In this document: one piece after another, positions 1-64,000 of the stretch
Layout: every line of letters begins with the position of its first letter
Position numbering within the stretch: position 1 is the stretch's first letter
DNA from: Gymnopus androsaceus JB14
Lineage: Eukaryota > Basidiomycota > Agaricomycetes > Agaricales > Omphalotaceae
Assembly (NCBI GenBank): GCA_009733575.1
Contig: ML769431.1
Location: 186,001-250,000, forward strand
Direction: 5' to 3'
DNA: 64,000 nt
Notes under the pieces: generated by a model
Told to the model about the DNA's origin: nothing
Seen by the model: the letters and a program-made list of their open reading frames with translations, nothing else
The model's database searches: none
Made by a program: the position numbers and the translations under genes

Positions 1-518
1 GGCCTGTAATTATCATTAGATCTGCACAAGTACTAAAATAGAATGCACACTGACCAGAGCCAAAGTGAATGACTGTAGCCACATATTATAAGAGTTTCAA
101 GCAAATATTTTGAGTTCTTGAACAGAGCGAATGCTGAAGAACCTAACGAACAGCATCGCTGTCGTGTACGGTGGCGCCCCGGGCGGTGTTTACCAAACAA
201 AGACGCGCGAATGGCGTGGGAATAGGACCACTTCCTCCTGCCTGGGCGGTCAGCAAGACCGTGCCGTGCAATTCTTCTCTGTCACTGGGTGCAAATCAAC
301 ATAAGTTTCGTCGGATATAATGAAATCATGCTAAATAAAAATAGGAAATGGCAAGCATTCCAATGAGTCCCGTGCGACTACTCCCTAATTCAGCGGAAGT
401 TCGACGGAGGAGTTATGTACTCATAACTAAGTCAGGATCCTCCCTATTGGAGCGGAGCCCCCGCGGAGAAGTACGGCCAGACTGCCACGCAACCATGATT
501 GCTTTGAAATCGCGCAGC
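1..518. other. Upstream intergenic DNA
   Basis: No gene, RNA or repeat could be supported here. The GC-rich part around 160-260 and the stretch before 519 probably include the upstream regulatory region of the reductase gene that follows, but no specific operator is recognisable. Confidence 0.4.
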
Positions 519-526
519 TATAAAAG
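519..526 (+). promoter_or_regulatory. TATA box of the aldo/keto reductase gene
   Basis: TATAAAAG lies 37-44 bases before the ATG at 563, a normal spacing for a short 5' leader in a basidiomycete gene. It is the best TATA match in the upstream region. Confidence 0.6.
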
Positions 527-562
527 CCTTCAACTCACTGGCATAACGTTTAACAGTCCAAT

Positions 563-2060
563 ATGTCTATCTTCCAACCAGCTCCTGAACCTCCCTCCAA
601 GCTTGGTGTTTACCGAGTGCTTTCTCCTCGTGCAGGCGTGAGAGTGTCTCCGATATGTCTTGGGGCGATGAGTATCGGTACTGATCAAAAGTGGACTAAG
701 GTAGATTCACATTCGTTCGACGCTGGTATATCTGACCTTTATTTATCAGATGATGGGATCTATGGATAAAGAGATCGGGTATGAAGCTCCTGGATACCTA
801 CTACGATATGGGAGGTAACTTTATCGATACGGCGAATGCTTAGTGCGTTGCTCTTCCTTTCGCTATTTCGAGTCACTTGTATATCGGTTTCTAGTCAAAG
901 CGGAACCTCAGAGAAAATCATAGGCGAATGGATGGAGAAGCGAGGAAACCGTGATGAAATAGTTATTGCTACCAAGGTAAGGAGTGTCGCAAGTATTTCC
1001 TCCAGTTGCTAACCTCCGCCATGGCATTACAGTATACAGCGAACTTTAAGCATGGTGATTCCGCCGTCAAACAACAAATCAACTACATTGGAAACCATGC
1101 TAAATCCCTGCGCATCAGTGTAGAGGAGAGCTTGAAAAACCTACGCACTGATTATATTGACATTTTGTACGTTCACTGGTGGGATTCGGAGACCAGTGTC
1201 GAAGAGGTTGTGAATAGTTTGCATAATTTGGTTGTCTCGGGAAAGGTAGTTTATCTGGTATGTTGGCTCTTTTTAATCGTCACAATGATATACCACAGAA
1301 CTAATCCATTTTCCTGCAGGGAATATCCGACGCTCCCGCCTGGGTTGTTTCACAGGCAAATACGTACGCTAGAGAGCAAGGTAAAACACCATTTGCGATC
1401 TATCAAGGTCATTGGAGCGTTCTGGAACGCTCGTTCGAGCGAGACATCATTCCTATGGCGCGTTCGTTGGGTTAGTATCCTCTTCTTACTATTTGAGCGC
1501 ATTATGAATACCAACCTCTCGATTTATATATTTCAGGTTTAGCGCTAGCTCCCTGGGGTGTTGTGGGCAGAGGTAAACTCCGCACAGACGAGGAAGAGGA
1601 ACGTCGTCGCACCACTGGTGAGAACGGGCGTACGGTTTACGGTACTGCTTTCGGCAATTCGTGGGAGCGAAACGAAAACGAAGTGAAGATGAGCCATGCC
1701 TTGGAAAAGGTGGCGAAGGATATCGGCGCGAAGAGTATTACTGCGGGTAAGTAAAGGATTCTCTTCTTGGGCAATGCAATCAAGTATGAACGATTCTTTC
1801 TCTTTGCAGTGGCTATCGCCTACGTGATGCATAAAACTCCCTATGTCTTCCCCATCGTCGGTGGTCGTAAAGTCGAACACCTTGTAGATAACCTGGAGGC
1901 ATTGAGTATCACTCTTACCGATCAGCAAATCCAGGAGTTGGAGAGTGTGCTTTCCGTTTGATATTGGATTCCCGAACAACTTCATTGTAAGTGAAAGCTG
2001 TTGGGACTCTTTCATCGATCCAACTACTAACTCACTTGATGTGAAACTAGGGCGACGGGA
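563..2060 (+). pseudogene. Aryl-alcohol dehydrogenase-type aldo/keto reductase, frameshifted
   Basis: This is an NADPH-dependent aldo/keto reductase of the fungal aryl-alcohol dehydrogenase / norsolorinic-acid-reductase type, a cytosolic TIM-barrel enzyme that reduces aromatic aldehydes. Exons read as 563-700, 750-842, 895-976, 1033-1257, 1320-1470, 1537-1746 and 1810 to about 1955, joined by GT-AG introns of 49-66 bp. The catalytic tetrad is present: D in FIDTAN, Y split across the 842/895 junction (NAYQSGTSE), K in IATK and H in [14 protein letters not shown] near the C-terminus is typical of the family. Two lesions break it. In exon 2 the MGSMDKE part and the KLLDTYYD part are in different frames (one extra base near 775-780). 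An extra T near 1950 separates LESVL from [11 protein letters not shown]. After an intron-like gap at about 1987-2051 only GDG is recognisable, so the 3' end is also truncated. The family is certain; loss of function is an inference from the frame breaks. Confidence 0.85.
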
Positions 2061-3285
2061 GTAGGATGTTGTCGCTCACTGCTAAAACGCAGAGAATGCC
2101 GTATCCGAAGGCCCTTGGACCCTCTTAGACGGCGTTGTTTTTATCAGCAGAGGATACGGAGATCGGTAGGAATGATTGAACAGGCCTCGGATGCGAAAAA
2201 ATGAGCGAAAAGGGAGAAGAATGCGGTTATTGTATTCTCTCAAATGAATTCAGAACACGCGGTAAAAAGGTTTTACGGGGAGAATCTGACCCTTTGGGAC
2301 AGGTGCACGGTATTCAGAATGTGTCGAATTAAATAAGTGAATTGCTGAGGGGTTACATGCTGCCAGGCTGAGTGCTCTAGTTTCCCCGGAGTGACCGAGG
2401 TTTTTGAGATTACTAGAGTTGTGCCCTCCCTCTCTTTGAATTCTTGTATCAGATACCCACATTGGAATCCCTGATGATGGATAGGTTGAGATGCCAGGAG
2501 GAGTTTCTTAGCCACTTTATCTCTTCCATCCGAGTCTGAAGAATCTCTGCCACCTCACCTGTCCTCCAATCTGATTTCTCTTTTCAGTGGCCTATATAAC
2601 CTTGCAGGATTGACTGTTGTGACTGCTTTCCACGTCAGCGACCCAGCCCCGACTCAGATTTTTTCTCTTCGAACCAGTTCCGATCCATCTCAGAATTGGC
2701 TCCACCGTTCAACTTGGCCATTGGAGCTAGATTTGATTTTCCAAATGAATCTGGCACTTTAATCCAAGAGCTAACAAAGCTCACCATTTCGGGTTGTGAT
2801 ACCTAACTTTAGAGATTATGCTCCTACAATGGAAAAGGTAAGCTTGTTCTACGATGCTAGCTATTATTAACACTTGCTTGACTGACAAACTGATACTTAT
2901 TACAGATCGTCGAAGCTCTCCTAGAGCCTTGGGAAGCACCTTTCCTGAAGACATTATCTCGATTTCAGCTATTCTAGGTTTGATGAAAAGAGTATGTAGC
3001 TTACGCATACCGTAGTGCTCAAGCTTGTAGCACAGCGAATCCGGTTTCCGGTACTCGATTATGTGTCTTTCCACACTGTCGGTGGTAGCTGGAATTGGAG
3101 AGGGGATTATTGGAGTGGAAGAGTGGAAATTGGCTGATGTCGATGACTGATTCACGTCCAAAATCCTTGCATTATGGGTTTACTTACTACGCTGACATTG
3201 ATCCGATTCGAAAAATCGCAACAAGGAGCCGATGGGTATTAAGATATTTCAACGAGACATTAGTCGTGAACGTACTTCAATATCA
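2061..3285. other. Intergenic region, no supported gene
   Basis: Short open frames occur on both strands (for example minus 2781-3161, 126 codons), but none shows a recognisable motif, a convincing splice pattern or a good start context. An intron-like GT...CAG stretch at about 2838-2905 on the plus strand hints at a decayed exon pair, but the encoded peptide is not identifiable. Confidence 0.4.
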
Positions 3286-5524
3286 TTATGCACTGAAAAC
3301 AAACCCGCCAGAGCCGACACTCCCAAACACAACACTCTCATCTCCTGCACTACAAAGCCCGCTGCAAAACACCTCCGTTAACCCTCCACCGAACCCTTTT
3401 GAGCCCAAACCCAAATCCGCAGCCTCCAGTGTCGTATTCTCATAATTCATATTGGAAGCTAGTAACAAGGTCTTGCGATCCAAGGTCCACATTCCAGTGT
3501 CGATTCCACTGGTTGTAGTGACTTGTTTGAAGGTTGAGGAGGGATTGAGTATGAAGGCAGACATGTTGGATGGACCTGATGTCAGTGCTAAGGCGAGAGC
3601 GGAAGCGGAAGCTTTGATTTCAGGCGTGGTAGGGTCGTCCCACGAGACAACACCTATCAGAAGGTATTGGATTACCAAGGCAAAGAGGTAAAGGAAGGAA
3701 CGGTACGTACCTAATCCACCATGATTGATGCCGACAATACTTTGGACCACGAATTCTTCGCCGGTCGGGTTCCTAGTCCAATATCTAGAGGAGGGAAGAG
3801 TCAGGGGAGAGCATCGGAAAGCATAAGAACTGCATAGGTACTCTTCAGTCCCAAATCCCTGAGGCACTGTCCAAACGACCTTTTCTAGCTCCCATCCATC
3901 AATAAAAGCCCTCTCAGCAAAGACATCCATTCGAAAAGAGATATCTTTAAAGGACCCTACTCCGTCGATCCCTTGGCAATTGTCACATCTGCGGAACACA
4001 CACATCGTTGGTGAGACGTAGCAGGGAAAGGAATATCTATAATACATACCCACAATCGCCATAATCAACCGTACATGGCGTTCCCCACTCACTGGAAAAG
4101 GTCACATTGTTCCCAATCATATACGTGTCCTGCATCAGCACGTCCGCGCCACTGGCATACTCTGACCAGAAATAATTTTCGCAATTGAGTACGAGGGACA
4201 CTGGGTGGTATCCCGAGCCACCTTTGCCGTCACCTCCGTCGAGTGAGTTGATGAGGAACTGTGCGTGAGTCGTCGCGTTGAGTGGATCGGAGGTGCCGTC
4301 GGGCTCGTCGCCGGTGTACCAGAGCAGGAGATTGGGCCGCGACCTGATTAGCTTGACTTGTTCGCTTACGGACGTATCGTTCATGTATGTGCTAGTCAAT
4401 GGGGAAAACGTTATATCAGTGCGATTGGAATCGATTGAGGAGAAGGTAGTTACTATCTCATGTCATACATCAGCCACAGGCCAGCTTTCTGCATCTTGTC
4501 GAGCACTTCTTCGAGGATGGTGTTGTTCTCAAAAGGTGGAACGGTGTGGACCTATGAGCACCATTTTTGAGAGTCATTCCAAGCAAAGATAGGACAACGC
4601 GTACGACAGTGAATCTGAAAATAGGCAGTCAGAAAAGCAACGCAGCGCATGCATGATTGACCTACCCTTGTTCCTTCAAAGTACTTGAAATCGACAATTC
4701 TGAATCCAAGTATCCCTCAAATTGCGTGTAGAAGCCTAAGCAAAGGGATTGTGACAGCGTCGAACAGATGTATCACGACTCGCATACCAATGGGAAAGAT
4801 TCTTCCATATGGGCCATCCTCCCCAGTCGGAGGTTTTGCCAACAACGTCCCCGAGCGCATATCCATCTTTGTCACACTTCCGATGCTATTTGGCTTTGCA
4901 GGAAGATAGGTCAACAAAGACGACCCGATCACCTCTTCTCCCTCCCCAAGTGACGCAGTACATGTCAAGTTATGCGCTTCAGTCCCGGGTTGCAATGACG
5001 ACAGGGAGAACGGCAAAGCGTGCTTGCTAGCGTTGACCGGAACCGAAGCTGATACAAGTTCCTTGCCGTCGACGAGAACAATGACATCCACTGTCGAGAG
5101 GCTGGAAGCCCGATTGAAAGGAATGGCACCAGATATGTTGGAAAATACTACGGGTAAGTCCACGAGAATCGACACAAATGTAGGATCTGTCGAGTCAAGG
5201 TCTTCAGGAAGGTACGGTTTGACAGCAGGGCCACATCTCAATGCGATCTGAGGCTCGGAGAAAGTTTTGGAAATCGGGAATTGTCCGCCTATGCAAGAGA
5301 AAGGGTCATGAAATGGCGGATAAGAGAAATACGTGAATCGCACCTGGATTTGTCACCGGCTCTGTAATCATATAGTTTTTGCCGCACCTGTATCGAAAAT
5401 GAGTAGATGGAATAGCTGGCAGTAGCAACCATACTCACCATGTCTGAGCATGTACCTCAGCGCAAGCCCAGCTAGTTATCAAGGCGCCCAATAGCGAAAG
5501 TGAAGGCCTCGAAGGGTGAATCAT
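3286..5524 (-). CDS. Secreted TIM-barrel glycosidase-like protein, 10 exons
   Basis: An apparently intact gene of 578 codons. Exons on the minus strand are 5524-5439, 5387-5344, 5288-4788, 4735-4666, 4614-4605, 4551-4454, 4391-4050, 3988-3842, 3784-3711 and 3650-3286; all introns are GT-AG, every junction keeps the frame, and the sum is 1737 nt. The N-terminus MIHPSRPSLSLLGALITSWA followed by CAEVHAQT is a good signal peptide, so the product is probably secreted. An N-terminal beta-rich part is followed by a barrel-like region with LLLWYTGDEPDG around residues 292-302, a Cys-rich turn (CTVDYGDCGCDNCQG), and GGLGVVSWDDPTT near the end of the barrel, then a C-terminal beta domain. This matches a family of fungal secreted proteins usually annotated as glycoside-hydrolase superfamily. 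The acidic pair in GDEPDG could be catalytic, but the substrate is unknown. The ATG at 5524 is chosen because it alone gives a signal peptide. Exon 5 is only 10 nt long. Confidence 0.82.
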
Positions 5525-6229
5525 ACAGGAGATTTAGATGCAAAAGCTGCATCCGATGAGATTTGGAGTATATGTAACTTGTGACCGGAGGATTCCAGAA
5601 CGGTGAGATTCAGAAGGTACAGCACGTTATCACTTCGGACCTCATCGAAGCTTGATTTTCCATGTGCCACAGCGGCACCAGAGATTCGAAGACAGAAGGT
5701 ACGCTGTAGGCACATGATAAGGCCTATATTGAACGAGAATTCCGTGGAATCTATAGTCGAACGATGTTTTTCTCTTAGGGTCACCAAAGAATTTTCGTGT
5801 ATAGAGGAATAGTCTTGAATGAGCGCGAGTGAACACTGAACGTGGATGGAAAGGAAGCTCGGGTCGCGGAATAAACTGTCTGGACGCGTCAGAGTCCGGG
5901 CTCACGTGTATACATTTCCCACGTCTAATGCGCGCCTTCTTCTCTACTTCCATCTTCGTTTGTTCAACGGCGTGCACCCTCCTTCAGCTGATTTTGCGTC
6001 TTTGAGACCTCTTCTCCTATAGCACCGGGGCGGCGTACTTTAACGTCAACCTCGGCTGCTGTATCTTTGAGATCACTTTCTCGGGAGCCTCTTCGCGACA
6101 TCTGTTCTGCTTGTCGTCCCGACCGAATCATCTGTCTTGATAGCAAGGAGGCGTGAACTTGCCTTTGTATTATATAGATTTGTATCGGTGCGTCTTTCTC
6201 ATTTCCTGTTTCCCTTTGCTTAACATGCC
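5525..6229. other. Intergenic region between the glycosidase-like gene and the duplicated segment
   Basis: Minus-strand open frames at 5642-5977 and 5964-6146 have no recognisable domain. Bases about 5790-5880 match 15726-15820 with many CpG-to-TpG/CpA differences, so the duplicated segment may start here rather than at 6230. Confidence 0.4.
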
Positions 6230-6271
6230 ATAGATATCCATAACGAAACTTCGACGAATATTCTTATTAGC

Positions 6272-6784
6272 ATGTCTTCCTTCTCCGAATTCTCTCTTTC
6301 CTATCCCAACTACCACACTCCCCAGAAGAGCGGCTCTCACTCTGAGGATGATTCACCCTAAACCACCTCCGCCCTTATGATCCATTTGACCATAGACCCT
6401 TCATGCCTTTGACACCTCTTGAATGTCGTTCCAAGGCCGAATTGGCACATATGTCTAAGCTCATCTGTCAGCTAGATGACCTTCCCGATGATGAGCTTGC
6501 TTCTCCTTGTCCGTCTGCTCCAGTACTTCCATCTCATATTGAAGCTGTCCCGGATGTTGTGTTGACTTCCCTTACTGCCTGCGCCACCTACCTTGCCATC
6601 TCCAGCTTCGTTTCAATGCGCGAAAAAAGGATGTTCACGTAAATCAAGGTCGAAGTTTTGTGAAACCAAGTTATGTACAAAGTGTTGTACAGCGAGGATT
6701 GAGCGTGACTGCTCACATCATCATCGAAAGTCGTGCTCTTCCTGTAGTCTCTCCCCTGGTCATGGTTGCCAAATATTTGACTGA
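6272..6784 (+). pseudogene. Cys-rich hypothetical gene remnant, copy 1
   Basis: I do not recognise the family. The reading starts MSSFSEFSLSYPNYH at 6272, is interrupted by a frame break near 6360, continues with DDLPDDELASPCPSAPVLPSHIE, and ends in a Cys/His-rich stretch at about 6610-6750: C-x4-C, then C, C, CC and C, then HHH and CSSC. That spacing suggests a small zinc-binding module. Relative to copy 2 it lacks about 200 nt (copy 2 positions about 25700-25900). Copy 2 holds the same pieces at 23512-23745, 25700-25999 and 27702-27830, separated by insertions, so the original was one longer gene. A transposon-associated protein is possible but unproven. Confidence 0.5.
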
Positions 6785-7282
6785 TGATATGAGCTGAACC
6801 TCCAGCGACAGTAACCTCCGGACAACTACCTGTTCCTCCTGCGCGTGTTTCGAGGGATATGGCGCTTGAACTGGCGTCGCGGATAAGTTAACAGAAAGAG
6901 TCTCGTCAGGCGGCGGTTTTGCTGGAGTAACGTCAGCGGGAAATCAGAATCGACCAGAAGAAATGTGTAGTAATTTATATTTGTATCAGGTATGCTTGTT
7001 TAACTATCCAGCCGTGTTTACTAATCATCTGCCCTAAGTAGATGTTGTCGCCAACTATTTTGCTCCGACAGCATTTCTGACTATCCTTCTTAAACCTTGC
7101 ACTCTCGCACCCACTACGCCTCATCAACTGCTCACTATTGGCACGACCGACTGTCAATTGATTGATTGCCGAGGAAGTTGGCATATTTTCGCTGTTCATT
7201 TCAACAGCCGAGAGGAGAACGTACTATGTAGGCAATGATGGTATGTAGTATTTTTCTGCAAAATACATAATAGATAATGTAA
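6785..7282. other. Non-coding part of the duplicated segment
   Basis: Aligns with 27830-27966 plus 29738-30132 of copy 2. No gene is supported. It separates the Cys-rich remnant from the 3' end of the lactone oxidase. Confidence 0.4.
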
Positions 7283-9883
7283 TTAAAAACAACAGAGCCC
7301 CGCTATCCAGCGACGCTTAACTTTCTCAGGGCCAGACGGATTGGAAATAATCTTTGGAGGCTCTTCCACAATCAAACTAGGTTTAACCCCAAAGATGAGC
7401 TGGTCAAGTAAAGGATTCGAGAACCTTTTCCGTGTCTCATCAAGTGAGCTACCCCTCTCGGATGTAATCTTCGACAATATATCCACGAACTCCTCAAGCT
7501 CCTCTGCATACGCATCCTCCCTTAAATACTGAATAACATCTTTCCCTCTCACTTTCAACCCCTGCCACTCCTTTGCCCAATGTGGCCGTATGTTGAGCGG
7601 TTTTCCATTAGCGTCGGTGTAGCTAGCCCACTTGTCCAATATGTGCTGTTTATAATCTTTCCATTCGCTTGGGGTCGTGTTAAGTGTGGTGAGGACTTCG
7701 ATGGAGCATGTTCCAAGGTCGATTGTGCCGCTGAGGTGCTAGTAGCACATTGGATGAGCCGGTGATGCGCATCTCGAGAGTTACACGCATTGGGCAGGTG
7801 TCGAGATTTTTATAGAATGCGGTTATCCCGTCCCACCTATGAGGCATCGATTAGGCTATACTCTGAAACGAATAGCAGCTTGGACGTACCATGCTCTTTG
7901 AATGATACTGTAATCCCTAGTCATTCCTCCCTTCACCGCAGGAATAGGGATCTCCCACTCCGAATCCAAACAACGCATGTTTTCTGTTTGAATAATCAGT
8001 TATACTATATTCATTTGACTGAGTTGGAACTACTCTATATAGAGACGTACGGGTACCCCTCCTAAAGTGCAATGCCTCGCTGACATAGGTATGTATGGCA
8101 TTCTTCTCCTCTGGGACGTCAGGCATCTGAAGCATACCAAATAAACCAAAGATGAATGCCTGCAGCCATCCAGGAAGCGTTTGGTATTTCGACCAGTTGT
8201 TGATGACCTCGGCGAAGAATCCTTCCAGCTTCCAAGAACTCACATTAGAAATCACACACAAAAAACTGAATGGCATTGGCTTACCCATTGGAGAGCGGCC
8301 TGCAAATTACTCGGGTAGGCATCTAACTCTTCGGCGATTGTAACTTCAGCGCGTTGCCATGTGTTGACCCATACATCTGCTTGGAAGGGAAACCAGAACC
8401 ACTCAACATAATACTCCTTCTCAATCGTCTCCTCAAACTTCTTTTGGGCATCAGCGAGCTGTTCTTTGCTGTATTGGGAGATGTCCATCCATGCTGGCGC
8501 CTCGGCATAATCGTAATTCGGTGGTGGAGGGATAGCGAGCGGAGCTGGAATTTTTCTGGGCTGCATCACTGCTTTCTGCATCTTGTCCACACGCAGTGTG
8601 ATGCTCAGCACGACTCCGAGCAAACCGAAGCATCCTGCTGCCGCTCGAAGCTGGGCTGGATCATTAACAGTCTGGATGTTGCCCTGTGGGTCGACGTATT
8701 CCACCTCTGCTACAAGGTCAGATAACGTACTAGTCGAGAGACCTGCTCCGTGGCAAATAGGTGCGTTGGATCCACCAAAGGTGATTTCAACCTGCATATC
8801 GAGCTTAGTTTATTTAATTTTATTTTCACCTCCAAGAGAACTCACCATGATGACATTTAGGGGCAACGCCACAGTCCTATTCTTCAAGCACCATTCACGG
8901 AACTGATCGTTTGTGGTACCAGCACAAATCTTGGCCAAGTACTGGCCGTTGCTCTCGGTTACGTTGATACCTTGGAGATCTGACTTTGCATCGATTACGA
9001 GGACGGAAGGAAGATCAATGGTTGTGGATAACGGGAGTAGGACTACAATGATTTCTCCATCAGCAGAGTACAGATCCCTTTGAAAGCGAACCAGTGAGCC
9101 ACATAAAAACCCAGTATAATGTTGACTGTATAAACGTACCCCCAAGTGTGTCTGAACCCTGCAACCCTAACACGCTTGTTAACCTCAGGTCTCCTCGCCC
9201 ACCTCACAAGATTCTGTACACCAATTCTCGTTCTGGCGGTGAACGTATAGCTGGGTGTATTCTTGACAGTGCGTCCCCAGTTCTGGAATATCTCGTTCTG
9301 CAGGTAGACCATAGGCTTTCCATCGCCTTCCTTGACATCAGGACTCTGCTTCCCTTCGGTTGCGACGAGGTTGATAAAGTCTTTGTAGATGAAGGATGGC
9401 TTCTTCGGAATAGAGTTGAGTGGACTATCCTCTTTTAGAACATCGACACGACCAGTCTTCTCATATTGTCTCGTGAAGGGACCGTCGCTGAGAGTCCAAT
9501 CAGTTGATTATCATTCTCGCACTGGCTGGCATTCGACCAACTTACCCATCTTCCAAAGCGCGCACCAGTGCAGAACCAACAGCGTTCAAGTCACCGTCGA
9601 CTTTGTCCTTGTAAAACTCATTCAGCTCCGGGTCGTTTTTCACGAGTTGGAATAGGTCAGAGAAGAGGTTGCCATTCTGGAGACCTCCCTGGTGCAGACC
9701 TGCGACGATGTTGTACAGGGGTTTAAGGCCGGGATCATTTTCGCTTTCCTTGCGAAGCTCTTCGAGGGGGTCGATGTTAGACGGTACTACACAAGAGGGA
9801 CGCCGAGGCATGAGTTCAAGAAACAAGCCCGGCCGAAAGAGGGATTAATAGCAAGACTTGCCTGCAAAACTCCCGGAAGACAT
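7283..9883 (-). pseudogene. FAD-linked sugar-lactone oxidase-like gene, copy 1 (frameshifted)
   Basis: Near-identical to the gene at 30133-32732 with the same exon plan: start ATG at 9883 (MSSGSFA), a GC-AG first intron, the FAD-binding domain with RVRVAGFRHTW, VEITFGGSNAP..HGAG, HFRR, and the C-terminal RPHWAKEW. The family (D-arabinono-1,4-lactone oxidase / VAO-type flavoproteins) oxidises sugar lactones with FAD. Two differences from copy 2 break it. One extra base lies in the GGTCGATTGTGCC stretch near 7715-7725, so the frame upstream of KQHMLDKWASY is lost. A 4-nt deletion near 8255 (in a stretch that is coding if read through, intronic if spliced) turns WVSQCHSV into a stop. The sequence is otherwise well preserved, so inactivation looks recent. 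Confidence 0.8.
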
Positions 9884-9945
9884 GATACAGCCTGAGTAGC
9901 TCGTTATCTGAGCGGAAGTCTGAGCCCAGAGCTCTGGGGACTCAT

Positions 9946-9953
9946 GCTTTATA
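9946..9953 (-). promoter_or_regulatory. TATA box, lactone oxidase copy 1
   Basis: On the minus strand TATAAAGC begins about 70 nt before the ATG at 9883. Copy 2 has TATAAAAC at the same distance (32795-32802). Confidence 0.5.
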
Positions 9954-10173
9954 GTGAATTCGGCTGCTTCTAGTTGGGGACACTAGTATACCGTATGGCT
10001 AGACCAATTCTGGTCTTCTGCGTCTTGCGCGTGGTTTTTGTTGTCGCGGTGCCGAGCATGAGCCTTGGACCCCCTGGTTGCTGAATTTCCTTAGTCACAG
10101 GTTAGTAATTGCAGAAAAAAAAGACATGAACTCAATGCGGGTTGCCCGACTGGGCCATGAAGTTCAGTTTTGA

Positions 10174-10187
10174 ATATATATATATAT
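10174..10187. repeat. (AT)n microsatellite
   Basis: A run of seven AT units. The same tract, slightly longer, is present in copy 2 at about 33053-33066. Confidence 0.8.
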
Positions 10188-10255
10188 TGCCTCCAGTGCA
10201 GACGACAGGCAGGGGTCCTATTCATATCAGCTCTATAATACCGATGTACATACTG

Positions 10256-10273
10256 TTCTTAGTAGTTCTCCGT
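10256..10273. other. Candidate transposon excision footprint
   Basis: Copy 1 reads TTCTTAGT, AG, TTCTCCGT here. In copy 2 the same place holds a 3.6 kb transposon flanked by TTCTTTGT on both sides. Two degenerate copies of that target sequence separated by 2-3 bases are what imprecise excision of a cut-and-paste element leaves. This is inference; a local duplication would look similar. Confidence 0.5.
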
Positions 10274-10388
10274 CGCCAAAAAACTCATCAATAGCGAAGA
10301 ATCATACTCGACTAGTAGACTGTAGTAGCTCAAGAAAAAAAAACTCAAGTTTTGCGAGAACCGAAATCGAAAAGACAGGTGGAACATA

Positions 10389-10652
10389 CTGTATAATTAC
10401 GACCTAAAGTGCCTGGGTTTTACAAGGGTTTTATGCGTTATGGTGAGAACTTCAAAAAGTGGAGTTCTCAGGCCAAAAATTAGCGTTACGGAAAGAAATT
10501 CTGGTGTTTTTTTGGGCATTTTGGCGCAATTTTTGGAATTTTGAGTTACTATTTTGCAAAATTCAACCCCGTTATGCATTACAATTTTCAAAATGACCAA
10601 GTTCCCAGGGACCGTGTTACGGTTACGGGAACTTTAGGTCGTAATTATACAG
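10389..10652. mobile_element. TA-flanked MITE, 264 bp (Tc1/mariner-type)
   Basis: The ends are inverted repeats starting CTGTATAATTACGACC. TA at 10387-10388 and 10653-10654 is the target duplication. The empty site is at 36860-36875 in the paralogous segment (CATACTCAACAATTG), so both boundaries are directly visible. It has no coding capacity. Confidence 0.93.
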
Positions 10653-10695
10653 TACTCAACAATTGACGAGAGTGGGATTCAAATCCTTTCAGATA

Positions 10696-11114
10696 CTGTA
10701 TCTTTTCGACCATTAGTTCACCAGGTGTTACGTGTTATGCGACGAACTCAGTTCGGCAGCTAATGTTACGCGTTACGCAATTTATTTTAGTTCGTTCGAG
10801 CGAGCCCTAGACGGCGAAATGAGTCCAAATATCAACTCAGAGGCTCCAAGACAAGGACTGGGAATATACCAACCCCAACAACATCCCAGACAAGCGTGAA
10901 AAGAGAAGATGTCGTTGTTGAAAGTTGTGAATCGTGAATGATTTCAAGTTGTATTTTAGCGCTATTTACTCATTTTGTATAACTATTTTAGCGCCGTTAT
11001 GGCTTTAGAAATTTTTAGTTCGGGGGTCAATGTTATGTGTTATGTTTTCAAAAATAGCTTAGTTTGAGGGGGTAGTGCTACACGTTATGCAAACTACTGG
11101 TCGAAAAGATACAG
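10696..11114. mobile_element. TA-flanked MITE, 419 bp
   Basis: Terminal inverted repeats of about 25 bp start CTGTATCTTTTCGACC. TA at 10694-10695 and 11115-11116 is the target duplication, and the paralogous copy has an uninterrupted GATATTATCC. It shares the CTGTAT start with the 264-bp MITE but has a different interior. Confidence 0.92.
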
Positions 11115-11419
11115 TACTATCCAATGTTGATCCAATGCACTGGTTTCTCCAGTCTGGCATTTTAGATTCTATATTCAATCTTCTACCTCTGGAGTCTGCC
11201 TCTCAATCCATACTACGCTTCTTCACTCCGGAAATTAGCCTGAAGCTCATGCACACAACAAAAGGAATTGTCTCAATTGCTGTCCAATTCACTCAAGCAG
11301 GCTGAGCAAGCAGCAGACCAACCTACTTACATAGGAGTAGGAGTTTGAAGGATCAGTGAGTGTCATCACTTACGAACTGGGGATGTATACTATACTCAAA
11401 CTATACTAACTCAGTCTCA
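11115..11419. other. End of copy 1 plus short spacer
   Basis: Bases to about 11306 match 36905-37080. They contain an open stretch (MHWFLQSGILDSIFNLLPLE) found in both copies but not recognised as a known domain. Beyond 11306 nothing is supported. Confidence 0.35.
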
Positions 11420-12194
11420 CATCAGCAAAACCCGTATTTTCGCTGGAGCTGCTGGAGCATCCAGAGAATTGAATAAGTCTCCAGAGAGCTCTGGAGAACT
11501 CTGGAGATGCTGGAGAGAACAAAGCTGTAGTTGCCGATTGATGGTACTTTGAGAATGATCGGAGTTTCCTTTTTTGGAGCTAGTCTGGCTGTCAGCCAGA
11601 GTAGCACCAAAAATGATGGCCTTGAGTGCCCTCAACATAATGATGGTTGCCGTCAGCAACTCCTCGTGTCATCAACAATGCTGTAAACTATTAGGAAGTG
11701 ATATAAAATGCATGGGCTTTCAACTTTCGAAGAAGATGAACTTGTATTTTTTTTTCCCTTCTCCCACTGTTGCAACGTTCCATCCTTTCACCGTAAGTTT
11801 CACTTTCACATAACATTGCTTTTTAGAGGTGATTTCCAGAAATGCAGAAGGGTTTGGGCAATGGAGGCAGATATCGAGAAGAGCACTACGGAAACATTGG
11901 GAGGGGAAAAACAGGAGACTCATCCAGTACTTGCCACTTATTACTACTACATAATAATAATATTTGCTGCAGTGCACCTAAATTTCGTCACAGTACATAA
12001 AAATGATGAATATAAAATTTCTATTATTAATGCATGGTTACACGACATGGAAACTTGATTGAATAGCTCTCTGGAGGTCTCCAGAGGTCTCCAGAGGTTT
12101 ATATTGGTCTCTGGAATAGGTAACCTTGCTCCAGCTGCTCCAGAAGCTCCAGGCGCTCTGGAGATCTCTGGAGACCACCCAGGTTTTGCTGATG
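11420..12194. mobile_element. CATC-family element 1 (775 bp)
   Basis: Begins CATCAGCAAAACC and ends GGTTTTGCTGATG, with a 2-bp target duplication CA on each side. The subterminal zones are iterated CTCCAGAG / CTCTGGAG words in both orientations. The interior is about 90% like the 779-bp elements at 13676 and 24798 by eye. Short frames inside are not convincingly coding. Confidence 0.85.
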
Positions 12195-12644
12195 CAGCTC
12201 ACTTGCTGGCTTCCCAACAATGGTCATTGCCGGAGTCTAGAGATAAAGCTAAAACCTGATCTGGCATGGAAAGAATGTGGAAGAGAATTAGTAGAGGCCC
12301 AGCTGAGGTCCTTCCACCCCGCGTACTTCATTTTCTTCGTCCCGAGTTGACCCCAAGCTCCTTAACTTTGGTGCCTTTGTTCTCATATTGGTGCAAGCAT
12401 AAATTTTTATACTGTAAACGGTACTCCTTTGGATTCATGTATTGATTACAATGTCCGAGTTTTCAAGTTGTCAATTTATGAATCAGATTCTCAGCCTCAT
12501 TGATTAATCTTACACAGTGCTTTTAAAAAAACTACTTTTGCTATTCATTTTTAACAGCCCGAGAGGATAAGCATGCTAGGCAGTGGTGGTAGTGCATTTT
12601 CCGAAAGATATGTAATATAATTACAACAACAAAGCTTTGCCATC
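12195..12644. other. Spacer with no supported feature
   Basis: Low-CpG sequence without recognisable gene or repeat ends. Bases 12540-12640 resemble 7195-7275 and 30050-30130, so part of it derives from the duplicated segment. Confidence 0.35.
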
Positions 12645-14970
12645 CATCAGCAAAACCTGGGTGAATGCTATAGCAACTACAGCAACCTACAGCAATCCAC
12701 AGAAGCCACAGCACTCTACAGTTCTGTGGACTGCTGTGAAGTCCTGTAGGTTGCTGTAGGTTGAACATTGCTTGACCATTTGACATCTGTCATTGATGGA
12801 TACAGCAATGGGGACCTTGGACACTGTTCAACAAGCGGCGAGCGCGCGAGATGCAAAGCTCAACTTCTCTTCTTCCCCCCACTGAGCTCACTTGACTCAG
12901 ACTGTAAATTCTCCTCCTTGTAGTTTTCATACTATATTTAATGACTTATTTTAGCTTTGGATTTCACAACAACATGGTAATACTAATAGGTAGTGGTGGT
13001 CAAGTGGTGTACAGTATTCTGTAGACCAGTGGTAGATCACTTGGTGTTAGGGCTTACCATCGTACCGTTCATGGTCATGGCTGTGAATTTTACGGTCCGT
13101 GTCAGCCACAGTATGACCGTGACCGTACCGTGCCACTACTGCTTCAGGCATTGACACAGGATGGTACAGTACGGTACCCGTACCGTAACGGTCGACGGTA
13201 TATGATCAATGTTCTTGTACTTAATTTCAACTTGATTATTAATGTTTCCTCAAAAGAAATTTAGAAGAAACCAGGAATAGCCACTGTAGTTGAGTTCTGG
13301 TCAGTTCCAGTCAATTCACATTATAAGAAATGGCACTGTTACAAGGTATGACTTACAATCAAGACTTAATCTTATCAACTATTGCATCGCCACATCACAA
13401 TCAGTCAATGACGGTTACTCTCATTTGAAGCTTTGGCCCTCCTTAACATCTTGCAAGTTGGTTCAACAGGGTTGGAGGGGACCGTACTGCACTTGGTGTG
13501 GAAATGGCAGTGAGGAAGGTGATGACTGGTGAGCAAGTGCAATGGTACCGTGTCACGGCCGTAACGGTCAGAATGGCATGGTTCAACACAGAGTACTACT
13601 ACCATGCCATCAACCCCCCATTTGTGAAGCTAGCTGGAGGAGGCACGGGACGGGCACCATTCCATGTCACAGTGACATCAGCAAAACCAGTATTTTCACT
13701 GGAGCTGCTGGAGCAGCCAGAGAATTGAATCAGTCTCCAGAGAGCTCTGGAGAACTCTGGAGACTCTGGAGAGAACAAAGCTGTAGTTGCCGATTGATGG
13801 TACTTTGAGAATGATGGGACTTTCCTTTTTTGGAGCTAGTCTGGCTGTCAGCCAGAGTAGCACCAAAAATGATGGCCTCGAGTGCCCTCAACATAATGAT
13901 GGTTGCCGTCAGCAACTCCCTGTGTCATCAACAATGCTGTAAACTATCAGGAAGTGATATAAAATGCATGGGCTTTTAACTTTTGACAAAGATGAACTTG
14001 TATTTTTTTTCCCCTTCCCCCACTGCTGCAAGTTGCAATGTTCCATCCTTTCACCATAAGTTTCACTTTCACATAACATTGCTTTTTAGAGGTGATTTCC
14101 AGAAATGCAGAAGGGTTTGGCCCTTGGGCAATGGAGGCAGAAATCAAGAAGAGCACTATGGAAACATTGGGAGGGGAAAAACAGAAGACTCGTCCAGTAA
14201 TTGCCACTTATTACTACTACATAATAATAACTGCTGCAGTGCACCTAAATATTGTCACAGTACTACATAAAAATGATGAATATAAAATTTCTATCATTAA
14301 TGCATGGTTACACAACATGGAAACTTGATTGAATAGCCCTCTGGAGGTCTCCAGAGGTTTATATTGGTCTCTGGAATAGGTAACCTTGCTCCAGCTGCTC
14401 CAGAAGCTACAGGTGCTCTGAAGATCTCTAGAGACCACCCAGGTTTTGCTGATGGATGGTGAACCGTGTTGTAATTTGCGCTTTGGCATTATGTAATGCA
14501 ACTCCGGATCTTGTTATGCTCCGATGTACCCATACAGCCAAGTAGAGTATTGTAGAGTATTGTAGAATATTCTAGATATAATATGGACATGTATATAAGG
14601 CCTACTGTAGAGGCCAAGTAGATAACAACAATATTTTATCCTCACTTCAAGCCTTACAGCTCAGTCAGTCCCTGCACCATATATTTACAACCAACCGTGG
14701 GGACACGGGCATGGTGGTAAGCCCTACTTGGTGTCAAGTACATTGTACTAATAGTAGTGTTCAATATGATTTATGATTATTCTGCCATGATTGCTCTTGC
14801 CGGCCAGGGAAACCATTCAAATGAGTAATATATTTAGTATTGAATAAGACCCTGACAGGTGACATTCCTACAAGATCCACAGTAGTCTACAGCAATCCAC
14901 AGCAATCCACAGTTCTGGACAGAGGGGTACCTTGCTGTGAGTGCTGTGGGTTCTGTGGGTTCTGCTGATG
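12645..14970. mobile_element. CATC-family element 5 (outer, contains element 2)
   Basis: Left end CATCAGCAAAACC with CTACAG/CCACAG subterminal words; right end GGTTCTGCTGATG with the mirrored words. The 2-bp target duplication is TC on both sides. Internal blocks (about 12780-12870 and 14800-14870) match 24370-24500 and 24700-24780 of element 4, so both come from one longer parent. At about 13000-13670 there is a stretch dense in ACGGTACC palindromes that may be another insertion, but its ends could not be fixed. Confidence 0.65.
13676..14454. mobile_element. CATC-family element 2 (779 bp)
   Basis: Ends CATCAGCAAAACC / GGTTTTGCTGATG with a GA target duplication on both sides. It is nearly identical along its whole length to element 3 at 24798-25576, which has the same length, indicating recent movement. 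It carries the same non-coding interior and CTCCAGAG subterminal repeats. Confidence 0.9.
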
Positions 14971-16120
14971 TCCAGCAATGCTTGACTTTACTTTCAGCAG
15001 TCAACTGAACATTTTTCTGCAGGCTTCTCCATGATTAAGCTGCATTGATTGACAGACTCACTGTCAGCGCCCCTTCCAGACTGAGACTCATCACTGGTGA
15101 CCTTTACAGGTTGAGGCTCCAAATGTGTATGATAAGCTGCTGAATGAGTTTGCCCTGAGACTCCTTGGCACCCTGATATTCAAATTTCAGATAAGTAAAG
15201 CTGATATTTCATAAGAAAGTAACAAACCTCAGTCCATTTGAGTGCTCTCCTTGCATCTTCCATATTTAACAACCTGCATTGTCCAAAAAACCCTGAGCCA
15301 TCTCATCTGATGGGAGTGTATTCAGAATATGATTGACCCAATGATCCTTGGCACAGAGAGCTGCATCATGAAGATAAGACTTTCCTGAGAGAATCTAAAT
15401 ACAATGTAACCCAATTTCCTTGTGGCATTCCACATAATCAATTCAGGCAAAGTCATCTTGATATTTATTGCACAGATTGTGATTCAATTGGAGTGCATCC
15501 ATATTAAAAGGTAATATGGATAGTTGTGCTGGACAGGGAGAGCACATGATCTTGTGGTCTTGTTTCAAGTCCAATTGAGGGTGGTTCAGAAGGTGGGTTA
15601 GGAACCAGTCCCTTTGGTGAGGTTGATACAAGATAAGATGAGTCTTAAGCACCAAAATTACCACCATTAGGATTTTCCTGGCTTGAGTGAGAGAGAAATT
15701 GAACATTGCAGTTGTGACTCAATGAGGATTTTTGTATATAGAGGAACAGTTTTGAATGAGTGCCAGTGAAGGTAGAAAGGAAGCTTGGGCCATGGAATCT
15801 GAGCACTTATTAATTTCTGGATGCATGACTTGGCTCAGAGTTTCTTTCAACATAGTGATTCTTGGGATAGTTTTATTGAACAGGAGGCTACAGTGGGGGA
15901 AATAGTCCATTGCAAGTTAGATGGGCCAATTCAAAGATTTTCACTAGATTATGTTTGCAAGTACAATTACACATAGTAGTACAACCAGCAAATTTAAGTT
16001 ATAATCCCTGTCTCAAAATCACCTTCCTGTTGAAGCAGACATGATCAACAGAATGGTGAGACCAGTGACTCACCTGGATATGAAGCCTTGAGAGGTCAGA
16101 CTGAGTATTGGAGAAGAAAT
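14971..16120. other. Degenerate DNA before the copia element
   Basis: No gene is supported; the longest frame (minus 15443-15706, 87 codons) has no recognisable motif. Bases 15726-15820 match 5790-5880 and are CpG-depleted, so the left end of duplicated copy 2 may extend here, with the copia element inserted afterwards. Confidence 0.4.
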
Positions 16121-16125
16121 TTCTT

Positions 16126-16759
16126 TATTAGAGTTATATTCATAAATAGGAAGTAGCAGCAGTAAGTCCACACAGGACTTAGTAGTACAATCACACAGAT
16201 TGATGGGGGATGACGGTGTTTATTACAGGGTATAGTACCTAAGCTTATATACAGTCCTAAGTACAATGATATATTGGGTAAGTGGCTGCTGCATGAATAC
16301 TTGTGGCTACTGTCCATACGTAGAGTGTACATCAGAAAACTGTTGGCAGGAGATCTAGGTCACTAGTCTCTTAGCAACCTGAGCACTAGTTGACCAGAAG
16401 TAAACTTGACACTGTATCTAGTCATCTAGTTCTGAGATCCTGGATGTGCATCCTGCATCTGCATCTGAGCATCCTGGAGAATTATCAGATGCTCAGATCT
16501 CCAGACACTAGATGACTAGTACTGAGGTGTCAAGTTTACTTTTCTGACTAGATGCTCAGGTTGCTAGAGACTAGGACTTAGATCTGGCAACAGTTTGCGA
16601 TGTACTATGAGAGAGCAAGTGGATGTGGTGAGAGACTGAGTGGAGTCTGCGAGATGATAACAGTGGAGTGCATGGGATGGTGATACAAACAATTGGAGAC
16701 TACAAGAAAGTGTTCCATGTATAGTTTGATAAGATATATTTACCTTTGATATTCCAACA
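16126..16759 (-). repeat. Copia 3' LTR (with MITE insertion)
   Basis: Matches the 5' LTR (22768-23397) once the 270-bp MITE at 16331-16600 is removed; the LTR itself is about 360 bp. On the minus strand it begins TGTTGGAATATC and ends CTCTAATA. Confidence 0.93.
16331..16600. mobile_element. Palindromic MITE, 270 bp, inside the copia 3' LTR
   Basis: Flanked by TGTAC on both sides (16326-16330 and 16601-16605) and absent from the other LTR, which shows the uninterrupted site. Its two halves are long imperfect inverted repeats of more than 80 bp, so the element can fold into one hairpin. Ends are ATCAGAAAACTG and CAGTTTGCGA. Confidence 0.88.
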
Positions 16760-16768
16760 CTCCTCTTC
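16760..16768 (-). other. Copia polypurine tract
   Basis: On the minus strand GAAGAGGAG lies immediately before the 3' LTR start, the position of plus-strand priming. Confidence 0.7.
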
Positions 16769-18496
16769 AAACCTTTGCTAATCCCATGGATGCTGCAAAG
16801 TGTTTGGCTTTCATCAAAGGTAAGGCTTTGGTGAAGATGTCTGCCGTCATGTTTTTGGTAGGGCAGTAAGTAAGACAAATTTTACCTTCCTCGATGACAT
16901 AGTGGATGAAGTGGTATTGGATATCAATGTGTTTGGTCCTGGCATGAAAACAATCATCCTTTGCCAATGCGATGGCAGACTGATTGTCCGGAAATAGCAT
17001 GTCAATCCTCTTGGGACATACCATCCGCATCCGTGTAGCCTCGGACTGTCTCCTGGTTGCTTGTACTGAGCCAAAAGTCTCATGTGTATTTGAGATAGGG
17101 GTAAACACGGTGTACACCATTCCAATGAGTGATGCCGGGGTTTTGTGAAAAGCAAGCAAGGATAGAGACTGCATATGTGATGTCAGGTCTTGTAGTGACA
17201 GATAAATACTGGAGAGCGCCAAGGGCCTCTCTGTAGGGTTTGTTGCACATGAAAGCAATATCCTTGACCATTTTGGGTGATTGGTCTTTGGTGAGGTGGA
17301 TGTGGGGATTGAAGGGAATAGAGAGTGGCTTTATATCCAAGAATCCATAGTGAGAGAGTATGGCATCAATGTATGACCACTGGGATAAGTGAATTGTCCT
17401 GTTATGGAGAGATCTTCGGATCTCGATCCCAAGTAGCCAATGGATTTCTCTGGAATCAACAACTTCAATTATAGCCCCAATATCTTTCTTCAGTTTCTCC
17501 ATGATAGCCAGGGTTTCAGTAATCAATGTCATGTTGTCAACATGTATGAAAATGATGGTGAAGGGATTAGTGTAATAGAAAACAGCGTGATCAAAATCAG
17601 ACCATTTAAACCCCAGTTGGGTCATGATTTCCCTGAACCGCATGTACCATTGTCGACTGGCTTGTTTAAGTCCGTAAGGTTTGACCTGGTTTTACCCCTA
17701 TATCTATGCCTGGAGGTGCCTTCATAAAAATGCACTCATTGTCATCCAATTTTCCGTAAAGGTAAGCTGATTTCACATCCATTTGGTGAATAATCATGCT
17801 CTTCTCAGCTCCAATGCTGAGTATAGCACAGGCTGATGCAAGTTTTGCAACAGATGCAAATGTTTTGTCTGGGAAGTAGTCAACATCTGGGATCTGATTA
17901 AATCCATGTACAACAAGACGAGCTCGGTGTCCTGTAATGTGACCTTGTTCATCCTTCTTGGTCCAATAGACCCATTTGGATGTGAGAATATTTGCATCTG
18001 GAGGTGGAGTGACAATTGTATAGGTTCCATGCTCCTGGAGTCTGGAGATTTTGTTCTTCATGGCATTGTACCATTTGGAGCTGTCAGGTTGTTGCATAGC
18101 TTCTGCAACAGATAAAGGATCTGATTTGATTGCTGATGTTACCTGACCTAGAGATGCGGTAAGATGTTGCAACTCATCACTTCCTTCTCCAAGTCCTTCA
18201 ATGACATCCCTGATCTTCTTGGTGGGTCGTCTGACTCGTTTGCCAGATACTTCGTCTGGTGCAATTGGTTTGGCAATTTCCTCTGGAACTGGTATGACAG
18301 GCTGTTCCAACTCAGTGACCGATGTTTCTAAATTTCCCAAATTTCCATCCTCCCCTTCAATGGGTTGGATCTGCCTGTCAGAGAAAACTACGTTCCTCTC
18401 TGTTGTGACAGTGTGATGTGTTGGCCAGTAGATGTAGTGACCATTTGATTCGGGTCCGAGTCCTATCCAGCGTCCTTCCTGAGCCTGTGGTTCCAA
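16767..18496 (-). pseudogene. Copia reverse transcriptase and RNase H (frameshifted)
   Basis: The RT part (18496-17666) has SKWVYWTKKDEQG..ARLVVHGFNQ and DVKSAYLYGKL; the next part (17643-17080) has the catalytic region as HVDNMTLI in place of the usual YVDD, then LSQWSYIDAIL and ALGALQYLSVTTRPDI. RNase H/C-terminal motifs MLFPDNQSAIALAKD and RTKHIDIQYHFI lie at 17000-16870. The three blocks are in different frames, so at least two frameshifts separate them. The catalytic change together with the frameshifts means no activity is expected. Confidence 0.88.
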
Positions 18497-18514
18497 TTTG
18501 CCAGGTTCCTTTTC

Positions 18515-19180
18515 TCATTTGACATAAACAATACTGCCGAAGATGTGAAGATTAGTAATGTCTGGTTTAATACCAAACCGTTTCTTGTATGGAGTGGCCA
18601 TTCCGATGGCCTTCTTTGGCATACAATTCCAAACATATACTGCATATTTCATCATGAATCCCCAAAGCCATTTCAGGAGTCCTGATGAGATCAAAAGACT
18701 TTGAACTGCGTTAAGCAATGTTCGATGTGCGCGTTCCGCTATACCATTGTGTTCTGGGGTGTTGTGTACCGTGAGACATTGTTGTGTTCCAATACGTTCT
18801 AGATATGCTGTGAATTCATTACTGAGAAATTCTCCCCCTCAATCAGAGTGGAGAACTTTGACAGTTGTGCTGTACTGTGTTTGGAGACCTGTTTGGAGAA
18901 CCACGTACTGTGTGAATGACTTGTCCTTCAACTTCATTTGGGGTTCCTCCAACCAATCAGTTGCTTTGTCAACTAGAGTCAGCGTGTAAGTGCAATAGTT
19001 TACCGTCCTGACTTGTGCTGGTCCCCATACGTCCATGTGGAAAATGTCTCCAAATTTCTCTGCATGGGGAGATGATTGCACCTGAGCAATAGGATACCTG
19101 GATGCTTTCCCAAGCATACAAGCGTGGCATTCTGGTTTGTCCATTTGTTTTGGATCCAATCCGATTCCACAAACCTGATT
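18515..19180 (-). pseudogene. Copia integrase (TGA in the catalytic core)
   Basis: The zinc-binding pre-integrase end (ECHACMLGK) is followed by FHMDVWGPAQV with the first catalytic Asp, then VLHSD, a TGA, then GGEFLSNEF and HNTPEHNGIAERAHRTLL with the catalytic Glu. The usual motif is HSDRGGEF, so the stop is an Arg CGA codon changed to TGA. The frame is continuous with the protease part across the 1204-bp insertion. Confidence 0.88.
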
Positions 19181-20384
19181 CATCTGGAAAACTACCTAAA
19201 GCCCAGGCAAGTCCAGGTGTGCCTGGTCACTCTCAGGGATGCCCAGGAATTTGGCCAATTCCTAGGCAACACTAGGCAACCCAAGCACCCCAGGTAGCCC
19301 AGGATTTTGGCCAAATTCTAGGGATCCTTGAGTATCTCTGAAGTTAATCATGAATTAGCCTCAAGCAAGCCCAAAGATCTTCAGGATTTGGCTAAAATCC
19401 TAGGCTGCCCAGGTTGCTTGGGCTGCCTAGGAAATGGGAAAATTCCTGGGGATCCTGGGAAGCTCTGGGAAGCCCTGGGACAGCTGTGGGAAGCCCTGGG
19501 ACACCCTGGGAGAGGGATCATGTGCTCGTGCTTACGAGCACGTGATTTAAGCGCCCATCCGACGTTTTGGCCTGCATACTTTATGTCTTAATTAAAAGCT
19601 ACATTATATTCACAACAAAATTAAGTTTAACCAAAAGACAAAACATTGAGTCTAGTTTTCGCATTTCAAGCCCTTTTCACCTAAGAATAATTACTGGTAA
19701 CATTGTAGATAGTCTCGGTAGACTATAATGGGAGAATGGGTTCATGAAGTGCTTATCAATTTTCTTACTTATAGGTGATGCTGACCCCACTAGTTAGTGT
19801 ATATAGTGCATAAAGTTTCTAGCATATCTTACATCAAGATAGTTCAGTGGTTTTGAGCTCTCGCATTATTGCTTACATAATACAGTTGACTGCGAGGCTG
19901 AGAGTTCAAACCTGTGAGGTGTCAATCTTTGAGTTTATCATGAGTCACTTGAATTTAAGCACTGAAACACCAAATGAATAAGACAATAATAAGCAGTGAG
20001 CAATAAGCACAACAACCATCTATAATAAGTGTATTAAGTAGCGAGACTTGAATAATGAATAATGAATAAGTAAACAAAGAAGGTAAATATGAGCATAAGA
20101 GGCTAAGATGGTAAAAAATATGCTATTTTAAATATTTTCTCTATGGATTCCCAGGGCACCCCAGGGACACCCAGGGATGATCAGGGACACCCCAGGGATA
20201 TTCAGGGACACCCCAGGAATATTCAGGGACACCCCAGGGATACTTTTCTATCCTCAGGATGCACAGGATTTGGGGGTTTCTTTGGGGTGCCTGGGGTGCC
20301 TAGACATCCTGGGTGTCCTAGTCACCCTGTGGGTACCTCAGTGCAACCTATATGTTCCTAGGCACTAGGGAATTTTTCCAGATG
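19181..20384. mobile_element. CATC-type element 8 (1204 bp) inside copia pol
   Basis: Ends CATCTGGAAAA and TTTTCCAGATG with TT on both sides (19179-19180 and 20385-20386). Removing the element and one TT restores RDNQVCG in the copia frame exactly, which proves the boundaries. Subterminal zones are iterated CCCAGG/CCTGGG words at 19190-19500 and 20140-20360. The middle is AT-rich and contains a tRNA-like stretch. Confidence 0.9.
19833..19920 (+). other. tRNA-like stretch with Pol III box A and box B
   Basis: TAGTTCAGTGG (19840-19850) matches box A, and GAGTTCAAACCT (19902-19913) resembles box B. Between them CTCGC and GCGAG could form an anticodon stem around an intron-like insert. The acceptor arm does not pair and the T stem has mismatches, so this is a degenerate tRNA or SINE head, not a working tRNA. 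Confidence 0.35.
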
Positions 20385-22050
20385 TTGTCTCGGAACATGT
20401 GCTTCATGTAAGCATAGTTGAGGTGACCTAAGATGCAGTGTGCCTTGTAAAGAGATACCAATCTGCCGATCTTAGTCAAATAAGTGTGTTCCCGTGATTG
20501 GATCTGGTATAGTCCGTTAGTCTTTGGGATAACTCCCACAAGTTTCCCCTGGCAATCTCTGATTGTCATTTTACCATTAGCGGTGTGGATGGCGTAACCA
20601 TCATTGTTGAGTTTTCCCAGTGATACGAGTGTGTTGGGAGTGTCTGGACATAAAAGGGTGTGATGGAGCTTTAGCGTTTGGACTTCTTGTCCATATGTGG
20701 GGAGATCGAGATGGAGTGTGCCGGAGATGTTTGCCATGAAAGTTTCCATGTTAGCAGCCTCAATGACTTGTGTTGGAATCTCCCTTTGATTCCTGGTTTT
20801 GTCAGTGAGTGGTGTCATGTGGGTAGAACATCCGGAGTCAAAAAGAATTGCTCCATAACTGTGGGCTGCAGTGTAAGCATGATCACCTTTTCCAACTCCT
20901 TCTTCAGTGTCATATTCGAATTTGAAGGAAGGAAAGAGATTAATGTTGATGTATATTTCTTCCTCCTCTTCATTGTTAAGAGTAAGAGGTGGCGGAGTGT
21001 CAACTTTGATGTTCTGCACTATGCAGCTTTGATCACTTGGTGATGAAAGAGCTAATTCAAATTTATCAGCTATTTTGGAAAACTCAAAAACAAGATTCCC
21101 ATGCTTAGCGGGAATTTCAATTGCTGCCCATGATGATCCAGGTACTTCCTCAATCATAGATGAGGATGCCACTTTGCTGTTCTTTGGCCTATCTCTCCAG
21201 TTTCCATCTGACTTCTTCTTCTGCTTCTCTTTGGAAGGTTTTGTCTCCTTGGCCTCGTTGGCCTGACTGCGTTTCTCCAATGGACATTGATTTCCGAAGT
21301 GTCCTTTACCTCTGCAGTTATAACAAACAGAGTCCTGGCGACTCGTTGATCCTCCCCAGCCTCTGCCTCTGCCTCGGGAATTTCCCCTAAAGGAATTACC
21401 ACGACCTTGGAAACCTCCTCTTCCCCTGTTACCAGCATAGTTTGCCAATTCCTTCTTGTGATCATGTTGCATTTGGTGTACCATTGATTCAGCATGAATG
21501 GTAGAGATGAGCTCTGCAGGACTGAGCTTCTTGTCTGTTTTAGCGGAGAAAACAGCCAATGCGTTTATCGTAGCCTTGAAGGTGTCAGGGACAGAGGACA
21601 TAATGGTATTGACAAATATATCATTGTTGATATTGATTCCTCTAGCCGTGAGGTCATCGCGGATGTTGATCATGTCGTCTAAATGTTTATTGACCTTGGA
21701 TGGGTCCGTGCATTGCATAGTAGTGGAGTCACCTTTGTAAAAATGATTCAGTGAGAGCATTTTTAGAATCATAATCAGCAAGTAAATTTTCCCACAACTG
21801 CTTCGTGTTGTTGTAGTGCCTATACCTGCGGAATATCCCATCTGATAACCTGCCAATGATTGCATTCAGCAAATCACTATCCTTTCCCCTATGCTTGTCA
21901 TCTGATCCTTGAGCAAGATCAGGTTGCAGATTCCATTCCAAAATAACGCTGATAGCCGATAGATCTGGCTGCAAATTCCACTTGAGGTTTTCCACGTGTC
22001 CCAATTTGATCTGTCCAACTTTAAGGTTGTAACCTTATCAAAGGCTTTAT
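20385..22050 (-). pseudogene. Copia Gag-protease region (frameshifted)
   Basis: Reads MSKANKAFDKVTTLKLDRSNWDTWK at the start (about 22043), in the style of copia Gag (UBN2-like), with a frame break near 21860-21980. The main frame (21865-20387) has an RGRG-rich stretch, the zinc knuckle CYNCRGKGHFGNQC, and the aspartic protease motif ILFDSGCSTHMTP. It ends in KAHCILGHLNYAYMKHMFRDN, the pre-integrase domain, where the CATC-type element is inserted. Confidence 0.85.
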
Positions 22051-22055
22051 TTGCT

Positions 22056-22658
22056 TTAGACATTTCTGTTGTCATTGTCGGAATCAGCAATTAAAGTGCC
22101 TGGTGATCCGGGATGTGATGGCGATGGGGATCTGTGTGGAGAAGGTGGTTCTGTATTTGAATATGGAAATTGGGGTGTGGTGCCCTGTGGAGATGGTTGT
22201 GGAGGTGTAGGTGGAGAAGGTTCGCGTTTTGGTGCAGGTGATTGGGATGGAGCAGGAGTATGCTGCTGTGAGGATGATGCAAAAAGCTGAGCAGCAGGTG
22301 CTTCAGTATCCTCTTTGTCATCGGCAATGTGTCGTAGGTGACATCTGATAATTTCCTCCTGTTCTTTCGCAATGGGTTTCGCAAAATTTGCTAATTTACC
22401 TGTCCAAGGTACGTCGTATCGATTTAGGCAATGTTGTTTATTGCACTGGCTCCACTTTCCAGTAGTTTGGTTTTTGTACCTGTCAACTAATTCGTCAATA
22501 TCAAAGATGTGTGGGCGTCCTTTACAAGGAACAGTGTTGTCTGTGGGAGGTAATGGTGCTTGTCTCTGCTGTGGTGTTACAGCTTTGCTACTCAATGAGC
22601 TGGCTTGTTCCGATGCAATGGAATGTTGTCGAGTTACTGGTGGTGGTGCTTGCTCCAA
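22056..22658 (-). CDS. Copia N-terminal ORF, Pro/Ser-rich (200 codons)
   Basis: An open frame between the primer-binding site and Gag. It contains DIDELVDRYKNQTTGKWSQC..CLNRYDVPWTG followed by a Pro-, Ser- and Gln-rich tail. Its place inside the element and its orientation show that it belongs to the retrotransposon, probably as an N-terminal Gag part or separate leader protein. No enzymatic motif is seen. Confidence 0.6.
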   Translation of the reverse strand: MEQAPPPVTRQHSIASEQASSLSSKAVTPQQRQAPLPPTDNTVPCKGRPHIFDIDELVDRYKNQTTGKWSQCNKQHCLNRYDVPWTGKLANFAKPIAKEQEEIIRCHLRHIADDKEDTEAPAAQLFASSSQQHTPAPSQSPAPKREPSPPTPPQPSPQGTTPQFPYSNTEPPSPHRSPSPSHPGSPGTLIADSDNDNRNV

Positions 22659-22755
22659 TGATTTTATCTCCTGTCAAGTTCGTAGTGGTGGAGGATTTGG
22701 CCTGGGTGGCATGAACAAGAGTTACGGCAATATGATGTGTCAATGGTTAAGGCTA

Positions 22756-22767
22756 GGGCCCATAACC
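22756..22767 (-). other. Copia primer-binding site (initiator-Met tRNA anticodon region)
   Basis: The minus strand has GGTTATGGGCCC directly after the 5' LTR. Its complement GGGCCCATAACC resembles the anticodon arm of initiator tRNA-Met (CAT anticodon followed by AACC). This is the half-tRNA priming mode known for Drosophila copia. Confidence 0.65.
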
Positions 22768-23397
22768 TATTAGAGTTATATTCCTAAATAGGAAGTAGTA
22801 GCAGTAAGTCCACACAGGACTTAGTAGTACAATCACACAGATTGATGGGCAACGACAGTGTTTATTACAGGGTATAGTACCTAAGCTTATATACAGTCCT
22901 AAGTACAATGATATATTGGGTAAGTGGCTACTGCATTGTGGCGCCGGAATGAGCTTTGAGCATGCTCAAACCTGCACGAGTTCGAGGGGAGATCCTGAGG
23001 AAGTCTGAGCGTCCCTGTACCATCGTCAAGATGTACTCAGCAGTGGATGTAGCTGAGGAGATGGTAGTTACAAATGGAAACCAATCTGATTTGTAATACG
23101 TAAGTAATTACTTAAATACTACTGGAATAGGGGTAATCGGATGAATGCAAGTCTGAAGGACTTGTCGAGATTCATGCACAGGTGTACATGAGGCTTGACA
23201 GCGTGAATACTTGTGGCTACTGTCCATACAGTAGAGTGGGTACTATGAGAGAGCAAGTGGATACGGTGAGAGACTGAGTGGAGTCTGCAAGACGATAACA
23301 GTGGAGTGCATGGGATGGTGATACAAACAATTGGAGACTACGAGAAAGTGTTCCATGTATAGTTCAATAAGATATATTTACCTTTGATATTCCAGCA
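22768..23397 (-). repeat. Copia 5' LTR (with a 264-bp insertion)
   Basis: Pairs with the 3' LTR at 16126-16759. On the minus strand it starts TGCTGGAATATC. It contains an extra 264 bp at 22937-23200. Confidence 0.93.
22937..23200. mobile_element. Solo-LTR-like insertion, 264 bp, TG...CA ends
   Basis: Absent from the other copia LTR. It starts TGTGGCGCC and ends GGCTTGACA, flanked by GCAT and GCGT, which could be a 4-bp target duplication with one substitution. It has no coding capacity and resembles a small solo LTR, though its parent element is not in the window. Confidence 0.6.
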
Positions 23398-23402
23398 TTC
23401 TT

Positions 23403-23832
23403 GTATAGACAAGTGTGTCTGTAGTTCAAGCTTGTAGGATACAGAAACTACCTACAGTATTTATACTAAATACAACTCTAACTATACTTTAATGAATAAG
23501 TTCTTATTGACATGTCTTCCTTCTCTAACTTCTTTCCTTCCTGTCCCAACTACCACCCTCCCCTGAAGAGCAGCTCTTGCTCTGAGGATGATTCCCCCCT
23601 GAACCACCTCCACCCTTATGATCCATTTGATCATCTGTCAGCCAGATGACCTCCCTGATAATGAGCTTGCTTCTCCTTGTCCATCTGCTCCAGTGCTTCC
23701 ATCTCATATTGAAGCAGAGCTGGAAGCTGTCCTGGATGTTGTGTTTCAAGTCAATGAATTCAATTGTGAGGAAGTGGCAGATTACTATAGTATGCATGTG
23801 CATTGAATGACTGTGCAGATCTTTTTCACCAA
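23403..23832 (+). pseudogene. Cys-rich hypothetical gene remnant, copy 2, first piece
   Basis: Bases 23490-23745 match 6250-6560 of copy 1: MSSFSNFFPSCPNYH from 23512, then SEDDSPLNHLHPYDPFD, which stays in frame here, and LPDNELASPCPSAPVLPSHIEAELEA. CpG sites of copy 1 are mostly TpG or CpA here. The reading is cut off by later insertions. Confidence 0.5.
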
Positions 23833-24229
23833 TAAGGGTAGTCAGATAGTCGATTCTGGGTTGATTCATGGAGTCAATTCAGAAGTTGTTCCGGCACTAC
23901 TGTTACCCTTTTCCTTTTCTTCCTGGTCATTTTTGGTCCATCGAGCTGGTTTTTTTACTGTAGCAGCTTTTTTGCTGGTTGTAGTTGTATCAGCTTTTCT
24001 TGTCTGTTTAGCCATGGTTGTGAGGATAAGATGAGTACTAAATAAAGTTTATTTAGTTAGTAAACTATAGTACGTAGAGAATCAACACTCGATTTTGATG
24101 GTTGTCCCAGCTTCAGCCGGGACAATGATTCGCTAGAATCAACTGAATCGGCAGTCAATTCTTGATCCTCAATCGAGTTCTGAATCGACTCTGTGAATCA
24201 ACCCAGAATCAACTATCTGACTACCCTTA
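23833..24229. mobile_element. Non-autonomous TIR element, 397 bp, TAAGGGTAGTC ends
   Basis: Inverted ends of about 36 bp start TAAGGGTAGTCAGATAG and continue into GATTCTGGGTTGATTC; subterminal zones repeat GAATCAACT-like words. The TAAGGG start resembles the hAT-like elements at 40939 and 62848, but the flanks show no clean 8-bp duplication. Confidence 0.7.
23866..24015 (-). CDS. N-terminal fragment of a transposon protein (49 codons)
   Basis: The frame starts MAKQTRKADTTTTSKKA and contains KKPARWTKNDQEEKEKG before a stop. The basic, Thr/Lys-rich start followed by ARWT-x-x-D is like the start of Myb/SANT-like proteins in fungal genomes. Lying wholly inside a short TIR element, it is probably what remains of a longer element gene after an internal deletion. 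Confidence 0.4.
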   Translation of the reverse strand: MAKQTRKADTTTTSKKAATVKKPARWTKNDQEEKEKGNSSAGTTSELTP

Positions 24230-24246
24230 ATACAACCTTCTGCATC

Positions 24247-25697
24247 CATCAGCAAAATCTGGGTGGTGGTCATAGCAGCCATAGCAGCCATAGTTCTCTA
24301 CAGAACTATGAGGTGCTATGAGGTGCTATGAGCTCCTGTGGGGTTGTTGAATATTCGCACCAACTGTCAGCCTTGTTTTGACATCTCATCATCTGTCATT
24401 CAACTCCATGGGTGCCAGTGGGCACTATATAAGAGTCGAAGCGCATTGTAGCAATGTTGTAACATCAACTTCTTTCCCTCTAAGATTCTTCCAACAGTGA
24501 GTGTCTGCTTTATTTCAAGTATTCTACTAACAGGCATTGCCAGCAGTCACAACCACTCATGAGTAGTAGCTAGTAGTAGTATCACTACATTAGTACTGTA
24601 TGTAAAAATCATTATACTAGTCTCGCTACATTGTACTAGTAGTACTACAAACAAGTCAATACATTATTTATATGATTATCTTTAGTCTTGCAATGGTTTT
24701 GCACAAGAACAATTCAAATGAATAATATATTTTGTATTGAATGTTATTCTTACAGATGACTTTTTTGTGATCTCTGTCGCTCTTATAGCATTCCATACAT
24801 CAGCAAAACCAGTATTTTCACTGGAGCTGCTGGAGCAGCCAGAGAATTGAATCAGTCTCCAGAGAGCTCTGGAGAACTCTGGAGACTCTGGAGAGAACAA
24901 AGCTGTAGTTGCCGATTGATGGTACTTTGAGAATGATGGGACTTTCCTTTTTTGGAGCTAGTCTGGCTGTCAGCCAGAGTAGCACCAAAAATGATGGCCT
25001 CGAGTGCCCTCAACATAATGATGGTTGCCGTCAGCAACTCCCTGTGTCATCAACAATGCTGTAAACTATCAGGAAGTGATATAAAATGCATGGGCTTTTA
25101 ACTTTTGACAAAGATGAACTTGTATTTTTTTTCCCCTTCCCCCACTGTTGCAAGTTGCAATGTTCCATCCTTTCACCATAAGTTTCACTTTCACATAACA
25201 TTGCTTTTTAGAGGTGATTTCCAGAAATGCAGAAGGGTTTGGCCCTTGGGCAATGGAGGCAGAAATCAAGAAGAGCACTATGGAAACATTGGGAGGGGAA
25301 AAACAGAAGACTCATCCAGTAATTGCCACTTATTACTACTACATAATAATAACTGCTGCAGTGCACCTAAATATTGTCACAGTACTACATAAAAATGATG
25401 AATATAAGATTTCTATCATTAATGCATGGTTACACAACATGGAAACTTGATTGAATAGCCCTCTGGAGGTCTCCAGAGGTTTATATTGGTCTCTGGAATA
25501 GGTAACCTTGCTCCAGCTGCTCCAGAAGCTACAGGTGCTCTGAAGATCTCTAGAGACCACCCAGGTTTTGCTGATGTAGCACTTCATAGCAATCCATAGC
25601 TCTGGACATAGGGTACCCTTGCTATAGCTACTATGAGTGCTATGAGTGCTGCACAGAACTGTCCAGTTCTGTGCAGTACACCCAGGTTTTGCTGATG
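24247..25697. mobile_element. CATC-family element 4 (outer, contains element 3)
   Basis: Left end CATCAGCAAAATC with CATAGCAGC / CTATGAGG words, right end GGTTTTGCTGATG; the target duplication is TC on both sides. Two blocks in the left arm match the interior of element 5 (12645-14970), including a TATA-like CACTATATAAGAG at 24423-24435. The rest is an insertion of element 3. Confidence 0.75.
24798..25576. mobile_element. CATC-family element 3 (779 bp)
   Basis: Same length as, and almost the same sequence as, element 2 at 13676-14454. Ends CATCAGCAAAACC / GGTTTTGCTGATG, flanked by TA on both sides. Confidence 0.9.
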
Positions 25698-26002
25698 TCT
25701 GCAGGTCCACCCAACCCTCACTCTTATCTCCTGCTTTGTTTGGTGTTGATGGATTTAGTTCTGATGAACTTGCTCAGTATGCAATTGCACTGGAGGATCC
25801 TGCCAGTCTTTCTTCCCCAGTAAAACCTCACCAACATGTTTTCCCTTCTGCACCTGTGGGCTCACCCCAACCCTCTCAGCCTTTGTCTGCAGTTCCACTA
25901 TGACTTCCCTCGCTGTCTGTGCCACCTACCTCACCATCTCCAGCTTTATTTCAATGCGCAAACAAAGGATGTTCACTTAAATTGAGGTTGAAGTTTTGTC
26001 AA
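25698..26002 (+). pseudogene. Cys-rich hypothetical gene remnant, copy 2, second piece
   Basis: Open stretch with PALFGVDGFSSDELAQYAIAL and SSPVKPHQHVFPSAPVGSPQ, then SPALFQCANKGCS matching the zinc-module start of copy 1. The first 200 bases have no counterpart in copy 1, so copy 1 has a deletion. Confidence 0.5.
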
Positions 26003-27701
26003 CATCAGGAAAACCTTAAAATTCAAATTTTGACAAATTTTGACAAATTTTGACATCCTTGTAAAATTGTGGCACATTAAGACAGATTATTGTATATTCT
26101 TGCAAAAGCTGTCAAAAGCTGTCAAACCATTGAATAACCCATAAATAATTTGGACTTACTTTTATACATTTTGCTTGGGATATTACATCGCTCAAACATG
26201 TTATTTTAGGCTTTGGAGACTGACTGCTTTCAAGTTTGAGAGTTTTGGTTAGAACAGTGAGTTGGAGTATGGACCGATGGAGCTAATGCAGGCTGATATC
26301 ATATATGAATTGGAAGTACAGAACTGCACTTGCTGGTTGTTGTCTTTGACCTTTGCAAGGTCTTTGAGCAACAAATAAGGTTTTAATAATTATCGCTACA
26401 TATGTAGAGTGAGTGTTGATACCTTGGCATGCGACATTTGATGACATGTCATTCCGGCTGTGAGCTGGAACCTGCCCTACATCAATGTCATCATATCATG
26501 TTGTGTTGACAGTGTTGTTGATTGTCTCTGTCTTCCTTCAACCACCATCTTCCTGCCAATTTATCCCTGGCTCAATGCCAGCTCGATGCAGCCATGGTCC
26601 TCAAGATTCAACAACTTTATTCTCATTGATGTTCCAAGCCACATTCTGTTGAGCCTCATCTGGAGAATGGACAAGAGTTGCTTGGTGGCAATTGTGCGTA
26701 GAACACACTCTTTGTGAAGCCCTATCTGAAGACGTGTATCCAGTTGTTCCTTGACTCCAAGTTGACAAAGGTATAGTGTCTTGTTACATGTGCTGCTCTT
26801 AAACCAATTTCTCCTGCATTTGTTAGCTTTCAAAGGTATTTGGGTTGGTCCGCATCTCTTTTTCTGGTCACTTCTTGTACTCGATTGAGCTGACTATTCC
26901 TCACTCTAGCAATGTATGAAATGGCACACATCTGCTGAGAAGGGTTATGGTTGCTGTATCTAGGTGCGCTCAACATTTTATTGTTTTGTAGTTTTGACTG
27001 AGGTCCCCTGTTGCTTCAGGTTCTCTCTGACATAGTAGTTCTGTACGTCGTTTAGATTATTATATGCTTGTTACCCCTGCAACGCTCCGCCCATTCCTCT
27101 TGCAACTGCACTTGTCATTTTTGCTCCTAGTAGTGCCTTGTCATCATTACCGTGTTGCCATTATTTGTCACTCTTGCTATACCCCAGCCCGTTCCCATTC
27201 CCACTACCCATTCCTATTATTGCTGCTCTAGTAATTGCTCTCATCTACTAGTACCACATTGCTCTTGCTACACGCCAGCCTGTTCCTCTTGCCACTACCC
27301 TTGTTGCTCTTGCTATAGTCCTGTGTCCCTCTTGCTCCTGCCATATCCCTCCTTCTATATCATGTGTCCATTATGTTGCTCTTGGTGCTTGCTACCATGT
27401 ATACTCGATTCCGATGTTGATATGTACTAGTTACTATTATTGAATGTGATGTTCGTGTTCAGTACTGTGTTTGAAGCAAACTTAATTAGTATTATAATTG
27501 CAAGTTTACAGCTCAATGAGTGAAGATATACAATGATTCAGCAAATATCTTACAAATTTTTACACTTGGTACAAACAGGGTGTCACAATATTGTCATACT
27601 TTGCCAAACTGTCAAATTTTGATTATTATGAAAAATTCTGCTACATTTTTACGGTTTCAGTCATATTGTGGCATAATATGAGTTTTGGGGTTTTCCTGAT
27701 G
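26003..27701. mobile_element. CATC-family element 6 (1699 bp)
   Basis: Starts CATCAGGAAAACC and ends GGTTTTCCTGATG, flanked by AA on both sides. Copy 1 gives the empty site (GAAGTTTTGTGAAACCAAG near 6650). The left subterminal zone repeats ACAAATTTTG; the right has CTGTCAAATTTTG. Frames such as plus 26460-26717 have no recognisable domain. Confidence 0.88.
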
Positions 27702-27966
27702 AAACCAAGTTCTGTACAAAGTGTTGTACAGCAAGGATTGAGTGTGACTGCCATGGCTCACATCATCATTGAAAGTCATTGCTCTTCCTGTAGTCTCTCC
27801 CCTAGTCATGCATGGTTGCCAAATCTTTGACTGGTGATGTGAGCTCTGAACCTCCAGTGACAGCAGTCCTCCAAACACTAGCCTGTTCCTCCTGCGCATG
27901 TTTTGAGGGATATGGCACCTGAACTGGTGTCGCAGATAAGTTAGCAGAAAAGTCTCATCAGGTAGT
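27702..27966 (+). pseudogene. Cys-rich hypothetical gene remnant, copy 2, third piece
   Basis: Matches 6655-6930: C-x4-C-x2-CC followed by DC, HHH and CSSC encoded at 27702-27830. Most CpGs of copy 1 are TpG or CpA here. Confidence 0.5.
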
Positions 27967-29737
27967 GGTGATGAGTTAGATTTGTGCTAGGTATGAAAAC
28001 CAACCAAACAACAATCACCCCAATCAGATACAATCCAAAAGGTTTAATTTAATGCGAGGAAGGAGGTTGTCAAAGGTTCCCTCAACTACTAATTGATTTG
28101 AAGAGAAAAGCACTTGACAGTTGGCACAGATAGTGCAAGATGAACAAGGTTTTATATTTGGAGGGAGGTTTTTGAAAAGCCAACTAATGTACGACGACGC
28201 GCTGAACTAATTGAGGGGAAAGCAAACACCAAAGCACGGGTCAAGTACGCCAACTCAACAAACGACTTTGCGTATCTCGGGAGCCTTTACATTGCCGCGC
28301 AATGATACTCCAACTCTCAGGGAATCCCACAAGTTACCTAACTAAGCTTATACGACTGCTGCACAAGTCACTCGAAGTAGGCGTTTTTAACACACTCAGC
28401 AAAGAGCAGGCAAGGGGTAGAATCTGTTGGTAAAGCTAGGTAACACTCCGAGAAGCTTCCTCCCTAAAACTAGACCAAGCCGACACTTGGGTCCAAGACC
28501 TTTCCTAATCAACAACGGGCTCGTCGAGGTGTGCATGTTAGGCTCCACCTGCAGTCCTAAGACTGATGTGACCTCTCTTCAAGATGAAAACCAGGAATGC
28601 TCGACTTAATAGCCGGGAAGTAGAATGAACAGCCTCAGTATTATTGAGGTTACAAGAAGGCCACCCATTTCAAAGGTTGCAGAGGATGATGCAGACGCAT
28701 CTGAGCGTGTAAAAATCACTACAGGTCCTAAGATAGAACTGCATTTCAGGTATCAAGTCTAACTTGTCATTCCGAGATAGAATAGCTACCCTTATATACT
28801 GAGCGAGATATAATAAAATAGGAAAATGAGAGAAACTGAGCAAGATAGGATGAAACAGAGTAAGTAAAATAGAAAAAGATAAATAATGTCCATATATGCG
28901 TGTATACTATGGTTTTGCCTCAATGTTTCCTGCTTCGTTTGTTTGTCTTCCTCGATTGGGTCAACTTTTGGGATTTTTGGTCCGAATCAACTTGAGTCAT
29001 TTGCCTTTTTACAAGGCTCGCCAGTTCCTTTAGCAGAACAGCCCTCGGAAGTATTTCTATGTTTTTCCTTGCCAATGGGAGACTGGTTATTATCCCTAGT
29101 TCCGCGTGGTCTCAAGTCTAGATGCCTGGTAGTATATGGATCTTGGTAAAATGCTGAGGCTCAGATAGAAACACTCCCTGGTCCTTCCATGCTCTAGAAG
29201 TAGCTACAGCAAGTGGGTCATGTGGCCGCGTTGGATTGCCGCGGCTATCTGCCTGGGCGTTTTCCAGCGAGTGTCGACTTTGAGGGCACCCGTTAGGGTA
29301 TTTATTCATCTCGGTCCACCTTGCTTTGTTTAATAAACTTGAGTGTCGTATAGACTCCTTTGGTGAGCTGATCGTGGAAGCAATGCCTCGTTAAGACTTT
29401 GATCCCTTGGGTATATCCTTTGATGACCTAGCCTAGTATAACTGGTATGTGGGCTCGTTTATCTGCCTCGGTCAGCAACTTGTTATCCAACAAGCTTGCC
29501 TCGCTACACCATACCACGCATAGGACTTTGATTGAGGTGCATTCACAAAGTTAAGTATGGTACCATTGCGTGTACCATTACTCTGCAACCTCTTGGGTAG
29601 AATAGGTCCTCGGTAGATTTTAACTATCAGCTTCGGGCTCACTATAGTTCTCTTATTGACCGTGTTTTGTTACTAACAGAACCTAGGATTATTGGATCTG
29701 CACAGTTCTAGCCTTAGCCAAAAAATTGGTGTATGCT
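27967..29737. mobile_element. Insertion of unknown class, about 1.77 kb
   Basis: Defined by comparison with copy 1, where AGGCGGCGGTTTTGCTGG is continuous. A possible 5-bp duplication TGGTG flanks it. Unlike its surroundings it keeps many CpGs, so it looks younger. Short frames inside (for example plus 28886-29149) show no recognisable domain, and the ends are neither a clear TIR nor TG...CA. Confidence 0.5.
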
Positions 29738-30132
29738 GGAGCAGCATCAGCAGGAAATCAAAATCAACCAGAAGAAATATGTAGAAATATATATTTGGTA
29801 TCAGGTATGCTTGTCAAATGACATTGATGCTTGTTTGACTATCCCAGCTGTGTATACTAATCATCTGCTACTAGGATAGTGTTGGTCCAAACCATTTTGC
29901 TCCGATGGGCATTTCTGACTATCCCTTCTTAATCCTTGCAATGTCTCGCACCCACTATGATGCATCAAATTGCTCACTATTGGCACGACTGAACTTGTCA
30001 GTTGATTGATTGCCTGAGGAAGTTGGAGCCATACTTTTGCCGTTCATTTTCAATAGCCCGAGAGAGAGCCGTGCAATGTAGGCAATGATGGTATGTAGTG
30101 TTGTTCTGCAAAACACATAATATATAATATAA
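29738..30132. other. Non-coding part of duplicated copy 2
   Basis: Aligns with about 6930-7282 of copy 1 with many CpG-to-TpG/CpA changes. No gene is supported. Confidence 0.4.
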
Positions 30133-32732
30133 TTAAAAACAACAGAGCCCCGCTATCCAGCGACGCTTAACTTTCTCAGGGCCAGACGGATTGGGAATAA
30201 TCTTTGGAGGTTCCGACACAATCAAACTAGGTTTAACCCCAAAGATGAGCTGCTCAAGTAAAGGATTCGAGAACATTTTCCGTGTCTCATCAAGTGAGCT
30301 ACCCCTCCCGGATGTAATCCTCGACAATATATCCACAAACTCCTCAAGCTCCTCCGCATACGCATCCTCCCTTAAATACTGAATAACATCCTTCCCTCTC
30401 ACTTTCAACCCCTGCCACTCCTTTGCCCAATGTGGCCGTATGTTGAGCGGTTTTCCATCAGCGTCAGTGTAGCTAGCCCACTTGTCCAACATGTGCTGTT
30501 TATAATCTTTCCATTCGCTTGGGGTCGTGTTAAGTGTTGTGAGGACTTCGATGGAGCATGTTCCAAGGTCGTTGTGCCGCTGAGGTGCTAATAGCATATC
30601 GGATGAGCCGGTGATGCGCATCTCGAGAGTTACACGCATTGGGCAGGTGTCAAGATTTTTATAGAATGCGGTTATCCCGTCCCACCTATGAGGCATTGAT
30701 TAGGCTATACTCTAAAACGAATAGGAGCTTGGACGTACCATGCTCGTTGAATGATACTGTAATCCCTAGTCATTCCTCCCTTCACCGCAGGAATAGGAAT
30801 CTCCCACTCCGAATCCAAACAACGCATGTTTTCTGTTTGAACAATTAGTTATACTATATTTGACTGAGTCGGAACTATTCTATATAGACACGTACGGATA
30901 CCCCTCCTAAAGTGCAACGCCTCGCTGACATAGGTATGTATGGCATTCTTCTCCTCTGGGACATCAGGCATCTGAAGCATACCAAATGAACCAAAGATGA
31001 ATGCCTGCAGCCATCCAGGAAGCGTTTGGTATTTCGACCAGTTGTTGATGACCTCGGCGAAGAATCCTTCCAGCTTCCAAGAACTCACATTAGCAATCAT
31101 ACACAAAAAAGAAACTGAATGGCATTGGCTTACCCATTGGAGAGCGGCCTGCAAATTACTCGGGTAGGCATCTAACTTTTCCGCGATTGTAACTTCAGCG
31201 CGTTGCCATGTGTTGACCCATACATCTGCTTGGAAGGGAAACCAGAACCACTCAACATAATACTCCTTCTCAATCGTCTCCTCAAACTTCTTTTGGGCAT
31301 CAGCGAGCTGTTCTTTGCTGTATTGGGAGATTTCCATCCATGCTGGCGCCTCGGCATAATCGTAATTCGGTGGTGGAGGGATAGCGAGCGGAGCTGGAAT
31401 CTTTCTGGGCTGCATCACTGCTTTCTGCATCTTGTCCACACGCAGTGTGATGCTCAGCACGACTCCGAGCAAACCGAAGCATCCTGCTGCCGCTCGAAGC
31501 TGGGCTGGATCATTAACAGTCTGGATGTTGCCCTGTGGGTCGACGTATTCCACCTCTGCTACAAGGTCAGATAGCGTACTAGTCGAGAGACCTGCTCCGT
31601 GGCAAACAGGTGCGTTGGATCCACCAAAGGTGATTTCAACCTGCATATCGAGCTTAGTTTATTTAATTTTATTTTCACCTCCGAGAGAACTCACCATGAT
31701 GACATTTAGGGGCAACGCCACAGTCCTATTCTTGAAGCACCATTCACGGAATTGATCGTTTGTGGTACCAGTACCAATCTTGGCCAAGTACTGGCCGTTG
31801 CTCTCGGTTACGTTGATACCTTGGAGATCTGACTTTGCATCGATTACGAGGACGGAAGGAAGATCAATGGTTGTGGATAACGGGAGTAGGACTACAATGA
31901 TTTCTCCATCAGCAGAGTACAGATCCCTTTGAAAGCGAACCAGTGAGCCACATAAAAATCCAGCATAATATTGACCGTATAAACGTACCCCCAAGTGTGT
32001 CTGAACCCTGCAACCCTAACACGCTTGTTAACCTCAGGTCTCCTCGCCCACCTCACAAGATTCTGTACACCAATACTCGTTCTAGCGGTGAATGTATAGC
32101 TGGGTGTATTCTTGACAGTGCGTCCCCAGTTCTGGAATATCTCGTTCTGCAGGTAGACCATAGGCTTTCCATCGCCTTCCTTGACATCAGGACTCTGCTT
32201 CCCTTCGGTTGCAACGAGGTTGATAAAGTCTTTGTAGATGAAGGATGGCTTCTTCGGAATAGAGTTGAGTGGACTATCCTCTTTGAGAGCATCGACACGA
32301 CCAGTCTTCTCATATTTTCTCGTGAAGGGACCATCGCTGATAGTCCAATCAGTTGATTATCATTCTCCCACTGGCTAGCATTCGACCAACTTACCCATCT
32401 TCCAAAGTGCGCACCAGTGCAGAACCAACGGCGTTCAAGTCGCCGTCAACTTTGTCCTTGTAAAGCTCATTCAGCTCCGGGTCATTTTTCACGAGTTGGA
32501 ACAGGTCAGAGAAGAGGTTGGCGTTCTGGAGACCTCCCTGGTGCAAACCTTCGACGATGTTGTACAGGGGTTTGAGGCCGGGATCCTTTTCGCTTTCCTT
32601 GCGAAGCTCTTCGAGGGGGTCGATGTTAGACGGTGCTGTACAAGAGGGACACCGATTCGTGAGTTCAAGGAACAAGCCTGGCCGAAATAGGGATTAGCAG
32701 CAAGACTTGCCTGCAAAGCTCCCGGAAGACAT
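30133..32732 (-). CDS. FAD-linked sugar-lactone oxidase-like flavoenzyme (intact copy)
   Basis: A 742-aa flavoprotein of the D-arabinono-1,4-lactone oxidase / VAO family, which oxidises aldonolactones using FAD and O2. Exons on the minus strand are 32732-32711, 32635-32395, 32336-31989, 31926-31695, 31640-30902, 30832-30739 and 30685-30133; the sum is 2229 nt and all junctions keep the frame. The first intron begins with GC (CAG/GCAAGT). The FAD-binding domain has RVRVAGFRHTW (about residues 194-203), DAKSDLQGINVT and EITFGGSNAP..HGAGLSTSTLSDLV; the C-terminal part has HFRRENMRCLDSEWEIPIPAV and RPHWAKEW, resembling the HWxK motif of lactone oxidases. A GTAAGC inside exon 5 (about 31135) suggests an extra intron, but no acceptor restores the frame and the sequence reads through. 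A mostly soluble, possibly mitochondrial or peroxisomal enzyme is expected; the substrate is not evident. Confidence 0.85.
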
Positions 32733-32794
32733 AATGCAGCCTGAGTAGTTCGTTATCCGAGTGGAAGTCTGAGCCCAGAGCTCTGGGGACTCAT

Positions 32795-32802
32795 GTTTTA
32801 TA
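32795..32802 (-). promoter_or_regulatory. TATA box, lactone oxidase copy 2
   Basis: TATAAAAC on the minus strand begins about 70 nt before the ATG, at the same place as TATAAAGC in copy 1. Confidence 0.5.
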
Positions 32803-33147
32803 GTGAATTCGACTGCTTCTAGTCGGGGACACTAGTATACCGTACGGCTAGACCAATTCTGGTTTTCTGCATCTTGCGTGTGGTTACATAACTGCCTTTG
32901 TTGTCGCGGTGCCAAATATTCCGAAACCTTGAACCCCCTGGTTGCTAAATTTGGTTAGTCACAGGTTAGTCATTGCAGAAAAAAAAGACATGAGCTCAAT
33001 GCGGGTTGCCTGACTGGGCCATGAAGATATGCTGAATGTGATTCAGTTTTAAATATATATATATATTGCATCCAGTGCAGACGACAGGCAGGGCCAGGGG
33101 CCCTGTTCATATCAGCTCTATAATACCGATGTACATACTGTTCTTTG

Positions 33148-36100
33148 TGACCATGGGCAAGGAGGGGCGGTCCGTCAATTCCGACCGTTAGCTTACTAAG
33201 CAACTTCCGTCTCAAAATCGTCGCACAACCTTCTCTAGCTGAATATACACCTTATATACGATCCGAAGAGGGTCATATAAGTAATAGCTGTGTATTAAAT
33301 CATTTACTGAATGTGTATAACTATAAAACAATACATTATAACTATATCAAGAATAATAATCCTCTTCAGAATCGTATCCCTCAAGGTCTTCGATGGTGAC
33401 AAGCTGCTCTGGATCTTCAACATCACCCCTAGCCTCTGGAGCTGGCTCAGGAATCTCTTGAGAAGCTCTCAAAAGGTACCTTTCAATGGCAGCTCGCACA
33501 AGAGTGATTTTATTTGGCCGTTTCCCCCACTCTTTCATAACTTTAGGGACACCGTCAGGGCCATATTTCAAATGCCACCGTAGTTCCATAGTAAGACGTT
33601 CAGCGGTAAGATATCCCTGAGCCCGAGCAGGAAGAGAACATGCAAAGTCGAGCTCGGTAACCGTTAGAATGGGCTGATGTGTAGCAACCGCATTATCAGC
33701 GGCTTGGCGTTTCTCCTGCCTCACACGCTCTTTCTGGACATTGTGCTCGGCAACCTCCTGGCGATGCTTTGCCATTTTCAGCTTGACCTCACGGGCAGCT
33801 CCCGACGCATCTTGTTCACGAGTTATTCGGCGGAGGAATTGACGCATGGCAGGGGATAAGGAGCGAAGGAAATCTGAGGTGCAGTTCATTTGATACATTT
33901 TTCGTGCATTGTACTGTGGTAAGGATACGGTTGGATTGGCGCGAGAAAATTGCCGGTACATTCCAAATGCTGCCTCGCATAAGTCGTTTGTTAGCTCCAT
34001 CCATGCCCGCTCAATTTGCTCAAGTGTTGCATTTGACAGAGGACCTCCCTTGGCAAATTCCGTGATGAAACGGAGCCAACCATCACGAGCACCTTTGAGA
34101 AGATGTATGAGGCAACCTCGGAGATGGGGTAGATCTTTGATGTAGCGATGAACAGCATAGAACGCTTCTGGGCGTTCCCAGACTTTGCCATCCAGAGATC
34201 CGGTCTCATATGATGCATCAGCACCAAGAAGAAGATCAGGATTATCAATGAGCGCATCAAGGAATGAGATAACATGTTCATGAAGCTCGCCCAGTAGTAG
34301 AACGTTATCATGTTCACGGTAAGGTCCACGAATTTCTCGCATGTACGGAACACTGACTGAGAGCCAGTATAAAGCAATAGCACAGATTTCCGTTATTGTC
34401 TGGGGACATCGGAGGCCATCATATACATTTTTCTCCATATGGTTCAAGGTACGGCTAGCTTTGTTTTCCTTGACATATTCGAGAAATCGGATGAAGAGAT
34501 CGTGATAGGTAATGAGTGTTGCACATGCTTCAGCGTGAGACTGGAACCGCGTATTGCTGGTGTCAGGGAATGATATAGTAAACCCAAGTTCGAGGTCAAA
34601 AAAGAACCGGAGTGAGTCCTGTTGACCTCTCTTCCTATCCTTGTGACGAAAAATAGCACCACAGAGACTGGCGACCTTGACTGCCCCTCCTTTTGTCTTG
34701 TCTTCTGCACGTTCCGCTGCTGCAGTATCTGGTGCGAGACTGACAGCTGCCGAGTTGTCACGGTTATACATCTTTAAGGGCGCAACTCCCACTGATTTCC
34801 AGTACAGCTCCATCGCGCAGACAGCGTATTTGAACGCATTCATCTCTTTGTGCATACAACAACCTGCCCAAAGGATGAAATCGATGTCTGCCTTCTCTGG
34901 TGCACCGAGGTTATCAAATTCACGCTGTCCAATATCGCGAATCACCTGTTCTCGCATTGCAAGAAACTTCACCACACGTTCATCGTCAGTGAGACGTTGC
35001 CATGCCTGAGGTCCACCAGCCTTTCGAATTGCCTCCTGGGTGCACTGATAAAGTAGGTCGTGCAATTCTGTCGTATTCATGGACTTCATTGACCGTTCTC
35101 CTCTCAGGTCTCGGTCACAACGGAATTTGTACTCCTTGAGCAGACGAAAGAGTTTCTTTTGGTCCTCCGCATGGTCGGAATGAAAACCCGTGACAAGATT
35201 CCAGAAGGTGCGTGCGTCGTCTTCCGAGATAAGACCACTTTCAAATGCCAGGTGATAGATTTCTTCAACGAGCTCAATCCAACCTCCGAGCTGGGTCTCA
35301 CTTGTATGGTTGACAGCCATCTGGATCCCTAGGAAGAACTGGAGCTTGCGCGATGCACTACCAGGTCCGTCGTTCTGAATAACAACTGCATTCCTGCATT
35401 CATACGTTTCATGTTTATGAGAGGTACCATCGCCACTGAGCGTTACTCCTAATAAAGGTCAGTTTGGATTTTATAGGATGCAACGGTTTGCTTACCTTTT
35501 GCTGTTTTCAATGCATCAGCAAATTGGAGCTTCGATGCAATCCCCCCTTCCTTCACAATCCGTGCCGTGCTGCGACGCGACGCGTTTCCTTCTACTTTGA
35601 CACCCATCGCTTCAGCAATACGTTGAATGATACGTGATACGCGACTAGTTGGAACGTTTTCGAGGGCCACAAGATCATTGATTAAGGTACGAGCATCATC
35701 GGGGATAATTCCGTTCTCCTTCATAAGAAATGTGGGCTGTGGGTGACCTGGATCCTGATCAGGCTTGGAAATGATAGCTCTGGCGTGTCGAACAACGTTA
35801 TCGAGACGTTGTGGAATTCGTTTGATGGTCGCTTTAGCAGTGTGAAGCTCCTTTTGGTAACGAGCCTTATCTCCCTTCAAAATTTCGACCTTCTCTGCTA
35901 GTTTCTCGCCTCTCATCTTCTCCTTCTCGAAGTTCTTTTCTGACGCGCTCAACTCCTTCTCTTTCTCCTTCAAAACCAGGTTCAGCTCCTTCAATTGAGA
36001 TCGAGAAGTATCTGCTTTCTTCTTCCAGTACACGGCTCTCTTTTCAGAATTTTCCTTCTCGCGTTTGTATTCATCTCCACGCGTTTTCTGCCGTTTTGTT

Positions 36101-36747
36101 TCTCTTTCCGCAATCTCTCCATCATCTTGCTTGTTGCTGTCGACCGCGTCATCGTGATTGGTGTCGATCTCCTGATGATCTTCATTTGGTTCTGATTTAG
36201 CTTTAGCAGTAGCAGCACGCGCCGTAGCCATTCGAGCCTGTGCAGAGGCTTTGCGACCTCTTTTACCACCAGATCCATTCCGCATTGCCTTGTTGATAAG
36301 ACTAGGACGCGTATACATCGTGAAAATGGGCCAGAGGAATATATGTGGACGATTTTCGAGTGGATTGTCGAGGCGGCGGCAAATAGGCGCCCTTTAAGCG
36401 CGCCCAAAGAGCGCGACAATATTTGGCAGCATCCGGCTACTTTTTCCCCCCGGAATTGGCCGGGATACACTACTTGTATAGAAATAAATGTATGGGATTG
36501 GCCCGATTTTGTGTAATGTACTGGGAGCTTTCATTTCCATATGTTATCTGCTTCGACAAACATGTTATTAAAATTTAGCTCAATCACATACATTTATATC
36601 ATTATTCTAATTCTATCCCGCGAAAAAAAATAATGGGTTGTGTGTCTTGTTCTGGTTAAATATTGTTGCGTGAAACGACACTGTGAGAAAGGACTTCGGC
36701 TGGCTAATGCCCGGGATCAGCGGTCCGCCCCTCCTTGCCCATGGTCA
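33148..36747 (-). mobile_element. Autonomous-looking DNA transposon, 3600 bp
   Basis: Terminal inverted repeats of 27 bp start TGACCATGGGCAAGGAGGGG, with one mismatch between ends. The flanks are TTCTTTG (33141-33147) and TTCTTTG (36748-36754); if the outer T/A is not counted as TIR the duplication is 8 bp, TTCTTTGT. Copy 1 of the duplicated segment lacks the element, so the insertion is certain. It holds one spliced gene for an RNase-H-like transposase. The structure is complete and undamaged. Confidence 0.92.
33347..36318 (-). CDS. Putative DDE/RNase-H-fold transposase, 974 aa
   Basis: Two exons, 36318-35496 and 35448-33347, joined by a 47-bp GT-AG intron; together 2925 nt, in frame and intact. 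Exon 1 encodes a basic N-terminus (GGKRGRK), an acidic Asp/Glu stretch, a long Lys/Glu-rich coiled coil (about residues 85-180) and a helical part (SRIIQRIAEAMGV). The spliced product gives VTLSGDGTSHKHETYE, with a probable first catalytic Asp near 281. ADIDFILWAGCCMHKEMN near 460-475 has an Asp followed by a C-x2-H pattern, as in the second-Asp region of several eukaryotic transposase superfamilies. ELTNDLCEAAFG near 766 offers the acidic third residue. From memory, agaric genomes hold many similar proteins labelled hypothetical. The assignment rests on TIRs, target duplication and these motifs. Starts at 36318 or at MRNGSGGKRGRK are both possible. Confidence 0.8.
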
Positions 36748-37080
36748 TTCTTTGTCGCCAGAAAACTCACCAATAGCGAAGAATCATACTCGACTAGTAG
36801 CAGCTCAAGAAAGAAAAACTCAAGTTTGCGAGTACTAAAATCAAAAAAGACAGGTGGAGCATACTCAACAATTGACGAGAGTGGGATTCAACCCCTTTCA
36901 GATATTATCCAGTGCACTGGTTTCTTCAGTCTGGCGTTTTAGATTCTATATTCAATCTTCTACCTCTGGAGTCTGCCTCTTCATCCATACTACGCTTCTT
37001 CACTCCGGAAATTAGCCTGAGCTCAAGCACACAACAAAAGGCATTGTCTCAATTGCCGTCCGTTCACTCAAGCAGGCTGA
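36748..37080 (+). repeat. Right end of segmental duplication copy 2
   Basis: Matches 10270-11310 without the two MITEs, and so shows their empty sites. It encodes the same unrecognised stretch (MHWFLQSGVLDSIFNLLPLE) near 36912. Confidence 0.85.
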
Positions 37081-37862
37081 GGCCGCATCTTCATCCTTGA
37101 ATCTACCAATGCTTCCATTCTTCGCAATTCTTCCTTTGTGGGCTCAGCTCGCAATTCCATGAAGAATATATCACGCGATTGTGTTATTTGAGTACGACTT
37201 TCATGAAAGGTGAGGAGAGCACCATACGTGATGTGTGGGAAGTGAGCTAGGGTCGATGAAGTCGGTGGATATAATTCGGATATGTTGGAGGTGAGGACAG
37301 AGCATGCCAGCATGAATATCTGGTGTCCCGAGATGCATAAAAACAGAGTCATCCACAGAACTCCCAGTCACATCATCCACCAGTATTTTTCCAGCGCCAA
37401 TCTCCCGAAGGCTCGGAACGAGCGCGAGACATTTGAGCAATTCATTCGTTGTCATTAACATGCTCAACGAAAGCGACTTTAGGTTCTGCGGTGATGATAA
37501 GGCAGAGAAAATGACCATGAGATCTCTTCGATTGCTCCGACTGAGAACCGCCGGGCAGAAAAGGGAGCGGAAAAATATTGGGACCAATGTTGGTACTGCA
37601 TCGTCATGACTCGGATCTGGGGTGATTTCTCCTCGAAGTATGAGTTGTATCTCCCGCATTTCGGGAAGATTAACAACAAGATTTCCATCGGCAAGTACTC
37701 CGTCGGGCATATAAATCAAGATTGAGAGTGACGAGTACGTGCCAAGATGTTCAGGATTTCTCGCGGAGAGATAGCCGTCCCATCATATATCACAGGTTGT
37801 AATATGAGCTCGGCTAAATTTCCCCAGTCCAGCTCCAATCGATCATAATGCCTAAAAGCCAT
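37068..37862 (-). pseudogene. F-box/LRR-like protein fragment, frameshifted
   Basis: The minus strand encodes leucine-rich segments typical of agaric F-box proteins: MAFRHYDRLELDWGNLAELIL, LPEMREIQLILRGEIT, LKSLSLSMLMTTNELLKCLALVPSLREI, then LCPHLQHIRI and a C-terminal EPTKEELRRMEALVDSRMKM. Frame breaks lie near 37718 (SQS to LIYMPDG) and near 37250 (DFIDPSSL to LAHFPHITYG). The N-terminal F-box is not visible, and the last codons run into the end of the duplicated segment, so the 3' end may be rearranged. Such proteins would recruit targets to SCF ubiquitin ligases; here the gene is dead or mis-spliced. Confidence 0.6.
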
Positions 37863-38590
37863 TTATCTCCAGCTTCTTCAACGCTAGGCTCGTGACCATC
37901 CGTTTCTATTTGAAACTATGGCACAGCCATCTCGGACCGAAGGATCCGTAGACCGGAGGAATTTCCTTTGTTTATGGTACAAACAAACGGATTTGGTTGT
38001 TTACACCAAATAAATTACGTAGCACTGCATGCAGGAACTCATAAGTTTCCGGACAAATCAACAACTTATTGAAAACAGCCGAAATGTTCCGAAACGGAAG
38101 TTTCCGGACTTAGGTAAATCTTATCAATAAACTTATCAATTGCAAACAATAGATAAGTTTCACCGAAGTTGGCAATCTTATGTGACAACTTATAAAAATC
38201 TTAATGTGACATTTTGTCACATTAAGATTTCCGTAAGTTCATTCAACTTATGAAAACCTTACGGAAAAATTAGGAAAATATATTGAAAAACTTAGGAAAA
38301 ACTTATGAAATTGGATAAATGATAAGATTAAGATAAGATTACAATAAGTAGGGGAAACTTATGGAAATCCTTTCGTAAACTTAGACTAAACTTATGGAAA
38401 TCACATGAAGGACATTTAGAAAACTTACAAAAATTTAAGCTTGATAAGATTAAGATAAGATAATCAACATCAGGTAAACTTAGTGAAATCATATTGTGTG
38501 ACTGTGACATGATAAGATTAAGAGATTATTAAAAAAATATGTTCAATATCCCAAATTGAAAACTTATGAAAAACTTATGAAAATTGGTGT
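37863..38590. other. AT-rich region with iterated AACTTATGAAA words
   Basis: After about 38030 the sequence is dominated by CATAAGTTT / AACTTATGAAA words in both orientations, plus GATAAGATTAAGATAAGATT repeats. It looks like the subterminal zone of a small element, but no consistent ends or target duplication could be fixed. No gene is supported. Confidence 0.45.
38196..38230. repeat. Perfect 16-bp inverted repeat with 3-nt loop
   Basis: AAATCTTAATGTGACA, TTT, then the exact reverse complement. It lies in the middle of the AT-rich iterated region. Confidence 0.85.
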
Positions 38591-40864
38591 GCTAGATAAT
38601 CAAGAGTTGGGCAGGGTGAGCAGCATCCAAGTCGAGAGCCATTGATATGAGCCCAATTCGAACATTTCAGCATGAATGATCAAGTGGAATTCAAGCCATT
38701 GAGCACAGTGGATGAACCAAATTTGAGCCATTGAGGCTGATTTGACCACTGACAATGGATGAGCCTAAGTTGAGCAGTTGAGCATGATCAAGCTGGATTC
38801 AAGGAGCTGAGCATAAGGTCAGCCCTTGAGTATGGATGGGCAATGGAGCATGATTGAGCCTAATTTGGGCAGTTGAGCACAGATGAGCATGGATGAGCCC
38901 AAATGGAGTAACTGAGGCAGTTGAGTATGGATGAGCCTAAATGGAGCAATTCAGCACAATTTGATCAGTTGAGCATGGATACTTAATCTGTAATTGAGCA
39001 GTATAATCTGAGCAGATGAGCATAGATGAATCCAATTTGAGCCATTGAAGCCATTTGGAATAGATAAGCTTAAGATGAGCTGTTAGGGATGATCAAACTA
39101 ATTCAAGCTGTTGAAGCTAAATTGGGCAGTTGAGCATGGAAGCCTAGATTGAGCTCACATTGAGTAGCACAGCATGATTCAAGCAGTTGATCATGGACAA
39201 GCTTAAATTGGGCCATTGAGCATGGATGAGCCTAAATTGAGCTGTTGAGCATGATTGGAGTACGTGAGCATGGGTACACCAAAATTAGGCAGTTTAGCAT
39301 GAACCAAGCCTAATTTGAGGCATTGAGCATGGATGAGCCCAATTTGAGCCATTGGAGATGGATACTGTAAGTCTAAATTGAGCAGTTGAGTATTAAGCCC
39401 AAATTGAGCAGTTGAGCATGGTTGAGCCCAATTAAGCCATTGAGCATGCAGTGATGACTTGAGCAGCTGAGCATGTATAAGCCTAAGTTGGGCAGTTGCT
39501 TATATGGCAAGGCCAATTCAAGCTAATCCAAGCTAATGGATGAGCCCAAATTAAGGATGGACAGGGGTTAACCCCTGGGCTGGAATAGCCCTAACCTCAC
39601 CCTTACCCTCCATACCCTTACCCTTCAAACCTCCAGTTTTTACTAAGGGTTTTGGACAGAATGATGTACCACTCATGAGGCTTTGGGTAAAATAGATATA
39701 ATAACACTTGAAAACATCTTTATGGATAAGTTGAAGATTATAGGACATCATGAGATGTATATATCATCAATTTAAAAAGGGAGGGTTTTGAAGGCTTCAA
39801 CCCCTACCCTTACCCTCCATACCCTTGGGTCAAAAACCCCGGGTTGACCCCTACCCCTGTCCATCCTTAGCCCAAATTGAGCAGTTGATCGAGCAATTGG
39901 GCTTGGATGAACCCAGTTTGAGCCATTGAGCATGGATAAATATAAATTGAGCCACAGAGCATGATTCAAGCATGTGGGCATGGTTAGCCTAAATTGAGCA
40001 GTTCAGCATAAAGCAAGCCCAATTTGAGCCATCTGGCATGGATGAGTCTAAATTGGGCAGGATTTTAGCCTGATTTGAGCATGATTTGAACATGTGGCCA
40101 TGGATAAACCGAAATTGCAGTTCAGTATGAATGCACCAAGCCTTATTTGAGCCTTTGAGCATGGATGAGTCTGAGCTGTGGGGCATGATTCAAACTTATG
40201 AGCATAAAGCAAGCCTAATTTGAGCCCTTGAGCATAGATGAGACTAAATTCAGTGGTTGAGCATGGTCCAAGCATGGGAACATGGATAAATCTAAATTGA
40301 GCAGCTCAACATAAAGCAAGCCTAATTCAAATCATTGAGCATGGATGAGCCAAAGCAGTGAAGTATGATTGGAGCAGGTGAACATGTATAAGCCTAAGTA
40401 AGGCAGTTCCACATATGGCAAGCCCAATTCAAGCCATTGAGCATGAAAGTAATCCCAATTGATGCTATTAAGCATGTATGAAAAATCAAGCCATTAACCA
40501 TGATCAAGCTAATGGATAAGCCCAAATTGAGCATGACAAACCTACGTTGAGCAGTTCAGCATATGCTGTACTAAGGTAAGCCTAATTCCAGCTATTGAGC
40601 ACAGATGACCCCAAATTGGGGTGTTGAGCATGATCAAGCTAATTCAAGCTGTTGGACATGGGTAAACCTGAAATGAGCAGTTGAACATGGATGTGCCCAA
40701 ATTCAGCAATTCAGCAGGATTCAAGCAGTTGAGTATGAATAAGCCTAAAGCTCAATTTTAGCCATTGGACATGAAGCCTAAATTGAGCTGCTGAGCATGA
40801 TTGAGCCCAATTGAGCCATTGAGCATGGACAAGAGCCAAAATTGAGCTATTGAGAACAGATGTG
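38590..40864 (+). repeat. TGAGC-rich tandem repeat, left block
   Basis: Degenerate tandem array with a period of about 29 bp; typical words are TTGAGCATGGATGAGCC and AAATTGAGCAGTTGAGCATG. CpG is almost absent. Short frames inside have no biological meaning. One hAT-like element (39552-39869) is inserted in it. Part of it (39989-40275) recurs as a near-exact inverted copy at 60198-60478. Confidence 0.9.
39552..39869. mobile_element. hAT-like non-autonomous element C, 318 bp
   Basis: TIR starts TAAGGATGGACAGGGGT at both ends. The 8-bp duplication GCCCAAAT is perfect (39544-39551 and 39870-39877). The interior is rich in AACCCC/ACCCTT words. Confidence 0.9.
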
Positions 40865-40938
40865 CATCAGCAAAACCCGCATTTTCGCTGGAGAAAACCC
40901 ATTCATTTGGGACATCTCTGGAGCAAGGTACCCTATTC

Positions 40939-42572
40939 TAAGGGTGGACACGACTCCGGGTCCCGGTTTACCTGGACCTGTGATGCCGGTAACCGGAGGG
41001 CAAAACTAGCGACCTGCGACCGGTTCCAAACCCATGGGAAACCGGTTAACCGGTACCGGGACCTGCCACAGGTAAACCGGCCGGTACCTGTGTAACCTGC
41101 CAATACTAGGGCACTCACTAGTAGTAATAATATTTGTACTAACATTAGTACTTATACTAGTACTAGTATGTTTGTATTAGATTCTAGCACCGATGTTAGT
41201 ACTAAATTCAAAGACTGGTAAGTATCCAGCCATTATTGGTACAGTATTCAATACAATGTCAGTGGTAATAATACTAAAATATTTGGATAATGTCTTTTGA
41301 CATGGAGATAAGATCCAAATAAGATCTCTATACTAGTGTATTGTTACAGCCATGCCTACCGAATTACCAGCCGAGCCCTCAGACCCTATTCTATATCTAA
41401 CCAACCGGTTACCGTCTCGGCAACTCCGGCCACCGTATCGGCTCGGCTAGTCCGGCCATCACATCGGCTTGGCAACTCCGGCCATTGCATCAGTTCGGTT
41501 ACTCCGGACTTTTGACCACTTCACCAATATTGGTCAATCTACACCATTTCCGGTACTCCGGACACTTGGCCGAGGTTTCCGGTGTATTATGACCGATTAT
41601 CTCGGCATATCTCGGTCGATCATCTCGGCATAACCTCGGTATAACTCCGGTCCAGTCTCGGGAACTATTCCCACACTATTGTTTTATGCCTGTTATTGTT
41701 TTATTATCTTTCGCTTCACTATTGTCTTTTGGTACTGAATTACTTTATTGTTTTACTTACCGAGGGTCCGGTCCGGCCCCGGAACATCGGTCCCATTGGC
41801 AGTATTTAAGTAGTACAAACTTGTATAGTAACCTTAGCTCCAAAATCAACTTAGTCTGGCCTTGTACTCATTCCGAGTCCTTCCTTGACCAATTGACCGA
41901 GATTCCGGTTACTAAGCCGACACAGCCACGTGATCTCGGTCGAACCTCGGCTACGCCTTCGGTCCTACTGTCTTAACTTAGCTTAGACTTTGCCTTACTA
42001 TTTTCCTCTCGGGACACCTTACGGCGTGTCAAGGGTGTTGCCAATAGCTTCACCGAGTCCCATAACTCGCAAGGTCCAACCCGGAATCTTTCCGGACCAT
42101 TTCTGTCCGATATCTCGGCCGCTCCACTCCGGGTCGCACGGACTTAACATGTATGCACTATCACTGCTACTATAGCTGCATATATGCATCTTAATGCCAC
42201 CTCTATTATCTTACTTACTATTAATTAAGCTACTATTGGCAAAGTATTAGTACTATTAGTGTAAGTATACTAGTATTAGACACTAATATCAGTCCCAAGC
42301 AGGACTAATACATACTGTAAGTACTAACCAATAATATTAGTACACTATATTGGCACTAAGTAGTGAAATATGTACCAATATTAAAGCCAAAAAATTATTC
42401 CCACGGGTCTACCGGTACCGGCCGGTCACAATAAAAACAAAAACGGCGACCTGCAACCGGGCATAACCTGTGGGAAACCGGTACCGGGACCTGCAGGTCA
42501 AAAAACCGGCCGGTATTCCCACAGGTAAACCTGCCGGTACCGGGTCAGGACCCGGAGTCGTGTCCATCCTTA
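40939..42572. mobile_element. hAT-like non-autonomous element A (821 bp plus nested solo LTR)
   Basis: TIR starts TAAGGGTGGACACGACTCC. The 8-bp duplication CCCTATTC is perfect (40931-40938 and 42573-42580). After subtracting the nested LTR and its 5-bp duplication the length is 821 bp, identical to element B at 62848-63668. Subterminal zones are dense in ACCGGT palindromes. Confidence 0.95.
41342..42149 (+). mobile_element. Solo LTR, 808 bp, inside hAT-like element A
   Basis: Starts TGTTACAGCC and ends GACTTAACA; 5-bp duplication TGTAT at 41337-41341 and 42150-42154. The empty site is seen in element B. It is CpG-rich with iterated CTCGGCAACTCCGGCCA-like words. No coding capacity; class I origin is inferred from the TG...CA ends and 5-bp duplication. 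The strand is arbitrary. Confidence 0.9.
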
Positions 42573-42684
42573 CCCTATTCCAGAGACCTCTGAAGATCTC
42601 TGGAGAAAATTGATAGTTTTTTGATAGCTGTCAAGCTCCAGAGATCTCTGGAGACCTCCAGCGAAAATACAGGTTTTGCTGATG

Positions 42685-42856
42685 TGCCTAGGTTGAGCAG
42701 TTGAGCATAAGTGAGCCCAACTCCGGCCATTAAGCATGGTTGAGCATAAATGAGCCCAAATTCAAGCAGTTGAGCATTGAGCATGGATAAGTTCAAATTG
42801 AGCAACAGAGCATCATGATTCAAGCATGTGGACATGGTTAACCTAAATTGAGCAGT
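42685..42856 (+). repeat. TGAGC-rich repeat, short block before the gypsy element
   Basis: Same repeat words and orientation as the left block. It continues at 55836 after the gypsy element, with GCAGT duplicated at the junctions. Confidence 0.88.
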
Positions 42857-43038
42857 TATAAGACCTCGGTGAGGTCAGAGCTAAGTATCACCCAAATGAA
42901 CACAACTGGACTGTAATTGTCAAGGTATTCGGTATGGGTAAAGGTTAAGCTAAGGTAAATAAGTGACATAACATGGTTTATATATAAGTGACATAACATA
43001 ACATAATGATGTGTGAGTAAGTAATAGGGGGCGTTACA
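42857..43038 (-). repeat. Gypsy 3' LTR (182 bp)
   Basis: Pairs with 55649-55830. On the minus strand it starts TGTAACGCCCCC and ends GGTCTTATA. Confidence 0.95.
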
Positions 43039-43050
43039 CCCTCCCCGGCC
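43039..43050 (-). other. Gypsy polypurine tract
   Basis: The minus strand reads GGCCGGGGAGGG immediately before the 3' LTR, the expected plus-strand priming site. Confidence 0.65.
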
Positions 43051-43137
43051 AGATTGAGTCCATAGGAGCAATCAATAATTAAACTCGGTGATTGAGCACC
43101 TATGATAGCGTGTTGTGAGCGCCTAATCAGCAAGTTG

Positions 43138-43272
43138 GGCAGTTGGAATGATGTTCACAATATTGTGTTGTGAAAGTCAAGGTAACTGGGCCTATGATGT
43201 CCACGATAGCGTGTCATGAAAGTCAAAGTAGTAGGGGCTATGATATTCACGAGAGCATGTCGTGAAAGTCAA
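43138..43272. repeat. Three imperfect ~50-bp tandem repeats
   Basis: Units contain ATGAT(G/A)TTCAC(A/G)A followed by GTGTTGTGAAAGTCAAGG or a variant. They lie between the extra ORF and the polypurine tract of the gypsy element. Function unknown. Confidence 0.6.
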
Positions 43273-43330
43273 AGCCTAGCACTCACTTCAACAACGTGTT
43301 GAGGTGAGTGCTGATAGTGCAACGGGATGA

Positions 43331-45640
43331 TTAACTACCGCTGATTCCCTCCATGGGGGCGGTAGGCGGTACTTCAGATTGGACTGAAGTTGTAGGTACT
43401 TCGGGCTGGGCCAAAGCTGGGGATACTTCAGACTGGGCCGAAGCTGTGGTGGGTAGAGAGCCAGAGGCTCCTGCTGAGTTACTGCTCGATGCAGTCGGAT
43501 GGAGTGGGCTGCCGTAGGGCAGACCACCACTGGTGGTTGGAGGAGGAGGCGCGGGGAAGAACATTGTCCCTGGCATTGGGAGACTCAGACGGGAGACCAA
43601 GCCGTTCGCAGTCCAGACATTCTCGTCTAGTCCAGCAGGTATCATACCTCCGGACACCAAAGTCTCGACTTAATCTCGCATTGCGCGAGCCTCGTTGGCT
43701 GTGAGGCTATCCTTGGAGTGGAAAGCAGTGATCCATTTGAGTGCGAAGACTGCTGTGTCTTCCCCCATCAGGATCGTAACACCTTGGGAGGCGTAGAACG
43801 CTGCTACACTATCCAGTGTAGCGTTCCGAGAATCAGAAGCCAGGAAGCGTTCTACCGTGACTTCAGAGGCGACTGTTAACCCTGTTGATCCAATCAACAA
43901 GGCATACAGTCCTGGAGTCGCGAACAACTCCGTGGATAGAAATAGGAAACGATTCCGCTCTGTGGCGGGCGTTCCCCTCGGCATCCTAGGTGCCCTGCCA
44001 GTAATGAGTAGGCGGCCTCGTATGCTGCGCACCAAAATGTGATTGTTAGAATCACGTCGAATGCCACCAGTATTGTCTGGGTAGGAGTAGTGGTATTGCG
44101 CCCAATACTCAGGTGGATCGGATTGGGTGGGTGCTTTCAACCCCTCCAACCGAGTCGTCGCGCTAGACAACGGGTCTTGGTCAGCACCCGTGGAAGGCTT
44201 TGCCTTCTTGGTGCGCTTTCGACCCTTCCCTTTGTCCTTCTTTGCACTCTGATCGTAGGCAAATTCTACGAAACGTGGCTGGGAGAAGTTGGCAATGGCG
44301 GTACGATTGACGTTGTTCCGCTGGTCGACTGGCTTTTTGACTGCCTGGTCGTAGCGATCTCTACACATCCTGTAGGCAGGCCAAGGCCTGTCGGTGGTAA
44401 CACCAGAGTCATTGAAGGCTCGTACTCTACGAGCCAATGTGATGTACTCAAGGGCTGTGGTGATATCCACACCCTTCCTGAGATGGTGGGTCCCTCCCCC
44501 GTGAGGAACTGGAAGTCCCATCTGCTTGTTGCGTCGTGCATCCGAGGCGTCATTGCCATAGACAATGAAATCCTCAGATGTGCGGTACCCACTGTCAGGC
44601 AGGTCTTATGGAGGCACAGGTCCCCGCACGATTGGGGGGAGACCAGACAGGGGTTGGGCCTCATTCCCAACAATGATGTTGACAGATTTGGCATCGGAGA
44701 GGTTGGCCATCTCTGCGTCTTCGTGCTGGGATGAAGCAGCCATGGTAGATGTGGTTGCCCTGTCTTCGGTCCACTTGCGCTTTCCTAGATGGGCTGGGGA
44801 TTTCACTTGAGGAACTTGACTTGCAAGTTCCTCATTGAGTGTTTGCAGTCGCGAGACTTCTGCTCGGAGCAAGTCTGCTTCTGCCTTGAACGCGTCGCGT
44901 TCAGTGCGAACACCCTCGCGTTCCCTTCGAACATGTTCGAGGTCACGCCTGCCCTCATCGTGGTTGTCACGGAGGCGATCGTAGGTCTCTCGCTCAATGC
45001 CGAGTTGGGTGTTCATTTCCCCAATTTGGCAATTGAGAGACGCAACGTCCCCTCCAGCTGGGTTGCCTCCCAGTGCTGCCTGTCGAATGTGTTCGACACG
45101 TTCCTGATTGGTGGCCGTAAACGATGCATCATTGTCGGCAAAAGCCAACAAGATGTGTGCGAGGGCTGCATCGCACGTAGAACAAGTGTTTCGTGCATGA
45201 AGCACGGTGCCCAAGTTCGAATTGAAGGTCCATGGACCAACCATAGTACCCCCATGGTAGTGGGGTTGCATAGTCGAGTTTGGGGCTTGCCCAAACGTCG
45301 ACGTTAGTGGGTAGGATGACGTGGCAGGGCCAGACATCGCCGCTGGATTGTATCCAGCTGCAAATGCAGGGTTCAAGCTAGCCAATGGCTGGATCGAACC
45401 AAACGCAAAACCTGAAGGAGGAAATCCTTGGTTTTGTGTTGGAAAGCCCTGGTTGGAGAAACCAGAGCGGGAGGGAAATGGGGCGAATTGGGATTGGGGC
45501 TGTGGCGTAAAGCCACTGCCCATCGGATTGAACTGTGGATTAGGTCCACCGTTGTTCCGATTGCCACTGAAGGCATTTTGAATCCCAGCCATAGGCTGGT
45601 CTTTGTTGCTTTTCGCATTCTGGTTTGCTTGTTCGGCCAT
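43331..45640 (-). pseudogene. Extra 3' ORF of the gypsy element (769 codons, two TAA)
   Basis: One continuous frame downstream of the chromodomain, interrupted only by TAA at 44606 (VPP to DLPDSG) and 43670 (ARAMRD to VETLVSGG). Both fit CAA-to-TAA changes, so the unit was one protein of about 769 aa. Order: Gln/Asn/Gly/Phe-rich low-complexity N-terminus; a coiled coil with heptad-like Arg/Glu/Leu (about residues 190-270, from GEMNTQLGIERETYDRLRD); HLGKRKWTED and KGKGRKRTKKAK as possible nuclear-localisation stretches; a mixed central region including GIRRDSNNHILVRSIRGRLL; and a Pro/Ser-rich tail. No envelope features (no signal peptide or membrane span) are seen. Its position suggests an accessory protein of the retrotransposon; function unknown. 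Confidence 0.65.
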
Positions 45641-45757
45641 GGTCGAAGTATGGGCTAGAGTAACTCTAAAAAATTCTCAATTGAATCGAGATTCAATGAG
45701 ATCGATGGCCATGTGACCAATGGCGGCGTTTTCGATCCTTATACGGTCAAACACGCG

Positions 45758-46609
45758 CTAACGCATTAATTCCGCTATAGAATTATTGCGTGGCAATTTC
45801 CGCCAGTCGGAAACCCCTTGTAGCTCTAGATATCTATCTAGAGCAGCTAAATCCTTACAAGTGCTGTAAGGTTCGGTGGTTGTGTCACCCAAGTTCCACT
45901 TTAAATGGAACATGAGTTTGCGGCCATCCCAATGGTGGCCTGTAATCTCATCTACAAGCCATTCAACGTCGGAGGGCTCTCCAAAATTGTATGGCTCTGC
46001 CATAGATCTCAGTGGAAAGAGGGCATCATTGTTGGGATGATGCCTTTGTAGTAGGCTAACGTGGAAATTATTGTGAATTCCACGCTTTGCCAGTTCAGTT
46101 GGCAGACCAAGTCTGTAATTCGAGGTGCTCGAATTCGCTTCAGTGATTGGATAAGGTCCAATAAATTTGGGCAAGAGCTTGGTAGCTCTACCTTTTGGCA
46201 AGGATAGGTTCCTTGTCGATAGGTAAACTAGTGAGTTTACCCCCAATTCCGGTTCCTTGCTTCGCTGCTGGTCGGCGTAGTGCTTCTGGATTGTTCGCGA
46301 TTCTATTATAGAATTGTGAGCGTCCATTAAGTTCTGCAGAGCTTTATCTGCAAAATTGCGAATGCCAGGAGGTACACTAGATGTAACTCTGTATTCACAA
46401 ATCATGGAGGGCATGTATCCTCCATCCAATTCGAAAGGGGCGAATCCAGTGGATTTGCTGATGCTCGAGTTAATTGCAAACTCGAGCATTGGGCATTTTT
46501 TGACCCAATTCTTTTGGTCAGCGTCAACTGTTGACCTTAGAATTTGGCCAATGGAACAATTCATTTGTTCCATTACTCCATCCGTTTGTGGATGGAACAA
46601 GGTAGACAT
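45758..46609 (-). pseudogene. Gypsy integrase C-terminal part and chromodomain
   Basis: Starts with MSTLFHPQTDGVMEQMN (integrase catalytic region after the TGA at 46631), then CPMLEFAINSSISKSTGFAPFEL, and KLLPKFIGPYPI in the C-terminal SH3-like domain. It ends with DVEWLVDEITGHHWDGRKLMFHLKW and YSTCKDLAALDRYLE, a chromodomain, which would direct integration to marked chromatin. The frame is continuous with the upstream part, and the stop after ELMR is the natural end of pol. Confidence 0.9.
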
Positions 46610-46630
46610 CAGGAGCTTTGCTCCTAATAT

Positions 46631-47689
46631 TCAATGTACTTCTCGCCACCAGCGAGAAGTGAACTTCGAGTCTCTGTCCGAGACTATGAGTTTCGGGAGA
46701 CCATGCAGTCTCACGATTTCTTTAACAAATAACCACGACAACTGCGCTGCAGTAGTTGTTGTGGTCACTGGGATAACGTGCACCCTGGATGTCAGTCTGC
46801 AGACTACCACCCAGAGGTAATTGTACCCTTGTGATTCGGGGAATGGACCAATAAAGTCCATTCCTATGGATTCCCAAGGTTTAGTGGGAATCGGAAGTGG
46901 GTGAAGTTCACCTGCTGGCTTTTTATTAGAGGTCTTTGCCTGTTGACATACGTCGCAGGTCTTACAATACTCCTTGATGTGGCCATTTACGCATGGCCAC
47001 CAGTACCAACGGCGAATGTAATCCGACGTTTGCTGACCCCCGAAGTGTCCAAGCACTTCATGGGCTTGTTCGGCAATAATGCCATATAGGCTTTTCCCGT
47101 TGGATGACTTTCCTCGGGGAATGCAAAGGACTTGTTCTCCTCCACGATTCGTGGAGAAGACCAATTCATTCTCTATCGAGAATGCTGGGTGTTTCTCTGG
47201 ATGAAGAAACACTTTGGCAAATAGAGGGTCGGAAGCGTATAGACGCCTCACGTCCTCAATGAAGATGTCTTGTTCTCGGTGTAGATCCATGGGATCTTCT
47301 CCTCGGGAACATGAATGGAAGATAGTAATATCCTCCCCATCTTTATCTGGGTCTGGAACCCTGGGCTCCGGAGTTTCAGCATTAGCTCGAAGCTCAGCAG
47401 CTTCGCGGTCTCGAGCCTCTTCTGGCTCTTGAATTGCGTGCTGCTTATCTTGTAGACGCTCCGAGCATTGTAGCGCCATGAGTTGGTCGTTTACCAACTC
47501 TTCGAGACGTCCTTTGGGTAAGTCATCGTGATCCTTGTCAATGCGTATATCCGCATTGACGTATTCGTGAATACCATGTACGTCCTCGGACGTGTCGGAT
47601 TTGTAGTAACGCGATAGCGCGTCTGCGACTTTATTCGCAATTCCTTTGATATAACGTATATCAAAGTTGAATCTGGATAGGTATTCCAT
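46631..47689 (-). pseudogene. Gypsy RNase H end and integrase zinc-finger/core
   Basis: Begins at the RNase H end (FNFDIRYIKGIANKVADALSR), then a linker, the HHCC zinc finger (HEVLGHFGG..CKTCDVCQQAK), and the DDE core with GMDFIGPFPESQGYN and VSDRDSKFTSRWWREVH. TGA at 46631 replaces an expected CGA before ILGAKLLMST. TGA at 47693 (RQA to WMEYL), which precedes this block, replaces another CGA. Confidence 0.92.
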
Positions 47690-47692
47690 CCA

Positions 47693-48847
47693 TCAAGCTT
47701 GACGGCTCGATAATTTGCGCTGAGTTAGGAAGAACTCAAGCGCTTTGTGGTCCGTTACCACATGGACTTGGTACCCCAGAAGCTTATCTTCCCACTTGAG
47801 GAGAGCTTCCAGTATAGCCAGAGTTTCCAGTTCAAACACACGGTAGTTGTGTTGAGCTGCAGTGAACTTTTTTGACATGAAGCCAGCTGGCCTGCATGTC
47901 TGCCACATAGGGCCTTGGCCGTACATACAGCCTACTCCCGACACAGATGCGTCGCAAATGATCCATATTGGATCTTTGTGTTGGGGGTCTATGGGTTGCA
48001 GTATTGGTGCCAATACTGCGAGTCGCTTGACGTGCTCAAAGCACGTCTGATGCGACGGCATCCATATGAAAGGAACATTGTTCCTACACATGATGCTAAG
48101 GGGCCCGGTGTAATTGGTTACATCAGGCATGTACGGTGCGACGTATTGGACTAGTCCAAGGAATTGCTGTACGTCGTTAAAGCTGCGCAGTGTGCGCCAG
48201 TCGCAGATTTTGGACATTTTGTCCTTATCCGCGTGGATACCATGGTCGTCAACTAGATGACCTAGGCAATCCACTGATTTAGTGAATAATTCACATTTCT
48301 TGGCTTTGAGATACAAAGCCTGTTTCCAAAGATGTTCGAAAACGTCTTTAATGTGACGCTCGTGGTCTTCCAGAGTATCACTGAATATGAAGATGTTGTC
48401 GAGATATACGTGAACGTATCTCCCAATGATATCCTGGAACGTGAGGGTCATAACCCTCTGGAAGGTGGCGGGGGCGTTGCAATCGCCCTGTACCATCACA
48501 TTGCTAACGAACGTACCAAATACGTTCGCAAAAGCAGTCTTCCAGACATCTACAGGCTCATTCCTGATCTGCTTGTAGGCGTCACTCATATTGAGCTTGG
48601 ATCGATACTTGTGGTGAGCAAAATCCGTACGGATATGCTCTTGATCCGGGAAGGGAGTTACATCCTTCACCGTGTTGTCGTTTTGTTGTCAATAGTCAAC
48701 GATGGTACGCAATGTACCGTTTTTCTTGGGTATACACAGCATGGGAGCTGCTTGTGCTGCATTAGCACGAACCCACCACTGTGCATGGGTGTATCGACCC
48801 AACTTATCACTAAGTTGGGTCTTTAGACTGTCTGGGCAGTGCGGCAT
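47693..48847 (-). pseudogene. Gypsy reverse transcriptase and RNase H
   Basis: Contains PMLCIPKKNGTLRTIVDY, a TGA, QQNDNTVKDVTPFPDQ, KYRSKLNMSDAYKQIR, NVMVQGDCNAPATFQR and the catalytic loop HVYLDNIFIFSDT (usual YLDD). RNase H follows with IICDASVSGVGCMYGQG and HNYRVFELETLAILEAL. The TGA in DY/QQN is at an expected CGA codon. Once the 886-bp insertion and one 7-bp repeat are removed, the frame joins exactly to 49741-50376. Confidence 0.92.
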
Positions 48848-49733
48848 TCCAGTCTACCAGGAAAAGTAACTAGTTAGATAGTCCAAAGTGTAACAATCCA
48901 GTAACTAATATGATCAAAATCCACAGGAAATCCAGGGGCCCCGCCTGGAATCCATACACCCCACCTGGATTCCATGCATGTTGCATGGAATCCATGCACT
49001 AGTAAAAATAGTAGTGTATGGATTCCAGGCATGTTGCATGGAATCCATGCACTGGTAAAAATAGTAGTGTATGGATTCCAGGCATGTTGCATGGAATCCA
49101 TGCACTGGTAAAAATAGTAGTGTATGGATTCCAGGCATGTTGCATGGAATCCATGCACTGGTAAAAATAGTAGTGTATGGATTCCAGGCATGTTGCATGG
49201 AATCCATGCACTAGTAAAAATAGTAGTGTATGGATTCCAGGCATGTTGCATGGAATCCATGCACTAGTAAAAATAGTAGTGTATGGATTCCAGGCATGTT
49301 GCATGGAATCCATGCACTGGTAAAAATAGTAGTGTATGGATTCCAGGCATGTTGATGGATTCCATGCGACATGCCTGGAATCCATACACTACTATTTTTA
49401 CTAGTGCATGGATTCCATGCAACATGCCTGGAATCCATACACTACTATTTTTACTAGTGCATGGATTCCATGCAACATGCCTGGAATCCATACACTACTA
49501 TTTTTACTAGTGCATGGATTCCATGCAACATGCCTGGAATCCATACACTACTATTTACTAGGGCATGGAATCCATGCGACATGCATGGAATCCAGGCAGG
49601 GTGTATGGATTCCAGGCGGGGCCCCTGGATTCCAGGGCCCTGGATTTCCTGTGGATTTTGATCATATTAGTTACTGGATTGTTACACTTTGGACTATCTA
49701 AGAAGATATAAATTGGGGCAGCCTGAAGTGAGC
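48848..49733. mobile_element. Hairpin element made of 53-bp repeats in opposing arrays
   Basis: Flanked by GCGGCAT on both sides (48841-48847 and 49734-49740). Removing element plus one GCGGCAT restores the gypsy frame (MPHCPDSLK). Inside are perfect inverted arms of about 61 bp starting GATAGTCCAAAGTG at 48877 and ending at 49698. Between them are about seven tandem copies of a 53-bp unit at 48966-49352 and about four inverted copies at 49354-49560. The whole element can fold into one long duplex. Open frames across the unit exist only because none of its frames contains a stop. Confidence 0.93.
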
Positions 49734-49740
49734 GCGGCAT

Positions 49741-50550
49741 GTAGTAATGGTACCTGCGTTGCTCGTCGATCAAGGTGATCTTATGGTTCACCTCACAAAT
49801 CAGAGGTAGTTCCTCCAGTGCACCAGACAGCATATCTGCGTACTGGTGTAGTATTCTGGCCTGTATCTGGGGAATTTGATTCTCCAAATATGGGCCCGAC
49901 TCGGGGACTGTTGAATGGTCAACGCTCTCCATGTCGTCAATAGGCATAAACCTCTCGACCTCTGGTGCAGATTCTTCTGCAAACGAGTATAGTTGATTCA
50001 TTGGAATATCCTCCAATGGGATCCTGAGGAACGGCACAGAATTGTGCCTTCGATGTGAACGTTTCCGGGAGCGGGAATGTTTGCGCAAACCTTTGCAGTT
50101 TGTGCTGGTTCTAGGAGGGGATCTCCTCCTAGTCTTATGTCTCTCGAAGGACAATTTGACCTTCGGGAACATTCCCTCATTTTCTGAGGGATGTGAAGAG
50201 GTATGTACTACTTCTTCTGTTTGCGTAGTGGAAGTAATTTCTGCTTCCACGTTGTTTGAGTCTCGCATGGCTCTAAGCTCTGCTTGACACTTGACCTCTC
50301 CTGGGAATCGTTCCCGAGAGAATTCCTGGACAATTTCAATATATTTATCGATATCGTCTACTGTGAACTTCTGCACCTTTGGTGAACCCGAAGGATTGTC
50401 CTCGTCAAAGCTTTCAAGGACTACTGGGAAATTTTGAGGGAAACTGCGAGCGGAACATTTGATCTCCTTTTGTAAGTATTCCTCGTCGATAACAGTTTTG
50501 ACTGTTAGCTTACGATTAGCTTCGGGATCACTAGTATCCCGATTAGCTAG
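49741..50550 (-). pseudogene. Gypsy pol, linker before reverse transcriptase
   Basis: From LANRDTSDPEANRKLTVKTV through KFTVDDIDKYIEIVQEFSRERF and a basic HSRSRKRSHRRHN stretch to RILHQYADMLSGALEELPLICEVNHKITLID, the conserved lead-in to RT. It follows a TGA at 50551 that replaces an expected CGA (LN to LANR). Confidence 0.8.
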
Positions 50551-51309
50551 TCAATTTAGACTCGGATCTGAGTCTTTTCTGCGGAATTTTTCCGCTTGAG
50601 CATCTCGTCTCATGGACGAGCACCTCAAAAACTCGGCGTGGTCCTCCCCCACTGATAAAGTAGGTGCGGGATTCCCTCGAATAAGGACTTGTCCTTTCTT
50701 GAAGCCAGGTTGGATGCGATGCTTATGCATAAATCCCGTACTCACAATGGCATTGTATCGGTCAATGTTGACGATGTCATAGTACACATCCTCAATTATC
50801 CCTCCATAGGAGGTTTTCATCGTCGTGCCGTAATTGAATTTGGCGCGACTTTCAACAGTTCCCAATTGTAGGGAATGCTGGTCCGTCAACTGATGGACCT
50901 TCCCATTAGTTAGATGAACGTGGGCAGGACTCAGTGCCTCGATAGTGCACCCCGAGTCCATTAGAGTGAGGGCCAACTGGCCACCAATATCCATTAACAC
51001 GGTTATCGGTTGGCAGTCCTTGGGATCACCTTGATTTGGCCTTTCCATGGGTTTGCTGGATTTGCGAACCCTGTAATTGGCTTTAGGAGATTTCTCTCCA
51101 GACAATGGATTTTCATCCATTGCCATACAATGATCCTCATCCGTTTTATATGGATGATTTTGGGGATCTAATGAAGGAAACATTCCTTCATTGTAATCTT
51201 CCTCAAGCAAGATGGGAGGACCTGCTCCTTCGAGGGGGTCTTCCTCCTGAAGAGGAAGTATTTCATGGATGCAGCCAAAGAAATCGTCATCTCTGGCTAG
51301 ACGACCCAT
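50551..51309 (-). pseudogene. Gypsy aspartic protease region
   Basis: Contains the motif LALTLMDSGCTIEALSPAHV, a retroviral-type protease active site, preceded by an acidic linker (MGRLARDDDFFGCIHEIL). It would cleave the Gag-Pol polyprotein. The same frame runs on into RT. Confidence 0.85.
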
Positions 51310-51689
51310 ATATGGTTCATCGTAATCATCCAGCTCTGCCCATTCACCGGCAGAGCTCTCATCATCCGATGAGTCTGTCTCCTGGAGATTGGGGACGGGA
51401 TCATTATCCTGGTCTTCCCTTGAGAAGGTGATTCGGATGGTGTTTCGAGGACCTTGTCTTCACGAATTGCGAATAAACGAGGTTTGCCGTATCGCTCGCA
51501 TGTAGGGTCATTTGCGAAGTGGCCCAGCTTACCGCACAAGTAGCAAAGTTTGCTCGGTGCTTTATTACTATTTCCGTTCTGAGACGGCTTACTGACTACT
51601 ACAGAGGTACTAGCAGCTACTTTGGGCCTAAAGGTTGTATCCCTTCGACCTTTGTCCTTATTGTAGGACTTTCCGGGACGTTCGCCCAA
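51297..51689 (-). pseudogene. Gypsy Gag zinc-knuckle part
   Basis: Has KLCYLCGKLGHFANDPTC, a CCHC zinc knuckle for RNA binding, after a Lys-rich stretch. Its frame differs from both upstream Gag and downstream protease, so it is either frameshifted by mutation or used with programmed frameshifting. Confidence 0.75.
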
Positions 51690-51766
51690 TTTATGTCAGA
51701 ATTGAAAGTGTCTACCATCAACATTGACTGTAGCGCCTTCCTCAGCACGTTGAGGAAGTTGGGAAT

Positions 51767-52776
51767 TCAACTTCGGCGTTCCATCTTCAACCTCTTGTTG
51801 AAGTATGACGACTCCACTTTTTGCGCCTTTTTGCTGGACGCAACGTAGTAGTCTGCGAGGGCTTTATTGTCCTCGATGCGTTCCACCGTCTTAACCATCT
51901 TGCTAAGTTTAGCAAGATCAGGTGAAGCGCCCCGCTCTATCATCTTAGAAATAAGATGTGCGGGTAACCCATCCAGGAATTTCTTCCTAAGGGCATACAC
52001 CGTTGGTGGTTGGGTCATCCTCGACCCCCAACGCTGAAGTTCAGCTTTATACGCCCTAACACCCTTCTCGGGGTCATAGGTCGTAGCCTCGAACTTCTCA
52101 GCTGCTACATGCATTGTCGTAGCCTGTACGAATCGGGCAAATAGCCCCAGTATGACTTTCTCAAAAGTCCAATTCAACTGGTAGCAATGAAGTCCTGTGA
52201 CTTTGTCGTTGTACCAGTGTAGCGCGTCTCCGTCAAGGTAGCTTCCTACGACTTGGACGCGTTGGTCATCGTTGACCCTTCCGACCAATCGTGATATCAC
52301 GATCCATCGGAGTATGGCTAGAAGCCAAGTGTCGAACTCTTCGACGTCGTTAGAACCCGTGAATCTGGCAGGGTTTGGGACTTTGACTCCCTTGGGCATT
52401 TCAGTACCCTGAACCAGTTCGCGGTTGCAGTAGTGTCTGATTTGCTTTTTGTATTCTCTCAGAATACCTTTGAGCCATGACTCGCGATGTTCGTTGTCCT
52501 CTGTCTTGGCTCTGAGCTTCTTGATAGTCTTCTTTCACAGTTTGCGACAAGATTTCCTATCAAGATGCTCGTTTCTGGGTGCGAAAGCACCAATCCATTC
52601 GTCATCTGACGAACTAGAATCCTCAGAAAGCGAGGAGTCGGGTGGTGAAGATGGTGGTGAGGATGGGGGAGATTCATCTGAGGATGAATCATCATCCCAA
52701 GGTGTGCAGTGACGACGGGAAGGCTTTTTGCCTTTACGATCCTTGTCGTCCCTACCATCGCCATCATCATCTCCTT
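51767..52776 (-). pseudogene. Gypsy Gag capsid-like part
   Basis: After an acidic Ser/Asp stretch and a TGA (CRKL to KKTIKK, expected CGA) comes MPKGVKVPNPARFTGSNDVEEF, a typical gypsy Gag (retrotrans_gag) start with YLDGDALHWYNDKV and LIERGASPDL-like segments. It was joined to 54211-55523 before the solo LTR inserted. Confidence 0.85.
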
Positions 52777-52781
52777 CATCC

Positions 52782-54205
52782 TGTTACGACCCGGCCCCGT
52801 TGTTTTTCCCATTCTATACTATACTACACTTACTACACTTACTAACGCGTGGATAGTCCACGAAACGCTCTATAACGCGTCAAAGTACCAGTACGACGCG
52901 TCAAAACACTATTACGACGTGTCAATACCGTAATTACCTGTGCCGTTTAGCCGTAACTAAGGCTAACGGAACGTTCTCAAATATACCGTAACTACGTACC
53001 GTAATTACGTCCGTATTTAGAAATCCGGACTGCTATAAAAGCAGCGGGAACTGGGCTCTCTGACCCCAGTTCTACTATTTTTGCTTACTTACCGTCTCGC
53101 TACATATCTCGTCTTTCCTGTTATTTCTTGTTTACTTACACGTAGAGCGTCCTCAACGCTCCGTAACTACGCTTTGACGTCGATCAATATAACTCATTGA
53201 TCCATTAAATCCGATCTTGATCGCGTCCCGCGATCAACGTGCCTAATTACTAATTTTCGTAACACTAATCTAACTCGGTTTACACCGTTAGATTTGCACG
53301 ACGTCTCGACGACTCCTTTGCTTCCAGATATCTTCGACGTTGCTCTCAAGCAACTTCCAGACAACTCATCGTCCTCAGCACGACCAGTAGACGACCAATC
53401 GTCTCGTCGTTAACCGTTAGTGTACAATATAATTACGGCAACACGTAATTAACGTACCTAACGACGTCAACCAACCACTAATCTAAACCGCTCAATACCG
53501 TTGGACTTGAACGTCGTCCCAACGACTCCTCTGCCTACCATTACCCTCGACATTACCCCCGAACCCTCTACAAACAATCCCTCGTCCTCAATACCACTAA
53601 TCGACGGCTAACCGCCTCGTCGCGAACCCATTACACATATCACGTAATTACGGCAACCCGTAATTAACGTACCTAACGAGATTAGTTACATACTAATCCG
53701 GCCTCGTGAATAAGGCCCATTAAGGACGTCGTCCCGACGTCCCCTTTTGCCCGTAGTACTGTTTCCTACACCGTCGCTAACCACCTCGATACTCGTACTC
53801 GCGACCCATTTGTATCCCCGAATACTTTGAACTCCTAATAACTGTTGGTAACTCTTTAATTTACCATCAACAACGCGTACCAACGCGTGTAAGCCATTTT
53901 AACGCGTTAAACACCTCGGCACGTGACCGAAACTCGACGATACATTCTGTTAACGCCAATCATACCTTTTGCAACCGCATATAGGCGCATATATTCACTA
54001 TTGTTGTACCCATCACCACAATAATCACTTATTATCTAATCTCTGAGCTCTATATCAGCTCAACAACGTTCCCATTTGAGGTCTGCACACGACGGTACAC
54101 CCTCGACATTGTCTATTAACTGAATAGACAATTCAATACATTTATTTCAACTACTATAAGTACTACTTATAGTATCTAGTATACCAAACTAGCACGGTCC
54201 TAACA
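52782..54205 (+). mobile_element. Solo LTR, 1424 bp, inside gypsy gag
   Basis: Starts TGTTACGACCC and ends GGTCCTAACA; 5-bp duplication CATCC at 52777-52781 and 54206-54210. It contains a TATA-like CTATAAAAGC at 53034 and many ACGTCGT/CGTAATTACG words. It retains its CpGs, so it is younger than its host. No open frame of note. Confidence 0.92.
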
Positions 54206-54210
54206 CATCC

Positions 54211-55523
54211 ACAGGAGGGCCGTTATCACCGGGAGGATCACGTCCTCCTACATGTTCCCTGGCTTCACTTTTGTGAAGGCTTTCTCGGGTTCTGCTCGAA
54301 CCAGCGCGGGATGCATTCCTGTGTGAGGTGTATTGAGAGGTAGGTCTATTACCTACCTCCTCAACGAGACGCGGAGGATCTAAAGCAGATCCTCTATCCC
54401 ATATATGTTGGGGAGTTTTGGCCTTGTCGACGGGGAACCCATTGTTATTAAAGCCAATACCCTGGTCTGGGTATTTTGACTCTCTGGATGCTCGGAGGTC
54501 GCTATTTCTGAGTCGCTGTATAGCGACTCGGTCTTCCCATTCTTGTCAGCTTTCGACATTGGATGGGGCTGCAACTGCTGCAGTGGTTTCGACCTGTGTG
54601 TCAGGCGGTGGGTTGGCAGCCGTAGTTTGTACCGTTGCCGTATGCGAGAACGCTACAATGGGGGAGTTATTCAATGCTCCCAGTAGCTTATCTCCTAGGG
54701 TAGGATCGTGGATCCTATCCAATTGAGCCTTAACTTTGGCTTGTTCTTCGTCGTACAGGGCCAACTGTCGACGGAGCTCTTCAAAGTCTTTGTCTGGGAC
54801 TTGTCCCAGACGGCCAATGGAAGTCTCCATTGGTTCATTGTCAACCGTAGCGTAATTGGTACGGTTAACAGGAAATTCTCCTGCATGAAATGCAGGTGTG
54901 GCTACCTGAGTCTCTGATGTGGAATGGAATCCGCCAGAGGGTATCCGGTGAGAAGTCGTCGTTACTGGAGGTACTCCAGATTCATGTTGTCTCTCGGGGA
55001 CGGAATGATCCTTAGTCTCAGACTTAATGTCGGCGACTGAGGCACCTCCGCCATGGGTACTCGGTTCCTCCACACCCTCTCTGGGCCTCAGCATCAGAGG
55101 GGACATGGTTCCCGAGTGAGATGCAGTATCTGCATCCGAATTCGGAGGGGTTCTTACATCACCTCCTTGGCCTAAGCTGTTCACGAAGAACTCCATGAGT
55201 TTGAAAAACTCACGAGTTACATTCAGGCTATTTTCTTGTGCAGTAGCACAAGATCGAGCTATGTTCATGCTATTCTCTTGTGCATCTGCACAAGCTCGAG
55301 AAACTTTTTCCAGCTGTTGGTAAAATTCAACAGACTGGGCGGGATTTGACGTTCCCACACTTGAAGGTTCCGATGGAACGCTCCGAGTGGTCGCTCGACT
55401 ACTGTCAGACTGCCACGTATGCTCTGGGGCATGCGTGTTCGAGTTGTTGACGACGTTGCGCACGTCGTCGCGGATGCGAGTTGAATCATAATGATTCTCG
55501 GACTTGTTGGTTGATCTGTTCAT
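54211..55523 (-). pseudogene. Gypsy Gag N-terminal part
   Basis: Starts MNRSTNKSENHYDSTRIRDD at 55523, is Ser/Thr-rich with a coiled-coil-like segment (FEELRRQLALYDEEQAKVKAQLD), and runs to a TGA at 54546 (NVES to QEWED, expected CGA). It then continues to GGRDPPGDNGPP in a shifted frame near 54290. Together with 51767-52776 it forms Gag. Confidence 0.8.
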
Positions 55524-55648
55524 GGGAATAGATCTTTTGAAAATTAAGGTTTTAATTTTGATCGTTCAAAGTTACGCTTTGATGTCACTTGTTTAACACA
55601 AGCAGCGAACACCGAAATATGATGAGTATTGCGAGATGTTCAAAAAAG

Positions 55649-55830
55649 TATAAGACCTCGGTGAGGTCAGAGCTAAGTATCACCCAAATGAACACAACTG
55701 GACTGTAATTGTCAAGGTATTCGGTATGGGTAAAGGTTAAGCTAAGGTAAATAAGTGACATAACATGGTTTATATATAAGTGACATAATGTAACATAATA
55801 ACGTGTGAGTAAGTAATAGGGGGCGTTACA
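55649..55830 (-). repeat. Gypsy 5' LTR (182 bp)
   Basis: Pairs with 42857-43038 with about four differences, indicating that insertion was not very old. Confidence 0.95.
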
Positions 55831-58339
55831 GCAGTTCAGCATAAAGTTATGAGCCTAATTGTAGCATTGAGTTTGGACAAGTCTCAATTGAGCCACAGAG
55901 CATCATTTGGGTATGTGAGCCTAAATTGAGCAGTTCAGCATAAAGCAAGCCCAATTTAAGCCATTTAACATGGATGAGCCTAAATTGAGCTGTTGAGCAT
56001 GATTTGAACATGTAAGAATGGATAAACCAAATTGCAGTTCAGCATGAATACACCAAACCTAATTGAGCATGGATGAGCCTCAATTGAGACATTGAGCACA
56101 GATGAGCTCAAATTGAGCATGTGAGCATGGATAAATCTAAATTGAGCAGCTCAGCATAAAGCAAGCCTAATTCAAATTATTGTTCATGGAACAGCCTGAA
56201 TTGAGTCATTGAGTGTGGATGAGCTGAAACTGAGCAGCTGAGCATGAATAAGCCTAAATTGAGCAGTTCAGCATAAAGCAAGGCCAATTGAGGCCATTGA
56301 GCAAAGATGAGCCTAAATTGAACCATTAAGCATGATCAGGTGACAGGCTCAATTTGCTGGAGATCAAGAAAGACGCATGCCATTACAACTTTGCGTAACT
56401 GGCAGAGCATTACAACATTGGCCAATGTGATTCAGGTTAGCAACTCGGAGTGGTACAGGAGAATGAAGGTATATATATATCAAGATCTTTTTGAGCTCAC
56501 TTTGGGTTCATCCATGGACCATGCTCAATGGCTCAATGTAGGCTTCCATGCTCAACTGCCCAATTTACTAAGCCTTACCCATGTCTAACAGCTTGAATTA
56601 GTTTGATCAACCTCAACAGCTCAAATTAAGCTCATTGGTCCCAATTAGCTCAAATCAAGCTTGACCATGCTCAATTGCTCAGATTGGGCTCATCCATGCT
56701 CATCTGCTCATTATCTGCTCAACTGTTCAAATTCTGCTGACCTGCTCCATTTGGGCTCATCTATGATTATCTGTGCTCAATTGCTCAATTTTGGCTCATC
56801 CAGTCTGAGTGGCTTGAGTTGGGCTGACCTTATGCTCAACTGCTTGAAATGTTCAACTGCTAAACTTAGGCTCATCTATTGTCAATGGTCAAATCAAGCT
56901 CCAATGACTCCAATTTGGTTCATCCATGCTCAACAGTTTGAATTGTGCTGAACTGCTCAATCTGCAATCATCCATGCTCAAGCTCAACATTTCAAAATTC
57001 AAAGCTTCATTTGGGCTTATTCATCCATGCTGAACTGCTCAACTTTGACTGATTCATGCTCAATGGCTCAATTGGGCTCAATCATGCTCAACAGCTCAAT
57101 TTAGGCTTATCCATACCCAATGGCCCAAATTGAACTTTATTATGCTTAACAGCTCTTTGGCCTTGCCTTATGCTGAACTGCTCAATTCAGGCTTTTTCAT
57201 GCTCAAATGCTTGAATCATGCTGCACTGTTCACTTTAGGCTTATCCATACTCAATGACTCAATCTAGACTGTTTCATACACAATGATTTGAATGAGGCTT
57301 AGCTCATCCATGCTCATCTGTGCTGAACTACTTGAATTGGGCTCAATCATGCTCAATTGCTCAATGCTTGAATTGAGCCCAATGTCTGGCATATTTTGGC
57401 GCAGGAAACCCTGAATCCTACTCTGGATCATGCTCAATGGCTCAAATTTCCATGCTCAACTTGGCTCATCCATACTCAACTACCTGAATCAGGCTCAATC
57501 TGCTAAATTGCTCAATTTTAGCTCATCCATGCTCAATGGCTTGAATTGGGCTCATTTTAGGCTTGACTGCCCAATCTAGGCTTATTGGTTCAGTGAACTG
57601 CCGAATTTGGGCTCATCCATGCTGAACTGCTTAACTTCGGCTCATCCATGCTCAATGGTTTGAATTGGGCTCATTGTATGCTCAACTGCTCAACCTAGGC
57701 TTATCAGTTCTCAATGGTTGGACAGGGATAAACCTAGATTGAGCAGTTGAGCATGAATAAGCCTGAACTGAGCAGTTTAGCATAAGGCAAGGGTAACATT
57801 TGGGCCATTGGGCACAGATAAGCCTAAATTGAGCTGTTGAGCATGATTGAGCATGATTGAGCCCAATTGAGCCATTGAGCTGCACAGGCAGCTGAGCACA
57901 GCAGTGCAGCACAATTTAATGAGTTAAGCATGGATAAACCACACTGAGCAGTATGATTTGTGCATCTGAGCATCTGAGCCTAAGTTGAGTGGTCAAAGAT
58001 GATCAAATTAATTCAAGCTGTTGGACATGGATAAGGCTAAAGTAAGTATTTGGGCACAGATAAGTCTACATTGAGCAGTTGAGCATGGAAGCCTTAATTA
58101 AACCATTGAACATGGGATGTGCCTAAATTGAGCAGTGCAGCATGATTCAAGCAGTTGAGTATGAATCAGCCTGAATTGAGCCATTGAGCCAAGTCCAATT
58201 GAGCCATTTAGCATGAATGACTCAGAATGAGCCCAAATTGAGCAGTGAGCAGTTGGGTACAGATAAGGCTAAATTGGGCATGGATAGACCCCATTGTGCA
58301 TTTGAGCAAGAATACACTTAAACTGAGATGGTAAGCAAT

Positions 58340-58487
58340 CATCTTTCATCTCTGGAGCAAGGATAGTAGTTCCAGAGATCTCCAGAGACCTCTGGAGATA
58401 CCTGGAGGAGTTTGACAGCTTTTTGACAGCCGTCAGAGCTCTGGAGATCTCTGGAGACCTCTGGAGACCGACCAGGTTTTGCTGATG
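58340..58487. mobile_element. Truncated CATC-family element
   Basis: The right end GGTTTTGCTGATG with CTCTGGAG/CTCCAGAG words is intact. The left end lacks CATCAGCAAAACC and begins in the internal CATCTCTGGAGCAAGG found at 40911 in element 7, so the 5' end is lost. Confidence 0.65.
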
Positions 58488-58772
58488 ATGAGTGTGACTA
58501 CCAAAGTGAGGGTGTGCATAATGTGAGCCCAATTTGAGCAGTCAAACATGGATATGCCTGATCATACTCCATGGCTCAATTTAGACTCATCTGTCCTCAA
58601 TGGCTTAAATTGGGCTTACTTTGCTTACTTTATACTGAACTGTTTAATTTAAGTTTATCCATGCTTACATGCTTGAATCATGCTCAACTGCTCAATTTTA
58701 GCACATCCATTTTAGCATGAGTAAGCCCAATTTGAGCAGTTGAGTACTGTTACTACTTAGTATTATTACAAC

Positions 58773-59516
58773 TAGGGTTTAAAAGTGCGGTTCATTAACC
58801 GCTTAAAAACCGCCAACTGCACTGCACTGAACTGCAGTGCAGAAAAAAAAACATTGCACCGGTGCAGCGGTTGCACTGCAGTGCAGTTCTTGGTTTTCTA
58901 GAATTTGGAAATTCAAATAACCGATAAAAACCGGTGCAAACCGGTGGTGCACTGGTGCAATTCTCCATACTAAGTAAGTGTGTATATACTTGTAGTATGG
59001 TAAGTATTTACTTACAGTGATTACTTACTAACTAGTAGTAGACTAGTAGTATACGTTAAGTACTTATGAGCATACTTATATTAATACCAATACTTACCAA
59101 CTAGTAGTAGTATATAGTAAGTACTTATGAGCATATATTGATACCAATACTTACAAGTTACAGTCACTTATGCTCACTAAGTACTGATGAATATTGCTAC
59201 CAAACACTAGTATCAATATTAGTAGCAACCTTTACTTACTGGAATGACCTCTTTAATACATTTTTGTAGTAAATATACAAGTTGTTAATTTTCGAAGCTA
59301 CTGGAACCGCAGTTTAAACTGGTTCTGCACCAGTTTGCACTGATTAGCTGCAGAACCGGTGCAAACCGCATAACTGCACTGAACTTGCACCGGTGCAGCT
59401 TAGAACTGCAGTGCAGTGCAAGGTTTGCCAAAATTGAGTATTTTTAGCACCGGTGCAGTTTCCGGTTCTCTAAAAATGGCTCTAAAAACCGAACTGCACC
59501 GCACTTTAGAACCCTA
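58773..59516. mobile_element. hAT-like non-autonomous element D, 744 bp
   Basis: TIR starts TAGGGTT(T/C)(A/T)AAAGTGCGGT at both ends. The 8-bp duplication ATTACAAC is perfect (58765-58772 and 59517-59524). Subterminal zones are full of CTGCAGTGCAG and ACCGGTGCA words. Confidence 0.93.
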
Positions 59517-60844
59517 ATTACAACCATGGGATCATATTAAATTAAAAAATATGACAGCTATAAGTTCACTTTCACAAATTGGACTCAATCACTATGCTCA
59601 ATGGCTTGATTTAGGCTTATCTATGCTCAACCCTTTGAATTGGGGTCACCATATGCTCAAGGGATTGAATTGGACTTATCTGTGCTCTTTTAACTGCTCA
59701 ACTGCTCAAATTGATCTTATCCATGCTTAATTGCTCAATTTATAATTGAGCCCGATTTGGGCAGTTGAGCACAGATAAGCCCTATTTCAGTGGTTGAACA
59801 TGGACAAACCAATTGCTTGAATTGGGCCCTCATGCTCAATGGCTCAATTTAAGCTCATACATGCTCAATAGCATGAATTGGGGTTGCTCTATGCTCAACT
59901 GCTCAAATTATGCTTCACTGCATGCCCAATGCTGAATCATGCTCAACTGCTTGGATTGCACTGAACAGATCTGTTTGTGCTTATCCATGCTCAATGGCTC
60001 AAATTGAGCTTGATCAAGCTTAATGGTTCAATTTAGGCTCATCTTTGCTCAATAGCATGAATTGGCCTTGCTTTATGCTGAACTGCTCAATTTAGGCTTA
60101 TTCATGCTCAACTGCTTCAATCATGCTGCACTGCTTGGTGTTGGCTCATCCATGCTAAATGATTTGAATTAGGCTTGCTTTACGTTGAGCTGCTCAATTG
60201 GACCATGCTCAACCACTGAATTTAGTCTTATCTATGCAAGGGCTCAAATTAGGCTTGCTTTATGCTCATAAGTTTGAATCATGCCTCACAGCTCAGACTC
60301 ATCCATGCTCAAAGGCTCAAATAAGGCTTGGTGCATTCATACTGAACTGCAATTTCGGTTTATCCATGGCCACATGTTCAAATCATGCTCAAATCAGGCT
60401 AAAATCCTGCCCAATTTAGACTCATCCATGCTAAATGGCCCAAATTGGGCTTGCTTTATGCTGAACTGCTCAATTTAGGCTAACCATGCCCACATGCTTG
60501 AATCATGCTCTGTGGCTCAATTTAGATTTATCCATGCTCAATGGCTCAAACTGGGTTCATCCAAGCTCAATTGCTTGATCACACTGTACAATTTGGGCTC
60601 ATGAATCATGCTTGATTGTTCAAATAAGACCTAACTGTGCTTCCATGCTCAACTGCTTGAATTGTACTGCAGTAACTGAACTGCTCAATTTGGGCTCATT
60701 CATGCTCATCTGTGCTCAACTATCTGAATCAGGCTCAACCATGCTCATCCATGCTTAATTGTTGGAATTGGGCTCACCTTATGCTCAACTGCTCAATCTA
60801 GGTACTGTACATCTGTTCTCAATGGCTCAAATTGAGTTCATCTA

Positions 60845-61071
60845 CTGTCACATTTCATTCAATTCAACATGGCTTGTGACATGTGACCACCATGTCAAAA
60901 ATATGATTTCAACAAATTTCCTTGTATGGAAATATTTGTAAGCTTTTATTAGCGCTAAAGCCAGTCAAAGCTGCTGATTTCGGTCAAATTTTGTACAGTG
61001 ACCCATGACCACTGTGACATTTCACAACATTTCATGGGCCCGTGACTCTCAAATTGAATGGAATGGGACAG
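60845..61071. mobile_element. TA-flanked MITE, 227 bp
   Basis: Inverted ends CTGTC(A/C)CATT(T/C)CATTCAAT, with TA at 60843-60844 and 61072-61073. Non-coding. It shares the CTGT start with the two MITEs at 10.4-11.1 kb. Confidence 0.85.
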
Positions 61072-62847
61072 TATGCTGAATTGCCTCACGTTGGCTCATC
61101 CATGCTCAACTGCATGAATCCTGCTGAATTCTTCAATTTAGGCTTATCCATGTCCAACAGCATGATTTAACTTTATCATGCTCCACACCTCAATTTGGGC
61201 TCATCTGTGCTCAATAGCTTGGATTGGGCTTACTTTATGGCATTTGCTAAACTGCGTGACTTAGGTTTATTATGCTCAACTGCTCAATTTGGGCTCATCC
61301 ATTAGCTTGGATTAGCTTGAATTGGCCTCACCATATATGCAACTGGCCAACTTAGGCTTATACATGCTCAGCTGCTCAAGTCATCACTGCATGCTCAATG
61401 GCTTAATTGGGCTTAATCATGCTCAACCACTCAATTTGGGCTTATCCATGTTCAACTGCTTGAATTGCGCTGAACTGCTCAATTTGGGCCAATGCTCAAC
61501 TGCTCAATTTAGACTTATCCATGCCCAATGCTCAAATTGGGCTCATCCATGCTCAATGCCTCGAATTAGGCTTGGTTCATGCTAGACTGCCTAATTTTGG
61601 TTTACCATGCTTACATACTCCAATCATGCTCAACAGCTCAATTTAGGCTCATCCATGCTCAATGGCCTAATTTAAGCTTGTCCCTGATCTACTGCTAGTC
61701 TGCTTGAATCATGCTGTGCTACTCAATTTGAGCTCAATTTAGGCTTCCATGCTCAACTGCCCAGTTTAGCTTTGAGATTCTGAATTAGTTTGATCATCCT
61801 CAACAGCTCAACCTAAGCTCATCTGTTCCAAATGGCTGCAATGGCTCAAATTGGGTTCATATATGCTCACCTGCTCAAATTATACTGCTCAATTACAGAT
61901 TATCCTTTCTCAATTGATCAAGTTGTGGTGAATTGCTCCATTTGGGCTCATCCATACTTGACTGACTCACCTATTCCATTTGGGCTCATCCATGCTCATC
62001 TGTGCTCATCTGCCCAAATTAGGCTCAATCATGCTCCATTGCCCATCCATACTCAATCGCTTGAATTGGGCTGACCTTATGCTCAACTTCTTGAATCCAG
62101 CTTGATCATGCTCGACTACTCTACTTAGGCTCATCCATTGTCAGTGGTCAAATCAGGCTTGATCATGATCAATGGCTCGAATTTGGTTCATCCATGCCCA
62201 ATGGCTTGAATTGGGCTAGCCTTATGCTCATCTTTGCTCAATGGCTCAAATCAGACTTGATCATGTTCAATGGCTCAATTTTGGCTCATCCATGCTTGTG
62301 GCTTGAATTGAGCTAAGAGCTTAGATATGCTCAATGGCCCGGGCTTGAATTCCACTTGATTATATGCTCAGTATCATTTTGGCTCATTTGTCCATACTGA
62401 ACTGCTCAACTTTGACTCATCCATGCTCAATGGCTCAATTGGGCTCAATCATGCTCAAAAGCTCAATTTAGGCTTATTCATACCCAATGGCCCAAATTGA
62501 GCTTGATCATGCTTAATGGCTCATTGGCCTTGCCTTATGCTGAACTGCTTGAATCATGCTACACTGCTCACTTTGGGCTCATCCATACTCAATGGCTCAA
62601 TTTAGACTGTTCCATCCACAATGATTTGAATTAGGCTTGAATGTTCAATTTGGCTCATCCATGCTCAATGTTTGAATTGGTCCCAATGTCTGGCACATTT
62701 TTGGTGCAGGAAACCCTGCCAAATCACACTCAATAAATGGTTCAAATCAGTCTGGATCATGATTAATGCATGGCTGGGCATGGATGGGCCCAAACGGAGC
62801 AATTGGGACAGCTGAGGGTGGATAAGCCCAAATTCAGCATTTGAGCA

Positions 62848-63668
62848 TAAGGGTGGACACGACTCCGGGTCCCGGTTTACCTGGACCTGTGATGCCGGTA
62901 ACCGGAGGGCAAAACTAGCGACCTGCGACCGGTTCCAAACCCGTGGGAAACCGGTTAACCGGTACCGGGACCTGCCACAGGTAAACCGGCCGGTACCTGT
63001 GTAACCTGCCAATACTAGGGCACTCACTAGTAGTAATAATATTTGTACTAACATTAGTACTTATACTAGTACTAGTATGTTTGTATTAGATTCTAGCACC
63101 AATGTTAGTACTAAATTCAAAGACTGGTAAGTATCCAGCCATTATTGGTACAGTATTCAATACAATGTCAGTGGTAATAATACCAAAATATTTGGATAAT
63201 GTCTTTTGACATGGAGATAAGATCCAAATAAGATCTCTATACTAGTGTATGCACTATCACTGCTACTATAGCTGCATATATGCATCTTAATGCCACCTCT
63301 ATTATCTTACTTACTATTAATTAAGCTACTATTGGCAAAGTATTAGTACTATTAGTGTAAGTATACTAGTATTAGACACTAATATCAGTCCCAAGCAGGA
63401 CTAATACATACTGTAAGTACTAACCAATAATATTAGTACACTATCTTGGCACTAAGTAGTGAAATATGTACCAATATTAAAGCCAAAAAATTATTCCCAC
63501 GGGTCTACCGGTACCGGCCGGTCACAATAAAAACAAAAACGGCGACCTGCAACCGGGCATAACCCGTGGGAAACCGGTACCGGGACCTGCAGGTCAAAAA
63601 ACCGGCCGGTATTCCCACAGGTAAACCTGCCGGTACCGGGTCAGGACCCGGAGTCGTGTCCATCCTTA
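62848..63668. mobile_element. hAT-like non-autonomous element B, 821 bp
   Basis: TIR starts TAAGGGTGGACACGACTCC; the 8-bp duplication TTTGAGCA is perfect (62840-62847 and 63669-63676). It is nearly identical to element A without its solo LTR. Confidence 0.95.
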
Positions 63669-64000
63669 TTTGAGCACAATTTGATGAGTTAAGCATGGAT
63701 GAACTCAAGTCAAGCCATTGAGCATGATCAAGCCTGATTTGAGCTATTTGGGACAGATGGGCCTAAGTTGAGCTGTCAAGGATAATCAAATTAATTTAAG
63801 CTGTTGGACATGGATAAGGCTAAATTGAGTAGTTAAGCACAGATAAGTCTAAGTTGAGCAGTTGAGCATGGAAGCCTTATTGAGTAGTGCAGCATGATTG
63901 AATCAGTTGAGTATGAATCAGCCAAAATTGAGCCATTGAGCATGGATGAGCCCAAATTGAGCAGTTCAGCATGATTCAAGTGGTTGAGCAGGGATTAGCC

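Follow-up and report, generated by a model that had tools for sequence, protein, structure and literature searches.

PlavakaB-like small transposons with two-base target duplications in the mushroom Gymnopus androsaceus JB14

Results

Elements in the window and their insertion sites

The window, a stretch of 64,000 nucleotides from Gymnopus androsaceus JB14 (contig ML769431.1), contains eight elements with short inverted ends headed by CATC (Table 1). All eight end pairs given in the initial annotation are present exactly at the positions claimed, and the dinucleotides said to flank them are identical on both sides in 8/8. The first bases are CATCAG in seven of the eight elements; E4 starts with CATCTG, off the CATCA consensus. 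Copies of the end word CATCWGSAAAA number 16 across the window (0.29 expected). A systematic search of the window for inverted CATC-headed ends with a 2-bp flank match returned the same eight elements and one further pair, 33421–37258, which looks like chance; five control words gave one to four pairs each.

Table 1. Elements and related features of the window (TIR, terminal inverted repeat; TSD, target site duplication)
Feature	Position	Strand	Make-up	Ends	TSD	Arrays or remarks
E1	11420..12194		775 bp	TIR 13 bp, CATCAGCAAAACC	CA	subterminal arrays CTCCAG-type
E2	12645..14970		2326 bp, nested E3 counted in		TC	arrays CTACAG/CCACAG
E3	13676..14454		779 bp, E1-family copy inside E2		GA
E4	19181..20384		1204 bp	CATCTGGAAAA	TT	within Copia-type frame
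E5	24247..25697		1451 bp, nested E6 counted in		TC	arrays CTATGA/CATAGC-type
E6	24798..25576		779 bp, E1-family copy inside E5		TA	121 bp from E5 right end
E7	26003..27701		1699 bp	CATCAGGAAAACC, 13 bp	AA
E7 left end						AAATTTTGAC unit, spacing 10 bp
E7 empty target site	6563..6801	+				85% identity, one AA
E8	40865..42684		178-bp element split by hAT element		TG
hAT-like element in E8	40939..42572		1634-bp insertion	19-bp TIR TAAGGGTGGACACGACTCC	8 bp, CCCTATTC
Insert in the hAT element of E8	41342..42149		808 bp	TGTTA..TAACA	5 bp, TGTAT
E8-right-end-like fragment	58381..58487	-				one unpaired end at 58475-58487

E3 and E6 are 99.6% identical and E1 is a third copy of the same family (92%); therefore, the eight elements do not represent eight independent families. 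For E8 the initial annotation was right about the ends and the TG flanks, but the element is actually a short copy enlarged by the hAT insertion, and 179-bp copies of it are repeated in the genome. The 808-bp insert within the hAT element is solo-LTR-like, judged from its ends and 5-bp TSD, and is missing from another hAT copy at 62848–63668. No transposase remnants were detected in the window elements by tblastn with the ORFs of 20 Plavaka loci, which gave only matches of 17–18 residues, to hAT repeats.

Four related sites without the element were found (one of them weak), with the dinucleotide present once; they include the empty site proposed earlier for E7. Among these four, the comparison of E6 with locus L043 showed 79% identity and a gap near the joint, and in that for L039 CG stands in place of the duplicated TG. 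E8 and the element at C7:424593-425413 were left out of these comparisons (many partial 66–83% matches to repeats). The frame adjoining E4 (20348–21865) encodes copia-type gag domains. Once E4 was removed together with one TT, one minus-strand frame ran without a stop for over 100 residues to the left and right of the junction and met a single stop further out, which bears out the earlier claim that excision restores the copia frame.

Subterminal arrays

Many ends carry family-specific words recurring every 9–10 bp. Judged from the sequence, such words appear helically phased, their spacing corresponding to about one turn of the DNA helix. The periodicity of the ends exceeded that of background 100-mers (Mann-Whitney p 1e-19, related copies kept in), and nothing comparable was seen in interior pieces or in the two hAT ends tested. 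The words differ from family to family, and the 9–10-bp spacing is common to several families. These observations argue against decay of tandem repeats or periodicity of base composition, rather than phasing of binding sites, as the source of the pattern. We regard such an origin as rather unlikely even though 15 of 36 ends fall below the 95th percentile of the background, the arrays contain both orientations and uneven gaps, and the two tested coding ends gave nearly equal values at lags 9, 10 and 11 or a maximum at lag 11, all of which would suit it.

Genome-wide ends and coding elements

Exact CATCAGNAAAACC ends occur 3,138 times in the genome, against 9 for the reversed control. The profile PF18759 matched 150 stretches of the genome and gave matches in 0/14 control genomes. 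Long elements encoding a transposase between the same ends, for which the initial annotation had suggested a search, were found in six cases: CATCAGGAAAACC or CATCAGCAAAACCG ends lie on both sides of Plavaka matches on C110, C128, C373, C646, C585 and C123. These coding elements are 5.8–7.4 kb long, all have CATCAG ends, and five of the six show the 2-bp match. The link to Plavaka, offered earlier as inference, is strengthened accordingly in the same genome. It should be mentioned that no such end pair was found within 7.2 kb of transposase locus C321, so such ends cannot be assumed for each Plavaka gene of the genome. Stop codons were present in 17 of the best 20 Plavaka rows (six-frame reading, introns not considered), and therefore the Plavaka transposase of this genome can be called only putatively working.

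The shorter families span 44 bp to 2.6 kb, and ends number in the thousands in the genome; exact ends of the E4 type number 163, and many of these form pairs separated by about 1.2 kb. Could these non-coding families be moved by another, unseen transposase and share only the 13-bp end with Plavaka? Such a situation would agree with the variation of subterminal words among families and with the failure to find, by eye, a coding element near a Plavaka match among the ends listed for the E1/E8 type (100 of 168) and the E4 type (100 of 163). However, the 13-bp end and the 2-bp duplication are common to both groups, and E7 bears the very end, CATCAGGAAAACC, that also flanks Plavaka genes elsewhere in the genome. 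Moreover, the first 24 bases of four shorter elements for which no Plavaka match is listed (C76, C169, C416 and C84) are those of the coding elements, and a fifth (C185) has 23 of 24 end bases in common with them. A separate transposase is thus improbable.

The CATCAGAAAAA(C/G)T words beside the L010 and L022 genes resembled ends but were rejected, homology crossing the L010 one. A search with PF20515, which we take to be the profile for the TET/JBP gene of TET-bearing PlavakaB, gave no match, and its controls gave none either.

Two-base duplications and target preference

In total, 41 elements (eight in the window and 33 elsewhere) were put together by matching end words within the available sequence, and ends without a partner were left out; several of the elements are copies of one family, and in one the left end C7:722338 was exchanged for 722248, likewise without a match. 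An exact 2-bp flank match was found in 32/41. Outside the window the match was present in 24/33 (P 2.8e-22), well above the 1-in-16 chance rate, and mispaired flanks matched in 7.8% of 1640 combinations. No fixed longer duplication emerged: 3 bp matched in 1/41, 4 bp in 2/41, and 5 or 6 bp in 0/41. The 8-bp duplication of hAT type is accordingly absent from the set and was seen in the hAT element nested in E8. At C1:207881-208039 the flanks agree at 4 bp yet not at 2.

The duplications had been called arbitrary, which proved incorrect: 29/32 are of the type TN or NA, and genome-wide TN/NA is found at 76% of ends (49% expected). Thus, the target prefers T first and A second. This preference might be taken as a weak form of TA, as expected for Tc1/mariner-like or PHIS elements with TA or TA-like duplications. 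That assignment is very improbable and we reject it: TA makes up only 5/32 duplications, as anticipated by the initial annotation, which denied a TA-specific mariner; PF18759 genes sit between such ends; and the CATCA..TGATG ends fit PlavakaB. Chance matches among related repeats, that is, inverted repeats without transposition, are ruled out as practically negligible by the above statistics, the mispaired control and the empty sites, despite 9/41 pairs without a match, including the coding element on C128.

In nine places a second element end lies within 30 bp, against about two expected by a rough estimate that assumes even spread; nine are too few to claim preferential self-targeting of element ends.

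Residue pattern of the transposase and predicted fold of a relative

The residues D, D, CxxC, HxxxH and E are present in 44–45 of 45 aligned transposase relatives. Among the own-genome loci, 6 of 20 were scanned: three contained all five motif words, one of them with a stop inside the last word, and the other three contained four. The AlphaFold model of relative P0003 from Dendrothele bispora, a species other than the host of the window, had pLDDT 82.5 and pTM 0.81; this protein shares 60% identity with the query, which was taken from the genome studied here. In a Foldseek search with the model, entries of RAG recombinases took ranks 1–5, with E from 2.6e-7 to 2.8e-6, and rank 6 was HzTransib (E 0.057). 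RAG1/Transib did not appear in a profile search of solved-structure sequences, and the link to them is one of predicted fold and residue pattern. Both features of the CMC/CMCT group were found, namely the D, D, E residues, with both CxxC and H(3-4)H lying after the second D and before the E, and, as predicted in the relative's model, a RAG1/Transib-like fold.

Discussion

The eight elements are very probably PlavakaB-type cut-and-paste DNA transposons of the CACTA/Mirage/Chapaev/Transib-RAG1 clade, with no transposase gene detected in them. The kind is already known; the families are new. CACTA/EnSpm elements carry subterminal repeats and resemble the elements described here in this respect, in their CA..TG termini and in their short duplication, while Transib and RAG produce duplications of 5 bp, against 2 bp here, and sequence identity to Transib/RAG1 is about 10%. 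The likeness to Transib/RAG1 lies in the predicted fold of the relative and in the order D, D, CxxC, H..H, E, which passages of PMC12730594 give for RAG1. The same source assigns CAC..GTG termini and a 3-bp duplication to EnSpm, and the present elements have neither.

Passages on PlavakaB of Agaricomycotina (Kojima, 2025; PMC12730594) describe CATCA..TGATG termini, a TSD of 2 or 3 bp, and a Plavaka transposase whose second D and E enclose CxxC and H(3-4)H. Our elements agree in termini, apart from E4 with its CATCT start, and in the 2-bp duplication, and PF18759 lies between the ends of six elements elsewhere in the genome; placement in PlavakaB rather than PlavakaA is suggested by the termini, which fit. 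To the main text of that paper, where neither 'subterminal' nor 'MITE' occurs, the present elements add thousands of ends, short families, the TN/NA preference, phased arrays and, for a relative, a predicted fold resembling RAG1. In Marasmius oreades, another species, Plavaka elements are likewise defined by PF18759, and their TIR motifs were characterised according to the authors; the relevant passages give no duplication or arrays for Plavaka (PMC8290104).

No report of phased subterminal arrays in this transposon group was found in the literature searched. A likeness in function only is offered by IS1535 of the IS607 family, where four helically phased 9-bp motifs, located about 20–60 bp from the end, serve as nucleation sites for the assembly of the transposase (passages of PMC6188088). 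However, IS1535 uses a serine recombinase, has neither TIR nor duplication and is unrelated to the elements described here.

The following mechanism can be proposed. The coding elements would make a transposase whose catalytic core is RNase H-like (D, D, E; CxxC, HxxxH) and which would recognise the common 13-bp end CATCAGNAAAACC and cut there; this cutting chemistry is presumed. The enzyme may also bind the short words, particular to each family, that follow within ~100 bp and are spaced 9–10 bp on one helix face, perhaps via an N-terminal C2HC finger. After excision, the paired ends would be joined to target DNA, preferentially at 5'-TN/NA-3' sites, and the 2-bp stagger of this step would leave 2-bp duplications. 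We infer that the Plavaka transposase mobilises the non-coding families in this way. More tentatively, the phased family-specific arrays (9–10-bp units, from about 20 bp inward, at both ends) could serve a RAG1-fold transposase as a filament-like platform on which to assemble, the 13-bp end being the common cut site; a change of the array word with the end kept would then create several parallel recognition codes in one genome. We hold this possible, with the odds somewhat against it.

The present data connect an abundant class of small transposons in mushrooms with a group of transposases of predicted RAG1/Transib fold, and define the duplication made by this class, on the tested sample, as 2 bp with TN/NA preferred. 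The phased-array architecture of the ends makes the reading of long, degenerate ends by a RAG-fold enzyme testable.

Terminal repeats and copy number

The eight inverted end pairs reported for the window (elements E1 to E8) proved exact, with CATC(A/T)G(C/G)AAAA at the start and its inverse at the end; one end of E2 (12645–14970) has a single mismatch, AGAA instead of AAAA. In the 64-kb window 16 CATC-type end words were observed versus 0.29 expected. A systematic pairing search recovered the eight known pairs and one weak, chance-like pair, and five control words gave 1–4 pairs each.

In the 83.3-Mb assembly (934 contigs) CATCAGNAAAACC occurs exactly 1599 + 1539 times, compared with 9 for the reversed control, while CATCAGGAAAACC has 101 occurrences, the E1/E8-type end 168 and the E4-type end 163. 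Copy lengths begin at 44 bp, followed by 110, 148 and 179 bp, and reach 1.2, 1.6 and 2.6 kb. The 44-bp copy (C7:632015–632058; locus L040, 3806–3849) is composed of two ends separated by 18 bases, with AT flanking both sides; a similar copy at C24:2649–2692 was revealed in the genome-wide end listing.

Target-site duplication

The same two bases flank both ends of all eight window elements, as the initial annotation stated. In total, 32 of 41 paired elements have a 2-bp flank match (24/33 outside the window, P 2.8e-22), against 7.8% of 1640 mispaired combinations. No fixed longer duplication, which the annotation had named as contrary evidence, emerged: 3 bp match in 1/41, 4 bp in 2/41 (one of these two without the 2-bp match) and 5 or 6 bp in 0/41. 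Element-free related sequences containing the dinucleotide once were found in four places, one of them weak (see table). When E4 (19181–20384) and one TT are left out, the Copia-type frame continues across the joint, in line with the earlier reading.

The duplications had also been called arbitrary, which the counts contradict. T is first or A second in 29/32 duplications (related elements kept in the count) versus 49.4% expected from window dinucleotides (P 9e-7). Among exact ends genome-wide, including copies duplicated along with their flanks, 742/3,138 (23.6%) have neither T first nor A second, versus 50.6% expected. Because of this excess in both sets, the target is loosely TA-like, not arbitrary.

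Coding partners and transposase

The PF18759 (Plavaka transposase) profile matched 150 stretches in this genome and none in 14 control genomes. Long elements with such ends around a transposase gene had been anticipated, and six were found, with PF18759 between the ends and a 2-bp match in all except C128 (5/6); the comparison covered two rarer end variants (100 of 101 and 55/55 places among the matches listed). Three further Plavaka loci (C183, C326, C420) have an exact end at one side only. Shorter elements (C76, C169, C416, C84) agree over their first 24 bases with coding elements of the C110/C373, C646 and C123 types; shorter element C185 shares 23/24. On C123 a Plavaka coding match (153731–154084) starts directly beyond the duplicated dinucleotide that flanks the coding element there.

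No coding partner was seen for E1/E8-type ends among the matches listed (100 of 168), nor for E4-type ends among those listed (100 of 163). Pairs ended by CATCTGGAAAA lie ~6.2 and ~6.6 kb apart at C125:17066–23224 and C166:52243–58879; they may represent coding elements with E4-type ends, and no Plavaka match lies there among those listed in the PF18759 profile search.

Coding elements, empty sites and the second hAT-like copy
Feature	Location	Duplication	Remarks
Coding element	C110 99310–106070	2-bp match	Plavaka match bracketed by ends
Coding element	C128 177041–183645	no 2-bp match	Plavaka match bracketed by ends
Coding element	C373 22667–29458	2-bp match	Plavaka match bracketed by ends
Coding element	C646 3323–9872	2-bp match	Plavaka match bracketed by ends
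Coding element	C585 8331–14089	2-bp match	Plavaka match bracketed by ends
Coding element	C123 146280–153728	2-bp match	Plavaka match bracketed by ends
Empty site	L038 (for C7:598908–599612)		99% identity over 300 bases
Empty site	window 6563–6801		85% identity
Empty site	L039	CG in place of TG	93% identity
Empty site	L043		79% identity, weak
hAT-like copy	window 62848–63668	8 bp, TTTGAGCA	821 bp, ~99% identity to hAT in E8

Residues D235, D339, C354-x2-C357, H563-x3-H567 and E587 are kept in 44–45 of 45 aligned relatives (out of 120 listed homologues), and an N-terminal C2HC finger pattern in 13/45. Numbering follows P0003, a relative from Dendrothele bispora with 60% identity to the query, whose AlphaFold model has mean pLDDT 82.5 and pTM 0.81. 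In Foldseek against solved structures, this predicted fold matched RAG recombinase entries first (ranks 1–5, E 2.6e-7 to 2.8e-6, 9–11% identity), RAG1 chains as judged by their length, with modest TM-scores (0.33–0.37 by query, 0.48–0.52 by target). HzTransib followed at rank 6 (E 0.057), and beyond these there was no match with E < 0.3. The sequence profile search alone found neither RAG nor Transib.

Kojima (PMC12730594) characterises PlavakaB by CATCA..TGATG termini, by duplications of 2 or 3 bp and by the CxxC/H(3-4)H pattern that is also present in the relatives aligned here. Because ends, duplication and pattern match, this kind of transposon is already known. The main-text literature searched yielded no description of these G. 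androsaceus families.

Subterminal arrays

Within 150 bases inside the ends, 6-mer repeats gave 183 pairs at lag 10 (shuffles 2.5) and 109 at lag 9 (shuffles 2.6), echoed at lags 18–20, 29–30 and 40; the sample comprised 26 ends of 13 elements, with E1, E3 and E6 as one family, and the interior-piece control gave 10 and 20 pairs. In base identity, the best of lags 9–11 exceeded other lags with z of at least 1.9 in 23/24 ends, two coding elements being among those tested; the exception was the right end of C7:393094 (z 1.1). Compared with 3,390 background 100-mers, 21/36 ends were above the 95th percentile and 11/36 above the 99th, related copies being kept in.

The array words vary (CTCCAG, CTACAG/CCACAG, CATAGC, CCCAGG, AAATTTTGAC), and we infer that the arrays are putative phased binding sites. 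The nearest case found is IS1535, for which PMC6188088 describes four 9-bp helically phased motifs 20–60 bp from the end; its transposase is of an unrelated serine type. Phased arrays in Plavaka were not reported in the main-text literature searched.

Nested insertions and recent movement

Long minus-strand frames form one block at window 43670–51459; frame 46631–47692 encodes integrase domains (PF17921, PF00665), and the domain scan of frame 43670–44605 gave no match. E8 contains a nested hAT element with an 8-bp duplication, itself interrupted by an 808-bp LTR-like insert with a 5-bp duplication that is missing from the second hAT copy. E3 (nested in E2) and E6 (nested in E5) are 99.6% identical at separate sites, and this similarity shows that the E1 family moved fairly recently.
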